In this document: piece after piece, positions 1 to 64,000 of the stretch
Position numbering within the stretch: position 1 is the first letter of the stretch
Layout of the letters: every line of letters starts with the position of its first letter
Source: an uncultured Cohaesibacter sp.
Lineage (GTDB): Bacteria; Pseudomonadota; Alphaproteobacteria; Rhizobiales; Cohaesibacteraceae
Assembly: GCF_963676275.1 (NCBI RefSeq)
Contig: NZ_OY781091.1
Coordinates: 558,001-622,000 of the forward strand
Direction of reading: 5' to 3'
Length of the DNA: 64,000 nucleotides
Position numbers and translations under genes: made by a program
The notes under the pieces: generated by a model
Seen by the model: the letters and a program-made list of their open reading frames with translations, nothing else
Databases searched by the model: none
What the model was told of the DNA's origin: nothing

Positions 1-1
1 C

Positions 2-352
2 CGTCAGCGTTATGAAAAGCTGCTGGTCAGTGTTCCCATGCCCCTGCATGTAACCGATCGCAATGGTATTGTCCTTGAGGCCAATGATCTCTGGCTCAGG
101 GCCTTTGGCTACGACCGTCAGCAGGTTCTGGGGGCGAGTCTGGGGGCTTTTCTGACAACGGAATTTCGGCATCTGGCGTCAGAACCTGCGCGGGTTTCCC
201 TGATCAATATGGGCCATGCGCAGGATGTCAAATGCCGGATCCGGCATGCGGACGGCCATGAAGTCGCGGTGAAGTTGGTCAGTCAGGCCATCTATGACGA
301 GAAGGGTGACCTGAGCCAGATCCTTGAATATATCACCCAAATGGATGAATGA
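2..352 (+). CDS. PAS-domain protein, C-terminal part (cut by window edge)
   Basis: The reading frame is open to the left edge, so only the last 116 residues are visible and the true start lies outside. The visible part is one PAS domain: a core reading VTDRNGIVLEANDLWLRAFGY, then a long helix and a final strand segment around SQILEYITQMDE at the very C-terminus. PAS domains sense ligands or redox state, or mediate dimerisation. No kinase, GGDEF or HTH domain follows, so any output domain must lie upstream. It ends 47 bases before the convergent ROK gene. The PAS call is firm; the role of the whole protein cannot be told. Confidence 0.75.
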   Translation, partial: RQRYEKLLVSVPMPLHVTDRNGIVLEANDLWLRAFGYDRQQVLGASLGAFLTTEFRHLASEPARVSLINMGHAQDVKCRIRHADGHEVAVKLVSQAIYDEKGDLSQILEYITQMDE

Positions 353-399
353 AGCCACCGGCCACTCTGGCACATTTGGCCCATCGTTGGGGCAATTGA

Positions 400-1614
400 T
401 CAGGCCTGATTGAAGAGCATATTCTGATCGAGCAGATAGCGGATGAAGAGCGGCAGGCTCGCCCCGCCCATGGCGCGCGCCGGACTGCCCAGCGTTCCCT
501 CCAGAACAACGGGCAGCTCAATGCCCTTCCAGCTCTGGTGCGCGATGGCATCCCGGATCTTTTCAACCAGCGTCTCTCGCACCGCTGGCGGCATGGTTCC
601 GTCCAGAATGGCAACCTCGAAATCGATGATCGAAGTTGCTGATGCGATGGCCAGTGCAATGTGAGACGCCGCACTATCCAGCCATTCTTCCAATATGTCG
701 CCAAGCGCAGTCCAGTCATAGGAAGGCTGTTGCAGCAGGCTTGGATCCATGCCCTTTTCCTTCAGCATTTCCTCCAGAAAGAACAGCGAGGCAAAATCCA
801 GAAGCTGCTTTTGAGCCCCGTCCGGGCCGGGCATCGGCATCGAGGCAAGGGCACCGGCATTGCGCGTCCGCCCGGCATAAATGGAATTGTTGAGGGCAAC
901 CCCGCCGCCAACGAATGTGCCAACGAAGATATAGAGGGAATCGCTGAAAGCCATGCCGCGCCCGAAGGCGACCTCTGCGCAACAGGCAGCCGTGCAATCA
1001 TTCTGGGTGAAGGCATTGAGCCCCGTTGCCGCCTCCAACTGCTGGGCAATGTCGAATGTCTTCCAGACATCCATTGTCCCTGTTGCCACTCCCACCTTTT
1101 CTTCCCAGTCCCAAAGGTGAAAGGGCAGGGCAACTCCGATACCGGCAATCTTGTCCTGCTGCTCAGGCCCGATTTTCTGGCTCATCTCGCGAATGCCCTG
1201 ACAGGCAAAGGCCATGACCAGTTCCGGCATCGGGTAGGAATAGGTGATCCGTGAAGCGCTGCGCGTCTGCCCTGCAAAATCGATCAGGATGAGATCGGCG
1301 CTGCGTCGACCAATCTTGAGGCCAAAAGAGAAGACGCCATCCGGATTGAGCCGCATTGGCACGGAGGGCTGGCCCACACGTCCCCTTATCGGCTCGCCGC
1401 GCAACAACAGTCCGTCCTTTTCCAACTCGCCGATGATCACCGAGACCGCCTGCGCCGACAGGCCTGATTTGCGCGTGATGTCGGATTTGGCCAGAGCGCC
1501 ATGCCGCTGGATCAGCGAAAGCACGAGGCGTTCATTATAGGCGCGCACCTTTTTCTGATTGAAGCCGATGGAAGCATCGCCGCCATTTCCGGAGCGCGTA
1601 GCCTTTCTTGCCAT
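400..1614 (-). CDS. ROK-family transcriptional regulator, probable fructose operon regulator
   Basis: 404 residues. A MarR-like winged helix-turn-helix lies at about residues 25-85 (LSAQAVSVIIGELEKDGL is the recognition region), followed by a ROK sugar-kinase fold. The nucleotide-site remnants GIGVALPF and FVGTFVGGGVALNN are visible. The zinc motif CxCGxxGC usual in ROK proteins is absent; the corresponding stretch reads NAGALASMPMPGPDG. The gene is divergent from fruBKA, and ROK repressors often control neighbouring sugar genes, so regulation of fructose uptake is the simplest inference. The ATG follows a GGAAGGAA-type ribosome-binding site. Confidence 0.85.
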   Translation of the reverse strand: MARKATRSGNGGDASIGFNQKKVRAYNERLVLSLIQRHGALAKSDITRKSGLSAQAVSVIIGELEKDGLLLRGEPIRGRVGQPSVPMRLNPDGVFSFGLKIGRRSADLILIDFAGQTRSASRITYSYPMPELVMAFACQGIREMSQKIGPEQQDKIAGIGVALPFHLWDWEEKVGVATGTMDVWKTFDIAQQLEAATGLNAFTQNDCTAACCAEVAFGRGMAFSDSLYIFVGTFVGGGVALNNSIYAGRTRNAGALASMPMPGPDGAQKQLLDFASLFFLEEMLKEKGMDPSLLQQPSYDWTALGDILEEWLDSAASHIALAIASATSIIDFEVAILDGTMPPAVRETLVEKIRDAIAHQSWKGIELPVVLEGTLGSPARAMGGASLPLFIRYLLDQNMLFNQA

Positions 1615-2090
1615 TCCATCGGTTCCTTCCCGTGTCCTTGATCCTCAGCCCGGACACTATCGCGATGCGACTCGCCAGAGCCATGAAACAGATCAAATAG
1701 TAATTTTGATGGAATTAATCCGTTTGCCCGGCCCTAAATCAACAGATTTATGACATCCTCCAAAGCCAATTCGTCTCGATTTCGTCCGTTTCTCGGCTGG
1801 AGCGGAAAAAATAATAGCAATTTCTGTAATTTAATTAATACATCAAATAGAAGTAATAATTCGGAAACGGGCGTTTATTGGCGCGAAATTTGAGAATCTT
1901 GCAGAAAATAATCCGCAGAATTGCCAATTCAGCGGATTGCTGTTGATGTGAATCAAATATTTTTCTTTAATAATTCACTTAAATGGATTTATTGTCACGC
2001 AGAATGACGGGTCGAAGAACCCGCTCCAGACAATAAGGCGAAAAGCCATAGAGGTCTCAAAGCGTTGAATTTGAGAATTCGGAGGAAGTG
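1615..2090. promoter_or_regulatory. Divergent control region between ROK regulator and fru operon
   Basis: About 475 bases, clearly A+T-richer than the flanking genes, with no credible reading frame. The octamer ATCAAATA occurs three times (1692, 1842, 1952). The first is half of an inverted repeat, ATCAAA-7-TTTGAT at 1692-1710. These are candidate operators for the divergent ROK regulator; no binding site of that exact protein is known to me. The fruB ribosome-binding site GGAGGA lies at 2081-2086. No clear Cra-type palindrome was seen. Confidence 0.45.
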
Positions 2091-4568
2091 ATGCAGTTCA
2101 AGGAATCCGCAATCCGTGTCGGAGGGCAGGCGCTCGACAAGAGTGACGCCATCGCAAAGGTCGGCGAATTGTTGGTCAAGTCCGGCAATATCGAGCCCGG
2201 CTACATCTCCAGCATGCTGGCCCGTGAAGAGGTCGCCAATACCTATCTGGGCAACGGGATTGCCATCCCCCATGGTATTCCCAAGGATCGCGAGTTGATC
2301 AGGGAAACCGGAGTTGCCGTCCTGCAACTGCCCGAAGGTGTGATCTGGAACAATGACGAACGGGTGTATCTGGTGGTCGGTATCGCGGCCAAATCCGATG
2401 AGCATCTGACCATCCTCTCCAACCTGACCGACGTGCTGGATGATGCCGAAGAGGCAAAGCGTCTTGCCACCACAACGGATGCGGGCGATATCGCCCGTCG
2501 TCTTTCTGGCGGACAGGATGTCGCTGCTGATGCGGCAGCGGCTGAAGACGCGCCGCAGGAATATGAGCTGGGCTTTGAGCATGTGGTCACGAGCCCCCAC
2601 GGGCTGCATGCTCGCCCGGCGACCGCTCTGGTGGATCTTTCCAAGAGCTTTGACGCCAATATCCTTGTGCGCAACAAGAACAAGGTCGGCGATGCCAAGA
2701 GCCTGATCGGTCTGCTCAAGCTGGGCATCGAGAAGGATGCCACAATCCGTATCAGCGCCGAGGGTCCGGACGCGGAAAAGGCGCTGGAAGCCATTTTCAA
2801 TGCACTGGCCGAAGGGCTGGAAGACGAAGAGGAAGCCGCCGCTGAAGCCTCTGTTGGCGCTCCCCTCGCGCTGGAAGCCATCGCCTATGAAGGGCCGGTC
2901 ATCAAGGCGATTTCCGCCTCTCCCGGCATTGCCATGGGGCCGGTCTGCCAGTTGCAGCGCGGCCGTATCGTGGTGGCCGAAAAATCATCCGCAACAGCCA
3001 AGGCGGAATTGCAGCGCCTTGATGCCGCGCTCCTTCAGGGCAAAACCGAACTCTCTGCGCTGCATGATGACATGCTGGCAAAGCAGGGCGCTGGCAAGGC
3101 CGCAATCTTCAAGGCACAGGGCGAATTTCTCGATGATCCGGAAATGCTCGGCAAGGCACGGGCACTGATCTCTGACGGCGCCAGCGCAGGCTGGGCTTGG
3201 AAAGAGAGCTATGAAGAGCATGCAGAGGCTCTCTCGGCGATGAAGGATGAAATCCTCTCGGCCCGCGCGCTCGACCTCAGGGATGTGGGCCGTCGCCTGC
3301 TCAAGCTACTGGCAGACAAGGTGGAAGATGATCCCGATCTGCCCGATAGCCCGATCATTCTTGTCGCCGATGACCTGACCCCCTCGGACACCGCGGGACT
3401 GGATCCCAAGCTGGTTCTGGGCTTGTGCACCGCCTCGGGCGGGCCGACCTCGCACACCGCGATCATTGCCCGCAGTCTCGATATCCCTGCCGTGGTTGGT
3501 GCCGGCGCCGATTGCCTTGCTCTTGAAGATGGCATGCGTGTCATTCTGGACGGGGCATCGGGGCTGCTGGTCACCGGGCCGACGGAGAAGGATTTTGCCG
3601 CAGCCGGAACGGCGCAGAATGCCTATGAGCAACAGGCAGAAGCCGAACGCAATGCCTGCTACCAGCCCGCCATCATGCGCGATGGTCATCGCATCGAGGT
3701 TGTCGCCAATATTGGCAATGTGGAAGAAGCAAATGCCGCCGTGGTGGCTGGTGGGGAAGGTGTCGGGCTGCTAAGGACCGAATTCCAGTTTTTGCAGCGC
3801 GACACCGAACCCACCGAAGACGAGCAATATGAAGCGATCAGCGCGATGATCAGGGCGATGAATGGCCTGCCGATGATCATTCGCACGCTCGATATCGGTG
3901 GCGACAAGGATGTGCCTTATCTCACCACGCCTGAAGAAATGAATCCTTTCCTCGGTGTGCGCGGTATCCGCCTTTGTCTGCTCAGGGATGACATTTTCAG
4001 AACCCAGCTCAGAGCCATTTTCCGCGCTTCCAGACATGGCCCGATCCGCATCATGTATCCGATGATTTCATCGCTGGATGAATTGCGTGCCGCCAAGGCC
4101 ATCACCGAGGAAGTGCGCCAGCAGGTCGGGGCCGATCCGGTGGAAATCGGCATGATGATCGAGATCCCCTCTGCCGTGATGATGGCCGAAGAATTTGCCC
4201 GTGAAGTGGACTTCTTCTCCATCGGTACCAACGATCTCACGCAATATGCGCTAGCCATGGACCGCATGCATCCGCAATTGGCCAAGATGGCCGATGGTCT
4301 CAATCCAGCTGTCCTGCGCCTGATCCGCAAGACGGTGGAAGCAGCCGATGCAGCCGGTATCTGGGTTGGTGCCTGTGGCGGCATCGCAGGCGATCCGCTC
4401 GGCGCGATGATCCTGACCGGTCTGGGCGTCCATGAATTGAGTGTCAGCATTCCGGCCATTGCCTCGGTCAAGGCCAAGGTGAGGAGCCTTTCGATGCAGC
4501 AGGCCCGCGACTTTGCAACCCGCGCTCTGGCCTGCACCGAAGCCTCCATGGTTCGGGCGTTGAAATAA
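2091..4568 (+). CDS. fruB: Fructose PTS multiphosphoryl transfer protein (EIIA-HPr-EI fusion)
   Basis: 825 residues. It carries phosphate from PEP to the fructose permease in the cytoplasm. Domains in order: EIIA-Fru (about 1-145, phospho-His61 in NGIAIPHG), HPr (about 160-245, His173 in GLHARPA), Enzyme I (about 268-825, His455 in GGPTSHTAIIAR, and the PEP-site Cys762 in GACGGIAGDP). All three phospho-histidines are present. An acidic Ala/Glu-rich linker (DEEEAAAEA) joins HPr to EI. The start is the ATG at 2091 because GGAGGA at 2081-2086 is well placed for it; a GTG lies one codon earlier. First gene of fruBKA. Confidence 0.95.
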   Translation: MQFKESAIRVGGQALDKSDAIAKVGELLVKSGNIEPGYISSMLAREEVANTYLGNGIAIPHGIPKDRELIRETGVAVLQLPEGVIWNNDERVYLVVGIAAKSDEHLTILSNLTDVLDDAEEAKRLATTTDAGDIARRLSGGQDVAADAAAAEDAPQEYELGFEHVVTSPHGLHARPATALVDLSKSFDANILVRNKNKVGDAKSLIGLLKLGIEKDATIRISAEGPDAEKALEAIFNALAEGLEDEEEAAAEASVGAPLALEAIAYEGPVIKAISASPGIAMGPVCQLQRGRIVVAEKSSATAKAELQRLDAALLQGKTELSALHDDMLAKQGAGKAAIFKAQGEFLDDPEMLGKARALISDGASAGWAWKESYEEHAEALSAMKDEILSARALDLRDVGRRLLKLLADKVEDDPDLPDSPIILVADDLTPSDTAGLDPKLVLGLCTASGGPTSHTAIIARSLDIPAVVGAGADCLALEDGMRVILDGASGLLVTGPTEKDFAAAGTAQNAYEQQAEAERNACYQPAIMRDGHRIEVVANIGNVEEANAAVVAGGEGVGLLRTEFQFLQRDTEPTEDEQYEAISAMIRAMNGLPMIIRTLDIGGDKDVPYLTTPEEMNPFLGVRGIRLCLLRDDIFRTQLRAIFRASRHGPIRIMYPMISSLDELRAAKAITEEVRQQVGADPVEIGMMIEIPSAVMMAEEFAREVDFFSIGTNDLTQYALAMDRMHPQLAKMADGLNPAVLRLIRKTVEAADAAGIWVGACGGIAGDPLGAMILTGLGVHELSVSIPAIASVKAKVRSLSMQQARDFATRALACTEASMVRALK

Positions 4569-4588
4569 CCGGTCTGATTAATGGCAAC

Positions 4589-4615
4589 GGCCCGCCCGGG
4601 CACAATTGGCGGGCC
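4589..4615 (+). other. Intercistronic hairpin between fruB and fruK
   Basis: A perfect 8-bp inverted repeat (GGCCCGCC at 4589-4596 and GGCGGGCC at 4608-4615) with an 11-base loop lies 20 bases after the fruB stop. No T-run follows, so it is more likely an mRNA-stabilising or processing element, or a weak attenuator, than a full terminator. It would allow fruB and fruKA to be expressed at different levels. Confidence 0.55.
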
Positions 4616-4684
4616 GAAGCGCAAGGTGAAAGACAAAAGACAGGCAGTCATAAAACGGTAGAAATCCGTAAAGGGGGAGATGCC

Positions 4685-5632
4685 ATGAGTGCAGGAGCGA
4701 AAATAGCGACACTGACGCTCAATCCGGCGATTGATCAGACCGTCCAGATCCCGAATTTCAGACAGGGAGAGGTGAACCGCATTGCGCAGGAACAGTCTGA
4801 CGCTGGCGGCAAGGGCGTCAATGTCGCAAGTTTTCTGGCCCATTTCGGCCACAAGATTGCTGTAACGGGCTTTCTCGGGCGCGACAATATCCAGCCCTTC
4901 GAGCTGCTCTTCGCCAGACATGGCATGGAAGATCGCTTCGTGCGCCTGCCCGGTTCCACCCGTGTCAATATCAAGATTGTCGATCCGGAAAAGCAGGAAA
5001 TCACCGATCTGAACGCGCCCGGCTTGCAAAATTGTGCTGAAGGGCGCGGCGCGCTTGAAGCTGCGATCGACGCATTGGCGCAAAAGGGCGTTGAGACATT
5101 TGTGCTCGCAGGCAGCCTGCCTGCCGGGCTGCCCTCTGGCATCTATCGCGATCTGATCACCCATCTCAAGGGGCTGGGCAAGCAGGTCATCCTCGATGCA
5201 AGCGGCGATGCCTTCGCGGCGGGCCTTGAGGCCGGACCGGACATCATCAAGCCCAATGTGGACGAACTTTCCGAACTGGTTGGCCATCCCCTTTCCGGGC
5301 ATGACGCGATCATCGCCGCTGCGCGCAGCGTGACCAACCGCAAGGTCGATCTGATTGTCGTCTCCATGGGAGCGGACGGGGCGCTGTTTATCGCCGGGGA
5401 TGAAGTGCTTTGCGCCATCCCGAAAGGTGCGGTGGTCAAAAGCACTGTCGGAGCCGGTGACGCCATGGTGGCTGGCATCCTGCATGGCCGCTCGCAAGGA
5501 CTGCCGCTCGCAGACATTGCCCGGCTGGCAACGGGTTTCTCTCTGGGGGCGCTGGGAGAAATCGGACCGCATCTGCCCGCGCGTGAAGTCATCGAGGGCT
5601 TCGCAGATCGCGTGACCATAGAGAAACTCTGA
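4685..5632 (+). CDS. fruK: 1-phosphofructokinase
   Basis: 315 residues, usual length for the family. It phosphorylates fructose-1-phosphate, the product of FruA, to fructose-1,6-bisphosphate with ATP. It belongs to the PfkB/ribokinase superfamily: N-terminal TLNPAIDQTV, the glycine-rich DAGGKGVNVASFLAHFG that binds sugar phosphate, and the C-terminal catalytic TVGAGDAMVAG with the general-base Asp near residue 257. The GGGGGAG motif at 4673-4679 serves as ribosome-binding site. It sits between fruB and fruA, 24 bases before fruA, in the classical fructose operon order. Confidence 0.95.
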   Translation: MSAGAKIATLTLNPAIDQTVQIPNFRQGEVNRIAQEQSDAGGKGVNVASFLAHFGHKIAVTGFLGRDNIQPFELLFARHGMEDRFVRLPGSTRVNIKIVDPEKQEITDLNAPGLQNCAEGRGALEAAIDALAQKGVETFVLAGSLPAGLPSGIYRDLITHLKGLGKQVILDASGDAFAAGLEAGPDIIKPNVDELSELVGHPLSGHDAIIAAARSVTNRKVDLIVVSMGADGALFIAGDEVLCAIPKGAVVKSTVGAGDAMVAGILHGRSQGLPLADIARLATGFSLGALGEIGPHLPAREVIEGFADRVTIEKL

Positions 5633-5656
5633 ATTTCGCGAGGAGAAAGTAAAGCA

Positions 5657-7447
5657 ATGGCAACAATTGTTGGTGTGTCCGCCAGTGCGGAAAGCCGGGC
5701 ACATACCCTTATGGCAGCCGAAGCCTTGCGCAAGGTTGCCAGTGATCAGGGCCACGACATCAAGATTGAATGTCGCGGACCAGATGAAACCAGCTCTCCA
5801 CTGGGAGCGGAGGATATCGCCAAGGCGGATCTGGTGATCCTGGCGATTGATCAAGACATTGACCAGACGCCCTTCAAGGATCTGGCCATTTTCAGAACAA
5901 CCACAAGCCAGGCCATACGGGATACTGCTGGAATATTGGCCCGGGCTTTCAAAGAGGCCGGGTTACCGGCGCAAGCAAGCTGTGACCAGCAAAAGGAGGA
6001 AGCCGTGTCCACATCTGATGCTACCAAAAAGCGCATTGTCGCTGTTACATCCTGCCCCACGGGCATCGCTCATACCTTCATGGCCGCCGACGCCCTGAAG
6101 AAGAAGGCGGCTGCTGCGGGCCACGAAATCAAGGTTGAAACACAAGGCTCCGTCGGGGCCAAGGATCAACTGACCCCGGAAGATATCGCTGCCGCTGATG
6201 TGGTGATCATCTCAGCCGACACCCATGTCGACGAAAGTCGCTTTGCTGGCAAGCCGATCTATCGGTCTTCTGTCGGTGCTGCGGTGAAAGACGCCGCTGG
6301 CGTGATTGCCTCCGCTTTCAGTGAAGCCGAAACCGCAGCCCCTGCGGCATCAGTCAGCGCTGGCGGACGTCGTATGCAGTCTGTCGAAGAGGCAAAGGCG
6401 ACACTCAAGGCCAACCGCTCCGGCCCATATAAACATCTGCTCACCGGCGTGTCCTACATGCTGCCGGTCGTTGTTGCCGGTGGCCTTCTGATCGCCCTGT
6501 CCTTTGTCTTCGGTATCGAAGCCTTCAAGGAGGAAGGCACGCTCGCCGCAGCCCTGATGGCTATCGGTGGTGGCGCTGCCTTCAAGCTGATGGTTCCGGT
6601 TCTGGCCGGTTTCATGGCCTATTCCATCGCTGACCGCCCCGGCCTGACGCCGGGCCTCATCGGCGGTCTCTTGGCCGTCAATCTGGGCGCGGGTTTCCTT
6701 GGCGGCATTCTGGCCGGTTTCCTTGCCGGTTATGTTGCCCTCTGGCTCAGAGACAATATCAAGCTGCCGCAATCCCTTGAAGGCTTGATGCCGGTGCTGG
6801 TGCTGCCGCTGCTGTCCACCGCCATTGTCGGCCTGCTGATGGTCTATGTCATCGGTGAACCGGTTCGCTATATCAATGAGAGCCTCACCGCCATGCTGCA
6901 GGGTATGGGCCAGACCAACGCGGTTATCCTTGGCCTTGTTCTGGGTGCCATGATGGCCTTCGACATGGGCGGGCCGGTCAACAAGGCCGCTTATGCCTTC
7001 TCCGTCGGCTTGCTCACCAGCGACACTTTCGGCCCGATGGCGGCAACCATGGCCGCTGGCATGACGCCTCCGCTCGGTCTGGCGATCGCCACCTTCATTG
7101 CCAAGAACCGCTTCACCGAAGAAGAGCGTGAAGCTGGCAAGGCTGCCTTCGTTCTGGGGCTGTCCTTCATCACCGAAGGTGCCATTCCCTATGCAGCCAA
7201 AGACCCGCTGCGCGTCATTCCTTCCATCATGGTCGGTTCTGCCCTGACCGGCGCACTCTCCATGTATTTCGGTTGCGGTCTGCGCGCGCCGCATGGTGGT
7301 GCCTTCGTGCTGGCGATCCCGCATGCAGTGTCCAACCTGTCCATGTATATCCTGTCGATCCTGATCGGCACGGCGGTAACCACAGCTTTGCTGATCATCG
7401 TCAAGCGCCCCGTCAATGAAGCGGGCGCACCAATCGCTGCCGAATAA
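5657..7447 (+). CDS. fruA: Fructose PTS permease, EIIB'-EIIB-EIIC
   Basis: 596 residues. It transports fructose across the inner membrane and phosphorylates it at C1. Two tandem EIIB domains precede the membrane part. The second (about 120-220) has the phospho-Cys133 in TSCPTGIAHTFMAA. In the first (about 1-100) the matching motif reads SASAESRAHTLMAA, so the cysteine is lost, as in other FruA proteins with a degenerate B' domain. EIIC (about 255-585) is hydrophobic, with FDMGGPVNKAAYAF and a GAIPYAAKDP loop. A strong internal ribosome-binding site precedes codon 117 (separate entry). Last gene of the operon. Confidence 0.95.
   Translation: MATIVGVSASAESRAHTLMAAEALRKVASDQGHDIKIECRGPDETSSPLGAEDIAKADLVILAIDQDIDQTPFKDLAIFRTTTSQAIRDTAGILARAFKEAGLPAQASCDQQKEEAVSTSDATKKRIVAVTSCPTGIAHTFMAADALKKKAAAAGHEIKVETQGSVGAKDQLTPEDIAAADVVIISADTHVDESRFAGKPIYRSSVGAAVKDAAGVIASAFSEAETAAPAASVSAGGRRMQSVEEAKATLKANRSGPYKHLLTGVSYMLPVVVAGGLLIALSFVFGIEAFKEEGTLAAALMAIGGGAAFKLMVPVLAGFMAYSIADRPGLTPGLIGGLLAVNLGAGFLGGILAGFLAGYVALWLRDNIKLPQSLEGLMPVLVLPLLSTAIVGLLMVYVIGEPVRYINESLTAMLQGMGQTNAVILGLVLGAMMAFDMGGPVNKAAYAFSVGLLTSDTFGPMAATMAAGMTPPLGLAIATFIAKNRFTEEEREAGKAAFVLGLSFITEGAIPYAAKDPLRVIPSIMVGSALTGALSMYFGCGLRAPHGGAFVLAIPHAVSNLSMYILSILIGTAVTTALLIIVKRPVNEAGAPIAAE
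5994..6007 (+). promoter_or_regulatory. Internal ribosome-binding site and in-frame GTG within fruA
   Basis: AGGAGG at 5994-5999 is followed after five bases by an in-frame GTG at 6005 (fruA codon 117). Initiation there would give a protein of about 480 residues starting just before the active EIIB domain and lacking the degenerate B' domain. The Shine-Dalgarno match is at least as good as that of the annotated fruA start (GAGGAGAAAG at 5640-5649). The same bases encode Gln-Lys-Glu-Glu in a linker, so chance is possible. Confidence 0.45.
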
Positions 7448-7461
7448 GCGAGAATAAAGCT

Positions 7462-7500
7462 GCCGCATCAGCCCCAAAACGTCCCCCGTTTTGATGCGGC
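7462..7500 (+). other. Hairpin after fruA
   Basis: GCCGCATC (7462-7469) pairs with GATGCGGC (7493-7500) and AAAACG (7476-7481) with CGTTTT (7487-7492), giving a bulged stem 14 bases after the fruA stop. There is no T-run; it lies just ahead of the stronger terminator at 7516. Confidence 0.5.
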
Positions 7501-7515
7501 GGCAAGCGATCAACT

Positions 7516-7545
7516 GGCACGCCGGTCTACCGCGCGTGCCTTTTT
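7516..7545 (+). terminator. Rho-independent terminator of fruBKA
   Basis: GGCACGCCGGT pairs with ACCGCGCGTGCC (one bulged C) and is followed at once by TTTTT. It lies 68 bases past the fruA stop, on the coding strand, and ends the fructose operon before the next gene. Confidence 0.85.
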
Positions 7546-7663
7546 ATTGCGTGAAAGCGGGCTGAAAGGCACCTCCCGTCTTGTTTGCGCGCCTTGCTGC
7601 GCCCTATAGTTCCCACCGATATCAGACTGCGGCCGACTGCCGGCCATAGGGAAAGGCTTATCC

Positions 7664-8521
7664 GTGACGCATCCGCAAAAACCCCTCATCGGTCCCAAAA
7701 CCCGGCTCTGCATGTCCCTTTCGGCGCGGCCAAGCCCCTTCGGGACGCGCTTTCACAACAGGATGTATGAAGCGCTCGGGCTTGATTTCGTCTATAAGGC
7801 CTTCTCGACATCCGACCTCTCGGCTGCGATTGGTGGCATACGCGCCCTTGGCATCCGCGGCTGCGCCATTTCCATGCCCTTCAAGGAAGCGGTCATTCCA
7901 CTGCTCGATGGGCTCGAACCATCTGCCGCCGCCATCGACAGCGTCAACACCATCGTCAATGATGAAGGCAGACTGACGGGCTACAATACCGACTATATCG
8001 CGATCCATGACCTGCTGGCCAAGGCGGGGATCGATCCGGCTCAGCCATTCCTGCTGCGCGGCTCGGGCGGTATGGCCAAGGCAGTGGCTGCCGCATTGCG
8101 CAACAGTGGCCATCAAAAGGGGACGATTATTGCCCGCAATGAAAAGACCGGGCGGGCGTTGGCCACACTTTACGGATATGACTGGGCTGCGGAGCCGGAG
8201 GGCCTCAAAGCCCCTCTCATCATCAATGCGACCCCCATGGGCATGCAGGGGCCAGAAGCCGAAATGCTGGCTTTCGATGAGGCGATCATCAAGGCGGCCG
8301 AGCATGTCTTTGACGTGGTTGCCATGCCCGCCGAAACGCCGCTGATCAAGGCGGCCGAGCGCCTTGGCAAAAACTGCATATCGGGTGCCGAGGTGATCGT
8401 GCTACAGGCTGTCGAGCAGTTCGCGCTTTACACTGGCATCCGGCCGGACAGGGCGCTTGTTGAGGCTGCATCGGAATTTGCGCGCGATGCGGCACGAAAG
8501 GAACAACAGTCCGCAAGCTGA
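7664..8521 (+). CDS. Shikimate 5-dehydrogenase-like oxidoreductase
   Basis: 285 residues, close to the AroE length. The catalytic Lys sits in ISMPFKEA and the Asp in GYNTDY, and the NAD(P)-binding turn is GSGGMAKAVAAAL. The N-terminal substrate loop that reads GxPIxHSxSPxxHN in true AroE is here MSLSARPSPFGTRFHN, so the shikimate carboxylate site differs and the substrate may be another cyclic or quinate-like acid. A GTG start fits the GGGAAAGG ribosome-binding site. It stands between the fru terminator and a GntR regulator; no aro genes are nearby, which argues for a catabolic or paralogous role. Confidence 0.75.
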   Translation: MTHPQKPLIGPKTRLCMSLSARPSPFGTRFHNRMYEALGLDFVYKAFSTSDLSAAIGGIRALGIRGCAISMPFKEAVIPLLDGLEPSAAAIDSVNTIVNDEGRLTGYNTDYIAIHDLLAKAGIDPAQPFLLRGSGGMAKAVAAALRNSGHQKGTIIARNEKTGRALATLYGYDWAAEPEGLKAPLIINATPMGMQGPEAEMLAFDEAIIKAAEHVFDVVAMPAETPLIKAAERLGKNCISGAEVIVLQAVEQFALYTGIRPDRALVEAASEFARDAARKEQQSAS

Positions 8522-8782
8522 TGGTCCCTGTTGATACCGCTTGGGCGAGGTGAGGAAAACAACTCGTTCAATCAAAAGTGATACAGTTTTTTAGAGTCGA
8601 TTTGCGAACAGGCCCGCCACATTTTGCAGACAAACTGTCGCGCTTTATACCTTCGTAGTAAATGTGAAGTGCGAATCCGCACAATGCCAATTTCGCTTTT
8701 TTTGCGTATTTTGGACTGAAAATGCGCGATATGAAGCGTTTTTATGCAAAAGAGCATGCCTTTTTGAAATGATTGCATGGTC

Positions 8783-8806
8783 ACAAAAAGCAGCGACTTG
8801 CTGCTT
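8783..8806 (-). terminator. Orphan leftward terminator-like hairpin
   Basis: Read on the minus strand, AAGCAGC (8806-8800) and GCTGCTT (8794-8788) form a 7-bp stem around a 5-base loop, followed by a short T-run. No minus-strand protein gene lies immediately to the right, so it would end either antisense transcription from 8967 onward or a small RNA started between 8807 and 8966. Confidence 0.35.
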
Positions 8807-8903
8807 GCAAGATTTCCTAACCATGCAAAAATCTTAAGTTGTGGTCAATATTTGCGCATCTGCCAGTAAAACCAATGCTTGCATCCCCCTGATGTGTAGT
8901 ATA

Positions 8904-8957
8904 CTTGATACCAAGCAGAATCGAAATTCTCTATTTCGTTGAACTCTTGATACCGAG
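8904..8957. promoter_or_regulatory. Paired GntR operator candidates
   Basis: CTTGATACCAAG (8904-8915) and CTTGATACCGAG (8946-8957) are near-identical, same-orientation 12-mers with imperfect dyad symmetry (CTTG...CAAG). Their 42-base spacing equals four helical turns. The second ends 9 bases before the GntR start codon, which points to autoregulation. FCD-type GntR proteins commonly bind short palindromes of this size. Confidence 0.55.
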
Positions 8958-8966
8958 TGTTGCCAA

Positions 8967-9641
8967 TTGGAAGAAATTGAAAGGCCGCCGTCCCTATCTG
9001 ATATCGCGACGGAAAAACTCAGAGCCGCTATCAGTGAGGGCGAATTCGCCCTTGGTGAAGCCTTGTCCGAGCAGAAGCTCGCTGAACGCCTGAATATCAG
9101 CAAAACGCCTATCCGCCACGCTCTGGCGCAAATGAAAGTGGAAGGGCTGGTTGAGGTTTTCCCTCAAAAGGGCACCTTTGTCTTCACTTTGAGCGGCACC
9201 GATCTGGAACGCTTCTCGGAATATCGCTTCATTCTGGAAACCGCAGCCCTGCGTCTGGCCTTCCAGCGCAATCGCGATGGACTTGTTGCCGAGCTGGAAC
9301 GCATCTGGCACAAGATGGAAGAAGCCAAGAGAATCGACAAGCGCTCTCATTATCTGGACCTTGATCTGCAATATCACAGGGCCATGTTTGAATTTTGCGA
9401 CAATCATTATCTGTCCGAGAGCTACCGCTTGATCGAGGCCAAGGTTTCGGCAATTCGAACCTATCTGGGCCGGGACAGGATCCAGACCACCAAGAGCTTT
9501 GAGGAGCATGGGGAAATGATCGAAGTTCTGCGCAAAGGCAGAATTGAAGAGGCGATCACCATTCTCGACTTCCATCTCGGCCGCTATCATCGCACTTTCA
9601 GTCGCGACGTGGTGGATATAGCAAAATCCGAGACCAAATAG
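8967..9641 (+). CDS. GntR-family (FCD domain) transcriptional regulator
   Basis: 224 residues. A winged helix (about 10-75, with LAERLNISKTPIRHALAQMKVEGL as recognition region) is followed by an all-helical FCD ligand domain; its metal-binding positions include Asp in DLDLQYHRAMF and His in FEEHGEMIEVL and FHLGRYHR. FCD regulators usually sense sugar acids or other carboxylates. The only in-frame start after the upstream TGA is TTG at 8967, an unusual codon with a weak ribosome-binding site, which suggests low expression. It converges on the hydratase-kdgK pair, which is a plausible target. Confidence 0.88.
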   Translation: MEEIERPPSLSDIATEKLRAAISEGEFALGEALSEQKLAERLNISKTPIRHALAQMKVEGLVEVFPQKGTFVFTLSGTDLERFSEYRFILETAALRLAFQRNRDGLVAELERIWHKMEEAKRIDKRSHYLDLDLQYHRAMFEFCDNHYLSESYRLIEAKVSAIRTYLGRDRIQTTKSFEEHGEMIEVLRKGRIEEAITILDFHLGRYHRTFSRDVVDIAKSETK

Positions 9642-9669
9642 CGCCGGGTATCTTTTTGGCTTGTCAAAG

Positions 9670-9705
9670 AAAAGGCTGCTCTCTTGATCAGGGAGCAGCC
9701 TTTTT
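9670..9705. terminator. Bidirectional terminator between GntR and hydratase genes
   Basis: AAAAGGCTGCTC (9670-9681) pairs perfectly with GAGCAGCCTTTT (9693-9704), with a T-run on both strands. It sits between the convergent genes ending at 9641 and 9821 and can serve both. Confidence 0.9.
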
Positions 9706-9820
9706 GTTTGTCAGTCTGTCATCGCAGTCCATGATGCCAGGGGGAGGGGGCGATGCTGTGCCAGCCCTCCCTTGATGCATCAGGCCAAAGCATCAGAGCA
9801 TCAGTGCATCAGTGGTACGG

Positions 9821-10600
9821 TTACGCCGCGTCATATCCGGTCTTGAAGGACAGCTCGACCTTGCCATCATAATAGATATTGATGTCGGCATTCTCTTCCA
9901 GCGCCTTGCAGGGAATGATGCCGCCGGTTGAGATCCACTGGCCTGCTTTCGGGTTGAAGCCATATTTGAGAGCGACACAGATAAATTCACGTGCGACCTC
10001 ATCCGCTGGCCCGATCAGATCCAGAGTGGTGCCTTCGGCGATCACCGTGCCATTCTGCTCGGTCTTCATCACTTCGCCATTCCACTTGGTATCAGCCGTA
10101 TAGGCATGTTCTGGGCCAAGCACCAGACAGCCCGAGCCGCAGCGGTCGGAGACGATGGCAGGCACGCCAAAATCGCCGCCATTGGTCAGCGCACCGGAAG
10201 GCATTTCGGCACTGACACACCAGACATCGAACAGGTCGGTCAGCGGGGCGCTGGCCACGGCATCCTTGCCTTTCGCCAGATAAGGGGCCGCCTTCTGCGA
10301 AATGCGCAAGGCAACTTCACCTTCGGCATTGATGCTCAGGGTCTTGAAACCGGGGACCAGCTTGTCGGCGGCCACGATTTCTTTCTCATGCATCGGAGCG
10401 AAGAAGATTTCGTCAATGCCCATTGCTTTCTGGGCCGGGGGAGTGGAGCCACCAACCTTCCATGCGGCGCAATAGCCGGCATCCTTGGCGATGACGGCCT
10501 TGACGCGATCATAGGCATCCGGCAGGGAAGCGGGCATCTGATCGGCAGTGAGTGTAACGCTGGCAAGCGGGGTGATTTCAGTGCGTACGTAAGCGGACAT
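9821..10600 (-). CDS. FAH-fold hydratase/hydrolase (MhpD-like)
   Basis: 259 residues. It resembles 2-keto-4-pentenoate hydratases and related fumarylacetoacetate-hydrolase-fold enzymes: an N-terminal helical region, AAWKVGGSTPPAQKAMGI, then the barrel segment ending in AGQWISTGGIIPCKAL, which matches the GDxIxTG turn of the family. These enzymes hydrate or cleave keto- or diketo-acids with a divalent metal. The ATG at 10600 is chosen over upstream starts because of the preceding AGGATACC and because the family begins here. It shares a strand with kdgK 108 bases upstream, so it probably acts on a deoxy-keto sugar acid; the exact substrate is unknown. Confidence 0.65.
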   Translation of the reverse strand: MSAYVRTEITPLASVTLTADQMPASLPDAYDRVKAVIAKDAGYCAAWKVGGSTPPAQKAMGIDEIFFAPMHEKEIVAADKLVPGFKTLSINAEGEVALRISQKAAPYLAKGKDAVASAPLTDLFDVWCVSAEMPSGALTNGGDFGVPAIVSDRCGSGCLVLGPEHAYTADTKWNGEVMKTEQNGTVIAEGTTLDLIGPADEVAREFICVALKYGFNPKAGQWISTGGIIPCKALEENADINIYYDGKVELSFKTGYDAA

Positions 10601-10708
10601 GATGGTATCCTGTGGTGAGATGGAACGGAATGCCGCACTTTTCATTGCAAAATGCGGTGGCAATGGCGGGCCTGTTCGGGCAAAGACCGGACAGGCCACG
10701 GGATGATA

Positions 10709-11674
10709 TCAATATTGGCCTTCCTGAACGGGGCTCCAGACCGCCTTGTCGATGGCGCCGCCCGGATGCATGATGACCTTGGCGGCAATGGCATGCGCCA
10801 TGCGGGCCGCTTCGTCAACGCTTTTGTCCTGAATGCGCATGCCGATATAGCCTGCGGCAAAGGAATCTCCTGCTCCGGTGGTATCGACCGGTTTGAGTTT
10901 TGCCGGAGGGGCAACCTCGAGGCGGCCCTCGCCATTGACGATGACGCAGCTATTGTCGCCGCCCTTGATGATGGCTTCGCCAGCGCCCCAGCCGCGCCAT
11001 GCATCAGCGATCTTGTCCGCGTCGCTCTCCTGCCAGAGAGCAGCATGGTCTTCACAGCCAACCAGCGCAAAATCGGTGACGCTCGCCGCCTTGCTGAAGA
11101 CCGCGCGGCACTTGTCGCGATCCGGCCAGAGCGCAGGGCGGAAATTGGGGTCAAAGGCAACCTTCACCTTGCCCTTGAGAGAGCCAAGAGCGGCAAGCAG
11201 ATTGTCGCGCTGCACATCGTCCAGAATCGCCAGCGTGATGCCGGAGAAATAAACCAGATTGAACTGGCCGAGCAGTTCGGCGATCTTCTCGACCGACCAG
11301 CCGCCAAACATCAGCTTGGCTGCGGCATCATTGCGCCAATATTGGAAATAGCGCTCGCCTGTCTCGTCATTCTCGATCATGTAAAGACCGGGATTCTTGC
11401 CTTCCACCAGCGTGATGTGATCCACCTTGATGCCTTCGCTGACAAATTTCTCGCGCATGCTCTGGCTCTGCATGTCAGCACCCAGTCCGGTGATATAGGA
11501 GACTTCTGCCTTGGGAGCGAACTGGCGCACCAGATAGGTTGCCGTATTGAATGTGTCACCGGCAAAGGCTTGCCGGAAGATCTTTGTGCCCTCCGGGAAG
11601 CCCTCTACGCCCTTGGCAGGCGACAGTTCGATCATGCATTCGCCGATGGAGGCGATTTTAAGCAGCTCATTCAT
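10709..11674 (-). CDS. kdgK: 2-dehydro-3-deoxygluconokinase (KDG kinase)
   Basis: 321 residues, PfkB/ribokinase family. It phosphorylates 2-keto-3-deoxygluconate to KDPG. The N-terminus reads IASIGECMIELSP, typical for KDG kinases; the substrate region holds AGDTFNTATYLVRQ, and the catalytic loop is VDTTGAGDSFAAGYIG. AAGGAGA precedes the ATG at 11674. An Eda-type KDPG aldolase is not in the window; DgoA at 20.3 kb may or may not serve. This kinase is the likely sink for KDG made by the dehydrogenase cassettes of both sugar-acid clusters. Confidence 0.88.
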   Translation of the reverse strand: MNELLKIASIGECMIELSPAKGVEGFPEGTKIFRQAFAGDTFNTATYLVRQFAPKAEVSYITGLGADMQSQSMREKFVSEGIKVDHITLVEGKNPGLYMIENDETGERYFQYWRNDAAAKLMFGGWSVEKIAELLGQFNLVYFSGITLAILDDVQRDNLLAALGSLKGKVKVAFDPNFRPALWPDRDKCRAVFSKAASVTDFALVGCEDHAALWQESDADKIADAWRGWGAGEAIIKGGDNSCVIVNGEGRLEVAPPAKLKPVDTTGAGDSFAAGYIGMRIQDKSVDEAARMAHAIAAKVIMHPGGAIDKAVWSPVQEGQY

Positions 11675-12417
11675 GCGTTTTCTCCTTGATCTGCTCCACT
11701 GGCAGCTTGAAAGCCAGAAAGCCCGTTTATTTCCAGAATTCTCATTTTTGCTCTGGCTGTCTGTTCCAGTGCCGGATACTGATCTGCGCCCTTTCGGGGG
11801 CGGGATATTTTTTTTCAATCAGCGAGATTGGTAAGTTATTGATGAATAACTTGAAGACGTTCCGTGCTGCCTGATCTTGGATCGCTTGCCGAGAGGCAGA
11901 TGCCAAAGGGCTCTTCAGAAAGGCTCCGTCAGCCAAATAGGGCGGGCGAGGGCGCGCCGAATTGACCCCTTCAGGTGACAAATAACAGGGCGAAAAGTGC
12001 GCCAAAATGTCGCGGAAAAGGGTGGCGGTCCGAAAGGGTTTGTGCCTGTTGGAGAATGCCATCGCCCGCATCTTCATTCTTTAAGCTCGTGTTTTTATCT
12101 ATTTACAACAATGGCTTAATTAGCGCCGTCGATCTGGTTCAATTCTCGGGAGCGGCCTGTCTGATTGCTGATGGGCTGTGTGACAATTTCTTTCCCTTCA
12201 GAAGCTGACGGATTGATAGAATTGTCGCACCAACATCGCTCTGACGGCCTCCCTTGATCTTTCCATATGATTAGATTGAGAGATGCCAAAGCACAATATT
12301 GAAAGAGCTGCGACATTTGGTCTTACGGTAAGATGCGTAATGTCTGGCGACTCCACGAGTGGAGCTAGCGCCTAAAGTAGTAGCTCGTCAATGTGGTGTT
12401 GGATTTTGCACGACAAT

Positions 12418-12510
12418 CAAAAGGAGAAATTTCTATGCCTTTGGGCACTGTCATCTGAAACATGAACTGATTTATTCAGTGCCTTTTCCACCGAATTAGC
12501 TCTCCTTTTG
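12418..12510. repeat. Nested 93-nt inverted repeat with seven-codon frame
   Basis: Outer arms CAAAAGGAG (12418-12426) and CTCCTTTTG (12502-12510), middle arms GGCACTG (12444-12450) and CAGTGCC (12477-12483), and an inner ACTGA/TCAGT pair (12466-12480, alternative to the middle arms) make one long hairpin. The left outer arm contains a good ribosome-binding site followed by ATG at 12435 and a frame coding MPLGTVI before TGA, so base pairing would hide that site. Candidate RNA control element or small palindromic insertion. Confidence 0.45.
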
Positions 12511-12560
12511 TCTGGGAATCGAAGGTGAAATACGGGTTAGTACGATGGTAAAATTGATAA

Positions 12561-12572
12561 CTGGTGTACCAG
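12561..12572. promoter_or_regulatory. Candidate operator upstream of IclR gene
   Basis: CTGGTGTACCAG is an inverted repeat (CTGG-TGTA-CCAG) 71 bases before the IclR start. Its TGGT...ACCA arms resemble the operators of several sugar-acid regulators. It may serve the IclR protein itself. Confidence 0.4.
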
Positions 12573-12642
12573 ATACTGAATGTTAGATTTAATATTTGAC
12601 GTAACAGATTTTGCCCAATAGGATCGGCGCCAGGAGGAAATT

Positions 12643-13485
12643 ATGGTTCAATCGGGAGGATCGGCCGAGTTTGATGCGTTCGGAAAACGAACGCTGTTGG
12701 CTGGTACACAGACATTGCTGAGAGGACTGACCATTCTGGAGCTCATCGGGAGCGGGGTGGCCAATGTCAAAGGTCTTTCGGACGCACTCAAGGTTCCGCG
12801 CAGCACGATTACGCGCATGCTGCACAATCTGGTGACCGAAGGCTATCTCTATCACATTCCCGAAAAGGGCTATTTCCTTGGTCCTCGCCTTGTAAATCTT
12901 GGCGACAGGGCGCGCGAACAGCGGCCGCTGGTTGGCGTTGCCAGACCCTTTCTTGAGGCCCTGTCCGATCAGGTGCTCGATACGATCCATCTGGGTGCCC
13001 CCACCAATGAGGGCACGATGATCTATCTGGACAAGATCAACGGCAGTCGCGGGTTTCAGATGCGGTCCCGAATTGGCCTGACGGTGCCAATGGCCTTTAC
13101 CGGCTTGGGCAAGGCGGTGCTGATGACCATGAGTGAGAGCGAATGGAGTAATTTCTACTCCTTTGCCGCCAATCACCCCCGCCTTCAGAATTCCGGGCCG
13201 GACCTGAAAAGCTATGAGCAATTCTGCGCTGATCTGCTGCTGTCCAGAGAGCGCGGATACACCTTTGACGACGAAGAGAATGAAATCGGCATTCGCTGCA
13301 TTGCCGCCCCTGTCTATGCTGAAGGTGCCTCTGCCTATGCTGAAGGTGAAAGAGCGGTCGCGGCCATTTCCATTTCAAGCACACTCAACTTCATGCCATC
13401 CGAGCGCATCAATCTGCTCGGGCCGGTGATCATGAGATGTGCGCAGAAGATTTCTCGGGAACTCGGTTGGAGTAATATGAAATGA
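12643..13485 (+). CDS. IclR-family transcriptional regulator
   Basis: 280 residues. It has an N-terminal winged helix (about 22-80: LLRGLTILELIGSGVANVKGLSDALK) and a C-terminal IclR effector domain with GLTVPMAFTGLGKAVLM and the ISSTLNFMP end region. Members near dgoK/dgoA genes (KdgR type) sense keto-deoxy sugar acids. A short direct repeat (YAEGASAYAEGERA) makes a small duplication near residue 225. AGGAGG at 12632 fits the ATG. Its last four bases overlap the dgoK start (ATGA), so the two are translationally coupled and it heads the cluster 1 operon. Confidence 0.9.
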   Translation: MVQSGGSAEFDAFGKRTLLAGTQTLLRGLTILELIGSGVANVKGLSDALKVPRSTITRMLHNLVTEGYLYHIPEKGYFLGPRLVNLGDRAREQRPLVGVARPFLEALSDQVLDTIHLGAPTNEGTMIYLDKINGSRGFQMRSRIGLTVPMAFTGLGKAVLMTMSESEWSNFYSFAANHPRLQNSGPDLKSYEQFCADLLLSRERGYTFDDEENEIGIRCIAAPVYAEGASAYAEGERAVAAISISSTLNFMPSERINLLGPVIMRCAQKISRELGWSNMK

Positions 13486-14426
13486 GTCTCTTGATCGCAC
13501 TTGATTGGGGCACATCAAGCCTTCGTGCCTATTTGCTGGAAGATGGCAAGATACTGGATCAGCGCCATAGCCCTTATGGTATTCAGCATCTGCCCGCGCC
13601 CGGTGGTGTCAAAGGCTATGAGGCTGCGTTCGAAAGCATTTGTGGCGACTGGCGCAAGCAATATCCCGATGTGCCCGTTGTAACCGGAGGCATGGTCGGT
13701 TCGGCTCAGGGCTGGTCTGAAGCCCCTTATGTGCGCTGCCCGGCAGACCTCGGTGATCTGGCCAGTAATGCCGGAAAGGCCACGCTGCCCGATGGCGGGA
13801 CGTTGCATATCGTGCCGGGCGTGCTGCTGGATGCTCCCGACCTCGCCCCCGATGTGATCCGTGGTGAGGAAATCCAGATTGCGGGCGCTCTGATCGATCA
13901 TGATGACTGGTGGCAAGCCTCCCGCATCCTGCTGCCGGGCACCCATTCCAAATGGGTTACCATGAGCAAGGGCAAGCTTGACAGTTTCTCGACCTATATG
14001 ACGGGCGAAATATTCGCTGTCCTGTGTGATCACTCCATTCTCGGGCGTCTGATGCCGGAAGCCAAGGCTGCTGCGGAAGATGCCGACAAGGCCTTTGATC
14101 TGGGACTGTCCGTTGCCAAAAGCGGTCAGGCTGGGGATCTCACCCATCAGCTGTTTGCGACCCGCACCATGGGGCTGACCGAACGCCTGCCAAAGGAAGC
14201 CCTGCGTTCCTATCTCTCCGGCCTTCTGATTGGCAATGAACTGACGGCGGCAACCCGCGAGCTGCGCGATGATGCATCGCTGCCGCTGATCATGATCGGC
14301 GATGACAAGCTGTGCGATCTCTACAAGCGCGCGCTTTCCAGCTTCGGCATTGAATGCACGGCCCAGTTCGACAACACCGCCTATATCGGGCTCTGGAAAT
14401 TCGCACAAGAGAGCGGCCTTCTCTAG
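13482..14426 (+). CDS. dgoK: 2-dehydro-3-deoxygalactonokinase
   Basis: 314 residues, typical DgoK. It phosphorylates 2-keto-3-deoxygalactonate for cleavage by DgoA. It starts IALDWGTSSLRAYLL, the phosphate-binding signature of this kinase family, and holds VTGGMVGSAQGWSEAPYV and the substrate region LLPGTHSKWVTM. It overlaps the IclR gene by four bases. The partner aldolase dgoA lies 6 kb downstream at the end of the TRAP genes, with the dehydrogenase cassette between them, an unusual separation. Confidence 0.9.
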   Translation: MSLLIALDWGTSSLRAYLLEDGKILDQRHSPYGIQHLPAPGGVKGYEAAFESICGDWRKQYPDVPVVTGGMVGSAQGWSEAPYVRCPADLGDLASNAGKATLPDGGTLHIVPGVLLDAPDLAPDVIRGEEIQIAGALIDHDDWWQASRILLPGTHSKWVTMSKGKLDSFSTYMTGEIFAVLCDHSILGRLMPEAKAAAEDADKAFDLGLSVAKSGQAGDLTHQLFATRTMGLTERLPKEALRSYLSGLLIGNELTAATRELRDDASLPLIMIGDDKLCDLYKRALSSFGIECTAQFDNTAYIGLWKFAQESGLL

Positions 14427-14497
14427 GCTTGCCCATCGGGGAAGCGAGAGATCGCCGCATTCATTTTTACGAGAACTGCTATAGCAGATCTAACATC

Positions 14498-14509
14498 AAG
14501 GTATCAAAG
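14498..14509. promoter_or_regulatory. TTGATACC-type site before zinc dehydrogenase gene
   Basis: GGTATCAA at 14500-14507, inside a longer AAGGTATCAAAG, is the reverse complement of the TTGATACC motif found three times around the GntR gene at 8967. It lies 12 bases before the dehydrogenase start and overlaps the ribosome-binding region. It suggests that the GntR protein may also control this cluster; a single 8-mer match is weak evidence. Confidence 0.3.
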
Positions 14510-14518
14510 GGCAAGAAG

Positions 14519-15538
14519 ATGAAAGCACTTGTATATGCCGGTCCCAACAAGGTTGAGGTCAGGGACGTTCCTGAACCCAAAGCGCAAGAAGGCGCAGTGA
14601 AAGTCAAGATGCTCTATTGCGGTCTGTGCGGCAGCGACATCGGCATCTATTCGGGCAAGCATCCACGCGCTCAGGCTCCTCTCATTCTGGGGCATGAATT
14701 TGTCGGTATTGTCGATGAAGCTCCTGCTGGTAGCAAGTTCGAAAAGGGCGACCGCGTCACCGCCTATCCGCTGATTTCTTGCGGTGAATGCTATCCCTGC
14801 AAGAATGGCACGCCCCATGTTTGCCAGACCCTGCATCTGCTGGGCATTGATGTCGACGGCGCCATGGCAGACCATTGCTGGGTTGACGAGAATGTTCTGG
14901 TCAAGGTGCCCGACGGGGTCTCCGACAAGCTGGCAGCACTGGCCGAGCCTCTCGCCGTTGTCGTGCGCACCCTGCATCAGGCCAATTTCAAGACCCTTGA
15001 TCGCTGTGTCGTCATGGGCGCGGGCCCGATCGGCATCCTGACCGCCATTCTGCTCAAGCATTCCGGAGCATCCCAGATCATCATCTCCGACATTGACGAA
15101 GGCCGTCTGGCTCTTTGCAGAGAGTTCGGTTTCGATGCGGTCAATGTCCGCGACAGCAATCTGGTCGATCACGTCAATGCGGCCACGGGCAATGTCGGCG
15201 CGGATATCGTCTTTGAATGTTCCGGTGTTGAAAGCGCGGCTCTGGAAGTGACCAAGCTGACCCGCGTTGGCGGCATGATCTGCATGACCGGTGTTCACAA
15301 GGCCCCTCATGCGGTCAATCTGATGGATCTCAACTTCAAGGAACAGACCATGGTCGGCAGCCGCGTCTACACCATGCGCGAATTCGCCGATTCCGTGCCT
15401 CTGCTGGCCAATATGGCTGAGGATCTGGAAAAGGTTATCTCACAGGTCGTCCCCCTCAGCGAAAGCGACAAGATCTTTGACATGGTTGCCGATCCCTCCC
15501 TGCGCACCATCAAGATTCTCGTCGATTGTCAGGCCTGA
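14519..15538 (+). CDS. Zinc-dependent sugar (alcohol) dehydrogenase, cluster 1
   Basis: 339 residues, medium-chain dehydrogenase family like L-idonate and sorbitol dehydrogenases. The catalytic zinc site is CGLCGSD with GHEFVG. The structural zinc cysteines are reduced: CGECYPCKNGTPHVC. The nucleotide fold is VVMGAGPIGILTAILL. It probably oxidises a secondary hydroxyl of a sugar acid, possibly C5 of a 2-keto-3-deoxy acid (inference). It is closely similar along its whole length to the enzyme at 51029-52051, both ending VDCQA. The ATG at 14519 matches the family start. The SDR gene follows after 16 bases. Confidence 0.85.
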   Translation: MKALVYAGPNKVEVRDVPEPKAQEGAVKVKMLYCGLCGSDIGIYSGKHPRAQAPLILGHEFVGIVDEAPAGSKFEKGDRVTAYPLISCGECYPCKNGTPHVCQTLHLLGIDVDGAMADHCWVDENVLVKVPDGVSDKLAALAEPLAVVVRTLHQANFKTLDRCVVMGAGPIGILTAILLKHSGASQIIISDIDEGRLALCREFGFDAVNVRDSNLVDHVNAATGNVGADIVFECSGVESAALEVTKLTRVGGMICMTGVHKAPHAVNLMDLNFKEQTMVGSRVYTMREFADSVPLLANMAEDLEKVISQVVPLSESDKIFDMVADPSLRTIKILVDCQA

Positions 15539-15554
15539 ATTCAAGGAAAACACA

Positions 15555-16313
15555 ATGTATAAACTGGATCTATCCGGCCAGAAGGCCATCGTCACCGGTG
15601 GCACACGCGGCCTCGGGCTTGGCATGGTCGAAGGTCTGCTGGAAGCAGGCGCCGAAGTGCTGATCGTTGGCTCAAGCGACAAGGCCGCTGAAGTGGCTGC
15701 CTCGCTCTGTAAAAACGGAGCCAAATGCCACGGATTGGCCATCGATCTGGCCGATGCGACCTCCCGCGCCGAAGGTTTTGACAAGGCTGTGACCATGCTC
15801 GGTGGTGAGTTGAATATTCTGGTCAATTGCGCCGGTGTGCAGAGCCGCCATCCTTCCGAAGAGTTTCCGCTGGAAGACTGGAACTGGGTGCTGGAGGTCA
15901 ATCTCAACGCCGTGTTCGACCTGTGCCAGCGCGCAGCCAATGTCATGCTGCCCAAGGGCCGGGGCAAGATCATCAATATCGCTTCGCTGCTCAGCTTCTT
16001 TGGCGGCTTCACCGTGCCGGCCTATGCCGCTTCCAAGGGCGGGGTGATGCAGTTGACCAAGGCCCTGTCCAACGAATGGGCCAGCAAGGGCATCAATGTC
16101 AACGCACTGGCTCCGGGCTACATGGCCACGGACATGAACACCGCTCTGTTGGCCGATGAGGGCCGCAACGCAGAAATCACCGCACGTATTCCAGCCAAGC
16201 GCTGGGGCAATGGCGAGGACATGAAAGGTCCCCTGGTGTTCCTCGCCTCCGCAGCATCCGATTACGTCCACGGTGTCACATTACCGGTAGATGGCGGCTA
16301 TCTGGGCCGCTAA
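15555..16313 (+). CDS. SDR oxidoreductase, KduD-like, cluster 1
   Basis: 252 residues, classical short-chain dehydrogenase. The cofactor turn is TGGTRGLGLGM, NCAG follows at the fourth strand, the catalytic Ser is in NIASLLSFFGGF, and Tyr/Lys in YAASKGG. The C-terminal VDGGYLGR is typical of 2-deoxy-gluconate (KduD) type enzymes, which interconvert 2,5-diketo-3-deoxygluconate and KDG. AAGGAAAA precedes the ATG. Paralogue of 50248-51006. It sits between the zinc dehydrogenase and the 2-hydroxyacid dehydrogenase with 16-base gaps on both sides, so all three are one operon. Confidence 0.87.
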   Translation: MYKLDLSGQKAIVTGGTRGLGLGMVEGLLEAGAEVLIVGSSDKAAEVAASLCKNGAKCHGLAIDLADATSRAEGFDKAVTMLGGELNILVNCAGVQSRHPSEEFPLEDWNWVLEVNLNAVFDLCQRAANVMLPKGRGKIINIASLLSFFGGFTVPAYAASKGGVMQLTKALSNEWASKGINVNALAPGYMATDMNTALLADEGRNAEITARIPAKRWGNGEDMKGPLVFLASAASDYVHGVTLPVDGGYLGR

Positions 16314-16329
16314 CCGAAGGAGTTTACGA

Positions 16330-17286
16330 ATGAAAATCGTCATTACCGATCTTGATCACGCTGATCAGAATATGGAGCGGGAAGTCTTTGCCAAGGCTGG
16401 TCTGGAATTCGCCCTGCTGGAATGCAGGACCGAGGACGATCTGATCAACCAGATCAAGGATTATGAGATTGCCCTCAACCAGTATGCCCCTTTCACCAAG
16501 CGTGTCTTTGACGCTCTGCCCAATCTCAAACAGATCATTCGCTATGGTGTTGGCGTGAATAATGTCGATCTTGAGGCTGCCAAGGAAGCCGGTGTGCAGG
16601 TTTGCAACGTGCCTGATTATGGCATGCATGAGGTTTCCGACCACGCCATTGCGCTCAGCCTTTCCATCATCCGCAAGGTGCCGAAAATGGACAAGGCCGT
16701 TCATGATGGCGTCTGGGATTTCACCGTGGCCGCTCCAATCCGCCGCTTCTGCGAAACCACGGTTGGTGTTGTTGGCCTTGGTCGCATCGGTCGCCTCTAT
16801 GCCAAGAAAATGCATGAGCTTGGTTTCAAGATTGTCGGCTATGACAAATTCTACAAGCCCAGTGCTGCCGATGGCACCGACTATATCAAGGGCGCGTCTC
16901 TTGATGAGGTGATTGCCGAGGCTGATATCTTCGCGCTTTTCTGCCCGGTCACGAATGACAATTTCCATATGATCGATGAGGCCGCAATCAGCCGCATGAA
17001 GAATGGCGTCTATATCGTCAACACCGCCCGCGGTGGATTGATCGATGAAGACGCCCTCGCAAAAGCCCTGAAGTCCGGCAAGATCGCCGGAGCTGCGCTT
17101 GATACCACCGAAATCGAACCTCTGCCGGAAAATAGCCCCTTGCGTGCTTTGGATAACTGCCAATTGACGCCGCATATGGCTTGGTATTCGGAAGATGCCG
17201 CTCTTGAGCTGAAACGTAAAGTTGCAGAAGAGGCGGTTCGTTTCTCAAATGGAGAAAGTATTAATTGGGGTTTGGTCCAACTTTAA
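16330..17286 (+). CDS. D-isomer-specific 2-hydroxyacid dehydrogenase, cluster 1
   Basis: 318 residues. It reduces a 2-keto acid or oxidises a D-2-hydroxy acid with NAD(P). The Rossmann turn is VGLGRIGRLYAKKM, the substrate Arg is in NTARGGLIDE, the Glu in EIEPLPENSPL, and the proton-relay His in LTPHMAWYSE. There is no ACT domain, so it is not a regulated SerA. Paralogue of 49261-50214. In this setting it may reduce a keto sugar acid or a C2-C3 breakdown product such as glyoxylate or hydroxypyruvate; this is open. A GAAGGAG ribosome-binding site precedes the start. Confidence 0.85.
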   Translation: MKIVITDLDHADQNMEREVFAKAGLEFALLECRTEDDLINQIKDYEIALNQYAPFTKRVFDALPNLKQIIRYGVGVNNVDLEAAKEAGVQVCNVPDYGMHEVSDHAIALSLSIIRKVPKMDKAVHDGVWDFTVAAPIRRFCETTVGVVGLGRIGRLYAKKMHELGFKIVGYDKFYKPSAADGTDYIKGASLDEVIAEADIFALFCPVTNDNFHMIDEAAISRMKNGVYIVNTARGGLIDEDALAKALKSGKIAGAALDTTEIEPLPENSPLRALDNCQLTPHMAWYSEDAALELKRKVAEEAVRFSNGESINWGLVQL

Positions 17287-17348
17287 GCCAAGCAACAATT
17301 TCTATAACTTCGCGATTAACTTAGAGACATTTACCACAGGAGGAAGAA

Positions 17349-18326
17349 ATGTCCATTAAAACACTTACACTTGCAGCTGTATTGGCTGTAGGTACAATCG
17401 TTTCCCCGGCAGTTGCAGAAACACTTCGTTTCTCAAACGTCACATCCGTATCGGGTAAGGACGCTGGCGTTGAATTCAAACGCATCGTGGAGGAAAAGAC
17501 CAACGGCTCTATCGAAGTCAAGCATTTCCCGGACAACCAGCTGGGCAACGACCGCGTCATCACTGAAAGCACCATCTTCGGTGACATCGATATCGGCGTC
17601 AGCTCCACCTCTCCGCTGGCTACCCTGTTCCCGGATCTCTATGCGTTCGACGCGCCTTTCCTCTTCCTCAGCCCGGAAGATGCCTATGCCAAGCTCGACG
17701 GTGAAACCGGTCAGGCAATCCTGAAGACCCTTGAGAAAAAAGGCCTGAAGGGTCTGGCTTTCTGGGAAAACGGCTTCCGTAACTTCACCAACTCCAAAAA
17801 GGCGGTCGCCGAGCCTTCCGACCTTTCGGGCATGAAAATCCGCACCATGGAAAACGACGTGCATCTGGCTGCATGGCGTGCCCTTGGTGCCAACCCAACC
17901 CCGATGGCTTTCTCCGAACTGTTCACCGCTCTGCAGCAGGGCACGGTTGACGGTCAGGAAAACCCGCTCGGCATCATCGACGGCAACCGTTTTCAGGAAG
18001 TTCAGAGCAACGTGTCTCTGACCCAGCATGTTTACACGCCATATATCGTGTTCATGAATCTGGATAAATTCAACTCCCTGAGCGACGTAGAGCAGGATGC
18101 GATCCTGACCGCCGCCAAGGAAACCACCACCTTCCAGCGCAACCGTTCTCAGGAACTGGAAAAAGAAATCCTGACCAAGATCAAGGATGACGGTGTGACG
18201 GTTACCGAACTGACCCCGGCTCAGAAATCAGAATGGCAGAAGATCGTTGTGGACGCGAAGATCTATGATCTCGTCAAATCCAAAATGGATCATCCTGAAT
18301 ATATGGATGCCTTGCTGAAGAAATAA
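17349..18326 (+). CDS. TRAP transporter substrate-binding protein (DctP family), cluster 1
   Basis: 325 residues with a signal peptide (MSIKTLTLAAVLAVGTI...PAVAE, cleavage near residue 24). Periplasmic. The conserved Arg that binds the ligand carboxylate lies in GMKIRTMEN, followed by LQQGTVDGQENPL, the family signature. The ligand is therefore almost certainly an organic or sugar acid. ACAGGAGGA precedes the ATG. A stable hairpin lies between this gene and the small permease gene, consistent with higher amounts of the binding protein. Confidence 0.92.
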   Translation: MSIKTLTLAAVLAVGTIVSPAVAETLRFSNVTSVSGKDAGVEFKRIVEEKTNGSIEVKHFPDNQLGNDRVITESTIFGDIDIGVSSTSPLATLFPDLYAFDAPFLFLSPEDAYAKLDGETGQAILKTLEKKGLKGLAFWENGFRNFTNSKKAVAEPSDLSGMKIRTMENDVHLAAWRALGANPTPMAFSELFTALQQGTVDGQENPLGIIDGNRFQEVQSNVSLTQHVYTPYIVFMNLDKFNSLSDVEQDAILTAAKETTTFQRNRSQELEKEILTKIKDDGVTVTELTPAQKSEWQKIVVDAKIYDLVKSKMDHPEYMDALLKK

Positions 18327-18344
18327 GCCTCATCGTCGCGAGTT

Positions 18345-18370
18345 GCGAGGGCTGGATTGCCAGTCCTCGC
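18345..18370 (+). other. Hairpin between TRAP binding-protein and permease genes, cluster 1
   Basis: GCGAGGGCTGG (18345-18355) pairs with CCAGTCCTCGC (18360-18370), 11 bp with one G-U pair and a 4-base loop, 18 bases after the dctP-type stop. No T-run. Likely protects the upstream message or dampens transcription into the permease genes. Confidence 0.65.
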
Positions 18371-18470
18371 GCATATGCTGCCCTTGATGCCGCGCTCCGG
18401 GTGGGCGAGAGCCTTGGCGCATCATATGTCTTGCGGCCACTGAATTCGATATTCGAAAAGGACCAAGTAG

Positions 18471-18965
18471 ATGACCATTCTACGCTTTTTGGACAAATAT
18501 TTCGAAATTTCAATCAGCGTCTTTCTCCTGCTCTTCATGACCGCGCTTATCGCGGTGCAGGTATTCATGCGGTATGTGATGGGGGAATCTCTGTCCTGGT
18601 CCGAAGAATTGGCGCGTTACGTTTTCATCTGGCTGATTTATCTGATGATCAGCTATAGCGCTCGTGAGATGAAGCATATCAAGATCGACGCCGCTCTGGG
18701 GCTCTTCCCCCAGTCATGGCAGCGTTGGGTGGTTATTGTCGGTGATCTGCTGTTCCTCGCTTTCGCTCTCTTCATCGTCAAGACGACCTACACGCTCGTT
18801 CTCAAGCAGATGATGCTTGACCAGCGCTCGACCGCTCTGGCGATCCCGCTCTGGATGATCTATGCCGCGCCCGGGGTTGGCTTCTTTCTGGCTTCGATCA
18901 GACAGGTGCAAACCATCATCTGGCGCCTGCGCAATCCTGACAAAACCAATATCGAGGAGTTCTAA
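18471..18965 (+). CDS. TRAP transporter small permease (DctQ family), cluster 1
   Basis: 164 residues with four predicted membrane helices: about 14-34, 46-65, 88-108 and 125-145. The motif SWSEELARYVFIWLIYLM is the DctQ signature. It forms the membrane unit with the DctM protein, whose gene begins three bases after its stop. The ATG at 18471 lies 144 bases past the binding-protein gene, the gap being filled by the hairpin at 18345. Confidence 0.9.
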   Translation: MTILRFLDKYFEISISVFLLLFMTALIAVQVFMRYVMGESLSWSEELARYVFIWLIYLMISYSAREMKHIKIDAALGLFPQSWQRWVVIVGDLLFLAFALFIVKTTYTLVLKQMMLDQRSTALAIPLWMIYAAPGVGFFLASIRQVQTIIWRLRNPDKTNIEEF

Positions 18966-18968
18966 GGC

Positions 18969-20252
18969 ATGGTCGCTACAGTCCTCTTTACAAGCCTTGT
19001 CCTGTTCCTCATCCTCAATGTCCCTGTTGGCATTGCCATTGGTCTGGCCTCGGCTGCGGCGGCGCTCGTCGCAGAAGCGCTCTCGCCCAACTATATTTCC
19101 CAGCAGCTGATTGCCGGTACTGACAGCTTTCCGATCATGGCGATCCCGCTGTTCATTCTGGCCGGTGACCTGATGGGGGCAGGCGGTGTGTCGCGCCGTA
19201 TCCTTGATGTCGCCAACGTCTTTTTCGGCCGCGTGACCGGTGGTCTGGCCATCGTCACCGTTGCCGTCTGCATGTTCTTTGCTGCCGTATCCGGCTCCGG
19301 CCCGGCCACTGTGGCCGCCGTCGGCTCCATGGTCATTCCGACCATGTTGGAGAAGGGCTATTCCAAATCCTTCACACTGGCTCTGGTGGCAACCGCTGGA
19401 TCGATTGGCGTCATCATCCCGCCATCCATCCCGATGGTGATCTTCGGTGTCGCAACGGGTACCTCCATTTCCAACATGTTCATGGCTGGTATTGTTCCGG
19501 GCTTCCTGATCGGCTTCGCGCTGATGGGCTGGAGCTATTATTATGCCAAGAAACAAGGGATTGCCGGGGTTGAAGGCAAGTTTGACTGCCACGTTGCCGC
19601 CAAGCTGGTATGGGAAGCAAAATGGGCGCTTCTCAACCCGATCATCATTCTGGGTGGCATCTATGCGGGTATCTTCACCCCGACGGAAGCCGCCGCCGTG
19701 GCAGCCGTCTATGCCTTGCTTTGCGGTCTGGTGCTCTATCGCGAGATCAGCCTGAAGCATTTGCTCAAGACGGTGGCGCGTTCCTGCTCCACCACCGGTA
19801 CGACGATGGTCATTCTGGGCTGCGCAACGGCCTTTGCCAAGATCCTGACCATTGAGCAGATCCCGGTTCAGGTGGCCGATCTGATGACGACCATTTCGGA
19901 CAATCCGATCATCATTCTGATGATCATCAACGTCCTGCTGCTGTTCGTCGGCTGTGTCATGGATACCACGCCAGCCATTCTGGTGCTGTCTCCGATCCTG
20001 TTCCCTGTGGCCACTTCCATGGGTGTTGATCCGATCCATTTCGGCATCATCATGGTCGTCAACCTTGCGATCGGTTTCATCACGCCTCCTTTGGGTATCA
20101 ACCTGTTCGTGGCGGCAAGGGTCGGCAACGCCCAGCTCGGCACAGTGGTGCGAGGCATTCTGCCTTTCATTGCGATCATGATCATTCTCCTCTTGATCAT
20201 ATCCTACGTACCACCCGTCTCGATCGGCATCTTCAGCCTGTTGGGTCGATAA
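18969..20252 (+). CDS. TRAP transporter large permease (DctM family), cluster 1
   Basis: 427 residues, about 12 membrane helices. It couples sodium entry to uptake of the acid. Family motifs include FPIMAIPLFILAGDLM, the glycine-rich AVSGSGPATVAAVGSMVIP, IGVIIPPSIPMV and the C-terminal GFITPPLGINLFVA. The start is ATG three bases after the small permease stop. It is followed by a terminator-like hairpin before dgoA. Confidence 0.93.
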   Translation: MVATVLFTSLVLFLILNVPVGIAIGLASAAAALVAEALSPNYISQQLIAGTDSFPIMAIPLFILAGDLMGAGGVSRRILDVANVFFGRVTGGLAIVTVAVCMFFAAVSGSGPATVAAVGSMVIPTMLEKGYSKSFTLALVATAGSIGVIIPPSIPMVIFGVATGTSISNMFMAGIVPGFLIGFALMGWSYYYAKKQGIAGVEGKFDCHVAAKLVWEAKWALLNPIIILGGIYAGIFTPTEAAAVAAVYALLCGLVLYREISLKHLLKTVARSCSTTGTTMVILGCATAFAKILTIEQIPVQVADLMTTISDNPIIILMIINVLLLFVGCVMDTTPAILVLSPILFPVATSMGVDPIHFGIIMVVNLAIGFITPPLGINLFVAARVGNAQLGTVVRGILPFIAIMIILLLIISYVPPVSIGIFSLLGR

Positions 20253-20259
20253 CCAATGA

Positions 20260-20287
20260 GAGCCCGCTCCTTACCGGGTGCGGGCTC
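20260..20287 (+). terminator. Terminator-like hairpin after cluster 1 TRAP genes
   Basis: GAGCCCGC (20260-20267) pairs with GCGGGCTC (20280-20287) and is followed by a T-rich tail (TTCTATCTTTCTT). It lies 7 bases past the large permease stop and 39 bases before dgoA. The interrupted T-tract suggests partial termination. Confidence 0.7.
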
Positions 20288-20326
20288 TTCTATCTTTCTT
20301 CCCTGAAATTTCTGAAAGTGTGAACC

Positions 20327-20956
20327 ATGTCCTTTGAACAGTTTGTCGGGCAATGCCCTCTTGTGGCCATTTTGCGTGGTCTGGCGCCGGAAGAGGCTCT
20401 TGGAATGGGCCAGTGCCTGATTGATTCAGGCTTCACCATGATAGAGGTTCCGCTCAATTCTCCTCGACCCTTTGAAAGCATCTCGATCTTGCAGGAAAGC
20501 TTTGGCCGCCGTGCCCTGATTGGTGCTGGCACCGTGTTGAGCAGGGAAGCCGTTGATGGCGTGGCAGCCGCAGGAGGCAAGCTGATCGTCATGCCTCATT
20601 GCAACACCGATGTGATTTCCTATGCCAAGTCTCTTGGCCTCTATTGTGTACCCGGTATCGCGACGCCAACGGAAGCTTTTGCCGCGCTTGATGCCGGAGC
20701 GGACGCGCTTAAACTCTTCCCTGCAGAAAATGCGGCTCCCGCAGTGGTCAAGGCCATGCTTGCAGTCCTGCCCAAAGCCACGCGTATCCTCCCAGTGGGC
20801 GGGATTGCACCTGACAATATGGCTGATTACTGGGCTGCGGGAGCCGCCGGGTTCGGCTTGGGCAGTGCTCTTTACAAGCCCGGCATGCCAACCGAACAGG
20901 TTGGAGCCAATGCCCGCGCCTTCATTGAAGCCATTGAGGGCCTAAAGCAGAATTGA
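20327..20956 (+). CDS. dgoA: 2-dehydro-3-deoxy-6-phosphogalactonate aldolase
   Basis: 209 residues, class I aldolase of the KDPG/KDPGal family. It splits the DgoK product into pyruvate and glyceraldehyde-3-phosphate. The start VAILRGLAPEEAL, catalytic Glu in IEVPLNSP, GAGTVL, and Schiff-base Lys in ALKLFPAE are all present; IEVPLNSP favours the galactonate-type (DgoA) over Eda. It closes the pathway begun by dgoK upstream; the L-fuconate dehydratase gene follows after 63 bases. Confidence 0.92.
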   Translation: MSFEQFVGQCPLVAILRGLAPEEALGMGQCLIDSGFTMIEVPLNSPRPFESISILQESFGRRALIGAGTVLSREAVDGVAAAGGKLIVMPHCNTDVISYAKSLGLYCVPGIATPTEAFAALDAGADALKLFPAENAAPAVVKAMLAVLPKATRILPVGGIAPDNMADYWAAGAAGFGLGSALYKPGMPTEQVGANARAFIEAIEGLKQN

Positions 20957-21019
20957 AGCCGAACTGAAGCACCTAGCCCGATTTTTCAAATTTCCCTATC
21001 TCCATAAGGAGAGATTTTC

Positions 21020-22330
21020 ATGACTAGAATTATTGATGTTACCGTCAAGGATATCCGCTTTCCCACCTCCCGCAATCTGGACGGCTCCGATGCGATGAAT
21101 GAAGCGCCGGACTATTCGGCGACTTATGTCATCCTGAAAACGGATAGCGGCCAGCAGCTTACCGGCCATGGCCTGACTTTCACCAACGGGCGCGGCAATG
21201 ATCTTGTGGTCGCCGCGGCAGAAACCCTTGCCAGAAGCTTTGTTATTGGCAAGGAGTTGGAAGAGATTACTGCCGATTTTGGTTCATTCTGGCATCAGCT
21301 TGTTGCCGGAGATTCCCAGTTGCGCTGGCTTGGCCCGGAAAAGGGGCTTGTTCATCTGGCAACCGCCGCGCTGGTCAATGCCCTGTGGGACATGTGGGCC
21401 AAGTCGGTTGGCAAGCCGGTCTGGAAGCTGCTCGCTGACATGACGCCTGAAGAGCTGGTCCGCTGCGTCGATTTCACCTATATCGAGGATGCCATCACCC
21501 CGCATGAAGCGCTGGCGCTGCTCAAACGCAAGCAGGCGGGCAAGGCGGCGCGTGAAGCGGAAATGTTCGCCAAGGGCTATCCGGCCTACTCGACAGCTGC
21601 TGGCTGGCTTGGCTATTCGGAAGAGAAAATGCGACGTCTGGCGCGCGAAGCCGTCGCAGGCGGCTGGACCCATCTCAAGCAGAAGGTTGGTGCGGACATC
21701 GAACAGGATGTTGAGCGAGCCCGCATCCTGCGCGAGGAACTGGGCTGGGATCGCCATCTGATGATGGATGCCAACCAGATCTGGGGTGTTGAGGAAGCGA
21801 TTGCCAATATGCGTCGTCTGGCCGAATTCGACCCGCTCTGGATCGAGGAGCCGACCAGCCCGGACGATATACTCGGTCACAAGGCCATTCGGGATCAAAT
21901 CGGCACCATCGGTGTTGCCACCGGAGAGCATGCCCACAATCGGGTCATGTTCAAGCAATTCTTTCAGGCCGAAGCCTTCGATTTCTGCCAGCTTGATCCG
22001 GCCCGTCTGGGCGGGGTGAATGAGGTGCTGGCGGTGCTGCTCATGGCTGCGAAATATGGCGTGCCGGTCTGCCCCCATGGTGGCGGCGTCGGCCTGTGCC
22101 AATATTCACTCAATGTGGTGCTGTTCGATTATATTGCCGTAAGCGGTAGTCTGGAAAAACGCGTGCTGGAATATGTCGATCATCTGCACGAGAATTTCGA
22201 AGAGCCTCTGGTCCTCAGACAAGGGCGCTATTACCCGCCGCAGATGCCGGGCTATGGCGCAACGCTGAAGCCGGACTCGCAAGAAAGATTTGCTTTTCCT
22301 GATGGCGAGGAATGGTCCGGAACCGATTGA
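21020..22330 (+). CDS. fucD: L-fuconate dehydratase (enolase superfamily)
   Basis: 436 residues, same length and sequence style as the characterised Xanthomonas enzyme. It removes water from L-fuconate to give 2-keto-3-deoxy-L-fuconate; the family is also known to accept L-galactonate and D-arabinonate. The N-terminal RFPTSRNLDGSDAMN and the loop QLRWLGPEKGL are diagnostic. The catalytic bases are Lys222 (HLKQKVG) and His353 (VCPHGGG); metal ligands are Asp in MMDANQ, Glu in WIEEPTSPDD and Glu in GEHAHN. No fucose dehydrogenase or lactonase is nearby, so the acid itself is probably imported by the adjacent TRAP system. Confidence 0.92.
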   Translation: MTRIIDVTVKDIRFPTSRNLDGSDAMNEAPDYSATYVILKTDSGQQLTGHGLTFTNGRGNDLVVAAAETLARSFVIGKELEEITADFGSFWHQLVAGDSQLRWLGPEKGLVHLATAALVNALWDMWAKSVGKPVWKLLADMTPEELVRCVDFTYIEDAITPHEALALLKRKQAGKAAREAEMFAKGYPAYSTAAGWLGYSEEKMRRLAREAVAGGWTHLKQKVGADIEQDVERARILREELGWDRHLMMDANQIWGVEEAIANMRRLAEFDPLWIEEPTSPDDILGHKAIRDQIGTIGVATGEHAHNRVMFKQFFQAEAFDFCQLDPARLGGVNEVLAVLLMAAKYGVPVCPHGGGVGLCQYSLNVVLFDYIAVSGSLEKRVLEYVDHLHENFEEPLVLRQGRYYPPQMPGYGATLKPDSQERFAFPDGEEWSGTD

Positions 22331-22374
22331 TCTCCCCCAACGGATCGGTAATTCCCCTTTTTTCGCCATGGAGC

Positions 22375-22407
22375 AGAGCCGCAAAGTGCAAGCCGCTTTG
22401 CGGCTCT
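22375..22407 (+). other. Hairpin after fucD
   Basis: AGAGCCGCAAAG (22375-22386) and CTTTGCGGCTCT (22396-22407) form a perfect 12-bp stem with a 9-base loop, 45 bases past the fucD stop. No T-run; probable 3' end stabiliser or factor-dependent terminator. Confidence 0.7.
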
Positions 22408-22472
22408 GTGTCATTCACCCACAGCCATTCACAGCCGCTCGCAGGGTTATTCGCGCTGATATGGACAAAATA

Positions 22473-22503
22473 AAAGGTGACCGATTGGGAGGCGGTCACC
22501 TTT
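22473..22503. terminator. Second hairpin, likely bidirectional terminator
   Basis: AAAGGTGACCG (22473-22483) and CGGTCACCTTT (22493-22503) form a perfect 11-bp stem. A-rich and T-rich flanks on the two sides allow termination from cluster 1 on the plus strand and from the small minus-strand gene ending at 22555. Confidence 0.65.
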
Positions 22504-22554
22504 CATCAAAACTGTCGGCTCTCAATCTTTCCGATTGAAAGGAATGCGGCATTA

Positions 22555-22728
22555 TCACACGGATGCGATACGCGATTTCATCGCAGGACCATGCTTTCTT
22601 GGCCGTCTGGCTGCTGTTGTCTCATGAGACTTGAACAAACGAGCCAGCAGGGAATGAAATTGTTTGGACCGCTCGAAATGGCCACGTGCCAGAGCGTTGT
22701 TAATTTCGTTGTGACTCAGATATCTCAT
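22555..22728 (-). CDS. Small basic protein of 57 residues
   Basis: Found by reading the minus strand; it is below usual length cut-offs. The product starts MRYLSHNEINNALARGHF and continues through ERSKQFHSLLARLFK to a Lys/Arg-rich tail (RRPRKHGPAMKSR). GGAACGGAA lies just before the ATG. The first 35 residues can form an amphipathic helix. Short alphaproteobacterial proteins beginning YLTxxEIxxAxxRG with a following RSxxF are familiar to me, but none has a firm function. Convergent terminator at 22473. The frame has codon use like its neighbours. Confidence 0.55.
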   Translation of the reverse strand: MRYLSHNEINNALARGHFERSKQFHSLLARLFKSHETTAARRPRKHGPAMKSRIASV

Positions 22729-23112
22729 TTTCCGTTCCTATCTTGCAGGAGTGAAGAAGGATATGTTCTTCATTATGGAATATATTAGCATGTATGTTTC
22801 TCTTCGAGAAGCATTTCGCAAGTCTCTTGCCTCTGCGTTGAGTGGAAAGAAGATTCCATTCTTTCGATCTATTCTTTTGGGACGCTTTTGGAATATATAT
22901 TTCCAAATTGGATATATGAGGGTGATTTGTGTTTGAGAATTTTATCAATCTCTGTGGATTGTTCTAAATTGCAATTTTAAACAGGAAAATATATGCAAAG
23001 CAATTATCGTCGCTTTGTAAATAAATTACGCGATATTTTCTGCCGCAGACGTTGGCCGTATCAAGGCTCTCTTTTCTTCTGCTGCGCCTATGCGCAATGC
23101 GGTCCGGGCAAT
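22729..23112. other. A+T-rich intergenic region
   Basis: About 385 bases, much A+T-richer than the surroundings. It contains the palindrome TTTGGAA-7-TTCCAAA at 22887-22907. A 61-codon plus-strand frame (22751-22936) beginning with GTG has no family resemblance and was not accepted. The promoter of the 57-residue gene should lie at its left end. Confidence 0.4.
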
Positions 23113-25134
23113 TTAGCTGCCCTTTGAACCGGTCGCTTGCCCGGCGCTCTTGGGCGCCATGGTGCGCGAGAGCTGGGGAGGACTGGAAAGGAGCCCGGCG
23201 ATCTTTGCCATGATCAGGGCCGCTCCGGCATCACTGACATGGTCGTCATCGACATAGAGCGAATAGCCGTCTTTTTCCTGAATGCAAATACCGGAACTGT
23301 CCTTGCAGAAAATGTCTCTCAGATCGACGATGGCAATATTGTCGCTGGCCGCGCGCATGTCCTGAAACAATTTCCTGACATTCTTCTCCCGGTCATCAAA
23401 CCAGGCAACGGGATAATTGAGCAGCGATTTGTCGAGCAGCAGCGCTCTTGGCACATCGACCCCGACTTCCGGAACGGGGCCAATGATGGTTACCGGCTTT
23501 TTGCTGGCGATGCGGGCCATGAATTGCGCCGAATAGGTCAACAGATCCTGATCTGTCGCCTGCGCGCTGTGAAGATTCTTTGCAACGATGGTGTTGGCGA
23601 AGGGATGATCATCCTGAAGCCCGTCCGGCCTCAGAAACGGGCCGCCCTCGATATGGGTTGCCCAGCGCGAGGCGATGAAGAGGCCCTGCACATTGGTGTT
23701 ATTGGTCGCGAAGTCATAAGCGGAATCGAGGAACTCCATGCGGTCTTCATTATCGACCCTGTCATCACGATAGGTTCCGGCAACCGGATAGAGCGTATTC
23801 TTGGTGAAGGCGATCAATCCATAGCCTTTTGCGGCCAAGGTCTTTTTCAACCGGGCAAACAGCGCCATCGCATGGCTATCACCCATAAGCACATAATAAC
23901 TCTCGAATGCCATCGAGGATTTGCAGAAATCCATGCTCAGGTTGTTGGGCGCATGATGAAAATGGCAGGCGTCGAACGTGCTTGTATCAACGATTTTGAG
24001 AGTGTCATTGGCATTGACGCCATCATTGCGAATATTCCAGACGCCGGAAACGATCAGCATCGCGGTGGCTGCCGCTCCCAGTGGAAAGATTATCTTGCGT
24101 CCGATGGCCTTGCGGTTTCTGAAAGGCTGCTCGATATAGCGCCAGCTCAGATAAGCCCAGATGAAGGTCGTGATACAAAGGAATATCGAGACCTCGGCAC
24201 TGAGCTCATGCAGGGTGCGGTAGCGCGCAAAGGCTAGCAGAGGCTGGTGGAACAGATAGGCGCTGTAGCTGATCAGTCCGATCCCCACCAGTAGCCTGTT
24301 GCCCAGCAGCCGGTTGGCCAGCGTACCTTCTCTGGCATAAAGAATGAGCAGCGCCGCGCCGACGGTCGGTAATAGGGCGGGGAAACTCGGGACTGCCGTT
24401 TGGGGCGTATAGAATAGGAGCGAATAGAATACGGCCATCAGGCCTGCAATGCTGAGCAGATTGGCCATAAGCCCCTGCGGTTGCTTGCCCTGCTGTTCCA
24501 GATGTTGGGCAAGGAAGGCTGCGAACACCCCGACGAGCAGCTCCCATGCCCTTGTCGGCATCAGATAGAAGGCCGCGACCGGTTTGTTCATCATTCCCCA
24601 ATGCGCAATGGCAAGGCTGGCGACAAAGGCAAGGGCCAGAAGGGCCAGCGTAACCTTTTTGCCAAACCGCCAGACAATCAACATAAAGAGCGGGAAGAAA
24701 ATGTAATATTGTTCCTCGACCGCCAGACTCCATGTATGCAGCAGTGGCTTGAAGTCGGCGGCGGTATCGAAATAGCCCGATTCACGCCAGAACAGAATGT
24801 TGGAACAGAAGGCGGCGACGGCGACAAGACTGCGTGAAAAGCCTTCCATATGGATCGGGCTCATCAGGTACCATGCCGCCACAAAGGACAGCGCGAGCGT
24901 CACAAACAGCGCTGGCAGAATGCGCCGGATGCGTCTTTCATAGAAAGAAATGATGCTGAAGCGCCCAGCCTCCAGTTCGGAGATCAGAATCTGGGTGATC
25001 AAATAACCGCTGATGACAAAAAACAGGTCAACGCCGAGATATCCTCCATTCAGGACCCCCAGCCCGGAATGAAAAATGACAACGGACAGAACTGCTATGG
25101 CTCTTATGCCATCAATTTCCGGACGGTATTGCAT
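23113..25134 (-). CDS. OafA/YrhL-type O-acyltransferase with C-terminal SGNH domain
   Basis: 673 residues. The N-terminal half (about 1-370) is an integral-membrane acyltransferase-3 domain with some ten helices; the catalytic His lies in VVIFHSGLGVLNGGYLGVD and the motif FFVISGYLIT follows. The C-terminal half (about 400-650) is a periplasmic SGNH-type domain with VLMGDSHAM as the block I motif and DDDHVSDAGA as the Asp/His block near the end. Such proteins transfer acetyl groups to O-antigen, capsule or exopolysaccharide. It stands alone, with no polysaccharide genes nearby. Confidence 0.9.
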   Translation of the reverse strand: MQYRPEIDGIRAIAVLSVVIFHSGLGVLNGGYLGVDLFFVISGYLITQILISELEAGRFSIISFYERRIRRILPALFVTLALSFVAAWYLMSPIHMEGFSRSLVAVAAFCSNILFWRESGYFDTAADFKPLLHTWSLAVEEQYYIFFPLFMLIVWRFGKKVTLALLALAFVASLAIAHWGMMNKPVAAFYLMPTRAWELLVGVFAAFLAQHLEQQGKQPQGLMANLLSIAGLMAVFYSLLFYTPQTAVPSFPALLPTVGAALLILYAREGTLANRLLGNRLLVGIGLISYSAYLFHQPLLAFARYRTLHELSAEVSIFLCITTFIWAYLSWRYIEQPFRNRKAIGRKIIFPLGAAATAMLIVSGVWNIRNDGVNANDTLKIVDTSTFDACHFHHAPNNLSMDFCKSSMAFESYYVLMGDSHAMALFARLKKTLAAKGYGLIAFTKNTLYPVAGTYRDDRVDNEDRMEFLDSAYDFATNNTNVQGLFIASRWATHIEGGPFLRPDGLQDDHPFANTIVAKNLHSAQATDQDLLTYSAQFMARIASKKPVTIIGPVPEVGVDVPRALLLDKSLLNYPVAWFDDREKNVRKLFQDMRAASDNIAIVDLRDIFCKDSSGICIQEKDGYSLYVDDDHVSDAGAALIMAKIAGLLSSPPQLSRTMAPKSAGQATGSKGS

Positions 25135-25723
25135 GTTACCAATCTTCCCGCCATTGAATGATCATGTCACCGGACAATTTGAAATGCTTAAAAAATACTT
25201 AAAGCTTTTTACAATTTCTGGCTGCAGGCCACAAACTGATTTGAATTATATGATTAATTTTCAAGGGTCTTTACCGCTTTGCCCCTCTGTCTTTACGAAA
25301 AGACGAAAAAGCAAGGCTTTACCACCGGTCGAACATAATAATTATCCGCAGACAAATGGCACCGATGAAGAGAGTATCCGCGAAAATATTTACCCAATCG
25401 TTTCATCTTGGCAATATTGGATAGGCGAGAGCAATTATTACGCGAAGATCGGTGTCCTGAAGCGAGAAATTGTTGTGTGAAATCAGCGTGTTTACACTTT
25501 ATTAGCCATGTCTGAATGGAAATCTTGAGAAAATTTCGGAGAAATTTTGCGGATGCGGGCACCCGTTTCTTGTGGGGACTGCATGGAAAGGCTCGTGAAT
25601 GGCAAAATTCAGGGGAGAAATTATCCATAATCTTCAGGATGGGTGAGAAAGGCGAGATTTCGGCCCTCGAAACTGCCTAGACTGGTGCAAAACAAACATC
25701 CCGCCTTGCAAGGAACGACAGCC
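25135..25723. other. Intergenic region, no gene recognised
   Basis: About 590 bases between the divergent acyltransferase and zinc dehydrogenase genes. A+T-rich in the left half. Frames on both strands are short and carry no recognisable motif. It must contain both promoters; an AAGGA ribosome-binding site lies at 25710-25714. No repeat or strong hairpin seen. Confidence 0.4.
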
Positions 25724-26764
<1,041 letters not shown>

Positions 26765-26778
26765 TCCGCAAATCCGGA

Positions 26779-27768
26779 CTATGGCTTGGTGAAGCTGATC
26801 GGCAGGGTGAAAGTGATCCGTGCCTTGCCCGTCTCCTGAGGGATTTTGGGGAAGGGCGCGGCCCTTTGCGCCATGGACAGTGCGGCCTCATCAAGCGCCT
26901 TGCTGCCTGAAGAGCGCACCAGCCCCAAACCAGACATGGAACCATTCTGCGCCACCACGAAGCGGATGACCGCTGTGCCGGTCTCCCCGCGCCTGCGCGC
27001 TGCATTCGGATAGCGTTTCTTGCGCGCCACGCGGGAGCGGACCTTGCCCATATAGTTGGAGGTCAGAGCGGTGCCGTTGGATGCGCTTTTGCCGCCATTG
27101 CCACCCGTGGCTCCGGCTTTGCCCTTGCTGTTGGCAACAGAACCACCCTTGCGTGAAGCAATGCTGGCCTGCCTTGCCTCTTGCGCCTTTGCTGCCGTCT
27201 TGGCGGGTTGCACCTGACGCACTGCGGCAGCCTTTGGCGCGGGTGGTTTGGTGGCTGGCAGGCGCTCGACAATCCTTGCCTGAGTCTCCTCGGGCTTTAT
27301 GGGTTCGGGCTTTTCAGCGCTATCTACCGGCTTTTCCACGACCGGCTCTGCGGGGGTGAGTTTTGCCATCTCGGGGGTGAGGCTGTCTTCCGGCTTGACC
27401 GGCTCGAGCGCTTCTGCGGTATAGATATCTGCTTTTGCCAAGGCCTCATTGGGCGTAAAGGCCTGTACGGGAGCGACCGCAGCAAGGGCAGGGGCCTTGG
27501 GCTCAACTGTGCGTGCGGGCTCGATGCGCGCCGCTTTTGCCACCTTGACCGGCGCGGCTGTCTTTTCGGGCGTCTCAATGCTTTCAACCCACGTTGCCTC
27601 GACGGCATTCTGCCCGACAGAGTCAAACAGATTGCCGATTTCAAGGGCGGTTGCGCCCGCGCCGCGCTCCTCAAGAATCTCTGGTGGCCGGTCTACAAAC
27701 AGCAAGGCCGCTGCGACATGAACCACTCCCGAGAGCAGGATGAAAATTGCCAGACCCGATCTGCCCAT
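26779..27768 (-). CDS. tonB: TonB family energy-transducing protein
   Basis: 329 residues. One N-terminal membrane anchor (GLAIFILLSGVVHVAAALLF), a long Pro/Ala/Lys/Glu-rich spacer that crosses the periplasm (KPEDSLTPEM, KPVDSAEKPEPIKPEE), and a C-terminal TonB domain (about 245-329) with YPNAARRRGETGTAVIRFVV and LDEAALSMAQRAAPFP. The ATG at 27768 overlaps the exbD stop (TGATG), which shows translational coupling; a GTG lies one codon before. Last gene of a five-gene operon energising the receptor at 36-38 kb. Confidence 0.9.
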   Translation of the reverse strand: MGRSGLAIFILLSGVVHVAAALLFVDRPPEILEERGAGATALEIGNLFDSVGQNAVEATWVESIETPEKTAAPVKVAKAARIEPARTVEPKAPALAAVAPVQAFTPNEALAKADIYTAEALEPVKPEDSLTPEMAKLTPAEPVVEKPVDSAEKPEPIKPEETQARIVERLPATKPPAPKAAAVRQVQPAKTAAKAQEARQASIASRKGGSVANSKGKAGATGGNGGKSASNGTALTSNYMGKVRSRVARKKRYPNAARRRGETGTAVIRFVVAQNGSMSGLGLVRSSGSKALDEAALSMAQRAAPFPKIPQETGKARITFTLPISFTKP

Positions 27769-28214
27769 CACTGCCCCTCTTGCAAGGTGACAAGACGGAT
27801 TTTCTTATGGCCAGCAGCGCGAAAGGCCTGAAGGATCGGCATCAGTTTCGAGCTGGGCAAGGCCTTGTCCGCCAGAATATGCAAAATTTCATGCGCATCG
27901 CCGCCTTCCGGCGCGGCATCGTCCGCGCCTTCTTCCCGCTCTGGAGGCGCCGGAAACAGCGACAGGATTTCCTCCTTCGAAACAGCCCGTCCATGATGGA
28001 TGAGGGTGCCGTCTGCGAGGATTTCCACGGCATTGGCCGCTGGTGGCATTTGCGGCAGCGAGCGCGATTGCGCCGGATTGAGATCACTGGATACGGGCGG
28101 GGCAACCGTTCCGGCGATGAGAAAGAAGATCAGCATCAGAAAGACGATATTGATCAGCGGAATCGTATTGTCCGGCAGAACCTTCTTGTGAGCTTTCGCC
28201 TTGTGCATGCGCAT
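27768..28214 (-). CDS. exbD: ExbD/TolR family biopolymer transport protein (first copy)
   Basis: 148 residues. A single membrane helix near the N-terminus (PLINIVFLMLIFFLIAGTV) preceded by basic residues. The proton-path Asp that ExbD carries in its membrane helix is replaced: the motif reads IPLINIVFLML where the other copy has LIDVIFLLLLFFML. The periplasmic part carries an acidic insert (EREEGADDAAPEGGD). The lack of the Asp suggests that the two ExbD copies are not equivalent. Confidence 0.85.
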   Translation of the reverse strand: MRMHKAKAHKKVLPDNTIPLINIVFLMLIFFLIAGTVAPPVSSDLNPAQSRSLPQMPPAANAVEILADGTLIHHGRAVSKEEILSLFPAPPEREEGADDAAPEGGDAHEILHILADKALPSSKLMPILQAFRAAGHKKIRLVTLQEGQ

Positions 28215-28241
28215 GGTGAATGACCAATCCGGATAGTTGTT

Positions 28242-28628
28242 TCAGTTTGCCAGAGAAACGGATTTGAGCTTGCTCTGCTTGAGCTCTTGCAAAAGGGTGA
28301 CCAGCTTCTGCAATGGCACATCTCCCCTTGGCACGACGACAGCATTCTCAACGCCTTCATCGATGAATGGGGTGAGCGCCGTTTCCAGATCGGCCAGTTC
28401 CGCAACAGCTCCATTCAGCCGGATGCTATCGTCCTGCGACAGCGAGATGATCAGCTTGGGCGTCGAGCCTGCACTGCCCCCTCCGGCTCCCGCCACCCCC
28501 AGATCCAACTGGCTGTAGCGCGAGAAGGTGGATGTCAGCATGAAAAACAGAAGCAACAGGAAGATCACGTCAATCAGCGATGTCAGCCCGACGATGGAGC
28601 GCTTCCTTGGGGGCGCACTAAGACGCAT
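28242..28628 (-). CDS. exbD: ExbD/TolR family biopolymer transport protein (second copy)
   Basis: 128 residues. The N-terminal membrane helix contains the conserved Asp in LTSLIDVIFLLLLFFML, needed for proton use. A periplasmic domain follows with IISLSQDDSIRLNG and VVPRGDVPLQKLV. It overlaps the end of exbB by 11 bases, so the two are coupled. This copy is expected to be the active stator partner. Confidence 0.9.
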   Translation of the reverse strand: MRLSAPPRKRSIVGLTSLIDVIFLLLLFFMLTSTFSRYSQLDLGVAGAGGGSAGSTPKLIISLSQDDSIRLNGAVAELADLETALTPFIDEGVENAVVVPRGDVPLQKLVTLLQELKQSKLKSVSLAN

Positions 28629-29532
28629 GCAGCAGCTCCGCCTGAGAATGCAACATTTCCGTTGTTTCCGGATGGGGCTTGTCAGTGATCTGGCCGGTCA
28701 GCACAGCCGTCACCAGCTCTTCCATCACGCTCTGCTCTCTCTCGACGCGCGAGGTGAACCAGTCGGCAAACAGGCTTGCCGGAATGGCGACCGCCAGCCC
28801 CACCGCCGTGGTCAGCAGAGCAACCCAGATGCCACCGGCCAGAACCGAAGGATCGACCGTCGCCCCAGCTTCCTGTAGGCGCTGGAAGGCCTCGATCATG
28901 CCGATCACCGTGCCAAACAGGCCCAGCAAAGGCGAGATCTGGCCGACCGTTTCCAGAAACCGCAGCATGACGCGGGTCTGCGACAGGGACTGCACCGCAA
29001 CCCGTTCGATATCCTCGCGGATCAGGGCCTGCTTGTCCGGATGGTTTACTTGCCCCCGCATGGCATGAGCCACAACAATGCTGACAGGTGACTTGCCCTT
29101 GTCGAGCAGCGAGAGGGCGTCCGCCCGCTTGCCGGTGCGCCAAAGGGCGAGGGCCTTGCGAGCCCGACTATGGCGGCCAATGCCGATCAGGGAAAATTGC
29201 CACAGCTTATAGAGAATGACCGCCAGAGACAGAACGGAGAGAACCAGCAGCAGCATGACCACAGGCCCGCCCATGTCGATGATCGACTGGATCTGCCCGA
29301 TCAGGGCGTGAACATCGAATCCGGAGGCGCTGCCATTGGCCAGATCCCCGCCTAAACCACCGTTCAGATCACCAACAGGCAGATTGCCACTTGCCAGTTG
29401 GCTGTCCGCCATCGGGCTGGAGGTAATCATCTCCGCTGGCAGGCTCTCTGTGGCCGGAGGGGGCGTCATGGCGGCCGGGGTGACATCTGTTGCCGTGATT
29501 GAAGCGCTTTCTGGCATTATTCGGGTTCCCAT
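28618..29532 (-). CDS. exbB: ExbB/TolQ/MotA family proton-channel protein
   Basis: 304 residues. A Pro/Ala/Ser-rich N-terminal stretch of about 80 residues comes before the first helix (GGPVVMLLLVLSVLSLAVILYKLW); the paired channel helices are about 190-215 and 230-260, with SPLLGLFGTVIGMIEAF and LLTTAVGLAVAIPASLFADWF, the family signature. With ExbD it uses the proton gradient to drive TonB. The N-terminal extension resembles that in several alphaproteobacterial ExbB proteins. Confidence 0.9.
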   Translation of the reverse strand: MGTRIMPESASITATDVTPAAMTPPPATESLPAEMITSSPMADSQLASGNLPVGDLNGGLGGDLANGSASGFDVHALIGQIQSIIDMGGPVVMLLLVLSVLSLAVILYKLWQFSLIGIGRHSRARKALALWRTGKRADALSLLDKGKSPVSIVVAHAMRGQVNHPDKQALIREDIERVAVQSLSQTRVMLRFLETVGQISPLLGLFGTVIGMIEAFQRLQEAGATVDPSVLAGGIWVALLTTAVGLAVAIPASLFADWFTSRVEREQSVMEELVTAVLTGQITDKPHPETTEMLHSQAELLHAS

Positions 29533-29562
29533 AATGAAAATAGAAGCGGAAAGGTGATCTGC

Positions 29563-30012
29563 TCAAAGCCCCAGCTTGATGGCGATTTTGGAGGAGGGGC
29601 GCAGAGCAGCCAGACAAGCCGGAGCTGTCATGCCCTCCGCCTGACAATCAGACACATCATTGATCAGGATTTCGCCCAAGGCGGAGCAATCCACATTGGG
29701 CAGATCAAACTGGCGCAGACGGCGCTTGCCATCGCTCAGGGCGCCAGTGCTCAATACCATCAGATCCTGCGCCAGCCCCTTGTCATCCAGTATGACGATC
29801 TCGATACCCATATCAGCAAGCGGGGTTCCTAGGTCATTGCGGATCAGGAAGGACAGGCGGCAGGCCTCACCGCTGGGTTGGGCATTGTTCAATTCCAGCG
29901 CGATGCTTCTGTCCGCTTGCGCCTGCGCGTCATTTGCCATGGCCGGAGCTGCGCCCAGCATGATCAAGCCCGCAAGGCCAAACAGGAAAGACTTTTCAAA
30001 AGGCATTTTCAT
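29563..30012 (-). CDS. Secreted protein of unknown function in TonB operon
   Basis: 149 residues with a signal peptide (KSFLFGLAGLIMLGAAPAMA, cleavage near residue 27). The mature part looks like a small beta-rich domain: ACRLSFLIRNDLGTPLADMGIEIV and RRLRQFDLPN. Four cysteines may form disulfides (GEACRLS, VDCSALG, SDCQAEG, APACLAA). It is the first gene of the exbB-exbD-exbD-tonB operon. The pattern suggests a periplasmic helper for TonB-dependent transport, but no function is known to me. GGAG lies before the ATG at 30012. Confidence 0.65.
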   Translation of the reverse strand: MKMPFEKSFLFGLAGLIMLGAAPAMANDAQAQADRSIALELNNAQPSGEACRLSFLIRNDLGTPLADMGIEIVILDDKGLAQDLMVLSTGALSDGKRRLRQFDLPNVDCSALGEILINDVSDCQAEGMTAPACLAALRPSSKIAIKLGL

Positions 30013-30115
30013 CGCTCCGATGGTTTGATGATCAACAGCGCTGTTGAACCGGACTGATTGGATTATCTTTTTATCTGCCAATGGCCAGACGATATCTGTG
30101 CACCAGACAGGACAG

Positions 30116-30159
30116 GAACAGGCCTGTCAGGATAAAGGGAAAGGAAAGCAGGCCTGTTC
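30116..30159. other. Inverted repeat between iron-transport operons
   Basis: GAACAGGCCTG (30116-30126) and CAGGCCTGTTC (30149-30159) form perfect 11-base arms around a 22-base purine-rich spacer. It lies between the end of the ABC importer operon (30258) and the start of the TonB operon (30012). No T-run on either side; it may be an operator or a 3' hairpin. Confidence 0.5.
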
Positions 30160-30257
30160 TGTTAAAATATCAATTATTGAGTTTTTGGTTCAAGTTTGCA
30201 AGCTAGTGCTCAGGCGACATTTTTTGTCGCCAATGCGCCACTCTGCCTTGTCATCAT

Positions 30258-31016
30258 TTACCGGTAATGCATGACAAAGCGCTGCTCGCCGATCTGGTGA
30301 ATATCCGCCTGCATGGAAAAAACCCGCTCGATTGTCTCGCCGGTGAGAAAGTCGCTGGTCGACCCATTGGCGGCCAGCTTGCCGTCCTTCAGACCGACAA
30401 TCCAGTCAGCATAAAGCGCGGCATAGTTGATCTCGTGCAGAACGATGACGATGGTTTTGCCCGACTGGGCGGAGAGCGCACAGAGCCGCTGCATCAGGGT
30501 GCGGGCGCTGCGCATATCGAGATTGTTCAACGGCTCATCCAGCAACAGATAATCCGTGTCCTGCGCATAGGTCATCGCAACAAAAGCCTTCTGCCTTTGC
30601 CCGCCGGATATTTCATCAAGAAAACGGTGCCTGAGATCGGCAAGATCGAGCGTTTCAATCGCCCGGTCCACCAGTTCGTCATCCTTGGGGCCGGGTCTGC
30701 CATGATGATGCGGGAAGCGCCCGAAGGCGACCAGATCGGCAACGGTCAGCCGCGAGGCCAAGACATTCGACTGGGTCAGGATCGCCAGCTTCTGGGCCAG
30801 CTTTTTGCTCGGAGTGGCAGAGACGTCAAGGGAATCCACGACAATTTGCCCCTGCTGAAGCGGCTGGAGCCGCGCGACAAGGGACAAAAGGGTGGATTTG
30901 CCAGCGCCGTTCGGGCCGACCAGCGCGGTAACCTTGCCCTTGGGAATTTGCAGCGAAATGTCATGCAGAATGGTCTGGCCATGCAGCGCATGGCTGACAG
31001 AGCTGATTTCAATCAT
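30258..31016 (-). CDS. Iron-siderophore ABC transporter ATP-binding protein
   Basis: 252 residues, FecE/YclP type. Walker A GPNGAGKST, Q-loop LTQSN, signature SGGQRQKAFVAM, Walker B DYLLLDEP, and the switch His in VLHEINYAA are all present. It drives import of the iron complex across the inner membrane. ATGA overlap with the upstream permease stop. Last gene of the importer operon. Confidence 0.92.
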   Translation of the reverse strand: MIEISSVSHALHGQTILHDISLQIPKGKVTALVGPNGAGKSTLLSLVARLQPLQQGQIVVDSLDVSATPSKKLAQKLAILTQSNVLASRLTVADLVAFGRFPHHHGRPGPKDDELVDRAIETLDLADLRHRFLDEISGGQRQKAFVAMTYAQDTDYLLLDEPLNNLDMRSARTLMQRLCALSAQSGKTIVIVLHEINYAALYADWIVGLKDGKLAANGSTSDFLTGETIERVFSMQADIHQIGEQRFVMHYR

Positions 31017-31972
31017 CGGCTCTTTCCTTTCAGGATCAACAGCAGGAAGGTTGCGCCTCCCAGAAATTCAACGATCACACTGAGCGGGGTCGCAAAATTG
31101 AGAAGTTGCTCGAGGATGGTCTGTCCGCCAATCAGAATGCAGGCCGAAAGCAGCGAGGATGCCGGCAGCAATATCGCATGCCGATGGGTCGGAAAGAGAT
31201 GATAGGTCAGGTTGCTGACCAGCAGCCCGAAAAAGGCAACCGGTCCGACCAGAGCGGTGGAAACGGATACCAGCGCCGCGATGACAATCAGCGTCAGATA
31301 GAGCCGCCGTTTGTAATCCACGCCCAGATTGATCGAGACATCCCGCCCCAGCGCCATGATGTCCAGATCAAAGCGCAGATACCACGCCCCCAAGAAGCCC
31401 GCCAGCATGATGACGCTGCTGATCAGCAGCAAATCGCCATCAATGGCATTGAAGCTGGCCATGGAAGAGGTTGCCGCTACCACGAAATCATTCGGATCGA
31501 TCAGCCTTTGCAGAAAGGACGTCACCGAGCGGAAGAGGACGCCGAAAATGATGCCGGTCAGCAGAAGCCGGTGCATGTCTTCCCCTCTTGCCTGCCGGGA
31601 TTGCCCCAGCAGCGTGCCAAACAGCGCCAGCGAGGCGACCATCATGATGACGAAGGAGGAGAAGAAGGAAAGCTGGGCTGGCAATTGCGCAAAACCGAGC
31701 CCGCCCAGAGTGAAAACCAGCAGGGTCTGCAACAGCGCATAGAGCGAGTCAAAGCCCATCAGCGACGGGGTCAGAATGCGGTTGTGGGTCAATGTCTGAA
31801 ACAGCACGGTTGAGACCGCAATCGAGAAGGCAACAAGGCAGATGCCGATAAGCTTTGTACCGCGAAACCACAGAACGAAATCCCAGCTGCCTCTGGCATT
31901 CAGGGTCAGAAAGCCGACCGAGCAGACAAGGAACAGCATAAGGGACAGGAGCATGCGTCTTGAGATCGTCAT
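31013..31972 (-). CDS. Iron-siderophore ABC transporter permease (FecCD family, second)
   Basis: 319 residues, about nine membrane helices. The family core GLLVSNLTYHLFPTHRHAILLPASSLLSA and the LGVDYKRRLYLTL coupling region are visible. It pairs with the other permease to form the channel. Its start overlaps the preceding permease stop (TGATG). It resembles YclO-type components used for petrobactin- and other catecholate-like siderophores. Confidence 0.9.
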   Translation of the reverse strand: MTISRRMLLSLMLFLVCSVGFLTLNARGSWDFVLWFRGTKLIGICLVAFSIAVSTVLFQTLTHNRILTPSLMGFDSLYALLQTLLVFTLGGLGFAQLPAQLSFFSSFVIMMVASLALFGTLLGQSRQARGEDMHRLLLTGIIFGVLFRSVTSFLQRLIDPNDFVVAATSSMASFNAIDGDLLLISSVIMLAGFLGAWYLRFDLDIMALGRDVSINLGVDYKRRLYLTLIVIAALVSVSTALVGPVAFFGLLVSNLTYHLFPTHRHAILLPASSLLSACILIGGQTILEQLLNFATPLSVIVEFLGGATFLLLILKGKSR

Positions 31973-32970
31973 CAGGCCTTCTTCTCCTGATGGGCATGGG
32001 GAGCTTCAGGCCGGGTGCCGGGCTGGCGTGGCGGAAAATAAAGCAGCCAGAGAAACAGACTGGCCCCGAGAAAGCCGAAAATGGTCGCTGCCGGTATTTC
32101 AAAAGGATGCCTGACGATCCGCCCGATCAGGTCGGAAAGCAGAACCAGCCCGCCTCCCATCATCGCGGTGACCGGCAGGGTTCGGCGCAGATTGTCGCCC
32201 AGCCAGCGGCTGACGATATTGGGCACGACCAGACCGACAAAGGGAATGACTCCAACAGTGACCACCGTCACCGCAGAAATCAGCGAAACGATGATCAGGC
32301 CCAGACGGACAATCTGATGATAATTGAGGCCCAGATTGATGCTGACATTCTGCCCCAGGCCAAGAATGGCAAATTGATCGGCGACGAAATAGGCAAGCAG
32401 CATCAGGATTCCGGCCAGCCACAGCAACTCATACCGGCCTTGCAGAATGCCGGAAAATTCGCCGTTGAACCATGTCTCCAGATATTGCAGCAGATCCATC
32501 TGGAAGGCGATGAAAGTGACCAGTGCGCTGACAACGCCGCCATAGGCCAGCCCGACCAGAGGAACAAGCAAGGGCTGATGGCTGGGCAACCGGCGCACCA
32601 TGGCAAGAAAGGCCATCATGCCCAGCAGGGAGATGATGCAGGCGGCGGCCATCTTGAGGGCGATGGAGGCTTCCGGCGCGAGAAATGTGATCAGCAATAT
32701 GCCCAGTGCCGCAGTGGAGCCGGAGCCCGCCGTCATCGGTTCGACAAAGCGGTTGGCAACAATCATCTGCATGATGATACCGGCGACCGCCAGCGACGCT
32801 CCGGTCAGAAGAACCGCCAGCGTGCGCGGAATGCGGCTGACCACCAACAGGTCCAGCCCTTCACCCGATTGCAGGAAACTGCCAGCATCGAGATCTATGA
32901 CGCCGACAAACAGGCTGGCTATGATGCCGACTGTCAGGATGCCAAGTGCAATGACCCATCCTTTGATCAT
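31972..32970 (-). CDS. Iron-siderophore ABC transporter permease (FecCD family, first)
   Basis: 332 residues, nine to ten membrane helices. Motifs: VSRIPRTLAVLLTGASLAVAG near the N-terminus, FVEPMTAGSGSTAALG, and the conserved GVIPFVGLVVPNIVSRWLG. The start ATG at 32970 is chosen because the membrane protein begins MIKGWVIALGIL; upstream in-frame residues overlap the binding-protein gene and are unlike the family. Confidence 0.9.
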   Translation of the reverse strand: MIKGWVIALGILTVGIIASLFVGVIDLDAGSFLQSGEGLDLLVVSRIPRTLAVLLTGASLAVAGIIMQMIVANRFVEPMTAGSGSTAALGILLITFLAPEASIALKMAAACIISLLGMMAFLAMVRRLPSHQPLLVPLVGLAYGGVVSALVTFIAFQMDLLQYLETWFNGEFSGILQGRYELLWLAGILMLLAYFVADQFAILGLGQNVSINLGLNYHQIVRLGLIIVSLISAVTVVTVGVIPFVGLVVPNIVSRWLGDNLRRTLPVTAMMGGGLVLLSDLIGRIVRHPFEIPAATIFGFLGASLFLWLLYFPPRQPGTRPEAPHAHQEKKA

Positions 32971-33052
32971 GTCATTTTCGTCGCTGTTGCGACGCCTCAA
33001 GGAGCAAGGCCGCCAAACGCCAATGAAATATCGATCGGCGACCCTGATTGTT

Positions 33053-33976
33053 TCAGGAAGGATCTGCCTTGCTGAATGCGGCAATCACCTCGTCAAGCGT
33101 GTGGCTCATCGACTGGATACCGCCGCTCGCGATATAGATATTGGCGGCATCGAGATACACGATCTGCTTATTTTTCCAGGCCTTGGTTTCATGCACGAGC
33201 GCATTGTCAAGCGTGGCCTGAGCCGAGGCCCCGCTTGCCCCGATGGCTGCCGATCTGTCGACCACCAGCAGCCAGTCCGGATCGGCATCGCGGATGAATT
33301 CGAAGGAAATGGCTTCGCCGTGGGTTGCTTCCTCAATCGAGGTCACCGCTTCTGGCAGACCGATTGCCTCATGCAGCCAGCCAAAACGGCCCGTCGCACC
33401 ATAGGCGGAGATCTTGGGGCCATTGGTCAGGATGATCAGACCGTTGCCCTTGCCAGCAACGGCCGTCTTGGCTTCGGCGAGCTTGGCGTCAAAAGCTGCT
33501 TCCAGCTCGCTCGCCTTCTGCTCCTTGCCAAACAGTTTGCCATAGTCTTCCAGTCGGACTCTGGCCTGCGCGACGATATCGGTGCCCGGAATGGTCATGT
33601 CGATGGTCGGTACCAGCTTTGACATCTGGTCATATTGCGCGGACGATCTGCCCCCGACGACCACCAGATCCGGCTGCAGTGCATTGATTGCCTCGAAATT
33701 GGGCTCAAACAGGCTTCCGACCCCTTCGGCCTTGCCCGTGAGGTGATCAAGATAGGACACGAACAGCTTGTCGGGTACGCCCACCGGCACAATGCCGAGC
33801 GCATCAATTGTATCCAGAGCCGCAACATCCATGACGACGACATGCTGTGGGCTATTGGCAAATTGCGCTGCATCCCGTGCCGTGGAGATTTCCACCTCGG
33901 CGGCTTGCGACTGAACAGACCCCAATGCGATCAACGCACCAAAGGCCAGAGCAAGACAAGACGGTCGTGCTAACAT
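33053..33976 (-). CDS. Siderophore-binding periplasmic protein
   Basis: 307 residues with a signal peptide (LALAFGALIALGSVQSQA, cleavage near residue 26). It is a class III binding fold: N-lobe HVVVMDVAALDTIDALGIVPVG, a long backbone helix near the middle (LFGKEQKASELEAAFDAKLAEA), and C-lobe FEFIRDADPDWLLVVD. It resembles FatB/YclQ proteins that bind catecholate or petrobactin-like ferric siderophores. First gene of the importer operon; its end overlaps no other accepted coding frame. Confidence 0.9.
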   Translation of the reverse strand: MLARPSCLALAFGALIALGSVQSQAAEVEISTARDAAQFANSPQHVVVMDVAALDTIDALGIVPVGVPDKLFVSYLDHLTGKAEGVGSLFEPNFEAINALQPDLVVVGGRSSAQYDQMSKLVPTIDMTIPGTDIVAQARVRLEDYGKLFGKEQKASELEAAFDAKLAEAKTAVAGKGNGLIILTNGPKISAYGATGRFGWLHEAIGLPEAVTSIEEATHGEAISFEFIRDADPDWLLVVDRSAAIGASGASAQATLDNALVHETKAWKNKQIVYLDAANIYIASGGIQSMSHTLDEVIAAFSKADPS

Positions 33977-34136
33977 CTATCTATCCCTTGTTTGAGCAAT
34001 GAGAAGGAGGCCGGAGGCATTTGCTGGCCACCTTTAACTTGAGAATGACTTGCAACATAACCCAACTTGTGACAGGAAAAAGGTCAAAATGGCTTGATGA
34101 ATAAAAATTGAATACAAAACTCAAGATATCAACAGC

Positions 34137-35813
34137 CTATTCAACACTCGCATCCCTATCGACATTGGACGCGCCCAGCAGGGCAATCAGGCCCTGAGGC
34201 AGGATTTCACGCCATGCAAACATGTCATGCGCGCTGGGATATTCCTCGTGAATGACCGTGTAATTTCTGGCGGTCAGCACGTCGCGCAAATGCCTGTTGG
34301 GTTCGAGTATGCTGGCAAAGCCATCGCCCCTTGTGCTTTCAAAAAGACCGGCCGCCAAATAGAAGCGCACAGCCTCTTGCTGGCCAGTTGCCACGCGTCG
34401 GGCGACCATATTGTCACCTGAATAGGCCCCCTTTGGTGACCACCAGTAGGAGCCGGAGAGCGAGAGCACATTGCCAAAGGCCTCGGGATGCTTGAGGGCA
34501 ATGGTCGTCGCGCCCAGACCGCCAAAGCTCGAGCCGGCAAGAATGCTGCGCTCGGCCTTTGGTGTCATGCCGGTTTGAGCGGCGACAAAGGAGCGCAACT
34601 CACCGGCCATGAAGTCGGCAAAGGCATCTCTGTCGGGCAATTCTTCGGCCCGGACCACATTGTCGATCGAGGAAAGGAAAATGGCCACCAGTGGCGGGAT
34701 CTTGCCAGCCTCGACCAGCGCATCGATGCTGCGTTCCAGATGGCCCTCCTTCAGAAACTGCTCGCCATCAAAGACAAACAGGAAGGGCGTCTCTTCATTG
34801 GATGGCTCGACGCCGGGGCTGCGATAGATCCAGATGTCTCTTTCATTTTTCAGTGCCTGACTGGCAAGGCGGTGATGGGTCAGTTTGCCCTGTGCTTGGG
34901 CATGCGTGGTGAACCATGGCTTTAAAGCACCTCCGGCCACGCGGAAGGTCGAGGACTGGTTATAGGCGTCCGGAGCCGTTTCCGGCCAGGGATGCCGGTT
35001 GAGGGGATCGGCCTTGGCTTTGGCCAATATGGCAACACGCCGCGCTCTGTCCGGCCCAGAAAAGTCGGGTATATCGGTGGCTAGTTGGTAGGAAAACAGC
35101 GTGCCTGCCGGAACCGATACTGTCCGGAACCAGACATCGCTGTCGCCCAACCGCTCAAGCGGATAGATATCATTGGCCGGACCGCCGAGCATTTTAACAT
35201 TCTGCCTGGCACCGCGTGCCAGAAAGGTCAGCAGCGTCTCCCCCTCTTTGCCCGCTTCGACCAGTGGCGTTCCCTCGCGGCCAATCTCGCTCCAGAAAGC
35301 TTCCGTCGCGCCGCTCTCTGCCAAATTGTCCGCAAGGTGTTGCAGGCGCGGGCTCTGATAGATGCGCGGCGGTGGCACGAGCTCTGCGGCGGCGATCATG
35401 CTGGTTTGGGTAAGGATAATCTGGCCAGCAACCGGGCTCTCTATGAAGAGATGAGCCGCCTCTTCGGGCAGCAGGAAGACAATATGCTTGCGCCCTTGCC
35501 CTTCGGTCAGGAACTGGCGGTAATGCTTGCCGCTGTCTCCCTTGAGCGCCACATTGAATGGGGCTCCCCCGGTCTCGATGGACAGATTGACCAGCGCTCC
35601 AGCCGCCCCGAGCAGTCGCAGTGAGATGGGCTGCTGGGCTACAACATCAAGCGCGAGGGGTGCCTTGAGGGCAGTGATGGTTTTGACGGGTTGCAAAGGC
35701 TTCTGCATGGCGGGGGCACTCACGGCTTGAGGGGCAAGGCAGATGGCAAGGTACCCCGCCAAGGCAAGGGCAGAGAAGCTGGAATGCATAGACATCTTGT
35801 CAGTCACCTTCAT
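34137..35813 (-). CDS. Exported enterochelin-esterase-like hydrolase
   Basis: Up to 558 residues. A signal peptide is visible (FSALALAGYLAICLAPQAVSA). An N-terminal beta domain of about 230 residues precedes an alpha/beta-hydrolase Fes-type domain with nucleophile Ser in LAGSSFGGLGA, WSPKGAYSG after it and the His in SAHDMFAW near the end. Fes-type enzymes cut the ester backbone of ferric enterobactin. The signal peptide places it in the periplasm rather than the cytosol. The start may instead be ATG at 35795, which has a better ribosome-binding site (AAGGTG). It lies between the siderophore importer and the receptor. Confidence 0.85.
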   Translation of the reverse strand: MKVTDKMSMHSSFSALALAGYLAICLAPQAVSAPAMQKPLQPVKTITALKAPLALDVVAQQPISLRLLGAAGALVNLSIETGGAPFNVALKGDSGKHYRQFLTEGQGRKHIVFLLPEEAAHLFIESPVAGQIILTQTSMIAAAELVPPPRIYQSPRLQHLADNLAESGATEAFWSEIGREGTPLVEAGKEGETLLTFLARGARQNVKMLGGPANDIYPLERLGDSDVWFRTVSVPAGTLFSYQLATDIPDFSGPDRARRVAILAKAKADPLNRHPWPETAPDAYNQSSTFRVAGGALKPWFTTHAQAQGKLTHHRLASQALKNERDIWIYRSPGVEPSNEETPFLFVFDGEQFLKEGHLERSIDALVEAGKIPPLVAIFLSSIDNVVRAEELPDRDAFADFMAGELRSFVAAQTGMTPKAERSILAGSSFGGLGATTIALKHPEAFGNVLSLSGSYWWSPKGAYSGDNMVARRVATGQQEAVRFYLAAGLFESTRGDGFASILEPNRHLRDVLTARNYTVIHEEYPSAHDMFAWREILPQGLIALLGASNVDRDASVE

Positions 35814-35888
35814 TTGTCATTATGCCCATCGCTGCGCGTATCAAAGCGCGTCGTTGGGTGCATTGTTGTGCGCATGGCGCAAACGGCA

Positions 35889-35924
35889 AAGCCTCCCGCC
35901 CACAAAAACATGAGGCGAGAGGCT
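35889..35924 (-). terminator. Hairpin after TonB-dependent receptor gene
   Basis: AAGCCTC (35889-35895) with GAGGCTT (35918-35924) and inner CGCC (35897-35900) with GGCG (35913-35916) form a two-part stem 24 bases past the receptor stop. A short T-run follows on the minus strand. Confidence 0.6.
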
Positions 35925-35947
35925 TGCGTCACAGTCGCAGCTCCGGA

Positions 35948-38002
35948 TTAGAAGCGCATGTTGGCGGAGAAATAATATCTGCGCCCGTCGACGTTGAAAT
36001 CATCGGAGACATCCCGATAGATCTGCTTGTCGGCGATATTGAGAACACCGGCCTTGAGTGTGAAATTGTCGTTCACATCATAGGTGCCTGTCACATCGGC
36101 GGTGAAATAGCCATCCACCTTGGAGGCATTGCTCATGTTGCCGTCGGTCGGAACATAGGTATATTGATCGCCGGTATAGTTGCCCTTGGCACTCAATGTC
36201 AGATGCTCGGTTGCCTGCCAGTCGACGCCGACATTGACCGTATGCTCGGGCTGATAGGCAAGGGGCCGCTTGACCCCGCTCATGGCCTTGGCGTCGAGAT
36301 AGGTATAGTTCGCCGTGATCGTCAGATCATCACGAGGCCGCAGCGACAAGCTGGCCTCGATACCCATCGTGCGTGCCTCATCGATATTCTCGTAACTGAA
36401 CATCGGATTGCCATCGGCAGCAAGGCCGATATAGTTGGCATAACTCAGGGCAGCAACCGGATCGGATGTCCGCGCCGGAGGATAGGGGATCATGTCCTTG
36501 ATCTGATTGTGAAAGCCGGTCAGGCCGACGGAGAAGAGATCCTTGTCATAGGACACTCCGGCCTCAAAGCTCGAACCGATCTCGGGGTCGAGATCGTCAC
36601 TGCCCACCATGTAGCAGCTGCCGCCACAGGAGATCTGATACCAGTTGGTGCTGTTCTCAAGCAGGGTCGGGGCCTTGAAGGAGGAGGACCAGCCACCCTT
36701 GAGGGTGAATTCATCCGTCAGATTATAGACACCATAAACGCGCGGGCTGAGATTCCAGCCAAATTTTTCGTGATTGTCAAAGCGCGTCCCGAAGGTCATC
36801 TCGAACCGGTCGGTGATCATCGCCTGATCTTCGGCAAAAATCGCCGCCTGCCAGACCGAGGATTGTGATCCGCCGCTGCCTGTCAGAACGAATTCATCGT
36901 CGATTTCCTGATATTTATAAGCCGCGCCAACCGTCAGCTTGTGCGGCACGATCATTTCGACCTCGGTATTGACCTTGCCGTCGGCGTTGAAATTATAGGC
37001 CGTGTTGGGCTGCATGGTGCCGGATGTGTTGCCATGGCCATAATCATTGTGGATCTGGTCGCCATAGACCTTGATCTCGGAGGAACCGAAATCATACTCG
37101 CCGCGATGGGTCACGCCGACTGACTTGCGCTCGAGTGTCGTCTGGTCTTCCTTGCGGCTGGAAAAGCCGAGATTGAAATCCATCTCATGGCTGTCATTGA
37201 CGAGCCAAGTTGCGGTGCCATCAATGAATTTGTCATCGCTTTCCAAGAAGCCCGGCAGGTTTGAGCCATTGCTCTGAAGCCCCGGATTGATGTCATCATC
37301 ATCGGCCGCCCGAACGTCATAGCTGCCGAAGGTTTTCAGGAACAGCTTGTCCTTGACAAGCGGGCCGGACAGCGAGAAGGAGCCGCGACCATAATCGCCC
37401 GATTTCCGGTTTTCCTGCACGGTCACCTCGGTTGTCAGCGAGCCATGCCATTCATTCTGGGCCTTCTTGGTGATGATGTTGACCACGCCGCCAATCGCAT
37501 CCGATCCATAGAGCGAGGACATGGCGCCGCGCACGACCTCGATCCGTTCGATCGCCTCGACGGGAACCCAGCCGGAATCATAGTCATTGCCCCTGAAGAC
37601 GTTGGGATCGGAATTGACCCGTTTGCCATCGATCAGAAACAGCGTATAGCGCTCGCTGAGGCCCCGGATCTGAACCTTTTTGAGGTTGCCCGAATAGTTG
37701 AAGGTGATGCCGGGGACGGCCTCGAGCAGTTCGCGGGCATCCTGTGCCGGCAGCTTTTCGATTTCCTCCGCCGTCACGACGCTGACCGTGGCGGGTGCAT
37801 TGATCACATCGGTCTCGGACCCGGCGGCGGTTACCACGATGGCGCTGAGCATGTCATCTTCCGGCAATTCCTGCGCCTTGGCCAAAGCGGTACTGGCAAG
37901 CAGTGAGGCAAAGAGAATTCCCGGGCCGGTCAACCCGCTCAAGCTGCGAAAAGTCTTGTGGTCCCTGTTCTTGGTTATTCTACTGAACGCATAAGAAGTC
38001 AT
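35948..38002 (-). CDS. TonB-dependent siderophore receptor, FepA-like
   Basis: 684 residues, outer-membrane beta-barrel. Signal peptide about 1-44 (ILFASLLASTALAKA), TonB-box region DDMLSAIVVTAAGSET, plug domain about 60-175 with LPAQDARELLEAVPGITFNYSG, IRGLSERYTLFLIDGKR and IERIEVVRGAMSSLYGSDAIGG, then the barrel ending in the aromatic YYFSANMRF. A loop with CGGSC probably forms a disulfide. It takes up ferric catecholates or similar. The ATG at 38002 is the start that yields a proper signal sequence. Divergent from the AraC regulator. Confidence 0.92.
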   Translation of the reverse strand: MTSYAFSRITKNRDHKTFRSLSGLTGPGILFASLLASTALAKAQELPEDDMLSAIVVTAAGSETDVINAPATVSVVTAEEIEKLPAQDARELLEAVPGITFNYSGNLKKVQIRGLSERYTLFLIDGKRVNSDPNVFRGNDYDSGWVPVEAIERIEVVRGAMSSLYGSDAIGGVVNIITKKAQNEWHGSLTTEVTVQENRKSGDYGRGSFSLSGPLVKDKLFLKTFGSYDVRAADDDDINPGLQSNGSNLPGFLESDDKFIDGTATWLVNDSHEMDFNLGFSSRKEDQTTLERKSVGVTHRGEYDFGSSEIKVYGDQIHNDYGHGNTSGTMQPNTAYNFNADGKVNTEVEMIVPHKLTVGAAYKYQEIDDEFVLTGSGGSQSSVWQAAIFAEDQAMITDRFEMTFGTRFDNHEKFGWNLSPRVYGVYNLTDEFTLKGGWSSSFKAPTLLENSTNWYQISCGGSCYMVGSDDLDPEIGSSFEAGVSYDKDLFSVGLTGFHNQIKDMIPYPPARTSDPVAALSYANYIGLAADGNPMFSYENIDEARTMGIEASLSLRPRDDLTITANYTYLDAKAMSGVKRPLAYQPEHTVNVGVDWQATEHLTLSAKGNYTGDQYTYVPTDGNMSNASKVDGYFTADVTGTYDVNDNFTLKAGVLNIADKQIYRDVSDDFNVDGRRYYFSANMRF

Positions 38003-38076
38003 TGGAAAACAACGAGCCTTTGTGTCTGGAAAAGAGGGTGCCAAGCCTTCGGGTCATATTTCTGCCCGAAATATAT

Positions 38077-38095
38077 CTTGACTTTCACAGTCAAG
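38077..38095. promoter_or_regulatory. Palindromic operator candidate between receptor and AraC genes
   Basis: CTTGACT-TTCAC-AGTCAAG, perfect 7-base arms with a 5-base centre, 75 bases before the receptor start and 141 before the AraC start. A good candidate for the binding site of the AraC regulator or of an iron repressor. It does not match the classical Fur box. Confidence 0.5.
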
Positions 38096-38235
38096 TTAAA
38101 GGAAATATGCGCTTGATGTAAATTTCGAAGACTTGCGTCCATGCGCCAATTTTTTGCTCAAAGGCGTCAAATTCGGCGGGGTTTCCCGCTTGCTGCAGAG
38201 TGCATTTGGCTTTTGCATCTTGATCGGAGACGAGA

Positions 38236-39141
38236 ATGGCAGAAACACATATATTTCCAACCTTCGCCAGACTTGCATATCTGGATGGAAAGCCACGGCA
38301 CCATACCGACACCCTGACCGAGATGCTCGCGCCCTGCTTCCAATTGCTGCTCTTTCTGGAAGGTGGCCAGAAATTCTATCTTGATGATGTGCTGTTTGAC
38401 ATCCATGCCGGACATGGAGACAGGATCCAGCCGCAGATCGCGCTCATTCAGCGCGACCGGCCCTGCATGTTGCGCAGCCTTCCCAATTGTGGCGACAGCA
38501 TATTGCGCAAGGTCAAGCTCTCATTACCCGCCAATTGGCTGCAAAGCATGGCTGAAGGCGAAGAGGGGCATGTCTTCAAGCAATTCCAGTCAGGGCATAT
38601 CAGCAGCTATCTCTGGCAGGCCAATAGCGAAATGGTGAAGCTGGGTGAGGCGATCATCAATCCACCGAGCCATTACAAAGAGGCGCAATTGTCGCAAGGC
38701 CTTGAGCTTTACCGGCTTGCCAAGGCGATGGAGCTTCTCTCGCTGGCTTGCATGGACATGTCAAACAGGCTCAATCAGAAAGACAGCGTCGAAAAAATTC
38801 ATACCTACAGTCAGGCCGAGCGGATCCGCAATTATGTGGTCGAGAATCTGCATGAGGATCTGACCATCGAAACCCTGTCGCGCGAAACCGGCACCAGCAA
38901 GCGCTCGATCCAGAGAAATTTCAAACATCACTTTGGCATCACGGTTTCCGATTTCATCCGCAAGCAACGTTTGGAGAAGGCACGGCAGGCCATTGAACGG
39001 CAAGGCATGACAATCGCTCAGGCCGCCTTTCTGGCCGGATATAACAGCCAGTCAAGCTTTACCAGCGCCTTCAAGCAGACCTATGGCTCAACGCCGAAAA
39101 ACTGGCTCAGAAAAGCCCCCATGCAAAGAAGCCGCTTCTAG
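38236..39141 (+). CDS. AraC-family transcriptional regulator (siderophore responsive)
   Basis: 301 residues. The C-terminal 95 residues carry two helix-turn-helix motifs: LTIETLSRETGTSKRSIQRNF and MTIAQAAFLAGYNSQSSFTSAF, followed by YGSTPKNW. The N-terminal part has no cysteine-rich or cupin signature and resembles the effector domains of PchR/YbtA-type regulators, which sense imported ferric siderophore. It is divergent from the receptor gene, the usual arrangement for such activators. Start supported by CGGAGACGAG. Confidence 0.88.
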   Translation: MAETHIFPTFARLAYLDGKPRHHTDTLTEMLAPCFQLLLFLEGGQKFYLDDVLFDIHAGHGDRIQPQIALIQRDRPCMLRSLPNCGDSILRKVKLSLPANWLQSMAEGEEGHVFKQFQSGHISSYLWQANSEMVKLGEAIINPPSHYKEAQLSQGLELYRLAKAMELLSLACMDMSNRLNQKDSVEKIHTYSQAERIRNYVVENLHEDLTIETLSRETGTSKRSIQRNFKHHFGITVSDFIRKQRLEKARQAIERQGMTIAQAAFLAGYNSQSSFTSAFKQTYGSTPKNWLRKAPMQRSRF

Positions 39142-39200
39142 TTTGCTCTCCTCATAGCCGCTTGAGACATGAGGGGATGAAAGCCCCACCGGCAGGCTCT

Positions 39201-39260
39201 TGTTCTGGCTCCGCTTCTGGCTCAGCTTCTGGCCCAGTTTGAGGCTCATGTTCTGGTTCA
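39201..39260. repeat. Five-unit 12-bp tandem repeat
   Basis: Five consecutive 12-base units with consensus GCTTCTGGCTCA, the fourth the most diverged. The last unit overlaps the stop codon of the neighbouring ABC ATPase gene. Position may be off by one base. It lies between the AraC gene and that ATPase gene, which converge here. The unit resembles the 13-bp repeat at 56204. Confidence 0.6.
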
Positions 39261-40346
39261 GGACCAGCATTTTCCCGTTTCTGCGTCAAAGATCGAGATC
39301 TTGTCTTTCGAAGCATGCAGGGTGACCTTGTCGCCGGGCTTGAAATTCTGCTCCGGTTTGAAGGTGGCGATCACCCTTTGCCCGCGGACATCAAGCGATA
39401 CGATCTTTTCCGGTCCGGTCAGTTCGACAATCTCCACCACGCAGTCGATGGATATGCCGCCTTTTATCGGCTCCAGCCCGAAGGCTTCGGGCCTGATACC
39501 CAAGATGAGCTTGGCGGGAATATCCTGTGTGCAGGCAGACATCACCGCTTCATCCAGCGCAATGGGCGTGTCGGCCAGCTCCAGCTCGATCAGCCTTGTT
39601 TCGGGCAGATGCTGCCCCTTGAACATGTTGATCGGGGGCGACCCCATGAAGTCGGCGACAAAGGTCGTCGCGGGCCTGTTATAGATTTCTTCCGGTGTGC
39701 CCAACTGCTCGATATGACCGTCGCGCATCACGGCAACGCGGGTTGCCAGCGTCATCGCCTCGATCTGGTCATGGGTGACATAGACGATGGTGACACCAAG
39801 CATCTGGTGCAGCCGCTTGAGTTCGCCGCGCATTTCCATGCGCAGTTTGGCATCGAGGTTGGAGAGGGGCTCGTCAAACAGGAACAGTTTGGGCTTGCGC
39901 ACCAGTGCCCGACCGATTGCAACCCGCTGGCGCTGGCCACCCGACAGGTCTGACGGCTTGCGATCGAGCAGATGATCGATCTGCAACACCTTGGCAGCAT
40001 CCAGCACGGCCTTTTCCCGCTCTGCCTTGGGCACATTGCGCATCTCAAGCCCAAAGCCGATATTGCGCCCGACCGTCAGGTTGGGATAGAGCGCATAGGA
40101 CTGGAAAACCATGGCAATGTCACGATCCTTGGGGTGAGTGCCATTCAGCCTGCGCCCTTCCAATGTGATGCTGCCCGAACTGGGATCAAGCAGTCCGGAA
40201 ATGAGATTGAGCAAGGTGGACTTGCCGCAACCCGATGCGCCCAGCAGCACGAGAAATTCGCCGCTTTCCAGCGAAAGGTCGATGCCCTTGAGGGTCTCTT
40301 GCGTTCCGAATTTTTTCGTAACGTTGGAAAGTTCAAGCGAACTCAT
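39258..40346 (-). CDS. Sugar ABC transporter ATP-binding protein (UgpC/MalK type)
   Basis: 362 residues. Walker A GASGCGKST, Q-loop VFQSYALYPN, signature LSGGQRQRVAIGRAL, Walker B LFLFDEPLSNLD, His switch VTHDQIEAM. The C-terminal third (about 240-362) is an OB-fold (TOBE) domain with LGIRPEAFGL. MalK-type ATPases power sugar importers with two permeases, here at 42.3-44.0 kb. The ATG at 40346 overlaps the end of the PfkB gene by 14 bases. Last gene of the operon. Confidence 0.93.
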   Translation of the reverse strand: MSSLELSNVTKKFGTQETLKGIDLSLESGEFLVLLGASGCGKSTLLNLISGLLDPSSGSITLEGRRLNGTHPKDRDIAMVFQSYALYPNLTVGRNIGFGLEMRNVPKAEREKAVLDAAKVLQIDHLLDRKPSDLSGGQRQRVAIGRALVRKPKLFLFDEPLSNLDAKLRMEMRGELKRLHQMLGVTIVYVTHDQIEAMTLATRVAVMRDGHIEQLGTPEEIYNRPATTFVADFMGSPPINMFKGQHLPETRLIELELADTPIALDEAVMSACTQDIPAKLILGIRPEAFGLEPIKGGISIDCVVEIVELTGPEKIVSLDVRGQRVIATFKPEQNFKPGDKVTLHASKDKISIFDAETGKCWS

Positions 40347-41298
40347 GGATCGTCTCCCCCTCGTTGGTTTCACGATAGCGTCTGGGATGGGTTGAAATGG
40401 CAAGCGATGCGGTTGCCACGGCGGCCTGCATGGCTTCCTGCCATTGTGCGCCTTTGGTGCGCGCCGCGAAAAAGGCCGCATTGAACACATCGCCCGCACC
40501 AATGCTGTCGATCAGTTCCACCTTCGGTGCCGGGCAGGACAAGCTGCAATCTGTCCGCACCAGCAAGGCGCCCTTGCCCCCTCGCTTGATGATGACGGTG
40601 CCGCCCTCGGGCATATGGTCCAGCAGCCAGTGCGCAGCCTTCTGCGGATCGCTGATTCCGGAGAGGCTTGTCGCCTCGATTTCATTGAACAGCAGATATT
40701 GGCTATGAGAGAGCCAGCCAAGGGTTGCAGCCTTGACCTCTTCGGTCCAGCCATCCAGCGGCCAGCCGGTATCCAGCGCGATTGCCACATCATGGCGCTT
40801 TGCATGGGCAAACAGGCTGGCATAGTCAGCCGTCAGCCTGTCGGTCAGGAAACAGCCGCACAGCAGCAGCACGCCGCCTGAAAGTTTCTGCCAGTCAAGC
40901 ATGGCTTCCACCTCGGGCCAGCAAAGAGCCAGCAGATGCCCTCTGGTCGTTAGAAAGGTGCGTTCCCCGTCCGGATGGGTCACGCCGACCGAAACCGTGG
41001 TGCCGCCCTCGGCAATGGGCCAATTTGCGGCCGCCTTGCCAAAACGGCCGCGCAGCCATTCGCCGAAATGATCAGAGCCGATATTGGCCGCAATCTGATA
41101 GGGACAGCCCAGCGCCTGCCAGGCGAGCGCAACATTGCCGGCTGCACCGCCAACGCGCAATTCGTCATGTTCGACGATACATTCCGTACCGCTCTCAAGG
41201 TTTGGCGCGACGGGCCCCATGATGAGATCGACATTGACATTGCCAACCGTCGCCAGCGCTAAGCATTCATTCTTCATTCTCAAGCGAGCCCCTGTCAT
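40333..41298 (-). CDS. PfkB-family carbohydrate kinase
   Basis: 321 residues. The ribokinase-type fold shows GNVNVDLIMGPV near the start, GGAAGNVALAWQALG as the sugar-binding glycine motif, and DSIGAGDVFNAAFFAA with the catalytic Asp. The start ATG overlaps the stop of the SIS gene (ATGA), so the two are made together. In FrlD/FrlB-like pairs a PfkB kinase phosphorylates the imported sugar conjugate at C6 before the SIS enzyme acts. Here that is an inference; the substrate is unknown. Confidence 0.85.
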   Translation of the reverse strand: MTGARLRMKNECLALATVGNVNVDLIMGPVAPNLESGTECIVEHDELRVGGAAGNVALAWQALGCPYQIAANIGSDHFGEWLRGRFGKAAANWPIAEGGTTVSVGVTHPDGERTFLTTRGHLLALCWPEVEAMLDWQKLSGGVLLLCGCFLTDRLTADYASLFAHAKRHDVAIALDTGWPLDGWTEEVKAATLGWLSHSQYLLFNEIEATSLSGISDPQKAAHWLLDHMPEGGTVIIKRGGKGALLVRTDCSLSCPAPKVELIDSIGAGDVFNAAFFAARTKGAQWQEAMQAAVATASLAISTHPRRYRETNEGETIHEFA

Positions 41299-42308
41299 TC
41301 AACTCTGGTTACCTTGGTGCAACGCAAGGGGGTGCCGACATTGTCAACACGCGAGGCGGCAAAATCGACCATGAAACGCTGTGCAGCTGGCAACAGCGAG
41401 AAAATCGCCGCCAGCCCCTTGGCAGGGTGACAGGGCACCGAAATGGCGCCCTTGATCGGCTCCTTGCCTGACGCATCAAAAACCACCAGCGGGGAAGGGG
41501 TTTCTGCGACAAACTCGGCCAGCCCTGTCACCAGATCGCATGTCTCATCGGCGGCCCGGAACAGAACCACTCCAACAGTCTCACCCAGCATTTCCACCGG
41601 GCCATGGCGCAATTGCCCGCCTTCCAGACTGAAGCAGGGCAGCCGCGACAATTCGGTCAATCCGAGCGCAATCGCCTCGGCAACGCCCTGCAATTGTCTC
41701 GATGAGGTCACCACCGTATGCACCTTGGCCAGAGCGGCAACGGCTTCATCGATACGGGCAACGCCAGTGCCTTCCAGAATGGCAAACAGATCGCCCAGAT
41801 CCTGCCCCAGTGCACCCAGAACGGCGGCATGCAGGGCCGCCGAGACCGTCAGGCTGCGGGTGGCCGCAAAGGGAATCTCCGAGCCTCCCGCCCCCACAAG
41901 GCTTGGAGCAAGGCCAGCAAGTGAGGAATTGGGCTCCATGGTTAGCCCGAAGACATGATCTTTGGGGGCGCAATCCCTGAACCAGCGCAGCACTTCGGCG
42001 CTTTCCCCCGATTGGGATGTGACGATAATGGTGCGCCCAGCAAGAGGCAGTGGCTGCCCGAGCTGTTCGGACAGCGGCAGGGCAATGGCATCAATGCCAC
42101 TGGCCCGATAAAGCGGCTCCAGAGCCCGCCCCACAGCATGGGAACCGCCCATGCCCAACAGCAGCAGGCGTCCGGTCTGGCGCAAGGACGCGGCGATCTT
42201 TTCTGCCGCTTCCCCCGCCCCTTCGATAGAGGCCCGGCTGTCGTTCAATTGTCTGGCCATTTCGTCATAGATGGCCAATTGAGCCTCGGTTTCTGGTTTC
42301 TTGTTCAT
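41295..42308 (-). CDS. SIS-domain sugar-phosphate isomerase or deglycase
   Basis: 337 residues with two SIS domains (about 35-165 and 195-320). Motifs: GMGGSHAVGRAL, VTSQSGESAEVLRW and, in the second half, SLEGGQLRHGPVEMLGE, which is the conserved region of AgaS/FrlB/GlmS-isomerase proteins. There is no glutaminase domain, so it is not GlmS. Candidates are fructosamine-6-phosphate deglycase or amino-sugar deaminase. It lies between the permease genes and the PfkB kinase in one operon. ATG at 42308, with GAAAGGG upstream. Confidence 0.8.
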   Translation of the reverse strand: MNKKPETEAQLAIYDEMARQLNDSRASIEGAGEAAEKIAASLRQTGRLLLLGMGGSHAVGRALEPLYRASGIDAIALPLSEQLGQPLPLAGRTIIVTSQSGESAEVLRWFRDCAPKDHVFGLTMEPNSSLAGLAPSLVGAGGSEIPFAATRSLTVSAALHAAVLGALGQDLGDLFAILEGTGVARIDEAVAALAKVHTVVTSSRQLQGVAEAIALGLTELSRLPCFSLEGGQLRHGPVEMLGETVGVVLFRAADETCDLVTGLAEFVAETPSPLVVFDASGKEPIKGAISVPCHPAKGLAAIFSLLPAAQRFMVDFAASRVDNVGTPLRCTKVTRVE

Positions 42309-42310
42309 TG

Positions 42311-43156
42311 TTACCCTTTCACGCCTCCATTTGTGAGGCCGGAAATAAGTGCTCTTTGCATCAGGACACCGACAAAAACCGGCGGCAGAGCGGCCAGAAC
42401 CCCGGCAGTGGCGATGAGGCCATAATCGGACACCCGCCCGCCTGCGAGGTCGGCAATGGCGACGGTCAGTGTTTTGGCCTGTTGGTTCGAAGTGAAGAGA
42501 AGTGCGTAGAAAAACTCGTCCCACGCCAGCAGGAAGGCGAAAATCAGCGATGTCGCGATGACAGGCATGGCAAGGGGCAGAATGACGATCCTGAGGGTCT
42601 GGTCGAGGCGGGCACCATCAATGGCTGCCGCCATTTCCAGATCCCGCGGAATCGGATCGAAGCCGGCTTTCAGCAGCCATGTCGAGAAGGGTGCCAGAAT
42701 GCTCAGATAAACAAGGGCAAGCCCCCATGTGGTATTCAGCATGCCCGCCTTGGCAAGGATCATGTAAAGCGGCACGGACAGTGCCACCGGTGGCAGCATA
42801 TAGGTCGCCACGACCGCGCCCAATGACCAGCCAACCCGAGGATTGCGCGAGGCAGCCCAGCCCGCTGGAATGCCAACGGCGAGCGCGATCAGCGTTGCCA
42901 TCGATGAGACCTTGATGCTGTTGAACAGCGAGGCGAGAAATGCCGCACCGGTGGAATTGGCGTTGCGCGAGAGCAACTGCCCATAGCGGGAAAAATCAAA
43001 CACCTCCGGCCAGAAATGCAGCGGCTTTGCAGAAAGGTCTGCATTGGAGGAGACACTCATGATGAAGAGCCAGAGGAGCGGCGCCAGAATGACCAGCGCC
43101 ACCAGCAGCGCCATGGCATGAAGAAACAGGGAGAAGGCGCGGGATTGATGTTCCAT
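42311..43156 (-). CDS. Sugar ABC transporter permease (MalG type)
   Basis: 281 residues, six membrane helices, first about 13-33. The coupling motif is AAAIDGARLDQTLRIVILPLAMP, the EAA loop of MalG-type permeases. The start codon overlaps the stop of the preceding permease gene (TGATG). Confidence 0.92.
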   Translation of the reverse strand: MEHQSRAFSLFLHAMALLVALVILAPLLWLFIMSVSSNADLSAKPLHFWPEVFDFSRYGQLLSRNANSTGAAFLASLFNSIKVSSMATLIALAVGIPAGWAASRNPRVGWSLGAVVATYMLPPVALSVPLYMILAKAGMLNTTWGLALVYLSILAPFSTWLLKAGFDPIPRDLEMAAAIDGARLDQTLRIVILPLAMPVIATSLIFAFLLAWDEFFYALLFTSNQQAKTLTVAIADLAGGRVSDYGLIATAGVLAALPPVFVGVLMQRALISGLTNGGVKG

Positions 43157-44040
43157 CAGTTGGACCCTCCTGCCCACTGGCGCATGATGCGAATATAGAT
43201 GACCGCCAGAACGGTGATGGCGAGCGTGATGATCAGCGCAAGCGATGCGCCGGACCCGGCCCGCTGGAAGGCAAAGGCTTCCTGATAGACCAGAATCGAC
43301 AATGTCCGGGTGGAGTTGGCCGGACCGCCGCGTGTCATGATCCAGATGATGTCGAACACCTTGAAGGCCTCAATCGTGCGCAGAACGACCGCCACCATCA
43401 GCGGGCCAACCAGATAGGGCAGGATCACATAGCGGAAGCGGCGGAAGGCGTTGGCACCGTCTGAAATGGCCGCCGCCCGGATGTCGTTGGGCACGGACTG
43501 CAGGGCCGCAAGGGCAATCAGGGCGACAAGGGGGAAATTCTTCCAGAGGTCCGCCAGAATGAGTGCCGCCATCGCCGTCTGCGGCTGCCCGAGCCATGAC
43601 TGATATTGATCGATGATGCCGAATTTGAGAAGAACCGCATTGAAGGCACCATATTCGGGATTATAGATCAGGCGCCAGAGCGTCGCGTTGACCACAGTCG
43701 GCAGCGCCCATGGCAGGATCAGCATGCCGCGCAGAATCGTGCGGCCGTAGAATTTCTGATTGAGCAGCAGGCCGACAAGAACGCCGATGGCAATTTCAAG
43801 GCTGACCGAGATCAGTGTGAATTGCATCGTGGCGGAAAAGGCCTTCTGGAAATTCCGGCTCGAAAGCATCCGGGTGAAATTGTCCCAGCCGACAAACTCT
43901 CCTGCGGATCCGACAAGACGCGTGTTGGTAAAGGCGAGGCGGATCGTGTCGATCAACGGCCAGCCGATCACCGCGATCATGACGCAGAGCAGCGGAAGCA
44001 TCAGAAGCCAGACATGAAGAGTCTTGCGGTCAGACAACAT
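43156..44040 (-). CDS. Sugar ABC transporter permease (MalF type)
   Basis: 294 residues, six membrane helices, first about 10-31 (WLLMLPLLCVMIAVIGWPLI). EAA loop AAAISDGANAFRRFRYVILPYLVGP. It is followed directly by the MalG-type gene. A 200-base gap with a hairpin separates it from the binding-protein gene. Confidence 0.92.
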   Translation of the reverse strand: MLSDRKTLHVWLLMLPLLCVMIAVIGWPLIDTIRLAFTNTRLVGSAGEFVGWDNFTRMLSSRNFQKAFSATMQFTLISVSLEIAIGVLVGLLLNQKFYGRTILRGMLILPWALPTVVNATLWRLIYNPEYGAFNAVLLKFGIIDQYQSWLGQPQTAMAALILADLWKNFPLVALIALAALQSVPNDIRAAAISDGANAFRRFRYVILPYLVGPLMVAVVLRTIEAFKVFDIIWIMTRGGPANSTRTLSILVYQEAFAFQRAGSGASLALIITLAITVLAVIYIRIMRQWAGGSN

Positions 44041-44198
44041 GATATTGGACCTTCATCAAATGATTTGGACTGGAGCGGTTACCGGTTGCTTGGCTGGGAT
44101 GCGGGTCGCACAGCCTGTGGTCTCAATAAGACCGTTTCAGGCCCCATGCCGACACCATGCCGATTGTCGGCGCGGTTTGCCTGCCAACCGGAAAGGAA

Positions 44199-44217
44199 CC
44201 GGGATCAATGATCCCGG
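44199..44217. other. Palindromic hairpin between sugar-binding protein and permease genes
   Basis: CCGGGATCA and TGATCCCGG flank a single central base (44199-44217). As RNA it forms a 7-bp stem with a 5-base loop, 23 bases past the binding-protein stop. No T-run. Probably limits read-through or protects the upstream message. Confidence 0.6.
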
Positions 44218-44240
44218 CTCTCATTCACCAATATGGGCTC

Positions 44241-45482
44241 TTATTCAAGCCCGCTATTTTCAGCCGCAGCTTCAAGCGCATCCTTAGCCGGAGACATGCC
44301 CAGCAAGGCTTCCTGAATGCCCTGCTGCAGGGCAAGGGACATTTCCTGATAATGCGGGGTCAGAGGACGCGGATACATGGCAGCAAGGCCTTTTTCCGCA
44401 GCCGCAATCAGTTCTTCCTGACCCTTGGTGACGGCAGGGTCCGTATAGGAGCTGGCCCAGATCGGCAGGCTGAGACGTGCATAGTCATTCTGCACCTTCT
44501 GCGAAGTCATGAAGACGATATAGTCCCATGCCTCATCAGGATGCTCGGATGTTGAGGTGATGCCAAGACCCATGGAGCCATTGACAGCGGATTCGGAACT
44601 GATGCCCTCAACGCCCGGAGCGGCAACCACGCCGACATTGCCCGCAACCTTGCTTTCCTTGGGATCATTGGCAAGGTTATACATATAGGTCCAGTTCAGC
44701 GCGAAGGCAGCATCGCCATTCTGGAAGACATTGCGGACATCTTCCTCAAGGAATTCCTTCGAATTGGGGTTGGTCAGACCGGACTTGTAGCTGTCGACCA
44801 TATAGTTCAGAGCATCAAGCGCGCCACCCTCTGCGAAGGCCGGTTTGCCATCCTTGATGAAATCGCCGCCATAGGCGCTGACCAGTGTCGTGTAATCGCA
44901 GATCGCTGCCTCGGCCTGAGCCCAGCTCCAGGCGATCGGATAGTCTACAATCCCGGCATCCTTGATTTTCTGGGCATCTGCCTTCAGCTCGGCCCATGTG
45001 GCCGGAGCCTTGTCGATGCCTGCCTTCTTGAGCATTTCCTTGTTGTAGAAAAGATATTTGGTATCAAGAATCCACGGCATGCCATAGCGCTTGCCATCAT
45101 AGCTGACGGTCGTCCAGGCGCCGGGCAGAATGCCGGATTGCATTTCGTCGGTGATCTTGTCGGTGACATCGACCAGTACATTATTCTGCGCATATTCGGC
45201 AGGCCAGATCACGTCATAAAGGACAACATCATAACCGCCACCAGCGCCCTGCGAGAGCACGGTCTTGTCATGCAGACCTTCATAGGGGACGAATTCCAGA
45301 TTGATCTTCACATCCGGATTGGCTTTTTCAAATTCAGTGGTCATGGCGCGAATGTCGTCTTCGCTATAGGCGGCCTGCGCCATGAACAGGGCATTGAGCT
45401 GGGTTTCGGCGAGGGCGGCACCTGACGCAATGAATGTCAGTGCTGTCGCTGCCAGAGAGACTGCTGTGATCTTTGAACGCAT
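44241..45482 (-). CDS. Sugar ABC transporter substrate-binding protein
   Basis: 413 residues with a signal peptide (MRSKITAVSLAATALTFIASGAALA, cleavage near 25). Cluster 1 (MalE/UgpB-type) binding protein: EFEKANPDVKINLEFVPYEG, LYDVIWPAEYAQNN, DTKYLFYNKEMLKKAGIDKAP and ALNWTYMYNLAN are typical. The ligand is a mono- or oligosaccharide or a sugar conjugate. GAGGAGAACACG precedes the ATG at 45482. First gene of the operon, divergent from the ROK regulator. Confidence 0.92.
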   Translation of the reverse strand: MRSKITAVSLAATALTFIASGAALAETQLNALFMAQAAYSEDDIRAMTTEFEKANPDVKINLEFVPYEGLHDKTVLSQGAGGGYDVVLYDVIWPAEYAQNNVLVDVTDKITDEMQSGILPGAWTTVSYDGKRYGMPWILDTKYLFYNKEMLKKAGIDKAPATWAELKADAQKIKDAGIVDYPIAWSWAQAEAAICDYTTLVSAYGGDFIKDGKPAFAEGGALDALNYMVDSYKSGLTNPNSKEFLEEDVRNVFQNGDAAFALNWTYMYNLANDPKESKVAGNVGVVAAPGVEGISSESAVNGSMGLGITSTSEHPDEAWDYIVFMTSQKVQNDYARLSLPIWASSYTDPAVTKGQEELIAAAEKGLAAMYPRPLTPHYQEMSLALQQGIQEALLGMSPAKDALEAAAENSGLE

Positions 45483-45612
45483 CGTGTTCTCCTCAGTTTG
45501 AACTCGGCGCATCTGTGCCGAGGATTCTCGACGTCGTCAAAAAGCTTGTCCGACGTCACATAGGGTGATTTGGCCATGGTGGGAGGGGCCGATAGCTCTT
45601 GATTGGCTATTT

Positions 45613-45629
45613 AGTCAAGTAATTGGACT
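45613..45629. promoter_or_regulatory. Imperfect palindrome in divergent SBP-ROK promoter region
   Basis: AGTC-9-GACT with further symmetric bases inside, in the 189-base interval between the binding-protein and ROK starts. Candidate operator of the ROK regulator. Confidence 0.35.
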
Positions 45630-45671
45630 TAATGATTGCGTAAGTTACCCAAGCATGTCAATGTTCTTTTT

Positions 45672-46886
45672 ATGAAAAAGAAGAAAACGCCCATCCGTGC
45701 CGTGTTTGGCTCCAATGCAGGCAGCGCTGGCGCCCATAATCGCCGTGTGATCATCGATGCGATCCGCGTCAACAAGGCCTTGTCGCGGGCCGAGTTGGCC
45801 AGAGCGACCCGGCTGACCAAGCAGACCGTCTCCAATATCATCGACGAATTGGAGCAGGACGGACTGGTTACGGCCCAGAAGACTGTGAAGGAAGGGCGCG
45901 GAAAACCGGCGACACCCTACAGGCTGGCACCTGAGGGGGCCTTTGCCATCGGCTTGCAGATCGACCGCAATATTGCCCGACTGGTTGTCGTCAACCTGAC
46001 CGGAGACATCATGATGCGATGCTCCGAGAAGCTCGATGCGGTCAATCCTGAAGAAGGCTTTGAAAGCATTGTCCGCCTGATCAGGAAGGCGCGGCGCGAC
46101 CTTGAGGCAATCTGTCCGGGCGCAGGCGAGCGCACTGCCGGTCTTGGTGTTGCCATGCCCGGACCCTTTGGCAGGGCAGAGGCCCTGTCGCCAGAAGAGA
46201 GTGGCGATTCCTATTCCATGGCGATCTGGCAGCAATTCCCTCTCGTTGAGCGACTGAAGGACCGCACCGGGCTGGAGGTCAGTTTGCAGAATGACGCCGC
46301 CGCCGCCGCTATCGCCGAGAAGCTGATCGGCAACGCCCATGCCTTGCGCAATGTCGTCTGCCTCTATTTCGGCTATGGTCTCGGGGCGGGCATTATCATC
46401 AATGGCGAGCTTTACACCGGAGCGGCAGACAATGCCGGTGAGATCGGGCTTATCAGGCCTCTGGGGAGCGCAAATGAAGCGACCAGCCTTGAACATATCG
46501 CCTCGCTCGCCTCCCTTTGCCATGCGATGGGCTGGAACCCGGATGATGATGACCTGTTCGCGCTTATTACCGAAGCCTTGCAGCGGGAGACGCCGCAGAT
46601 GATCGCCTGGCTCGATGGCGCTGCGGCTCATCTGCGCTGGGCGACACAAGCGGTCAATCTGCTGTTTGCACCCGAAGCGGTGATCCTCTGCGCCACCGCC
46701 CCCATGCCCTTGATTGCCCGTCTGGTTGCCATGATCAATGCTGAGCGGGGCAAGAAGGATAACCGCAGCGGCAATCCGCCGCTGACCGTTGGCACTGCCG
46801 ATCTCTGGACCGTTGCCATCGGGGCCGCTTCCGAGCCGATCAGCAACAGCTTCGCTCCGCGCCACTCTGCTCTTGTTAAAAGCTGA
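45672..46886 (+). CDS. ROK-family transcriptional regulator of sugar ABC operon
   Basis: 404 residues. Winged helix about 22-80 (LSRAELARATRLTKQTVSNIIDELEQDGLV) and a ROK domain with GLGVAMPGPFG, NDAAAAAIAEKL and YFGYGLGAGIIINGELYTGAADNAGEIG. The CxCGxxGC zinc motif is missing; after AGEIG the sequence goes to LIRPLGSANEATSLEH. It is divergent from the sugar importer operon and probably represses it. The ATG at 45672 precedes MKKKKTPIRAVFG; an upstream TTG frame start was rejected. Confidence 0.87.
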   Translation: MKKKKTPIRAVFGSNAGSAGAHNRRVIIDAIRVNKALSRAELARATRLTKQTVSNIIDELEQDGLVTAQKTVKEGRGKPATPYRLAPEGAFAIGLQIDRNIARLVVVNLTGDIMMRCSEKLDAVNPEEGFESIVRLIRKARRDLEAICPGAGERTAGLGVAMPGPFGRAEALSPEESGDSYSMAIWQQFPLVERLKDRTGLEVSLQNDAAAAAIAEKLIGNAHALRNVVCLYFGYGLGAGIIINGELYTGAADNAGEIGLIRPLGSANEATSLEHIASLASLCHAMGWNPDDDDLFALITEALQRETPQMIAWLDGAAAHLRWATQAVNLLFAPEAVILCATAPMPLIARLVAMINAERGKKDNRSGNPPLTVGTADLWTVAIGAASEPISNSFAPRHSALVKS

Positions 46887-47266
46887 CAGCACATCCTGAT
46901 CGTGAAGAGAGGGGAGCCGTGCCAGCCTGTTTGGCTGACGCTGCGATGATCTGCGTCTTGCGCTCTGATGCGCCGGTTTATCTATGAAATTTCAGACAAT
47001 CAAAAATTGTTCATTCTGAATATTCGCTACCAGTGCCAGTGGTGAATTGATTGTCGAACTGCGACACATCTTATGGTTTATGATGGGTATTCCAAACCCG
47101 AATTTCAAGGGTAACTCATTGAATTATGTATCGTTTCGGCATCACTTTTTTTTGAACAGATATGTAGCAAATGGACAGTTGAAGGGGAGGGGAGCAGTTT
47201 CTATTTATGCTGTGTCGCAGCGAGAAAATGTGTCGCATCGATAAAAAAATTAAGAGGAATAAATCG
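46887..47266. other. Intergenic region upstream of small secreted protein
   Basis: About 380 bases, A+T-rich to the right. No gene recognised. It should carry the promoter of the small secreted protein; AAGAGGAATAAAT at 47252-47264 is its ribosome-binding region. No clear palindrome found. Confidence 0.4.
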
Positions 47267-47569
47267 ATGAAAAAATCAGCAACCGTTCTTTCCGCACTCG
47301 CTATTGCCACCGTTGCATTGAGCGCACCCGCATTCGCAGCAGGCCAGGTAGACAGTCATAACCTGACTGGCACGCAGGTAAAACAGATGGTTCAGGACCA
47401 GGGTAGTGTACTCATCTCAACTGGTCCGGATCAGTTCGACCGTTATGTTGCAAACGATTCCTATTGTTTCCTTGGTGATGCCGCCAAGGCTGCATTCATC
47501 CCGACAGCTGATTCCAGTGCTTCGCTGATCGGTTACACCTGTGTTCCTGCACAGAACAACAACAGCTAA
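47267..47569 (+). CDS. Small secreted protein of 100 residues
   Basis: Signal peptide MKKSATVLSALAIATVALSA with AFAAGQ at the cleavage site (about residue 25). The mature part of about 75 residues contains TGTQVKQMVQDQGSVLISTG, FDRYVANDSYCFLGD and YTCVPAQNNNS. Two cysteines could form one disulfide. I do not recognise a named family, though short periplasmic proteins with a xxGxTVLxTG-like strand are common in Hyphomicrobiales. It is a single-gene unit with its own strong terminator and faces away from both neighbouring operons. Confidence 0.8.
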   Translation: MKKSATVLSALAIATVALSAPAFAAGQVDSHNLTGTQVKQMVQDQGSVLISTGPDQFDRYVANDSYCFLGDAAKAAFIPTADSSASLIGYTCVPAQNNNS

Positions 47570-47622
47570 GACTGACTGAAGGGCTACATTTTTGCTTCAG
47601 GTCATTCTAGTGCCTTAGTATT

Positions 47623-47667
47623 CTGCCACGTCGATGTATGCCCGTATGCATCTGGCGTGGCAGTTTT
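47623..47667 (+). terminator. Terminator of small secreted protein gene
   Basis: CTGCCACG (47623-47630) pairs with CGTGGCAG (47656-47663), with an inner GATGTAT/ATGCATC stem, followed by TTTTG. It lies 54 bases past the stop on the coding strand. Confidence 0.8.
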
Positions 47668-47741
47668 GTTTCGGGCGGTTCCCGACCAATAACCTGTCCA
47701 GACCGATGGTCTGTCAGGTGCTGGCAACGGCTCAGGCAACA

Positions 47742-47776
47742 AAAAGGGCTGTTTTCGGCAAGAAAACAGCCCTTTT
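47742..47776. terminator. Terminator of the kduI operon
   Basis: A perfect 15-bp stem (47742-47756 with 47762-47776, core GGGCTGTTTTC) with a 5-base loop and T-run on both strands, 20 bases past the kduI stop. It ends the minus-strand sugar-acid cluster 2 and may act as a second stop for the plus strand. Confidence 0.9.
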
Positions 47777-47796
47777 GCAAATCTTGGATTGACCGG

Positions 47797-48639
47797 TCAG
47801 CGCAGTTCGTTGATCGGAATGACGTCCATGTCGTTGAAGGTCTGGTTCTCGCCACCCATCGCCCAGATGAAGGTATAGGCTGAGGTGCCGCAACCGGCAT
47901 GGATGCTCCAGGAAGGGCTGATGACCGCATCGCCATCATGCATCATGATATGGCGGGTCTGATCGCCTTCACCCATCATATGAAACACCGCCTGATCTTC
48001 GGGCAGGTTGAAATAGGTGTAGATTTCCATGCGGCGCTCATGAGTGTGAGCGGGCATGGTGTTCCAGACATTGCCCGGCTCAAGCTGCGTCAGGCCCATG
48101 GACAGCTGGCAGGTTTCCAGCACGTCCGGATGGATAAACTGGTTGATGACGCGTTTGTTGCAGTTTGCCTGATCGCCCAGAGGCACCTTCTTGGCATCGG
48201 CCATTTTCAGGAAGGTGGTCTTGCAGCTCTTGTGCGCCGGAGCGCTGACCATATAGAATTTGGCAGGCTTGCTGGCGTCAGCGCTCTGGAAGGTCACTTC
48301 CTTCGTGCCGCGCGTGATATAGAGGCAATCCTGAAAGCCCAGCTCATAGCTCTCGCCATCGGCGATGATCGTGCCGGTCTCTCCCAGATTGAAGATGCCG
48401 ATTTCGCGACGCTCCAGAATATAGTCGGTACCGAAGGTCTTCATGCATTCGATGCCCTTGTCCAGCGGAACGGTTTCGCTGACAGGCATGCAGCCGAAGG
48501 TCACCATGCGATCCACATGGCTGTAAACCGCCTGAATGGTATCGGCAACATAAAGATTGGTGATCTTGAATTCCTCGGCGACCTCTTCGGTGGTCATCCG
48601 TTTGAAATGTTTCTGATTGACGGAATAACGGATATCCAT
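47797..48639 (-). CDS. kduI: 5-keto-4-deoxyuronate isomerase
   Basis: 280 residues, usual KduI length. It converts 5-keto-4-deoxyuronate, made from unsaturated uronates of pectin, ulvan or glycosaminoglycan type, to 2,5-diketo-3-deoxygluconate. Metal ligands are visible in MPAHTHERRMEIYTYF and in the C-terminal SIHAGCGTSAYTFIW. GGAGATGCCGC precedes the ATG at 48639. Last gene of cluster 2; its product is the expected substrate of the KduD-like SDR encoded two genes upstream. Confidence 0.95.
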   Translation of the reverse strand: MDIRYSVNQKHFKRMTTEEVAEEFKITNLYVADTIQAVYSHVDRMVTFGCMPVSETVPLDKGIECMKTFGTDYILERREIGIFNLGETGTIIADGESYELGFQDCLYITRGTKEVTFQSADASKPAKFYMVSAPAHKSCKTTFLKMADAKKVPLGDQANCNKRVINQFIHPDVLETCQLSMGLTQLEPGNVWNTMPAHTHERRMEIYTYFNLPEDQAVFHMMGEGDQTRHIMMHDGDAVISPSWSIHAGCGTSAYTFIWAMGGENQTFNDMDVIPINELR

Positions 48640-48691
48640 GCGGCATCTCCTTTGGGGGTTTCTACTGTCTGAGAGGACATTTCTGCCGGGG

Positions 48692-49162
48692 TCAGGAGGA
48701 GGCAATCTCGATCTTGACGACGACTTTTCTTACATGGGATGGCTTTGCGGAACGGCATCCCGGGCGATGTATATCCCACGGGTAGAAGACTGCATAGCTT
48801 CCCTGAGACAGAAACAGCATGCTTTCTTGCGCCGGTTTGTCAAAGAAGCAGACATCCTTGTCCTCAAGGAGATCTTCAACCATCTCTGCCCCCTTGCTGA
48901 GGGGAGCAATGCCGATCAGCTCTTCGCCCTTGACCACATATTGAATGTCAATATAGCGTTTGTGGGCTTCGGGTTTTACGTCTTCGGCGGGTTTGGGATC
49001 ATAATCCTGCACCATGGCAAAAAGGCGATCCCCATCAATATCTGTGCGCCCTGTCGGCAGCGCCATCAGATCGGTCTTTTCGAGGAAGTGAAGTCCTTCA
49101 AGGATATTTTCCGGCAGTGTATTTGATGCTTCGGACAGATTTTCAAGGCAACCATAAATCAT
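48692..49162 (-). CDS. YhcH/YjgK/YiaL family protein
   Basis: 156 residues, normal family length. A cupin-like fold with VKPEAHKRYIDIQYVVKGEELIG and YPWDIHRPGC holding the metal-binding His and Glu residues. Family members include sialic-acid anomerase (NanQ) and EbgC; in uronate gene clusters they are thought to help ring opening or mutarotation. Here it lies between kduI and the 2-hydroxyacid dehydrogenase gene, which suggests handling of the cyclic form of 5-keto-4-deoxyuronate (inference). Confidence 0.87.
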   Translation of the reverse strand: MIYGCLENLSEASNTLPENILEGLHFLEKTDLMALPTGRTDIDGDRLFAMVQDYDPKPAEDVKPEAHKRYIDIQYVVKGEELIGIAPLSKGAEMVEDLLEDKDVCFFDKPAQESMLFLSQGSYAVFYPWDIHRPGCRSAKPSHVRKVVVKIEIASS

Positions 49163-49260
49163 GACAAGCTTCCTTTTCGTTTGACGGCCCGACCAATCAG
49201 GCCGGGCCGTGCAGGGTGAATCGATCTCCGTCCGGTCAGAGGGAGGAGTGATCGCTCTTC

Positions 49261-50214
49261 TCAGAGCTGATTGACCGGATAATGGACAGGTTCACCCTTG
49301 GCAAACCGCGCAGCTTCCTCCGCGACCTTGCGTTTGAGCTCGGCCGATGATTCTTCGGAATAGTAAGCCATGTGCGGAGTAATGAAGACATTGTCCATAT
49401 CGAGCAATGGCGACTGCTTGTCGATTGGCTCGGTGGAAATGCAGTCAAGGGCAGCACCGCCAAGGGCGCCGGATTTGAGCTGCTCGGCCAGAGCCGCCTC
49501 ATCAATGATGCCGCCACGAGCGGTATTGATGATGATGGCTCCTGCCTTCATGCTCTTTAGTCTGTCTGCATCAATCAGGTTGCGGGTTTCCTCATTGAGC
49601 GGACAATGCACGGAAACAACGTCGCTGCTGTTCAGAAGCACTTCCAGACTGACCTGCTTGACACCCGGAATTCTGTTCTCGAGATCTTTACGGTTGAGGT
49701 CACAGACCAGCACTTCCTTGCAAAGCGGCAACACCTTTTTGGCAAACAGCCCGCCGATGCGGCCAACGCCCAAAACGCCGATCGTCATCTCGGAAATGCG
49801 ACGGATGGGAGCCATCTTGCGGAAATCCCAGTCCCTGTTGCGGGTGTGGCTTACCGTTGCCGGGATCTTCCTGATAAGGGCCATCATCAGCGCGAGGGCA
49901 TGGTCGGACACTTCATGCATGCCATAATCCGGCACGTTGCAGACCTGAACGCCGTGGCGGGTTGCCGCTTCCAGATCGACATTGTCGACGCCGACGCCAT
50001 AGCGGACAATCTGCTTGACTTCGGGCAGGGCGGTGAAAACGCGATCATCGAACTTGCCATACTGGTTGAGAATGATGTTGCCACCCTTGCATTGGGCGAT
50101 CACTTCATCCTCTGTGCGCGCGGCCATATGGGTGAAATCCAGACCGGCCTTGGCGAGCACGTCTTTTTCGATCTGCATCGACTCGTGGTCGCAATCAGAA
50201 ACGATGACTTTCAT
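49261..50214 (-). CDS. D-isomer-specific 2-hydroxyacid dehydrogenase, cluster 2
   Basis: 317 residues. Cofactor turn VLGVGRIGGLFAKKVL, substrate Arg in NTARGGIIDE, Glu in ISTEPIDKQSPL, His in FITPHMAYYSEE. It is a paralogue of the cluster 1 enzyme: shared stretches include IRYGVGV, VCNVPDYGMHEVSDHA and LKRKVAEEA. The ATG at 50214 is preferred to an upstream TTG. Substrate unknown; its repeated presence next to the ADH and SDR argues for a role in the same pathway. Confidence 0.85.
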   Translation of the reverse strand: MKVIVSDCDHESMQIEKDVLAKAGLDFTHMAARTEDEVIAQCKGGNIILNQYGKFDDRVFTALPEVKQIVRYGVGVDNVDLEAATRHGVQVCNVPDYGMHEVSDHALALMMALIRKIPATVSHTRNRDWDFRKMAPIRRISEMTIGVLGVGRIGGLFAKKVLPLCKEVLVCDLNRKDLENRIPGVKQVSLEVLLNSSDVVSVHCPLNEETRNLIDADRLKSMKAGAIIINTARGGIIDEAALAEQLKSGALGGAALDCISTEPIDKQSPLLDMDNVFITPHMAYYSEESSAELKRKVAEEAARFAKGEPVHYPVNQL

Positions 50215-50247
50215 GAGATTATCTTTCACTTTCAATTTAGGACGCCA

Positions 50248-51006
50248 CTATCGGCCCAGATATCCGCCGTCGACCGGAATGATGGTGCCATTGACATAGT
50301 CCGAAGCGCCCGATGCGAGAAACAGCAGCGGCCCCTTCATGTCTTCCGGCGTACCCCAGCGATGGGTCGGGATGCGGGCAGAGATTTCCGCATTGCGTCC
50401 CTCGTCGGCCAGCAGCGCGGTGTTCATGTCGGTTGCCATATAGCCCGGAGCCAATGCATTGATGCAGAGGCCCTGACCGGCCCATTCATTGGCCAGTGCC
50501 TTGGTCAACTGGGCGATGCCGCCCTTGCTGGCTGCATAGGCCGGAACGGTGAAGCCGCCAAAGAAGCTCAGCAGCGAGGCGATATTGACGATCTTGCCGC
50601 GGCCCTTGGGCAACATCACGCGCGCGGCGCGCTGGCACAGATCGAACACGGCGGTCAGGTTGACCTCCAGAACCGCATTCCAGTCATCAAGCGGGAATTC
50701 CTCGCTCTTGTGACGCTTCTGCACGCCTGCTGCGGTAACCAGAATATCAAGGTCGCCCCCCAGCAGATCGAGAGCCTTGGCAAAGCCTTCTTCGCGCGCC
50801 TTGGCGCTTGCCAGATCGACGATCACGCCATGGCAGGCAAAACCGCGATCACAGAATTCCTTGGCAACGTCATTGACGCTGGCGCCAGAGCCGAAAATGA
50901 CAACCTCAACGCCAGCTTCGAGCAACACTTCCGCCATGCCCTTGCCAAGGCCGCGGGTGCCGCCGGTTACAATGGCCTTCTGGCCTTTTACATCATATGG
51001 ATTCAT
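50248..51006 (-). CDS. SDR oxidoreductase, KduD-like, cluster 2
   Basis: 252 residues. Cofactor turn TGGTRGLGKGM, TAAGVQ, Ser in NIASLLSFFGGF, YAASKGG catalytic pair, C-terminal VDGGYLGR. It is the expected KduD: reduction of 2,5-diketo-3-deoxygluconate, the KduI product, to KDG. It is highly similar to 15555-16313, including FPLDDWN/FPLEDWN and the whole APGYMATDMNTALLADEGRN stretch. It lies between the ADH and the 2-hydroxyacid dehydrogenase genes, as in cluster 1. Confidence 0.88.
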   Translation of the reverse strand: MNPYDVKGQKAIVTGGTRGLGKGMAEVLLEAGVEVVIFGSGASVNDVAKEFCDRGFACHGVIVDLASAKAREEGFAKALDLLGGDLDILVTAAGVQKRHKSEEFPLDDWNAVLEVNLTAVFDLCQRAARVMLPKGRGKIVNIASLLSFFGGFTVPAYAASKGGIAQLTKALANEWAGQGLCINALAPGYMATDMNTALLADEGRNAEISARIPTHRWGTPEDMKGPLLFLASGASDYVNGTIIPVDGGYLGR

Positions 51007-51028
51007 CGTTTCGATCTCTCTTGAATTC

Positions 51029-52051
51029 TTATGCCTGACAATCCACCAGAACCTTGACCGTGTTGACGGCCGGATCTGCGATCATGTCAAAAATGCCTTC
51101 CGACTGGGTCAGCGGCACGATCTGGGTCACCACTTTTTCAAGATCTTCAGCAATGGTCTGCGCATAGGCGACGGAAATTTCGAACTCGTTCTTGGTATAG
51201 ACGCGGGAGCCGATCAGGATCTGTTCCTTGAAATTCATGTCGCGCAAATCGACCGGACGCTGTTCCTTGTGAATGCCGGTCATGCAGATGGTGCCGCCGA
51301 TGCGGGCCAGCTTGGTCATTTCGACAGCCGAGCTTGGAGCGCCGGAGCATTCAAAGACGATGTCGACGCCCTCGCCATTGGTGCTGTCATTGATATAATC
51401 CACCAGGTTGGTGTCCTTGACATTGACCGTTTCCAGACCGAGTTCCTTGCAGACATCGAGGCGAGCCTGATCGACATCGGAGATGACGATGCGGGAGGCG
51501 CCCGAATGCTTGAGCACGATCGCGGTCAACACGCCGATCGGACCGGCACCGGTAACAACGGTTGAATCCAGAAGATTGAATTTGGCCTGATGCAGCGAGC
51601 GGACGACAACCGCAAGAGGCTCTACAAGAGCGGCGATCTTGTCGCTCATGCTGTCGGGTACCTTGAACAATACATCTTCATCGATCCAGGCATGGTCGGC
51701 GATGCCGCCATCCATATCAATGCCGATCAGCTTGAGGGTCTTGCAGACATGAGGATGGCCGGTGCGGCAGGCAAGGCATCCGCCGCATGAAATGAGCGGA
51801 TAGGCAACAACCCTGTCGCCGGGGGCAAGACGCCCTGATCCACCCTGAATTTCTTCGATGGTTCCCACAAATTCATGTCCAAGCACCAGCGGTGCGGTTG
51901 CACGCGGATGCTTGCCGGCAAAAATGCCGATATCGGAGCCGCAGATGCCGCAATAATGCATCTTGACCTTGGCGGCGCCGGGGCGTCCCTTTGGCTCTGG
52001 AACATCTTGAACTTCAACCTTGTGCGGGGCTGTGTAGACTAGCGCTTTCAT
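51029..52051 (-). CDS. Zinc-dependent sugar (alcohol) dehydrogenase, cluster 2
   Basis: 340 residues. Zinc site CGICGSD with GHEFVG; structural-type cysteines CGGCLACRTGHPHVC; cofactor turn VTGAGPIGVLTAIVL. It is the paralogue of 14519-15538, equal length within one residue and the same C-terminus (VDCQA). A KduI-KduD route to KDG does not need it, so it must either feed a second substrate into the pathway or act on C5 of an L-configured acid. AAGGAGAAAAAA precedes the ATG. Confidence 0.86.
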   Translation of the reverse strand: MKALVYTAPHKVEVQDVPEPKGRPGAAKVKMHYCGICGSDIGIFAGKHPRATAPLVLGHEFVGTIEEIQGGSGRLAPGDRVVAYPLISCGGCLACRTGHPHVCKTLKLIGIDMDGGIADHAWIDEDVLFKVPDSMSDKIAALVEPLAVVVRSLHQAKFNLLDSTVVTGAGPIGVLTAIVLKHSGASRIVISDVDQARLDVCKELGLETVNVKDTNLVDYINDSTNGEGVDIVFECSGAPSSAVEMTKLARIGGTICMTGIHKEQRPVDLRDMNFKEQILIGSRVYTKNEFEISVAYAQTIAEDLEKVVTQIVPLTQSEGIFDMIADPAVNTVKVLVDCQA

Positions 52052-52155
52052 TTTTTTCTCCTTGATGAGGCGGCATTCTTCGGGCCATCTGCACCTGTCG
52101 AATGCGCCTGCTTGACCGTTGTGCTTGCGCGCGTGGTAAAGCCAAAGTTCTGTTT

Positions 52156-52179
52156 CTGCCGGGCTGCAATGTCCGGCAG
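52156..52179. other. Hairpin between TRAP large permease and zinc dehydrogenase genes
   Basis: CTGCCGG (52156-52162) pairs with CCGGCAG (52173-52179) in the 168-base gap between the large permease gene and the dehydrogenase gene. It may separate transporter from enzyme expression within the operon. Confidence 0.5.
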
Positions 52180-52219
52180 TCTTGTTTGAAAATGCCCCCG
52201 ATGATGGCTTGGTACGGGA

Positions 52220-53527
52220 CTAGTTCATCAGGCCTGCAAGCCTTGGCAGCGCGAGCGAGAGGTCGGGCACGAATGTCACCACCATCAACAGGGCTGTCAG
52301 GATCAGGAAGTAGGGGAGCAGAGGTTTGACAACCTGCTCGATCTTCAAATTCGCTATTCGGCATCCCACAAACAGGATCGGACCCACCGGTGGCGTTATG
52401 GTGCCGATGCAGAGGTTGAAGACCATCAGCACGCCGAAATGCACCACGTCAAATCCCAGAGACAGGGCAATCGGCAGGAAGATCGGCGCGAAAATCAGGA
52501 TCGCCGGGGTCGGATCCATCACGCAACCCAGCAGCAGCATGACAAAGTTCATGATGATCATGATCAGGATCGGGCTGTCGGTGACGCTGAGCAGCGAGCT
52601 TGCGATGATGTTCGGGATCTTGGCAAAGGCCATGATCCAGCCCATGATGGCGGAAACACCGATCATGAAGATGATCATCGCGGTGGTCTTGACGGTCGCC
52701 AGCAGGAAGCCCGGAATCATGTCCACCGTGATGGTGCGATAGATGAAGGACAGGATCGTGACATAGACAACGGCAATGCAGCTGGCTTCCGTTGGCGTGA
52801 AGATGCCCGAGATGATGCCGCCAACCACTACGACAATCAGCAGCAGCGATGGCACCGCCTCAATGGTGATGTTCAGATTCTGCTTGAAGCTGCCGAGCTT
52901 TTCCGACTTGTAACCAGCCTTGCGGGCAAAGAACATGGCCGGAACCATGCAGCCCAGACCCCACAGGATACCGGGGCCGTAACCGGCAACGAACAGGGCC
53001 GCGACCGATGCGCCGCCACTGGCCAGCGAATAGATGATAAAGGTGTTGCTGGGCGGGATCAGCATGCCCGCCGGAGCCGAGGCGATGTTGGCGGCGGCGG
53101 CAATGTTGGGATCATAGCCGTCATTCTTCTGCTGCGGGCCAATGGCCCCGCCAATGGCTGCCGCTGCGGCAACACCGGAACCACTGATCGCACCAAACAG
53201 CATGTTTGCCACGATATTGGTCTGGATGAGGGCGCCCGGTATGAACCATATCACCGCCTTGGCGAAATTGATCAGCCTTTGCGCTATGCCGCCGTTGGTC
53301 ATGATGATACCGGCAAGAACAAAGAAGGGGATCGCTAGCAGGGAGAAAGAGTTGATGCCGGCAAAAATCCGCTGTGCTGCGGTGATTGCCATGCGGTCGA
53401 AACCGAAGATGGTGGTCATGGCTGCGACGGAGCCAATGCCCATGGCGATACTGATCGGCACACCAATTGCTAACAGAATTGGTATGGAGATGAGCATGAT
53501 AAGGCCGATATCTGCTGCGTTTGCCAC
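52220..53527 (-). CDS. TRAP transporter large permease (DctM family), cluster 2
   Basis: 435 residues, about 12 membrane helices. Motifs: SLLAIPFFVLAGIIM, AISGSGVAAAAAIGGAIGP, AGMLIPPSNTFIIYS, GCVMDPTPAILIFAPIFLP and GTITPPVGPILFVG. The start is a GTG 4 bases after the small permease stop, with GAGGG at a good distance. The sequence is clearly more distant from the cluster 1 transporter than the enzymes are from each other. Confidence 0.92.
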   Translation of the reverse strand: MANAADIGLIMLISIPILLAIGVPISIAMGIGSVAAMTTIFGFDRMAITAAQRIFAGINSFSLLAIPFFVLAGIIMTNGGIAQRLINFAKAVIWFIPGALIQTNIVANMLFGAISGSGVAAAAAIGGAIGPQQKNDGYDPNIAAAANIASAPAGMLIPPSNTFIIYSLASGGASVAALFVAGYGPGILWGLGCMVPAMFFARKAGYKSEKLGSFKQNLNITIEAVPSLLLIVVVVGGIISGIFTPTEASCIAVVYVTILSFIYRTITVDMIPGFLLATVKTTAMIIFMIGVSAIMGWIMAFAKIPNIIASSLLSVTDSPILIMIIMNFVMLLLGCVMDPTPAILIFAPIFLPIALSLGFDVVHFGVLMVFNLCIGTITPPVGPILFVGCRIANLKIEQVVKPLLPYFLILTALLMVVTFVPDLSLALPRLAGLMN

Positions 53528-53531
53528 TGGA

Positions 53532-54041
53532 TCAGCCCTCCATCTTGCTGGTTTGGCCCTGACCCGTGCCGGTCAGGGATTTGAAATCGATCCAAATATT
53601 ATAGAAGCAGTAGAACACCGAGAATGCCCCGCTCAGCGGCAATGCCAGATAGATCTGCCCCGTCTTGATGAACGGGATCGCTGCGTTTGTCTGGCGCATG
53701 GTCCGGTCAACGGCATCGATACCGCCAATAAGCAGGATGCTCGTGACAAAACCGAGTATCAAAAGGCTGATGATGATCTGAAAGATTGTCTGGTTCCTGG
53801 CCGACATCATGTCGAGGCCGAGCTCAATGGCCATATGGCCCTTCTCGCCGAACAGCAGGGCTGCGCCCAACAGAACGGCCCATACAAACATGATCTTGGC
53901 GAGCTCTTCAGACACAGCGCCCGAGGCGTTGAAGAAGAAACGTCCTATAACCTGCCAGGTTACGGCGATCACCAGAAGTCCACACAGGACAATACAGGTT
54001 GTCGCCAAAATTCGATCTGCCCAGCGCTTGATCGCGTGCAT
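53532..54041 (-). CDS. TRAP transporter small permease (DctQ family), cluster 2
   Basis: 169 residues, four membrane helices, with SEELAKIMFVWAVLLGAALLF as the DctQ signature. The ATG at 54041 follows GGGAGGTAGTTTCG. Only four bases separate it from the large permease gene. Confidence 0.88.
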   Translation of the reverse strand: MHAIKRWADRILATTCIVLCGLLVIAVTWQVIGRFFFNASGAVSEELAKIMFVWAVLLGAALLFGEKGHMAIELGLDMMSARNQTIFQIIISLLILGFVTSILLIGGIDAVDRTMRQTNAAIPFIKTGQIYLALPLSGAFSVFYCFYNIWIDFKSLTGTGQGQTSKMEG

Positions 54042-54072
54042 CGAAACTACCTCCCTCGCGCCAGAATGAGGC

Positions 54073-54090
54073 CCGGATGCAAGCACCCGG
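54073..54090 (-). other. Hairpin between TRAP binding-protein and permease genes, cluster 2
   Basis: On the minus strand CCGGGTGC and GCATCCGG form an 8-bp stem with one G-U pair in the 74-base gap between the two genes. It matches in position the hairpins at 18345 and 44199. Confidence 0.5.
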
Positions 54091-54115
54091 CGCCTCTTGG
54101 CTTTGGTTTTGCGGA

Positions 54116-55108
54116 TTATTCGCCGTGGATCTGTTTGTAGATGGTCTTGGTGACCTCACTGGCAAGCTTCTTCTCAGTGAGAGGTTTCACCGCATCACGG
54201 AAAGCTTTCAGATCAACCTGGTTGAATTTGGCACCAGCTTTCTCTGCATCGGCTTTTGCAACAGCTACAGCTTCAGCGAAGGACTCATATTCATAGTCGA
54301 CAGCCTTTGGCAGCTCTTCAGCGAAGATCTGTTTCACATCATCGGGCAGATCATTATAGATGTCGGCGCTCATGATGAGATAGTCAGGCATCATCAGATG
54401 CTGGGTGTAGGAATAGTAAGGTGCGATTTCGCTGTGCTTGAGGGAGGAGTAGACGATTTCGTTATTCTCGCCACCGTCAAGAACGCCGGTCTGGATCGCG
54501 GTGTAAACTTCGCCCTGACCCATTGCGATGCCGTTGCCGCCCATCAGATTCATCATTTCGATGTTGGTGTCAGACTGCATCACGCGGATTTTGTCGCCGC
54601 CCATATCGGCAGGTTTCTCAACCGGACCGGACTTGCGATAGACGTTGCGAACACCGCCGTGGAAAGCGGCCAGAACGACAATGCCCTGATCTTCAACGGA
54701 ATGATAAAGATCGCCCACGATTGCAGGATCATTGACGACCTGACGCTGCTGGTCAACGCTGTCGAACATGTAAGGCAGGTTGAAGATAACGAAATCCGGG
54801 TTCCAGCTTTCCAGAAGGCTGGCGGCAGCCAGAGACATGGCAATGGTACCGGTCTGGGTCATCTCGATGGCTTCTTTCTGGGCACCGAGCAACTCGTTGG
54901 GATAAACCTCGACCTTGTATTCGCCATTGGTGCGAGCGGCCAGAGCTTCACCGAATTTCTGCATTGCCTTGAACTGCGGATGAGTTTCCGGCTGGTTGAA
55001 AGCAACCTGAAATACAGTTTCAGCCATCACAGGGGTAGCGCTGTATACTGCAGAAAGAGCCAGAGCTCCGACACCTGCAAATGCAGCCATTGCACTAAAA
55101 TGTTTCAT
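54116..55108 (-). CDS. TRAP transporter substrate-binding protein (DctP family), cluster 2
   Basis: 330 residues with a signal peptide (AAFAGVGALALSAVYSATPVMAE, cleavage near 30). The ligand-binding Arg is in GGDKIRVMQSD, followed by YTAIQTGVLDGGENN. As in all DctP proteins the ligand is a carboxylate, here probably an unsaturated uronate or keto-deoxy acid given KduI. It differs enough from the cluster 1 protein to suggest another ligand. CGGAGGAATTA precedes the ATG. Confidence 0.92.
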   Translation of the reverse strand: MKHFSAMAAFAGVGALALSAVYSATPVMAETVFQVAFNQPETHPQFKAMQKFGEALAARTNGEYKVEVYPNELLGAQKEAIEMTQTGTIAMSLAAASLLESWNPDFVIFNLPYMFDSVDQQRQVVNDPAIVGDLYHSVEDQGIVVLAAFHGGVRNVYRKSGPVEKPADMGGDKIRVMQSDTNIEMMNLMGGNGIAMGQGEVYTAIQTGVLDGGENNEIVYSSLKHSEIAPYYSYTQHLMMPDYLIMSADIYNDLPDDVKQIFAEELPKAVDYEYESFAEAVAVAKADAEKAGAKFNQVDLKAFRDAVKPLTEKKLASEVTKTIYKQIHGE

Positions 55109-55169
55109 TAATTCCTCCGTATGTAGAACTAAAACAGCAGCACCCCTTCGCTCTTGAAGATGATGGCTG

Positions 55170-55937
55170 CTAACTCAGAGAAGAGATGTCTCTTCCCCAT
55201 CTATCGAGGACCTGATCCAGGTCTCCGACAAAATAGCTTGGGTTGTGATCCCGAATGACGCGGAGATCCTCTGCACTCAGACCATCCAAGTGCAACCGCA
55301 TCGCCTCTGCAGCGCGGTCTTCATCATGCTCTGCAATGGCATCAACGATATCGGCATGTTCCTTCAGCACACGCTCCATGCGCCGTGGATGCTGCAAGGT
55401 CAGAAGCCGGTAGCGGTTAACCTGCAACTTGATCCGGTCGATGATCGTCCAGATGCCCGGATATCCTCCGGCAAGGGCGATCGCCTGATGCAGGTCTTCG
55501 TCGGCCTCATAGAATTTCTCATAATTGAGTGCGTCTTTATGCTCCTGCTGTGCGATCAGCAGGGCGCGCATATTGGCAACATCGCTGCCTCTTGCGCGCT
55601 TGACGGCGGCTTTGGTCGTCACCTGCTCAAGAGCAGCGCGTGCCACCTGTGATTCCAGAACATCGGCGATGGGAATCTTGGCAACCGATGTGCCGGACTT
55701 GGGAACAATGTCCACCAGACGCTCTTCGGAAAGACGGAGAAGGGCTTCCCGGATCGGTGTTCTGCTGACACCGCATTCCTGCGCGATCTCTTTCTCGCTG
55801 ATCGCTTCGCCGGGAAGTCGTTGCATGGAAATGATTTCCGTGCGGAGTCGAAGATGCACAATCTGGGTCGTGGTCAACGCCCGCTGATTGTCTCCTCCCG
55901 ACTTCTCATTTCTGCCAACAGAAAGACTGCTGATCAT
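55170..55937 (-). CDS. GntR-family (FCD domain) transcriptional regulator of cluster 2
   Basis: 255 residues. Winged helix about 28-90 (ISEKEIAQECGVSRTPIREALLRLSEERLVDIV), then an FCD domain with YEADEDLHQAIALAGGYPGIW and EHADIVDAIAEHDEDRAAEAMRLHL. FCD regulators of uronate genes (ExuR/UxuR type) respond to the pathway acid. It heads the operon and is followed by the TRAP genes after 61 bases, so it is likely autoregulated. GAGGAGAACATC precedes the ATG. Confidence 0.9.
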   Translation of the reverse strand: MISSLSVGRNEKSGGDNQRALTTTQIVHLRLRTEIISMQRLPGEAISEKEIAQECGVSRTPIREALLRLSEERLVDIVPKSGTSVAKIPIADVLESQVARAALEQVTTKAAVKRARGSDVANMRALLIAQQEHKDALNYEKFYEADEDLHQAIALAGGYPGIWTIIDRIKLQVNRYRLLTLQHPRRMERVLKEHADIVDAIAEHDEDRAAEAMRLHLDGLSAEDLRVIRDHNPSYFVGDLDQVLDRWGRDISSLS

Positions 55938-56203
55938 GATGTTCTCCTCTTAGGTATATCTAATATATCTTGTATATAAGTTTGTAAAGCTCGAACTTTG
56001 CTCGTCCCAAATATCCTTAACGCCCGTTGGATCAGGGGCTCGCAAGTTCGAATGACGTCAGGTGCCCGAGCAGCATCATGCGAGGGTGATTGCCCGCATG
56101 TTTCCGCGCAGAAACCTTCCGTTTGCTGCAATTGACGAGCAAACGGAGATGAAACTTCCGTAGCAAAGCTTTACGGGTAAAACTAGGAATTTTTGACAGG
56201 CCG

Positions 56204-56268
56204 GTGCTCTGGCCCAATGCTCAGGCCCTGTGCTCAGGCCCAGTGTTCATGATCGGTGCTCTGGCCCT
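56204..56268. repeat. Five-unit 13-bp tandem repeat
   Basis: Five consecutive 13-base units, consensus GTGCTCAGGCCCA, covering 65 bases exactly; the fourth unit is degenerate. It is intergenic, between pdxY and the GntR gene. Eight bases of the unit (CTGGCCCA form) recur in the 12-bp repeat at 39201. Confidence 0.7.
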
Positions 56269-56377
56269 GTTGAAATGATTTTTCAGCCTTGATGCATGAT
56301 GCGACGATGCGCAAGGGGCGGGACAGAATCGATGTGTCGACAGGGGAGGGCCGGTTGCCGGAGGATTGGGCAAATGA

Positions 56378-56408
56378 CCCGCCGACCATCACGAGACGGA
56401 GCGGCGGG
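56378..56408. terminator. Hairpin after pdxY
   Basis: CCCGCCG and CGGCGGG form a 7-bp G+C-rich stem about 47 bases past the pdxY stop. The T-run is poor, so termination may be factor-assisted. Confidence 0.5.
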
Positions 56409-56454
56409 CCTTTCATAGTATCCCGTTTTTGCGGGAGGAGGGGCTTGAAGCGGC

Positions 56455-57309
56455 CTAGAGCTGCTTTAGAGCAAACTGATTGGTGGGCGCTTCGAAATGC
56501 TTCTGCCCGGCGATGAGCTGCAATTCCCATTCGCCGGAGGCTTTGGTTTCTTCAAGGATGCCGAAGACGGCATTGTTGCAATGGGCAAAGGCGTCTGCGG
56601 CAGATGTGCCATTGACGAGGCCGGCCAGAAAGGTTGCCGAAATCATGTCACCGACACCGACCGGCTCGCGCTCGAAAGAAAGATGCGGGCGCTGGGCCAG
56701 ATAGCAGGCCTCTTCTGCGGCCAGCAGCATCGAGAAATTCTCGCTTTTGATGCCGTGCAGATGCTTGGCCAAAACCAGCTTCGGGCCCAGTTCCTGCGCC
56801 TTCTTGCAGGCGGCAATGGCGTCTTCCATGCTATGGATTTCCTGCCCGGTGAAGCGGCTGAGCTCAAACTGGTTGGGAGCCAGAATGTCTGCCATCGGCA
56901 TCAGGGTGCCGACAAGGCTTTCGGCAACCCCGTCGCTGACGATGCAGCCTTTCTCCGGATTGCCCATGACCGGATCGCACAGATAAAGGCAGTCCGGATT
57001 GGCTTTCTTTGTTGCCTTAATGATGCGGGCAATCGCGTCGCAATGGGAGGCATCGCCCAGATATCCGGTTACGATGGCGGCAATCCTGCCGCTCACGCCG
57101 ATTTTCTCCATGCCCGCAAAAACGGTTTCAATCGCCTCGCTGGAGACGGTTTCACCGGTCCAGCCCTGTCCATATTGGGTATGGTTGGAAAAATGCACCG
57201 TATGGATCGGCCACACTTCCAGCCCCATGCGCTGCATGGGAAAGACCGCGGCGCTGTTGCCTGCATGGCCATAGGTGACATGGGACTGGATGGAAAGAAT
57301 GCCTTTCAT
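56455..57309 (-). CDS. pdxY: Pyridoxal kinase
   Basis: 284 residues. It phosphorylates pyridoxal (and less well pyridoxine) to the B6 coenzyme form. Signature start ILSIQSHVTYGHAGNSAAVFP, VTGYLGDASH, CDPVMGNPEKGCIV and the catalytic GVGDMISATFLAG. It is more like PdxY than PdxK. The ATG at 57309 follows GGAACGC. It lies between cluster 2 and the cupin gene with no B6 pathway partner. Confidence 0.92.
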   Translation of the reverse strand: MKGILSIQSHVTYGHAGNSAAVFPMQRMGLEVWPIHTVHFSNHTQYGQGWTGETVSSEAIETVFAGMEKIGVSGRIAAIVTGYLGDASHCDAIARIIKATKKANPDCLYLCDPVMGNPEKGCIVSDGVAESLVGTLMPMADILAPNQFELSRFTGQEIHSMEDAIAACKKAQELGPKLVLAKHLHGIKSENFSMLLAAEEACYLAQRPHLSFEREPVGVGDMISATFLAGLVNGTSAADAFAHCNNAVFGILEETKASGEWELQLIAGQKHFEAPTNQFALKQL

Positions 57310-57572
57310 GAGAGCGTTCCTTTCATAGGATAGGCAAGAGCGGGGCGCTGCAAGCGCGCGCATGCATCTTGCTCGAAGGGGGCAGGCTTTTGGGGATAGG
57401 CACTGTCCATGGGGGAAGAGGGAATGAGAATAGCGCTCATCGCTTTTTGAAGGCGAAGAGCGCTACGCTCATTCAGGGAGGATTGCGGTATCAAAATATC
57501 GAAAGAAAGAAATATCAAGCTGAAAATGACCTGTGGCTCTGCGTCTCTTTCAAGGCAGGGCTGTCCGTCCGG

Positions 57573-57950
57573 TCAGGCTGTCTTGAAAATTTCGGGATCG
57601 TCGCCCGGCTCCCATTCGATCGGAGTGCCGTCCTTGGGGTTGAAGGGGGCCTTGATGAAAACGGCCTTCCATGGGATTTCGCCCTTGTTGATCACATAAT
57701 GGGCCTCGCCCGGATCGCAGCGCAGGAAATCGCCAACCCCAAGCTTATGCAGCTGTCCATCCACATACATATGCACCTCGCCCTCGATGGTCAGGAAATT
57801 TTCCTCGATCACGCAATGTTTGTGCGTGGCGAAATGCTGGCCGGGTTGCAAGGTGACAACGCCGATATCGGATCTCGGCCCGCGTTGCAGATATTTCGGG
57901 CCATGGTCGGTGAAACGATAGGAATGATCGCCTTCTTTAGTCTTGAACAT
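57573..57950 (-). CDS. Cupin-domain protein
   Basis: 125 residues, a single cupin barrel. Motif 1 is GQHFATHKHCVIEENFLTIEGEVHMYV with two His and Glu as metal ligands; motif 2 is GDFLRCDPGEAHYVIN with a further His. Such small cupins are often isomerases, sugar-binding or dioxygenase-like proteins. It stands alone between pdxY and lsrK, in the same direction as both. It might take part in AI-2 or sugar metabolism, but nothing in the sequence proves that. Confidence 0.8.
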   Translation of the reverse strand: MFKTKEGDHSYRFTDHGPKYLQRGPRSDIGVVTLQPGQHFATHKHCVIEENFLTIEGEVHMYVDGQLHKLGVGDFLRCDPGEAHYVINKGEIPWKAVFIKAPFNPKDGTPIEWEPGDDPEIFKTA

Positions 57951-58163
57951 AGTGCCGCCTACGCCATCTCGGATGGAACGTAGCCTCTTCTTGTGTTGGT
58001 TCTGAAAATGGATGCTCGATTTCCAGACAATGTCTTTTATGTTTGTTGGCCGAAATGGGCGGCCGATTGGGAAAGCATGGCGGCAAAGTCCAAAGCGCTG
58101 TCATGCATTTAAAATGCGAAATGCCGGTCCGGTGTCTCTGGACGCCAGACCGCATCGGGTCGA

Positions 58164-59735
58164 TCACAATCCGGGAGCCTTCCACATGGATTGGGTGACG
58201 TTGCGGCCAACCAGTGCGCGCTGTGGGGCATAGGCTTCCCGCCAGCGATCGGTAAGCTCGTTATAAAGAGTATGCTTGTGCAGGTCCGGCTCAATCCGGC
58301 GGCTCCAGCGCACGGTGGCGTCGGCCGCTTCCGGCAGTGAGGCATAGGTGCCCAGCCCCACCCATGCCGCCAGCCCGGCAGCAAAGGCCGTTGCTTCCGT
58401 CACTTCCGGCACCTTGACGGGAAGTCCGACGGCGTCGGCCAGTATCTGCCCCCACAGCTTGCCCTTGGAAGCGCCGCCGGCAAAGACCAGTTCATCAAGG
58501 CTGACACCGGCCAGATTGGCGGCCAGATTGAGATTCTCTGCGGCCACAATGGCGGCATTTTCCTGAATGGCATGGAATATCTGCGGCTTGCCACATTGGC
58601 TCGCATCCAGCGACAGATTGAGCAGGGATGGGGCTGCATGATACCAGGAGCCCAAATTCATCACGTCGCTGAAAATGGGAATGATGCCGTTGGCGCCGAC
58701 CGGAACCTTGGCCGATTCCTCTTCCAGTAGAGCATAGGCATCAATGCCGCGTTCCTTGGCAATGCGCATTTCTTCCTGACAGAAGGCATCGCGGAACCAG
58801 CGGGTGGTCATGCCCACCATGAAGGCGATGCCTTCTGCCTGACTGACACCGGGCACCACATGGGGATTGATCCGGATGCGCATGTCCGGATCGGTGATCG
58901 GCTCGGGGATATTGACCACTTCCTGCCAGAAGGTGCCGCCCAGAACCGCCGCATGACCCGGGCGCGAAACCCCGAGGCCCAGAGCGCCCATCTGGACATC
59001 GCCGCCGCCCATGACCACCATGGTGCCTGCTGCAAGGCCCGTCTCTTCGGCGGCTTGCGGGCTGACTGTACCAATCGGCGTACCGGTTTCCACAACAGGC
59101 GGGAAAATGTCGCCGCGAATGCCCGCCCGGCGGGCAATCTCCAGATCCCAATCGCGGGTCTGAAGCGAAAAGATGCCCGTCGTGCCTGCATTTGAGGGAT
59201 CTGATGAAATGACGCCGGAAAGGCGCGCCAGAATCCAGTCGGACAACATCGACATGGTGGCCATGCTGGCATAGGTCTCCGGCAGATGCTTCTCCAGCCA
59301 TTTCAGGCGCGGGATGGCGCCCAGCGCAAAGCTCTGGCCGCTGATCGCATAGGCATAGCGTTCCAGCTCGGGGCTCTTGGCCTGCAATTCATGCACTTCC
59401 TCCGAGGCGCGTGAATCCACATTGGCGCAGGCCCATAGCTCTTTGCCGCCCTTGTCGTAGATGACGATGCCTTCGCGCATGCTGGTGGCGCTGATGGCGC
59501 GAATGTCCGCCCCTGCAAGGCCCGCTGTCTGCAGGGCCTCGCGCACGCATCGGCTCAATAATTTCCAGTTGGACTGGCAGTCAAACTCCATTGAGCCGGG
59601 ATATCTGGGATCGCTGAGATGGTTCCATTCCTCCTGTCCAACCGCGATCTGATGACCGGCACAGTCGAATATGACCGCTCGGCCGCTTCCTGTTCCGGCG
59701 TCAATCGCCAGAACGTATCCCTCTTTCCTTTTCAT
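58164..59735 (-). CDS. lsrK: Autoinducer-2 kinase
   Basis: 523 residues, FGGY carbohydrate kinase family and close to the E. coli LsrK length. It phosphorylates imported AI-2 (the open form of DPD), trapping it in the cell and creating the LsrR inducer. ATP site LAIDAGTGSGRAVIFD at the start; SATSMREGIVIYD; VVMGGGDVQMGALGLG; and the second ATP region VFAGGASKGKLWGQILAD. The ATG at 59735 is preceded by GAGGGAGAG and lies within the end of lsrR (35-base overlap), which shows tight coupling. Confidence 0.93.
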   Translation of the reverse strand: MKRKEGYVLAIDAGTGSGRAVIFDCAGHQIAVGQEEWNHLSDPRYPGSMEFDCQSNWKLLSRCVREALQTAGLAGADIRAISATSMREGIVIYDKGGKELWACANVDSRASEEVHELQAKSPELERYAYAISGQSFALGAIPRLKWLEKHLPETYASMATMSMLSDWILARLSGVISSDPSNAGTTGIFSLQTRDWDLEIARRAGIRGDIFPPVVETGTPIGTVSPQAAEETGLAAGTMVVMGGGDVQMGALGLGVSRPGHAAVLGGTFWQEVVNIPEPITDPDMRIRINPHVVPGVSQAEGIAFMVGMTTRWFRDAFCQEEMRIAKERGIDAYALLEEESAKVPVGANGIIPIFSDVMNLGSWYHAAPSLLNLSLDASQCGKPQIFHAIQENAAIVAAENLNLAANLAGVSLDELVFAGGASKGKLWGQILADAVGLPVKVPEVTEATAFAAGLAAWVGLGTYASLPEAADATVRWSRRIEPDLHKHTLYNELTDRWREAYAPQRALVGRNVTQSMWKAPGL

Positions 59736-60672
59736 GACTCTCTCCCTCAATTATGGCGAGAGCTGTCGGCTCATCGGTGATCAGCACATTGAAGTGCTTG
59801 CCGCGTGCAGCAGCTCGAATGGCCTCGACCTTGGCCTGCCCGCAGGCTGCCGCGACAACATTGGGAATTTCCCGCAAGGCCTGAAGATCCAGACCGATCA
59901 GATTGTCGTGAAAAGGCAAATCGAGAACATTGCCATCTTTGTCATAGAAAATTGCGATAATATCTCCGACAGCGCCCTGGCGTCGGAAGGCTTCAAACTG
60001 CGATCCGGTAGCATAGCCGGATGTGATCAGGGTGGCCTGATTGGCGACGGATCCGACGCCGACAAGCGCATAATTGGCGGTTCTGGCCATGTCCATCACA
60101 TCGACGACATGGCGCTCGATCTTGAGGCTATGGGCCAGTTCCGGGCTTGATACCATCAGCGGTGCCGGGATCAGATGGACATTCTGCGCGGTGCGACCGG
60201 TGGCCACGCCTTCGATATAGGCGGCAACCCCGCCCGTCAGGCTGACCAGTGAAATATCCCTGTGTGACAGGGTCTGCGCCAACCGTTGCAGGGCCCCCAT
60301 GACAGTCGCGCCCCAGCCAACGGCCAGCAGGTCGGCCTTGTCCAGCTTGCCCATCAGATACTGACTGGCAGCCTCGGCGATGCGTTCTGTCGAATTCTGC
60401 CCGTCATCGGCGGGAATGACCCGGGCTTCGCGCAATCCGAACAATTGCTGCAGCCGTCCCTCCAGCTCGAAGCAGCCCCCATAGCTGGAGTTAATATGAA
60501 TATGGATCAGTCCCATCTTGCGACCCTTTTCCAGCATTCTGGAAATCTTGATGCGCGACAGGTTCAGGATTGTCCCGATCTCACTTTGCGTCATGCCATC
60601 ATGGTAATAATACCATGCCACCCGACTTAATAGCTCGGCATCATCATGTTCAAATCTACTGTCGTCGCTCAT
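59701..60672 (-). CDS. lsrR: lsr operon repressor
   Basis: 323 residues, SorC/DeoR-type regulator. N-terminal HTH about 15-55 (YHDGMTQSEIGTILNLSRIKISRML), then a sugar-phosphate-binding domain with LLAVGWGATVMGAL and VGDIIAIFYDKDGNVL. It represses lsr genes until bound by phospho-AI-2. The ATG at 60672 begins MSDDSRFEH; a GTG three codons earlier is possible. Divergent from lsrFA C with TGATCA sites between. Confidence 0.92.
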   Translation of the reverse strand: MSDDSRFEHDDAELLSRVAWYYYHDGMTQSEIGTILNLSRIKISRMLEKGRKMGLIHIHINSSYGGCFELEGRLQQLFGLREARVIPADDGQNSTERIAEAASQYLMGKLDKADLLAVGWGATVMGALQRLAQTLSHRDISLVSLTGGVAAYIEGVATGRTAQNVHLIPAPLMVSSPELAHSLKIERHVVDVMDMARTANYALVGVGSVANQATLITSGYATGSQFEAFRRQGAVGDIIAIFYDKDGNVLDLPFHDNLIGLDLQALREIPNVVAAACGQAKVEAIRAAARGKHFNVLITDEPTALAIIEGESHEKERGIRSGD

Positions 60673-61028
60673 TTTGATCACAAGTCATAACATTGGTTCA
60701 AGGTTCGTTCATATGATCATATAACTTCTATGTGATCAACCCTTTCGTCAAGCATTAAATCTCTTCCCAGATTGGAATGCTTCAGCGCTGAAGGGAATTG
60801 CAATTAAAAACAAAATGATAACGAAAGTAGTAGATATAAAGTGTTAGGTTGAAACTTGATCATATGTCCACTGAAGCAACATTTGACGCTGTATTTGGGT
60901 TGACAATGTCCAATTTTTGCGCGTAGCCTCTATGAGAATTTGATGGCGTTCTGTTCATGTGAACGCCTCTAGACAGGTTGGGAGGATGCTGAGGGCATCA
61001 TCCTGTCGAAGATAAATGGAGGAAATGC
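60673..61028. promoter_or_regulatory. Divergent lsrR-lsrF control region with TGATCA sites
   Basis: About 355 bases, A+T-rich. TGATCA occurs four times (60675, 60714, 60733, 60858). The second is the centre of a perfect 12-base palindrome ATATGATCATAT at 60711-60722. The 39- and 19-base spacings are near whole helical turns. These are candidate LsrR sites. TTGACA at 60900-60905 could be the lsrF -35 box. The lsrF ribosome-binding site is GGAGG at 61019-61023. Confidence 0.55.
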
Positions 61029-61910
61029 ATGGCTGATATCGATGACATTAAAGAAGGCAAGGACTTCGGCATTGATGTACCAGTTGAAACCCACCCCTTC
61101 CCGGTAAGAGGCTCCAATGCACTTGACTGGGGAATGCAGGACCGTCTGGCCCGCATCTTCCAGAAGAAGAGCAACAATACGGTCATGCTGGCTTTTGATC
61201 ATGGCTATTTCCAGGGACCGGCGACAGGTCTTGAGCGGCTTGATCTGACAATCCGCCCGCTGGCGCAATATACCGACGTGCTGATGTGTACCCGTGGCGG
61301 CCTGCGCGCCACCATGCCAGCCGACATCCGCACGCCTGTCGTGCTGCGCTGCTCCGGCGGCATGAGCGTCTTGACGGAATTGTCCAACGAGTTGGTCGCC
61401 GTCGATATCGAGGACGCCATTCGTCTCAATGCGTCCGCGATCACCACCAATGTTTATGTCGGTGCCGAATATGAGCATCAGTCGCTGGCCAATCTGATCA
61501 AACTGATCGATACCGGCAATCGCTACGGTATTCCGACCATGGCTGTTACCGGCGTTGGCAAGGACATGGCCCGCGACCAGCGCTATTTCTCTCTGGCGAC
61601 CCGCATTTGCGCCGAACTCGGCGCACATATCGTCAAATCCTATTTCATCGAGGAAGGCTTTGAGAAGGTCGTCGCCGGATGCCCGGTTCCCATCGTCATC
61701 GCCGGAGGCAAGAAATTGCCCGAAATGGAAGCTCTGACCATGGCTTACAAGGCCATTGATCAGGGTGCCCATGGCGTCGATATGGGCCGCAACATCTTCC
61801 AGTCCGACAGTCCCGTGGGCATGATCAAGGCCATCCGTTCCATTGTTCATGATGGCGAGACGCCAGAAAAGGCTTTCCAACTCTATGAGGCGGAAAAGGC
61901 TTCGGCCTGA
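61029..61910 (+). CDS. lsrF: 3-hydroxy-5-phosphonooxypentane-2,4-dione thiolase
   Basis: 293 residues, class I aldolase fold (DeoC/FbaB-like). It transfers an acetyl group from processed phospho-AI-2 to CoA, ending the signal. Motifs: [17 protein letters not shown] near the N-terminus, the lysine strand [28 protein letters not shown] and [12 protein letters not shown] for phosphate binding. GGAGG lies before the ATG. First gene of the plus-strand lsr operon, unlike the E. coli order where lsrF comes after the transporter. Confidence 0.93.
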
Positions 61911-61934
61911 TCTGCCAAGCTGCACAGCACTTGA

Positions 61935-61965
61935 CTCTGCGACCTTCTTTGCCAAGGCCGCAGAG
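61935..61965 (+). other. Intercistronic hairpin between lsrF and lsrA
   Basis: CTCTGCG (61935-61941) with CGCAGAG (61959-61965) and inner CCTT/AAGG form a 31-base hairpin with no T-run, 24 bases past the lsrF stop. Confidence 0.55.
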
Positions 61966-62020
61966 GGGAGGAAGCGGCACGAAGCCGCAAATGATAGAGT
62001 GATTGAGGAGCGCTTTCGCA

Positions 62021-63538
62021 ATGACGGACCCAAAGCCGTCTGGCCAACGCAAACAACTCATAAAGGCAGACAGCATCTGGAAATTCTTCGGGAATGTGAC
62101 CGTTCTCAAAGGTGTTGATCTGGTTCTTGAGTCCGGCCAAATCCATGCCCTTCTGGGAGGAAACGGGGCGGGAAAATCCACCCTCATGCGCATCATCGCC
62201 GGCCTGCATTCGGTGGATCAGGGCGATCTTTATATCAATGGTGAGCATGCCAACAAACTGACCCCTGTCATGGCCCGCCAGATGGGCATTCACATGGTGC
62301 CGCAGGAGCCTTTGCTCTTTCCCAATCTCAGCATCGAAGAAAATGTTCTCATGAACATGAAAGGCAATCGCGTCGCCCTGCATGCGCGCCTTGCGAAGCT
62401 GGCTCGGGAAATCGGCTCCAACATTGATTTGCAGTCCCCCGCAGGCCAGCTTGAAGTGGCCGACCAGCAGATGGTCGAAATCCTCCGCGGCCTGATCCGC
62501 GAAGCCCGGATTCTCATTCTCGATGAGCCGACCTCGGCCCTGACACCCCGCGAGGTAAAGCTGCTGTTTGATCGCATGCGCGCCCTTGCAGCTCAGGGTG
62601 TCGGCATTTTCTTCATCAGCCACAAGCTCAATGAAATCCGCGAGATTGCCGACATTGTCAGCATCCTGCGCGATGGACGCGTGGTTATGGCCGGTCCGCC
62701 AAATGACTATACCGACGCCGAAATTGTCCGCGCGATGACCCATGTCGAAGGCGGAGCGGAAAATGTTCTGGGTGAACGCAGTCACACCGCAAGCCACGGC
62801 AAAATCGTGCTCGAAGTGGACAATCTGTGCGGCGAGGGTTTCGCCAATCTCAGCTTCTCTCTGCGCGAGGGCGAAATTCTCGGATTGGCCGGCGTCGTCG
62901 GTTCCGGGCGTACCGAGATGGCCGAGACCATCTATGGTATTCGCAAGGCAGCTCGCGGCAGGGTGCTGGTTGAAGGGCAGGACGCAACCCATACCGATCC
63001 GCAAAACAGCCTTGATCTGGGGCTGGTCTATCTGCCCGAAGACCGCCAGTCGAGTGGTCTGTTTGTCGATGCACCTCTGAGCTGGAATGCCTCATCCCTC
63101 GTGCTTTATAGGGAAACGTCCTGGCTGCAATTGCAGCAGGAAGAAGAGCGCTTTCAGCATTATGTCAAAGAGCTGGGCATTGTCTGCGCCACATCCACGC
63201 AAGCGGTGCGCACCTTGTCTGGCGGAAACCAGCAAAAGATCCTTCTGGCCAAATGTCTGGCCGCCAAGCCGCGTGTTCTCATTCTGGATGAACCGACCCG
63301 CGGTGTGGATGTGGCCGTGCGCGCCGACATCTATCGCATCATTGACGATCTGGCCAACAGTGGCGTCGCCATTCTCCTGATCTCTTCGGATCATGATGAA
63401 ATCCAGCGCCTGAGTCATCGGGTGATGGCCATGGCCCACGGCTACCCGACGGGCTTCCTTGAGGGTGAACAGATCACGGTCGACGCGATTGCGCAAATGT
63501 CCTTTGGCCTGAATGCAGGGGAGGCGAAAGCATCCTGA
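62021..63538 (+). CDS. lsrA: Autoinducer-2 ABC transporter ATP-binding protein
   Basis: 505 residues with two ABC domains in tandem, as in RbsA/LsrA. First: Walker A GGNGAGKST, signature near LEVADQQMVEIL, Walker B ILILDEPTSAL. Second: degenerate Walker A GVVGSGRTEM, signature LSGGNQQKILLAKCL, Walker B VLILDEPTRGVD. The second Walker A lacks the GKS/T triplet, which is normal for this subfamily. GAGGAG at 62005-62010 fits the ATG at 62021. Stop overlaps lsrC start (TGATG). Confidence 0.92.
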   Translation: MTDPKPSGQRKQLIKADSIWKFFGNVTVLKGVDLVLESGQIHALLGGNGAGKSTLMRIIAGLHSVDQGDLYINGEHANKLTPVMARQMGIHMVPQEPLLFPNLSIEENVLMNMKGNRVALHARLAKLAREIGSNIDLQSPAGQLEVADQQMVEILRGLIREARILILDEPTSALTPREVKLLFDRMRALAAQGVGIFFISHKLNEIREIADIVSILRDGRVVMAGPPNDYTDAEIVRAMTHVEGGAENVLGERSHTASHGKIVLEVDNLCGEGFANLSFSLREGEILGLAGVVGSGRTEMAETIYGIRKAARGRVLVEGQDATHTDPQNSLDLGLVYLPEDRQSSGLFVDAPLSWNASSLVLYRETSWLQLQQEEERFQHYVKELGIVCATSTQAVRTLSGGNQQKILLAKCLAAKPRVLILDEPTRGVDVAVRADIYRIIDDLANSGVAILLISSDHDEIQRLSHRVMAMAHGYPTGFLEGEQITVDAIAQMSFGLNAGEAKAS

Positions 63539-64000
63539 TGATACGTTTTCTGCAAAATAACCGCGAGGCATCGGTCGCCATCATCATCGTGCTGCTGCTG
63601 GCCATCCTTGCCATTTCAGATCCGTCCTATCTCAGATTCGAGACGCTGCTCTCGATCTATTCCAACTCGCTGACCCTGTTCGTTCTGGCCATCGGCGCAA
63701 CCATGGTGATGGCGACGCGGGGACTGGATGTCTCCGTCGGTTCGATCATGGGCCTGTCAGCGGCAATTGCCGGGGTCTGCATGAATGACGGTCTGGGCAT
63801 GATGGCTTCCATCGGTATTGCCCTGTTTGTCGGCCTGTGCTGTGGCCTGTTCAATGGTTTCATGGTGGCCATTCTGCGCGTGCCTGCCATCGTGGCAACT
63901 CTTGGTACTCTCGGCTTTTTCCGTGGCTGTGTTCATCTGACCACCGGAGGCAGCTGGATCGAGGGATTGCCGGAAGGCTTCAAGGATCTCTCTCATGCCT
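63538..64000 (+). CDS. lsrC: Autoinducer-2 ABC transporter permease, 5' part (cut by window edge)
   Basis: 154 codons are visible from the ATG overlapping the lsrA stop; no stop before the right edge. The product is a ribose/AI-2-type permease: MIRFLQNNREASVAIIIVLL, then a helix LAILAISDPSYL, IGATMVMATRGLDVSVGSIMGL (family signature), AILRVPAIVATLGTLGFFRG and the periplasmic TTGGSWIEGLP. The missing rest should be about 180 residues, followed presumably by lsrD and lsrB. Confidence 0.92.
   Translation, partial: MIRFLQNNREASVAIIIVLLLAILAISDPSYLRFETLLSIYSNSLTLFVLAIGATMVMATRGLDVSVGSIMGLSAAIAGVCMNDGLGMMASIGIALFVGLCCGLFNGFMVAILRVPAIVATLGTLGFFRGCVHLTTGGSWIEGLPEGFKDLSHA

What the first reader, a model, noticed from the sequence alone, without database searches (positions are those of the whole stretch)
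14519..55108. Two copies of an ADH-SDR-2-hydroxyacid-dehydrogenase-TRAP cassette in different pathways
The zinc dehydrogenase, SDR and 2-hydroxyacid dehydrogenase at 14519-17286 each have a close paralogue at 49261-52051, in the same gene order (ADH, SDR, 2-HADH), in both cases next to a TRAP transporter. The enzymes are visibly more alike than the transporters. Cluster 1 adds dgoK/dgoA/fucD and an IclR regulator; cluster 2 adds kduI, a YhcH protein and a GntR regulator. This points to a mobile enzymatic module reused behind different importers, so the three enzymes most likely act one after another.
Basis: partly seen in the sequence, partly recalled or inferred. Interest (0 to 1): 0.7.

Follow-up and report, generated by a model that had tools for sequence, protein, structure and literature searches.

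The report
Sugar-acid C5-flipping enzyme cassette, twice
A marine bacterium carries two separately acquired copies of the same three-enzyme cassette, which probably turns mirror-image-type sugar acids into a form its central metabolism can burn, each copy fed by a different importer.

Summary
In this Cohaesibacter genome a zinc ADH, SDR and 2-hydroxyacid dehydrogenase (2-HADH) occur twice in the same order, 65/74/50% identical against 28/28/35% for the TRAP subunits, and each pair is by far the closest match in the genome. The subfamilies are rare but linked: 19 of 19 close 2-HADHs found in 397 genomes of the order lie one SDR away from the ADH. The triplet also occurs beside sugar-type ABC importers in two other lineages. 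The copies are no local duplication: cassette 2 groups with Fluviibacterium, and one Cohaesibacter clade is rejected (AU p 0.0003). Carriers form one Cohaesibacter clade, so 'mobile' holds only for the past. In Fluviibacterium the triplet (80/83/59%) follows a 3,6-anhydro-L-galactonate cycloisomerase, pointing to ADH and SDR as the known couple that inverts C5 of L-KDGal to give D-KDG; KduI of cluster 2 should make the same diketo intermediate. That ADH and SDR act in sequence is well supported by context; where the 2-HADH acts is open. Nothing has been assayed.

The parts
14519..15538 (+). ADH1: zinc alcohol dehydrogenase, predicted 5-dehydrogenase of an L-configured sugar acid
   Evidence: 65% to ADH2; C37, H59, E60, E144 and C89, C92, C95, C103 invariant in 9 rows; below every NCBIfam cut-off listed
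15555..16313 (+). SDR1: KduD-like short-chain dehydrogenase, predicted 5-keto reductase
   Evidence: 74% to SDR2; best NCBIfam TIGR01832 KduD 294.4 bits, cut-off 338.85 not reached
16330..17286 (+). HADH1: PGDH/CtBP-like D-2-hydroxyacid dehydrogenase
   Evidence: 50% to HADH2; R240, E269, H288 (HADH2 numbering) invariant in 7 rows
12643..13485 (+). IclR-family regulator of cluster 1
13482..14426 (+). DgoK-family 2-keto-3-deoxy-galactonokinase
   Evidence: Pfam PF05035 306 bits; no NCBIfam match
17349..20252 (+). TRAP transporter 1 (DctP 17349-18326, DctQ 18471-18965, DctM 18969-20252)
   Evidence: 54-71% to the TRAP genes beside the clostridial ADH
20327..20956 (+). DgoA-family 2-keto-3-deoxy-6-phosphogalactonate aldolase
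   Evidence: NF006600 291 bits, cut-off 207 passed
21020..22330 (+). L-fuconate-dehydratase-type (FucD/ENOSF1) sugar-acid dehydratase
   Evidence: E 9e-163 to 4a35, 4e-157 to 2hne
10709..11818 (-). KdgK-like (PfkB) KDG kinase 0.8 kb from the IclR gene of cluster 1; ORF start uncertain (profile match begins at residue 54)
   Evidence: NF052444 KdgK 297 bits, cut-off 400 not reached; Pfam PfkB
51029..52051 (-). ADH2
50248..51006 (-). SDR2 (KduD-like; 276.1 bits, cut-off not reached)
49261..50214 (-). HADH2
48692..49162 (-). YhcH/YjgK/YiaL-family protein (possible anomerase)
   Evidence: TIGR00022 139.8 bits, cut-off 45.5; the anomerase equivalog cut-off of 160 not reached
47797..48639 (-). KduI, 5-keto-4-deoxyuronate isomerase
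   Evidence: NF002091 417.5 bits, cut-off 250; start
52220..55108 (-). TRAP transporter 2 (DctM 52220-53527, DctQ 53532-54086, DctP 54116-55108)
   Evidence: DctP's best solved match is 4n91, E 4e-65, a D-glucuronate-bound protein
55170..55937 (-). GntR-family regulator of cluster 2

Best explanation
Each cassette is a stereochemical adaptor for sugar acids. The zinc ADH oxidises the C5 hydroxyl of an acid with the L configuration at C5 (most likely 2-keto-3-deoxy-L-galactonate, L-KDGal, or the aldonate before it). The KduD-like SDR reduces the 5-ketone from the other face. Together they invert C5 and deliver 2-keto-3-deoxy-D-gluconate (D-KDG) or its D-aldonate precursor to a KDG-type kinase and KDPG/KDPGal aldolase. 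In cluster 1, TRAP1 imports an aldonate-like acid and the FucD-type dehydratase makes the 2-keto-3-deoxy acid (before or after inversion); DgoK and DgoA finish. In cluster 2, TRAP2 imports a hexuronate-like acid and KduI supplies the same 2,5-diketo-3-deoxy intermediate that the ADH would make, so both routes meet at the SDR. The 2-HADH acts on one of the 2-oxo acids of the same pathway, step and direction unknown. Shown: sequence relationships, gene order, linkage, trees, neighbours. Inferred: every substrate and the order of reactions.
For: Fluviibacterium L035 carries ADH 80%, SDR 83%, 2-HADH 59% directly behind an enolase-superfamily gene matching 3,6-anhydro-L-galactonate cycloisomerase 5xd7 at E 5e-167, with an aldehyde dehydrogenase and a sugar-type ABC importer upstream; that class of cycloisomerase makes L-KDGal (PMC11219438 and PMC5943477, passages). 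L090 (cycloisomerase match E 1e-159) and L091 (its gene 71% identical to L090's) have cycloisomerase, ADH, SDR and aldehyde dehydrogenase in a row, L091 also an agarase-CBM gene, with more distant ADH (35-38%) and SDR (45-49%). The sequence L-KDGal 5-dehydrogenase, diketo reductase, KDG kinase is in print (PMC5943477, passages, citing Lee et al. 2014). C5 inversion by a dehydrogenase/reductase pair ahead of a dehydratase, KDGal kinase and KDPGal aldolase is in print for Paracoccus 43P (described in PMC12632266, parts 1-2 of 6 read). The SDRs' best family is KduD; KduI passes its cut-off; a KdgK-like kinase lies 0.8 kb from cluster 1. DctP2's best solved match 4n91 is D-glucuronate-bound; of the seven contact residues listed in PMC7660916, six could be placed by motif and all six are shared. 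DctP1's second-best solved match 7bbr is reported bound to 2-keto-3-deoxy-D-gluconate (PMC11668362 passage). The clostridial relatives L039/L040 link related ADH, SDR and TRAP1 with KDPG-type aldolases, and L039 also with DgoK and a galactonate dehydratase.
Against: No enzyme here has been assayed. ADH and SDR reach no NCBIfam cut-off in the listed matches (for the SDRs the best 25 of 218-219 were shown). The Cohaesibacter genome has no close cycloisomerase (best 30%, E 8e-28), so the upstream step differs from Fluviibacterium's. DgoK/DgoA in cluster 1 suggest D-KDGal, while a FucD-type dehydratase should give the other C4 series (D-KDG or L-KDGal; recalled stereochemistry); this is not reconciled. 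L039 has a galactonate dehydratase, which also implies the KDGal series. The adaptor reading does not need the 2-HADH, yet it is linked in 19 of 19 cases found in the order. Cluster 2 has no dehydratase and its KduI is not constant: here and in four other genomes it is downstream, in three a different KduI (52-58%) lies upstream, in G555 none was found in the 18 kb read. G662's triplet showed no recognised dehydratase or kinase in what was scanned.
Confidence: 0.62

Rival explanations
1. Ketoaldonate route: all three act in sequence, 2-HADH first. The 2-HADH reduces a 2-ketoaldonate (such as 2-keto-L-gulonate to L-idonate), the ADH oxidises C5 (L-idonate to 5-keto-D-gluconate), the SDR reduces it to a D-aldonate (D-gluconate). 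YhcH would open the cyclic 2-keto acid for the 2-HADH. (Not exclusive of the best explanation: they differ mainly in the 2-HADH.)
For: The same three enzyme classes do this in Aspergillus niger: GluC/GluD (D-2-hydroxyacid dehydrogenase family), GluE (alcohol dehydrogenase), GluF (SDR) (PMC4870679, PMC5306355, PMC5814732, passages). In G427 a 2-HADH (44%), SDR (35%) and ADH (29%) form a similar three-gene set, and that ADH scores best, below cut-off (177.5 against 469 bits), against L-idonate 5-dehydrogenase. YhcH follows the 2-HADH in cluster 2 and in Consotaella; YhcH of E. coli is an anomerase that supplies the open form of a 2-keto acid (PMC8141875, passages). It accounts for the constant 2-HADH.
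Against: In Fluviibacterium the triplet follows a step that already yields a 2-keto-3-deoxy acid, where a 2-ketoaldonate reductase has no obvious place. The 2-HADHs score below the GhrB cut-off (125.9 and 132.4 against 492) and nearer PGDH (222.2 and 240.1 bits, also below cut-off).
Confidence: 0.25
2. The 2-HADH is a passenger or a redox sink: only ADH and SDR belong to the pathway, and the 2-HADH reduces pyruvate, glyoxylate or hydroxypyruvate to balance NAD(H).
For: No 2-HADH was found beside the distant ADH-SDR pairs in L090, L091, G725, the Alloyangia plasmid and the Agrobacterium plasmid. The 2-HADH pair is the least conserved of the three (50%).
Against: 19 of 19 close 2-HADHs found in the order sit one SDR away from the ADH, in five lineages overall; clostridial operons carry other 2-HADHs (31-38%).
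Confidence: 0.3
3. The two copies arose by duplication inside Cohaesibacter and merely diverged.
For: Same gene order, both in one genome, and always together in the same 9 of 18 genomes of the genus.
Against: Cassette 2 groups with Fluviibacterium (100/99 in the concatenated tree; 96/91 for SDR and 94/98 for 2-HADH; the ADH tree does not resolve it), and holding all 18 Cohaesibacter rows together is rejected, AU p 0.0003. The shared 9 of 18 is explained by one clade.
Confidence: 0.04

Closest known systems
End of the L-AHG pathway as given for Pseudoalteromonas atlantica and Paraglaciecola hydrolytica: L-KDGal 5-dehydrogenase and 2,5-diketo 5-dehydrogenase (PMC5943477, passages)
   Same: Dehydrogenase then reductase invert C5 of L-KDGal to give D-KDG; ADH-SDR pair beside a cycloisomerase, as in L035, L090 and L091
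   Different: No 2-HADH found in L090/L091; no close cycloisomerase in the window's genome; the published sequences were not in hand
Paracoccus laeviglucosivorans 43P LgnH/LgnI/LgnE/LgnF/LgnG (described in the introduction of PMC12632266)
   Same: C5 epimerisation through a 5-ketone, then dehydratase, KDGal kinase and KDPGal aldolase; same functional set as cluster 1
   Different: D-idonate dehydratase is placed in the UxaA/GarD superfamily (PMC6336799 passage), not FucD; sequences not compared; the word hydroxyacid does not occur in PMC12632266's main text
Aspergillus niger GluC/GluD-GluE-GluF and E. coli IdnD-IdnO (PMC4870679, PMC5306355, PMC5814732, passages)
   Same: 2-HADH, alcohol dehydrogenase and SDR acting in sequence on sugar acids
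   Different: gluD and gluE are reported as clustered, linkage of the others not checked; sequences not compared; end product D-gluconate
KduI-KduD pathway of 5-keto-4-deoxyuronate (recalled)
   Same: KduI passes its cut-off; SDR nearest KduD; shared intermediate 2,5-diketo-3-deoxygluconate
   Different: SDR below the KduD cut-off; an ADH and a 2-HADH are added

Membership tests
KduD (TIGR01832) | Score above the curated cut-off of 338.85 bits | tested here: not met
   294.4 and 276.1 bits
KduD (TIGR01832) | SDR catalytic Asn, Ser, Tyr, Lys | tested here: met
   N116, S144, Y157, K161 invariant in 9 rows; roles recalled
L-KDGal 5-dehydrogenase / diketo reductase pair | ADH and SDR genes adjacent to an L-KDGal-forming gene | tested here: inconclusive
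   Met in Fluviibacterium, L090 and L091; in the window only a FucD-type dehydratase in cluster 1 and KduI in cluster 2
L-KDGal 5-dehydrogenase / diketo reductase pair | Activity on L-KDGal and on the diketo intermediate | not testable with these tools
   needs an assay
KduI (NF002091) | Score above cut-off 250 | tested here: met
   417.5 bits
L-idonate 5-dehydrogenase (NF007375) | Score above cut-off 469 | tested here: not met
   157.7 and 137.9 bits
GhrB 2-ketoaldonate reductase (NF011938) | Score above cut-off 492 | tested here: not met
   125.9 and 132.4 bits
D-2-hydroxyacid dehydrogenase superfamily | Catalytic Arg-Glu-His | tested here: met
   R240, E269, H288 invariant in 7 rows; roles recalled
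Zinc-dependent ADH | Catalytic and structural zinc ligands | tested here: met
   C37, H59, E60, E144 and C89, C92, C95, C103 invariant in 9 rows; roles recalled
L-fuconate dehydratase (FucD/ENOSF1) | Full-length similarity to solved members | tested here: met
   E 9e-163 to 4a35 over residues 3-433, 4e-157 to 2hne over 3-432; substrate untested
YhcH N-acetylneuraminate anomerase (NF040884) | Score above cut-off 160 | tested here: not met
   112.5 bits; the broader TIGR00022 is met

The most novel reading that the evidence does not exclude
The triplet is a portable stereochemical adaptor in which the 2-HADH carries out a third, undescribed step on the same carbon chain (for example reducing a 2-ketoaldonate, or oxidising an imported 3-deoxyaldonate to its 2-keto form). 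One three-gene block would then let unrelated bacteria plug any importer for an L-series sugar acid into the Entner-Doudoroff pathway.
Probability: 0.28. Interest if true: 0.55.

Novelty: new variant of a known kind. Interest (0 to 1): 0.38.

Why it matters
It offers testable functions for two ADH, two SDR and two 2-HADH genes that reach no specific family cut-off here, and for two TRAP systems. It also suggests how catabolic pathways can be built by swapping importers and first steps around a fixed stereo-inverting core. The unexplained, tightly linked 2-HADH is a clear target for assay.

Tried and rejected
In-genus duplication was rejected. Functional interdependence of the two cassettes, suggested by 9 genomes with both and 9 with neither, is explained by one clade on an rpoB tree of 14 of the 18 genomes; the 4 without an rpoB match are all non-carriers. 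The first rpoB tree held two wrong-frame rows and was discarded. The direct agar-sugar reading for this genome was rejected because it has no close cycloisomerase. The plasmid search with ADH2 found only distant ADHs (41-50%, 3 records at E 1e-70), and the one with DctP1 found none at E 1e-90, so nothing supports recent plasmid transfer. The genome-contig scan used two short N-terminal patterns only (12 relatives from 66 stretches) and under-samples. The profile searches scored at most five candidates per genome. No structure prediction was run. G725 has two ADH places of equal score 15.6 kb apart, one beside a truncated SDR; not pursued, possibly an assembly effect.

Rows dropped: the rows G725, L090, L091, Alloyangia, the Agrobacterium plasmid, G427 and G622 were left out, and the clostridial rows have no 2-HADH columns there. 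The count of 21 of 23 loci leaves out the Alloyangia ADH (50-55% identical, no 2-HADH found), which falls just under the 56% line.
Full report
The window lies at 558,001-622,000 of a 5.03-Mb single-contig genome. Genomes of its genus include Cohaesibacter haloalkalitolerans (the contig of L033 has the same length and match position as G529) and C. marisflavi (L034 has the same match position as G710), so the host is taken to be a Cohaesibacter.

Observation. Both clusters exist as described. Likely starts are 2-HADH1 16330, 2-HADH2 50214 (or a TTG at 50235) and KduI 48639. ADH, SDR and 2-HADH are separated by 13-33 bases in both clusters (which counted HADH1 from 16327). The three pairs are 65, 74 and 50% identical; the TRAP subunits 28, 28 and 35%. 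Each pair is each other's nearest match in the genome by a wide margin.

Linkage. With an ADH profile, 1 of 385 genomes sampled across the class had a match at E 1e-85, the window's own. In 397 genomes of the order 11 matched at 1e-70: nine Cohaesibacter with two copies each, G662 with one, and G725 with two distant ones (257 bits). A 2-HADH profile on 397 genomes of the order gave 19 matches above 560 bits, two in each of those nine Cohaesibacter and one in G662, each about one SDR gene away from an ADH place; the next match in any genome was 344 bits. In the phylum sample 3 of 398 genomes matched at 1e-75, the window's own and two distant ones (283 and 272 bits, L090 and L091). These searches scored at most five candidates per genome. 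The triplet is also present in Fluviibacterium (L035) and Consotaella (L036). Among ADHs at least 56% identical to the window's that I examined, the triplet is intact in 21 of 23 loci (18 Cohaesibacter, G662, Fluviibacterium, Consotaella), five lineages if the two Cohaesibacter cassettes count apart. The two clostridial loci have the SDR on the opposite strand and other 2-HADHs (31-38%) further along. The Alloyangia plasmid ADH (50-55%) falls just below that line and has no 2-HADH nearby.

Varying neighbours. Cassette 1: IclR, DgoK, TRAP1, DgoA, FucD type. Cassette 2: GntR, TRAP2, YhcH, and a KduI whose position varies among the nine genomes. Fluviibacterium: sugar-type ABC importer, aldehyde dehydrogenase, 3,6-anhydro-L-galactonate cycloisomerase. 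G662: sugar-type ABC importer and a DUF4432 gene. Consotaella: IclR, DgoK, YhcH; an EamA-type transporter gene and TRAP-like genes lie several kb off on the other strand, and no importer was identified directly beside the triplet. Anaerotignum: galactonate dehydratase, FGGY kinase, TRAP1 relatives, DgoK, two aldolases, a 2-HADH. Chakrabartyella: FGGY kinase, TRAP1 relatives, two aldolase-like genes (by blastp only), a 6PGD-family gene, two 2-HADHs.

History. Single-gene trees of 29 ADH, 30 SDR and 25 2-HADH rows each hold cassette 1 and cassette 2 of Cohaesibacter as separate groups; SDR and 2-HADH put Fluviibacterium with cassette 2, and ADH leaves it open. The concatenated tree of 23 rows gives Fluviibacterium plus cassette 2 with 100/99 support and rejects one Cohaesibacter clade (delta lnL 32.2, AU p 0.0003). 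The rpoB tree of 14 genomes puts the nine carriers on one side of a 100/100 branch. The simplest history is one gain of each cassette on that branch, from different sources, then vertical descent; the tree itself cannot tell gain from loss. In the window the triplets are about 32 kb apart; elsewhere they lie far apart, for example 1.6 Mb in G696.

Function. The strongest lead is Fluviibacterium: close relatives of all three enzymes follow the gene for the class of enzyme that makes L-KDGal (E 5e-167 to a solved cycloisomerase; product from passages of PMC11219438 and PMC5943477). More distant ADH-SDR pairs sit in the same position in L090 and L091. The published sequence from L-KDGal is a 5-dehydrogenase, then a second 5-dehydrogenase giving KDG, then a kinase (PMC5943477, passages). 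The Paracoccus 43P pathway described in PMC12632266 does the equivalent one step earlier, on the aldonate. Cluster 1 contains what such a route needs: importer, dehydratase, inversion pair, kinase, aldolase, with a KdgK-like kinase nearby. FucD-type enzymes from Xanthomonas and humans are named in PMC6336799 as acting on D-arabinonate; their use of L-galactonate and D-altronate is recalled. Cluster 2's KduI makes the diketo intermediate that a KduD-type SDR reduces (established pathway, recalled). DctP2 resembles D-glucuronate-bound 4n91, and six of six contact residues that could be placed are shared; the seventh, Glu74 of the published list, could not be placed. DctP1's relatives include 7bbr, reported with bound 2-keto-3-deoxy-D-gluconate, with the source's caution that co-purified ligands may not be native.

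The 2-HADH. Its place is unresolved. It could reduce a 2-ketoaldonate first, as GluC/GluD do ahead of GluE and GluF in A. niger, with YhcH opening the cyclic acid. The three-gene set in G427 (2-HADH 44%, SDR 35%, ADH 29%) suggests that the three enzyme classes have come together more than once and argues against a mere passenger. Against that order, the Fluviibacterium locus leaves no obvious place for a 2-ketoaldonate reductase, and no 2-HADH was found beside five more distant ADH-SDR pairs.

Limits. All substrates are inferred. The C4 stereochemistry implied by DgoK/DgoA and by FucD is not reconciled. Ten literature searches (listings and abstracts seen, passages read of some) in an open-licence library showed no description of this triplet, which does not prove that none exists.

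Noticed in passing
window 58164-60681 (- strand): Autoinducer-2 kinase equivalog (818.8 bits, cut-off 528) next to an LsrR-like regulator (324 bits, cut-off 486 not reached): an lsr-type locus.
   Followed up: no
window 34137-39141: Enterochelin-esterase-like protein, TonB-dependent receptor and AraC regulator together: a likely siderophore uptake locus between the two cassettes.
   Followed up: no
window 40333-45512 (- strand): UgpA-like ABC permease, SIS-domain protein and a weakly matched PfkB-type kinase, with a protein at 44241-45512 that looks by eye like a sugar-binding protein (not scanned): another carbohydrate locus between the cassettes.
   Followed up: no
L083 (G427) 6614-9489: Three-gene set 2-HADH-SDR-ADH with distant ADH and SDR, near genes for an aldehyde dehydrogenase, xylulokinase, HAD phosphatase, ribose-5-phosphate isomerase and a sugar-binding protein.
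   Followed up: partly
L069 9189-11008 and L070 2598-9002 (plasmids of Alloyangia and Agrobacterium): Distant ADH (50% and 41% to ADH2) and an SDR near a tripartite tricarboxylate transporter and a gene annotated as 2,4'-dihydroxyacetophenone dioxygenase family: a third importer class near an ADH-SDR pair.
   Followed up: partly
YhcH of cluster 2, window 48692-49162: The window's YhcH is only 63-68% identical to the YhcH at the same place in other Cohaesibacter, while the other genes of cluster 2 (KduI aside) are 82-97% identical: faster change or replacement.
   Followed up: no
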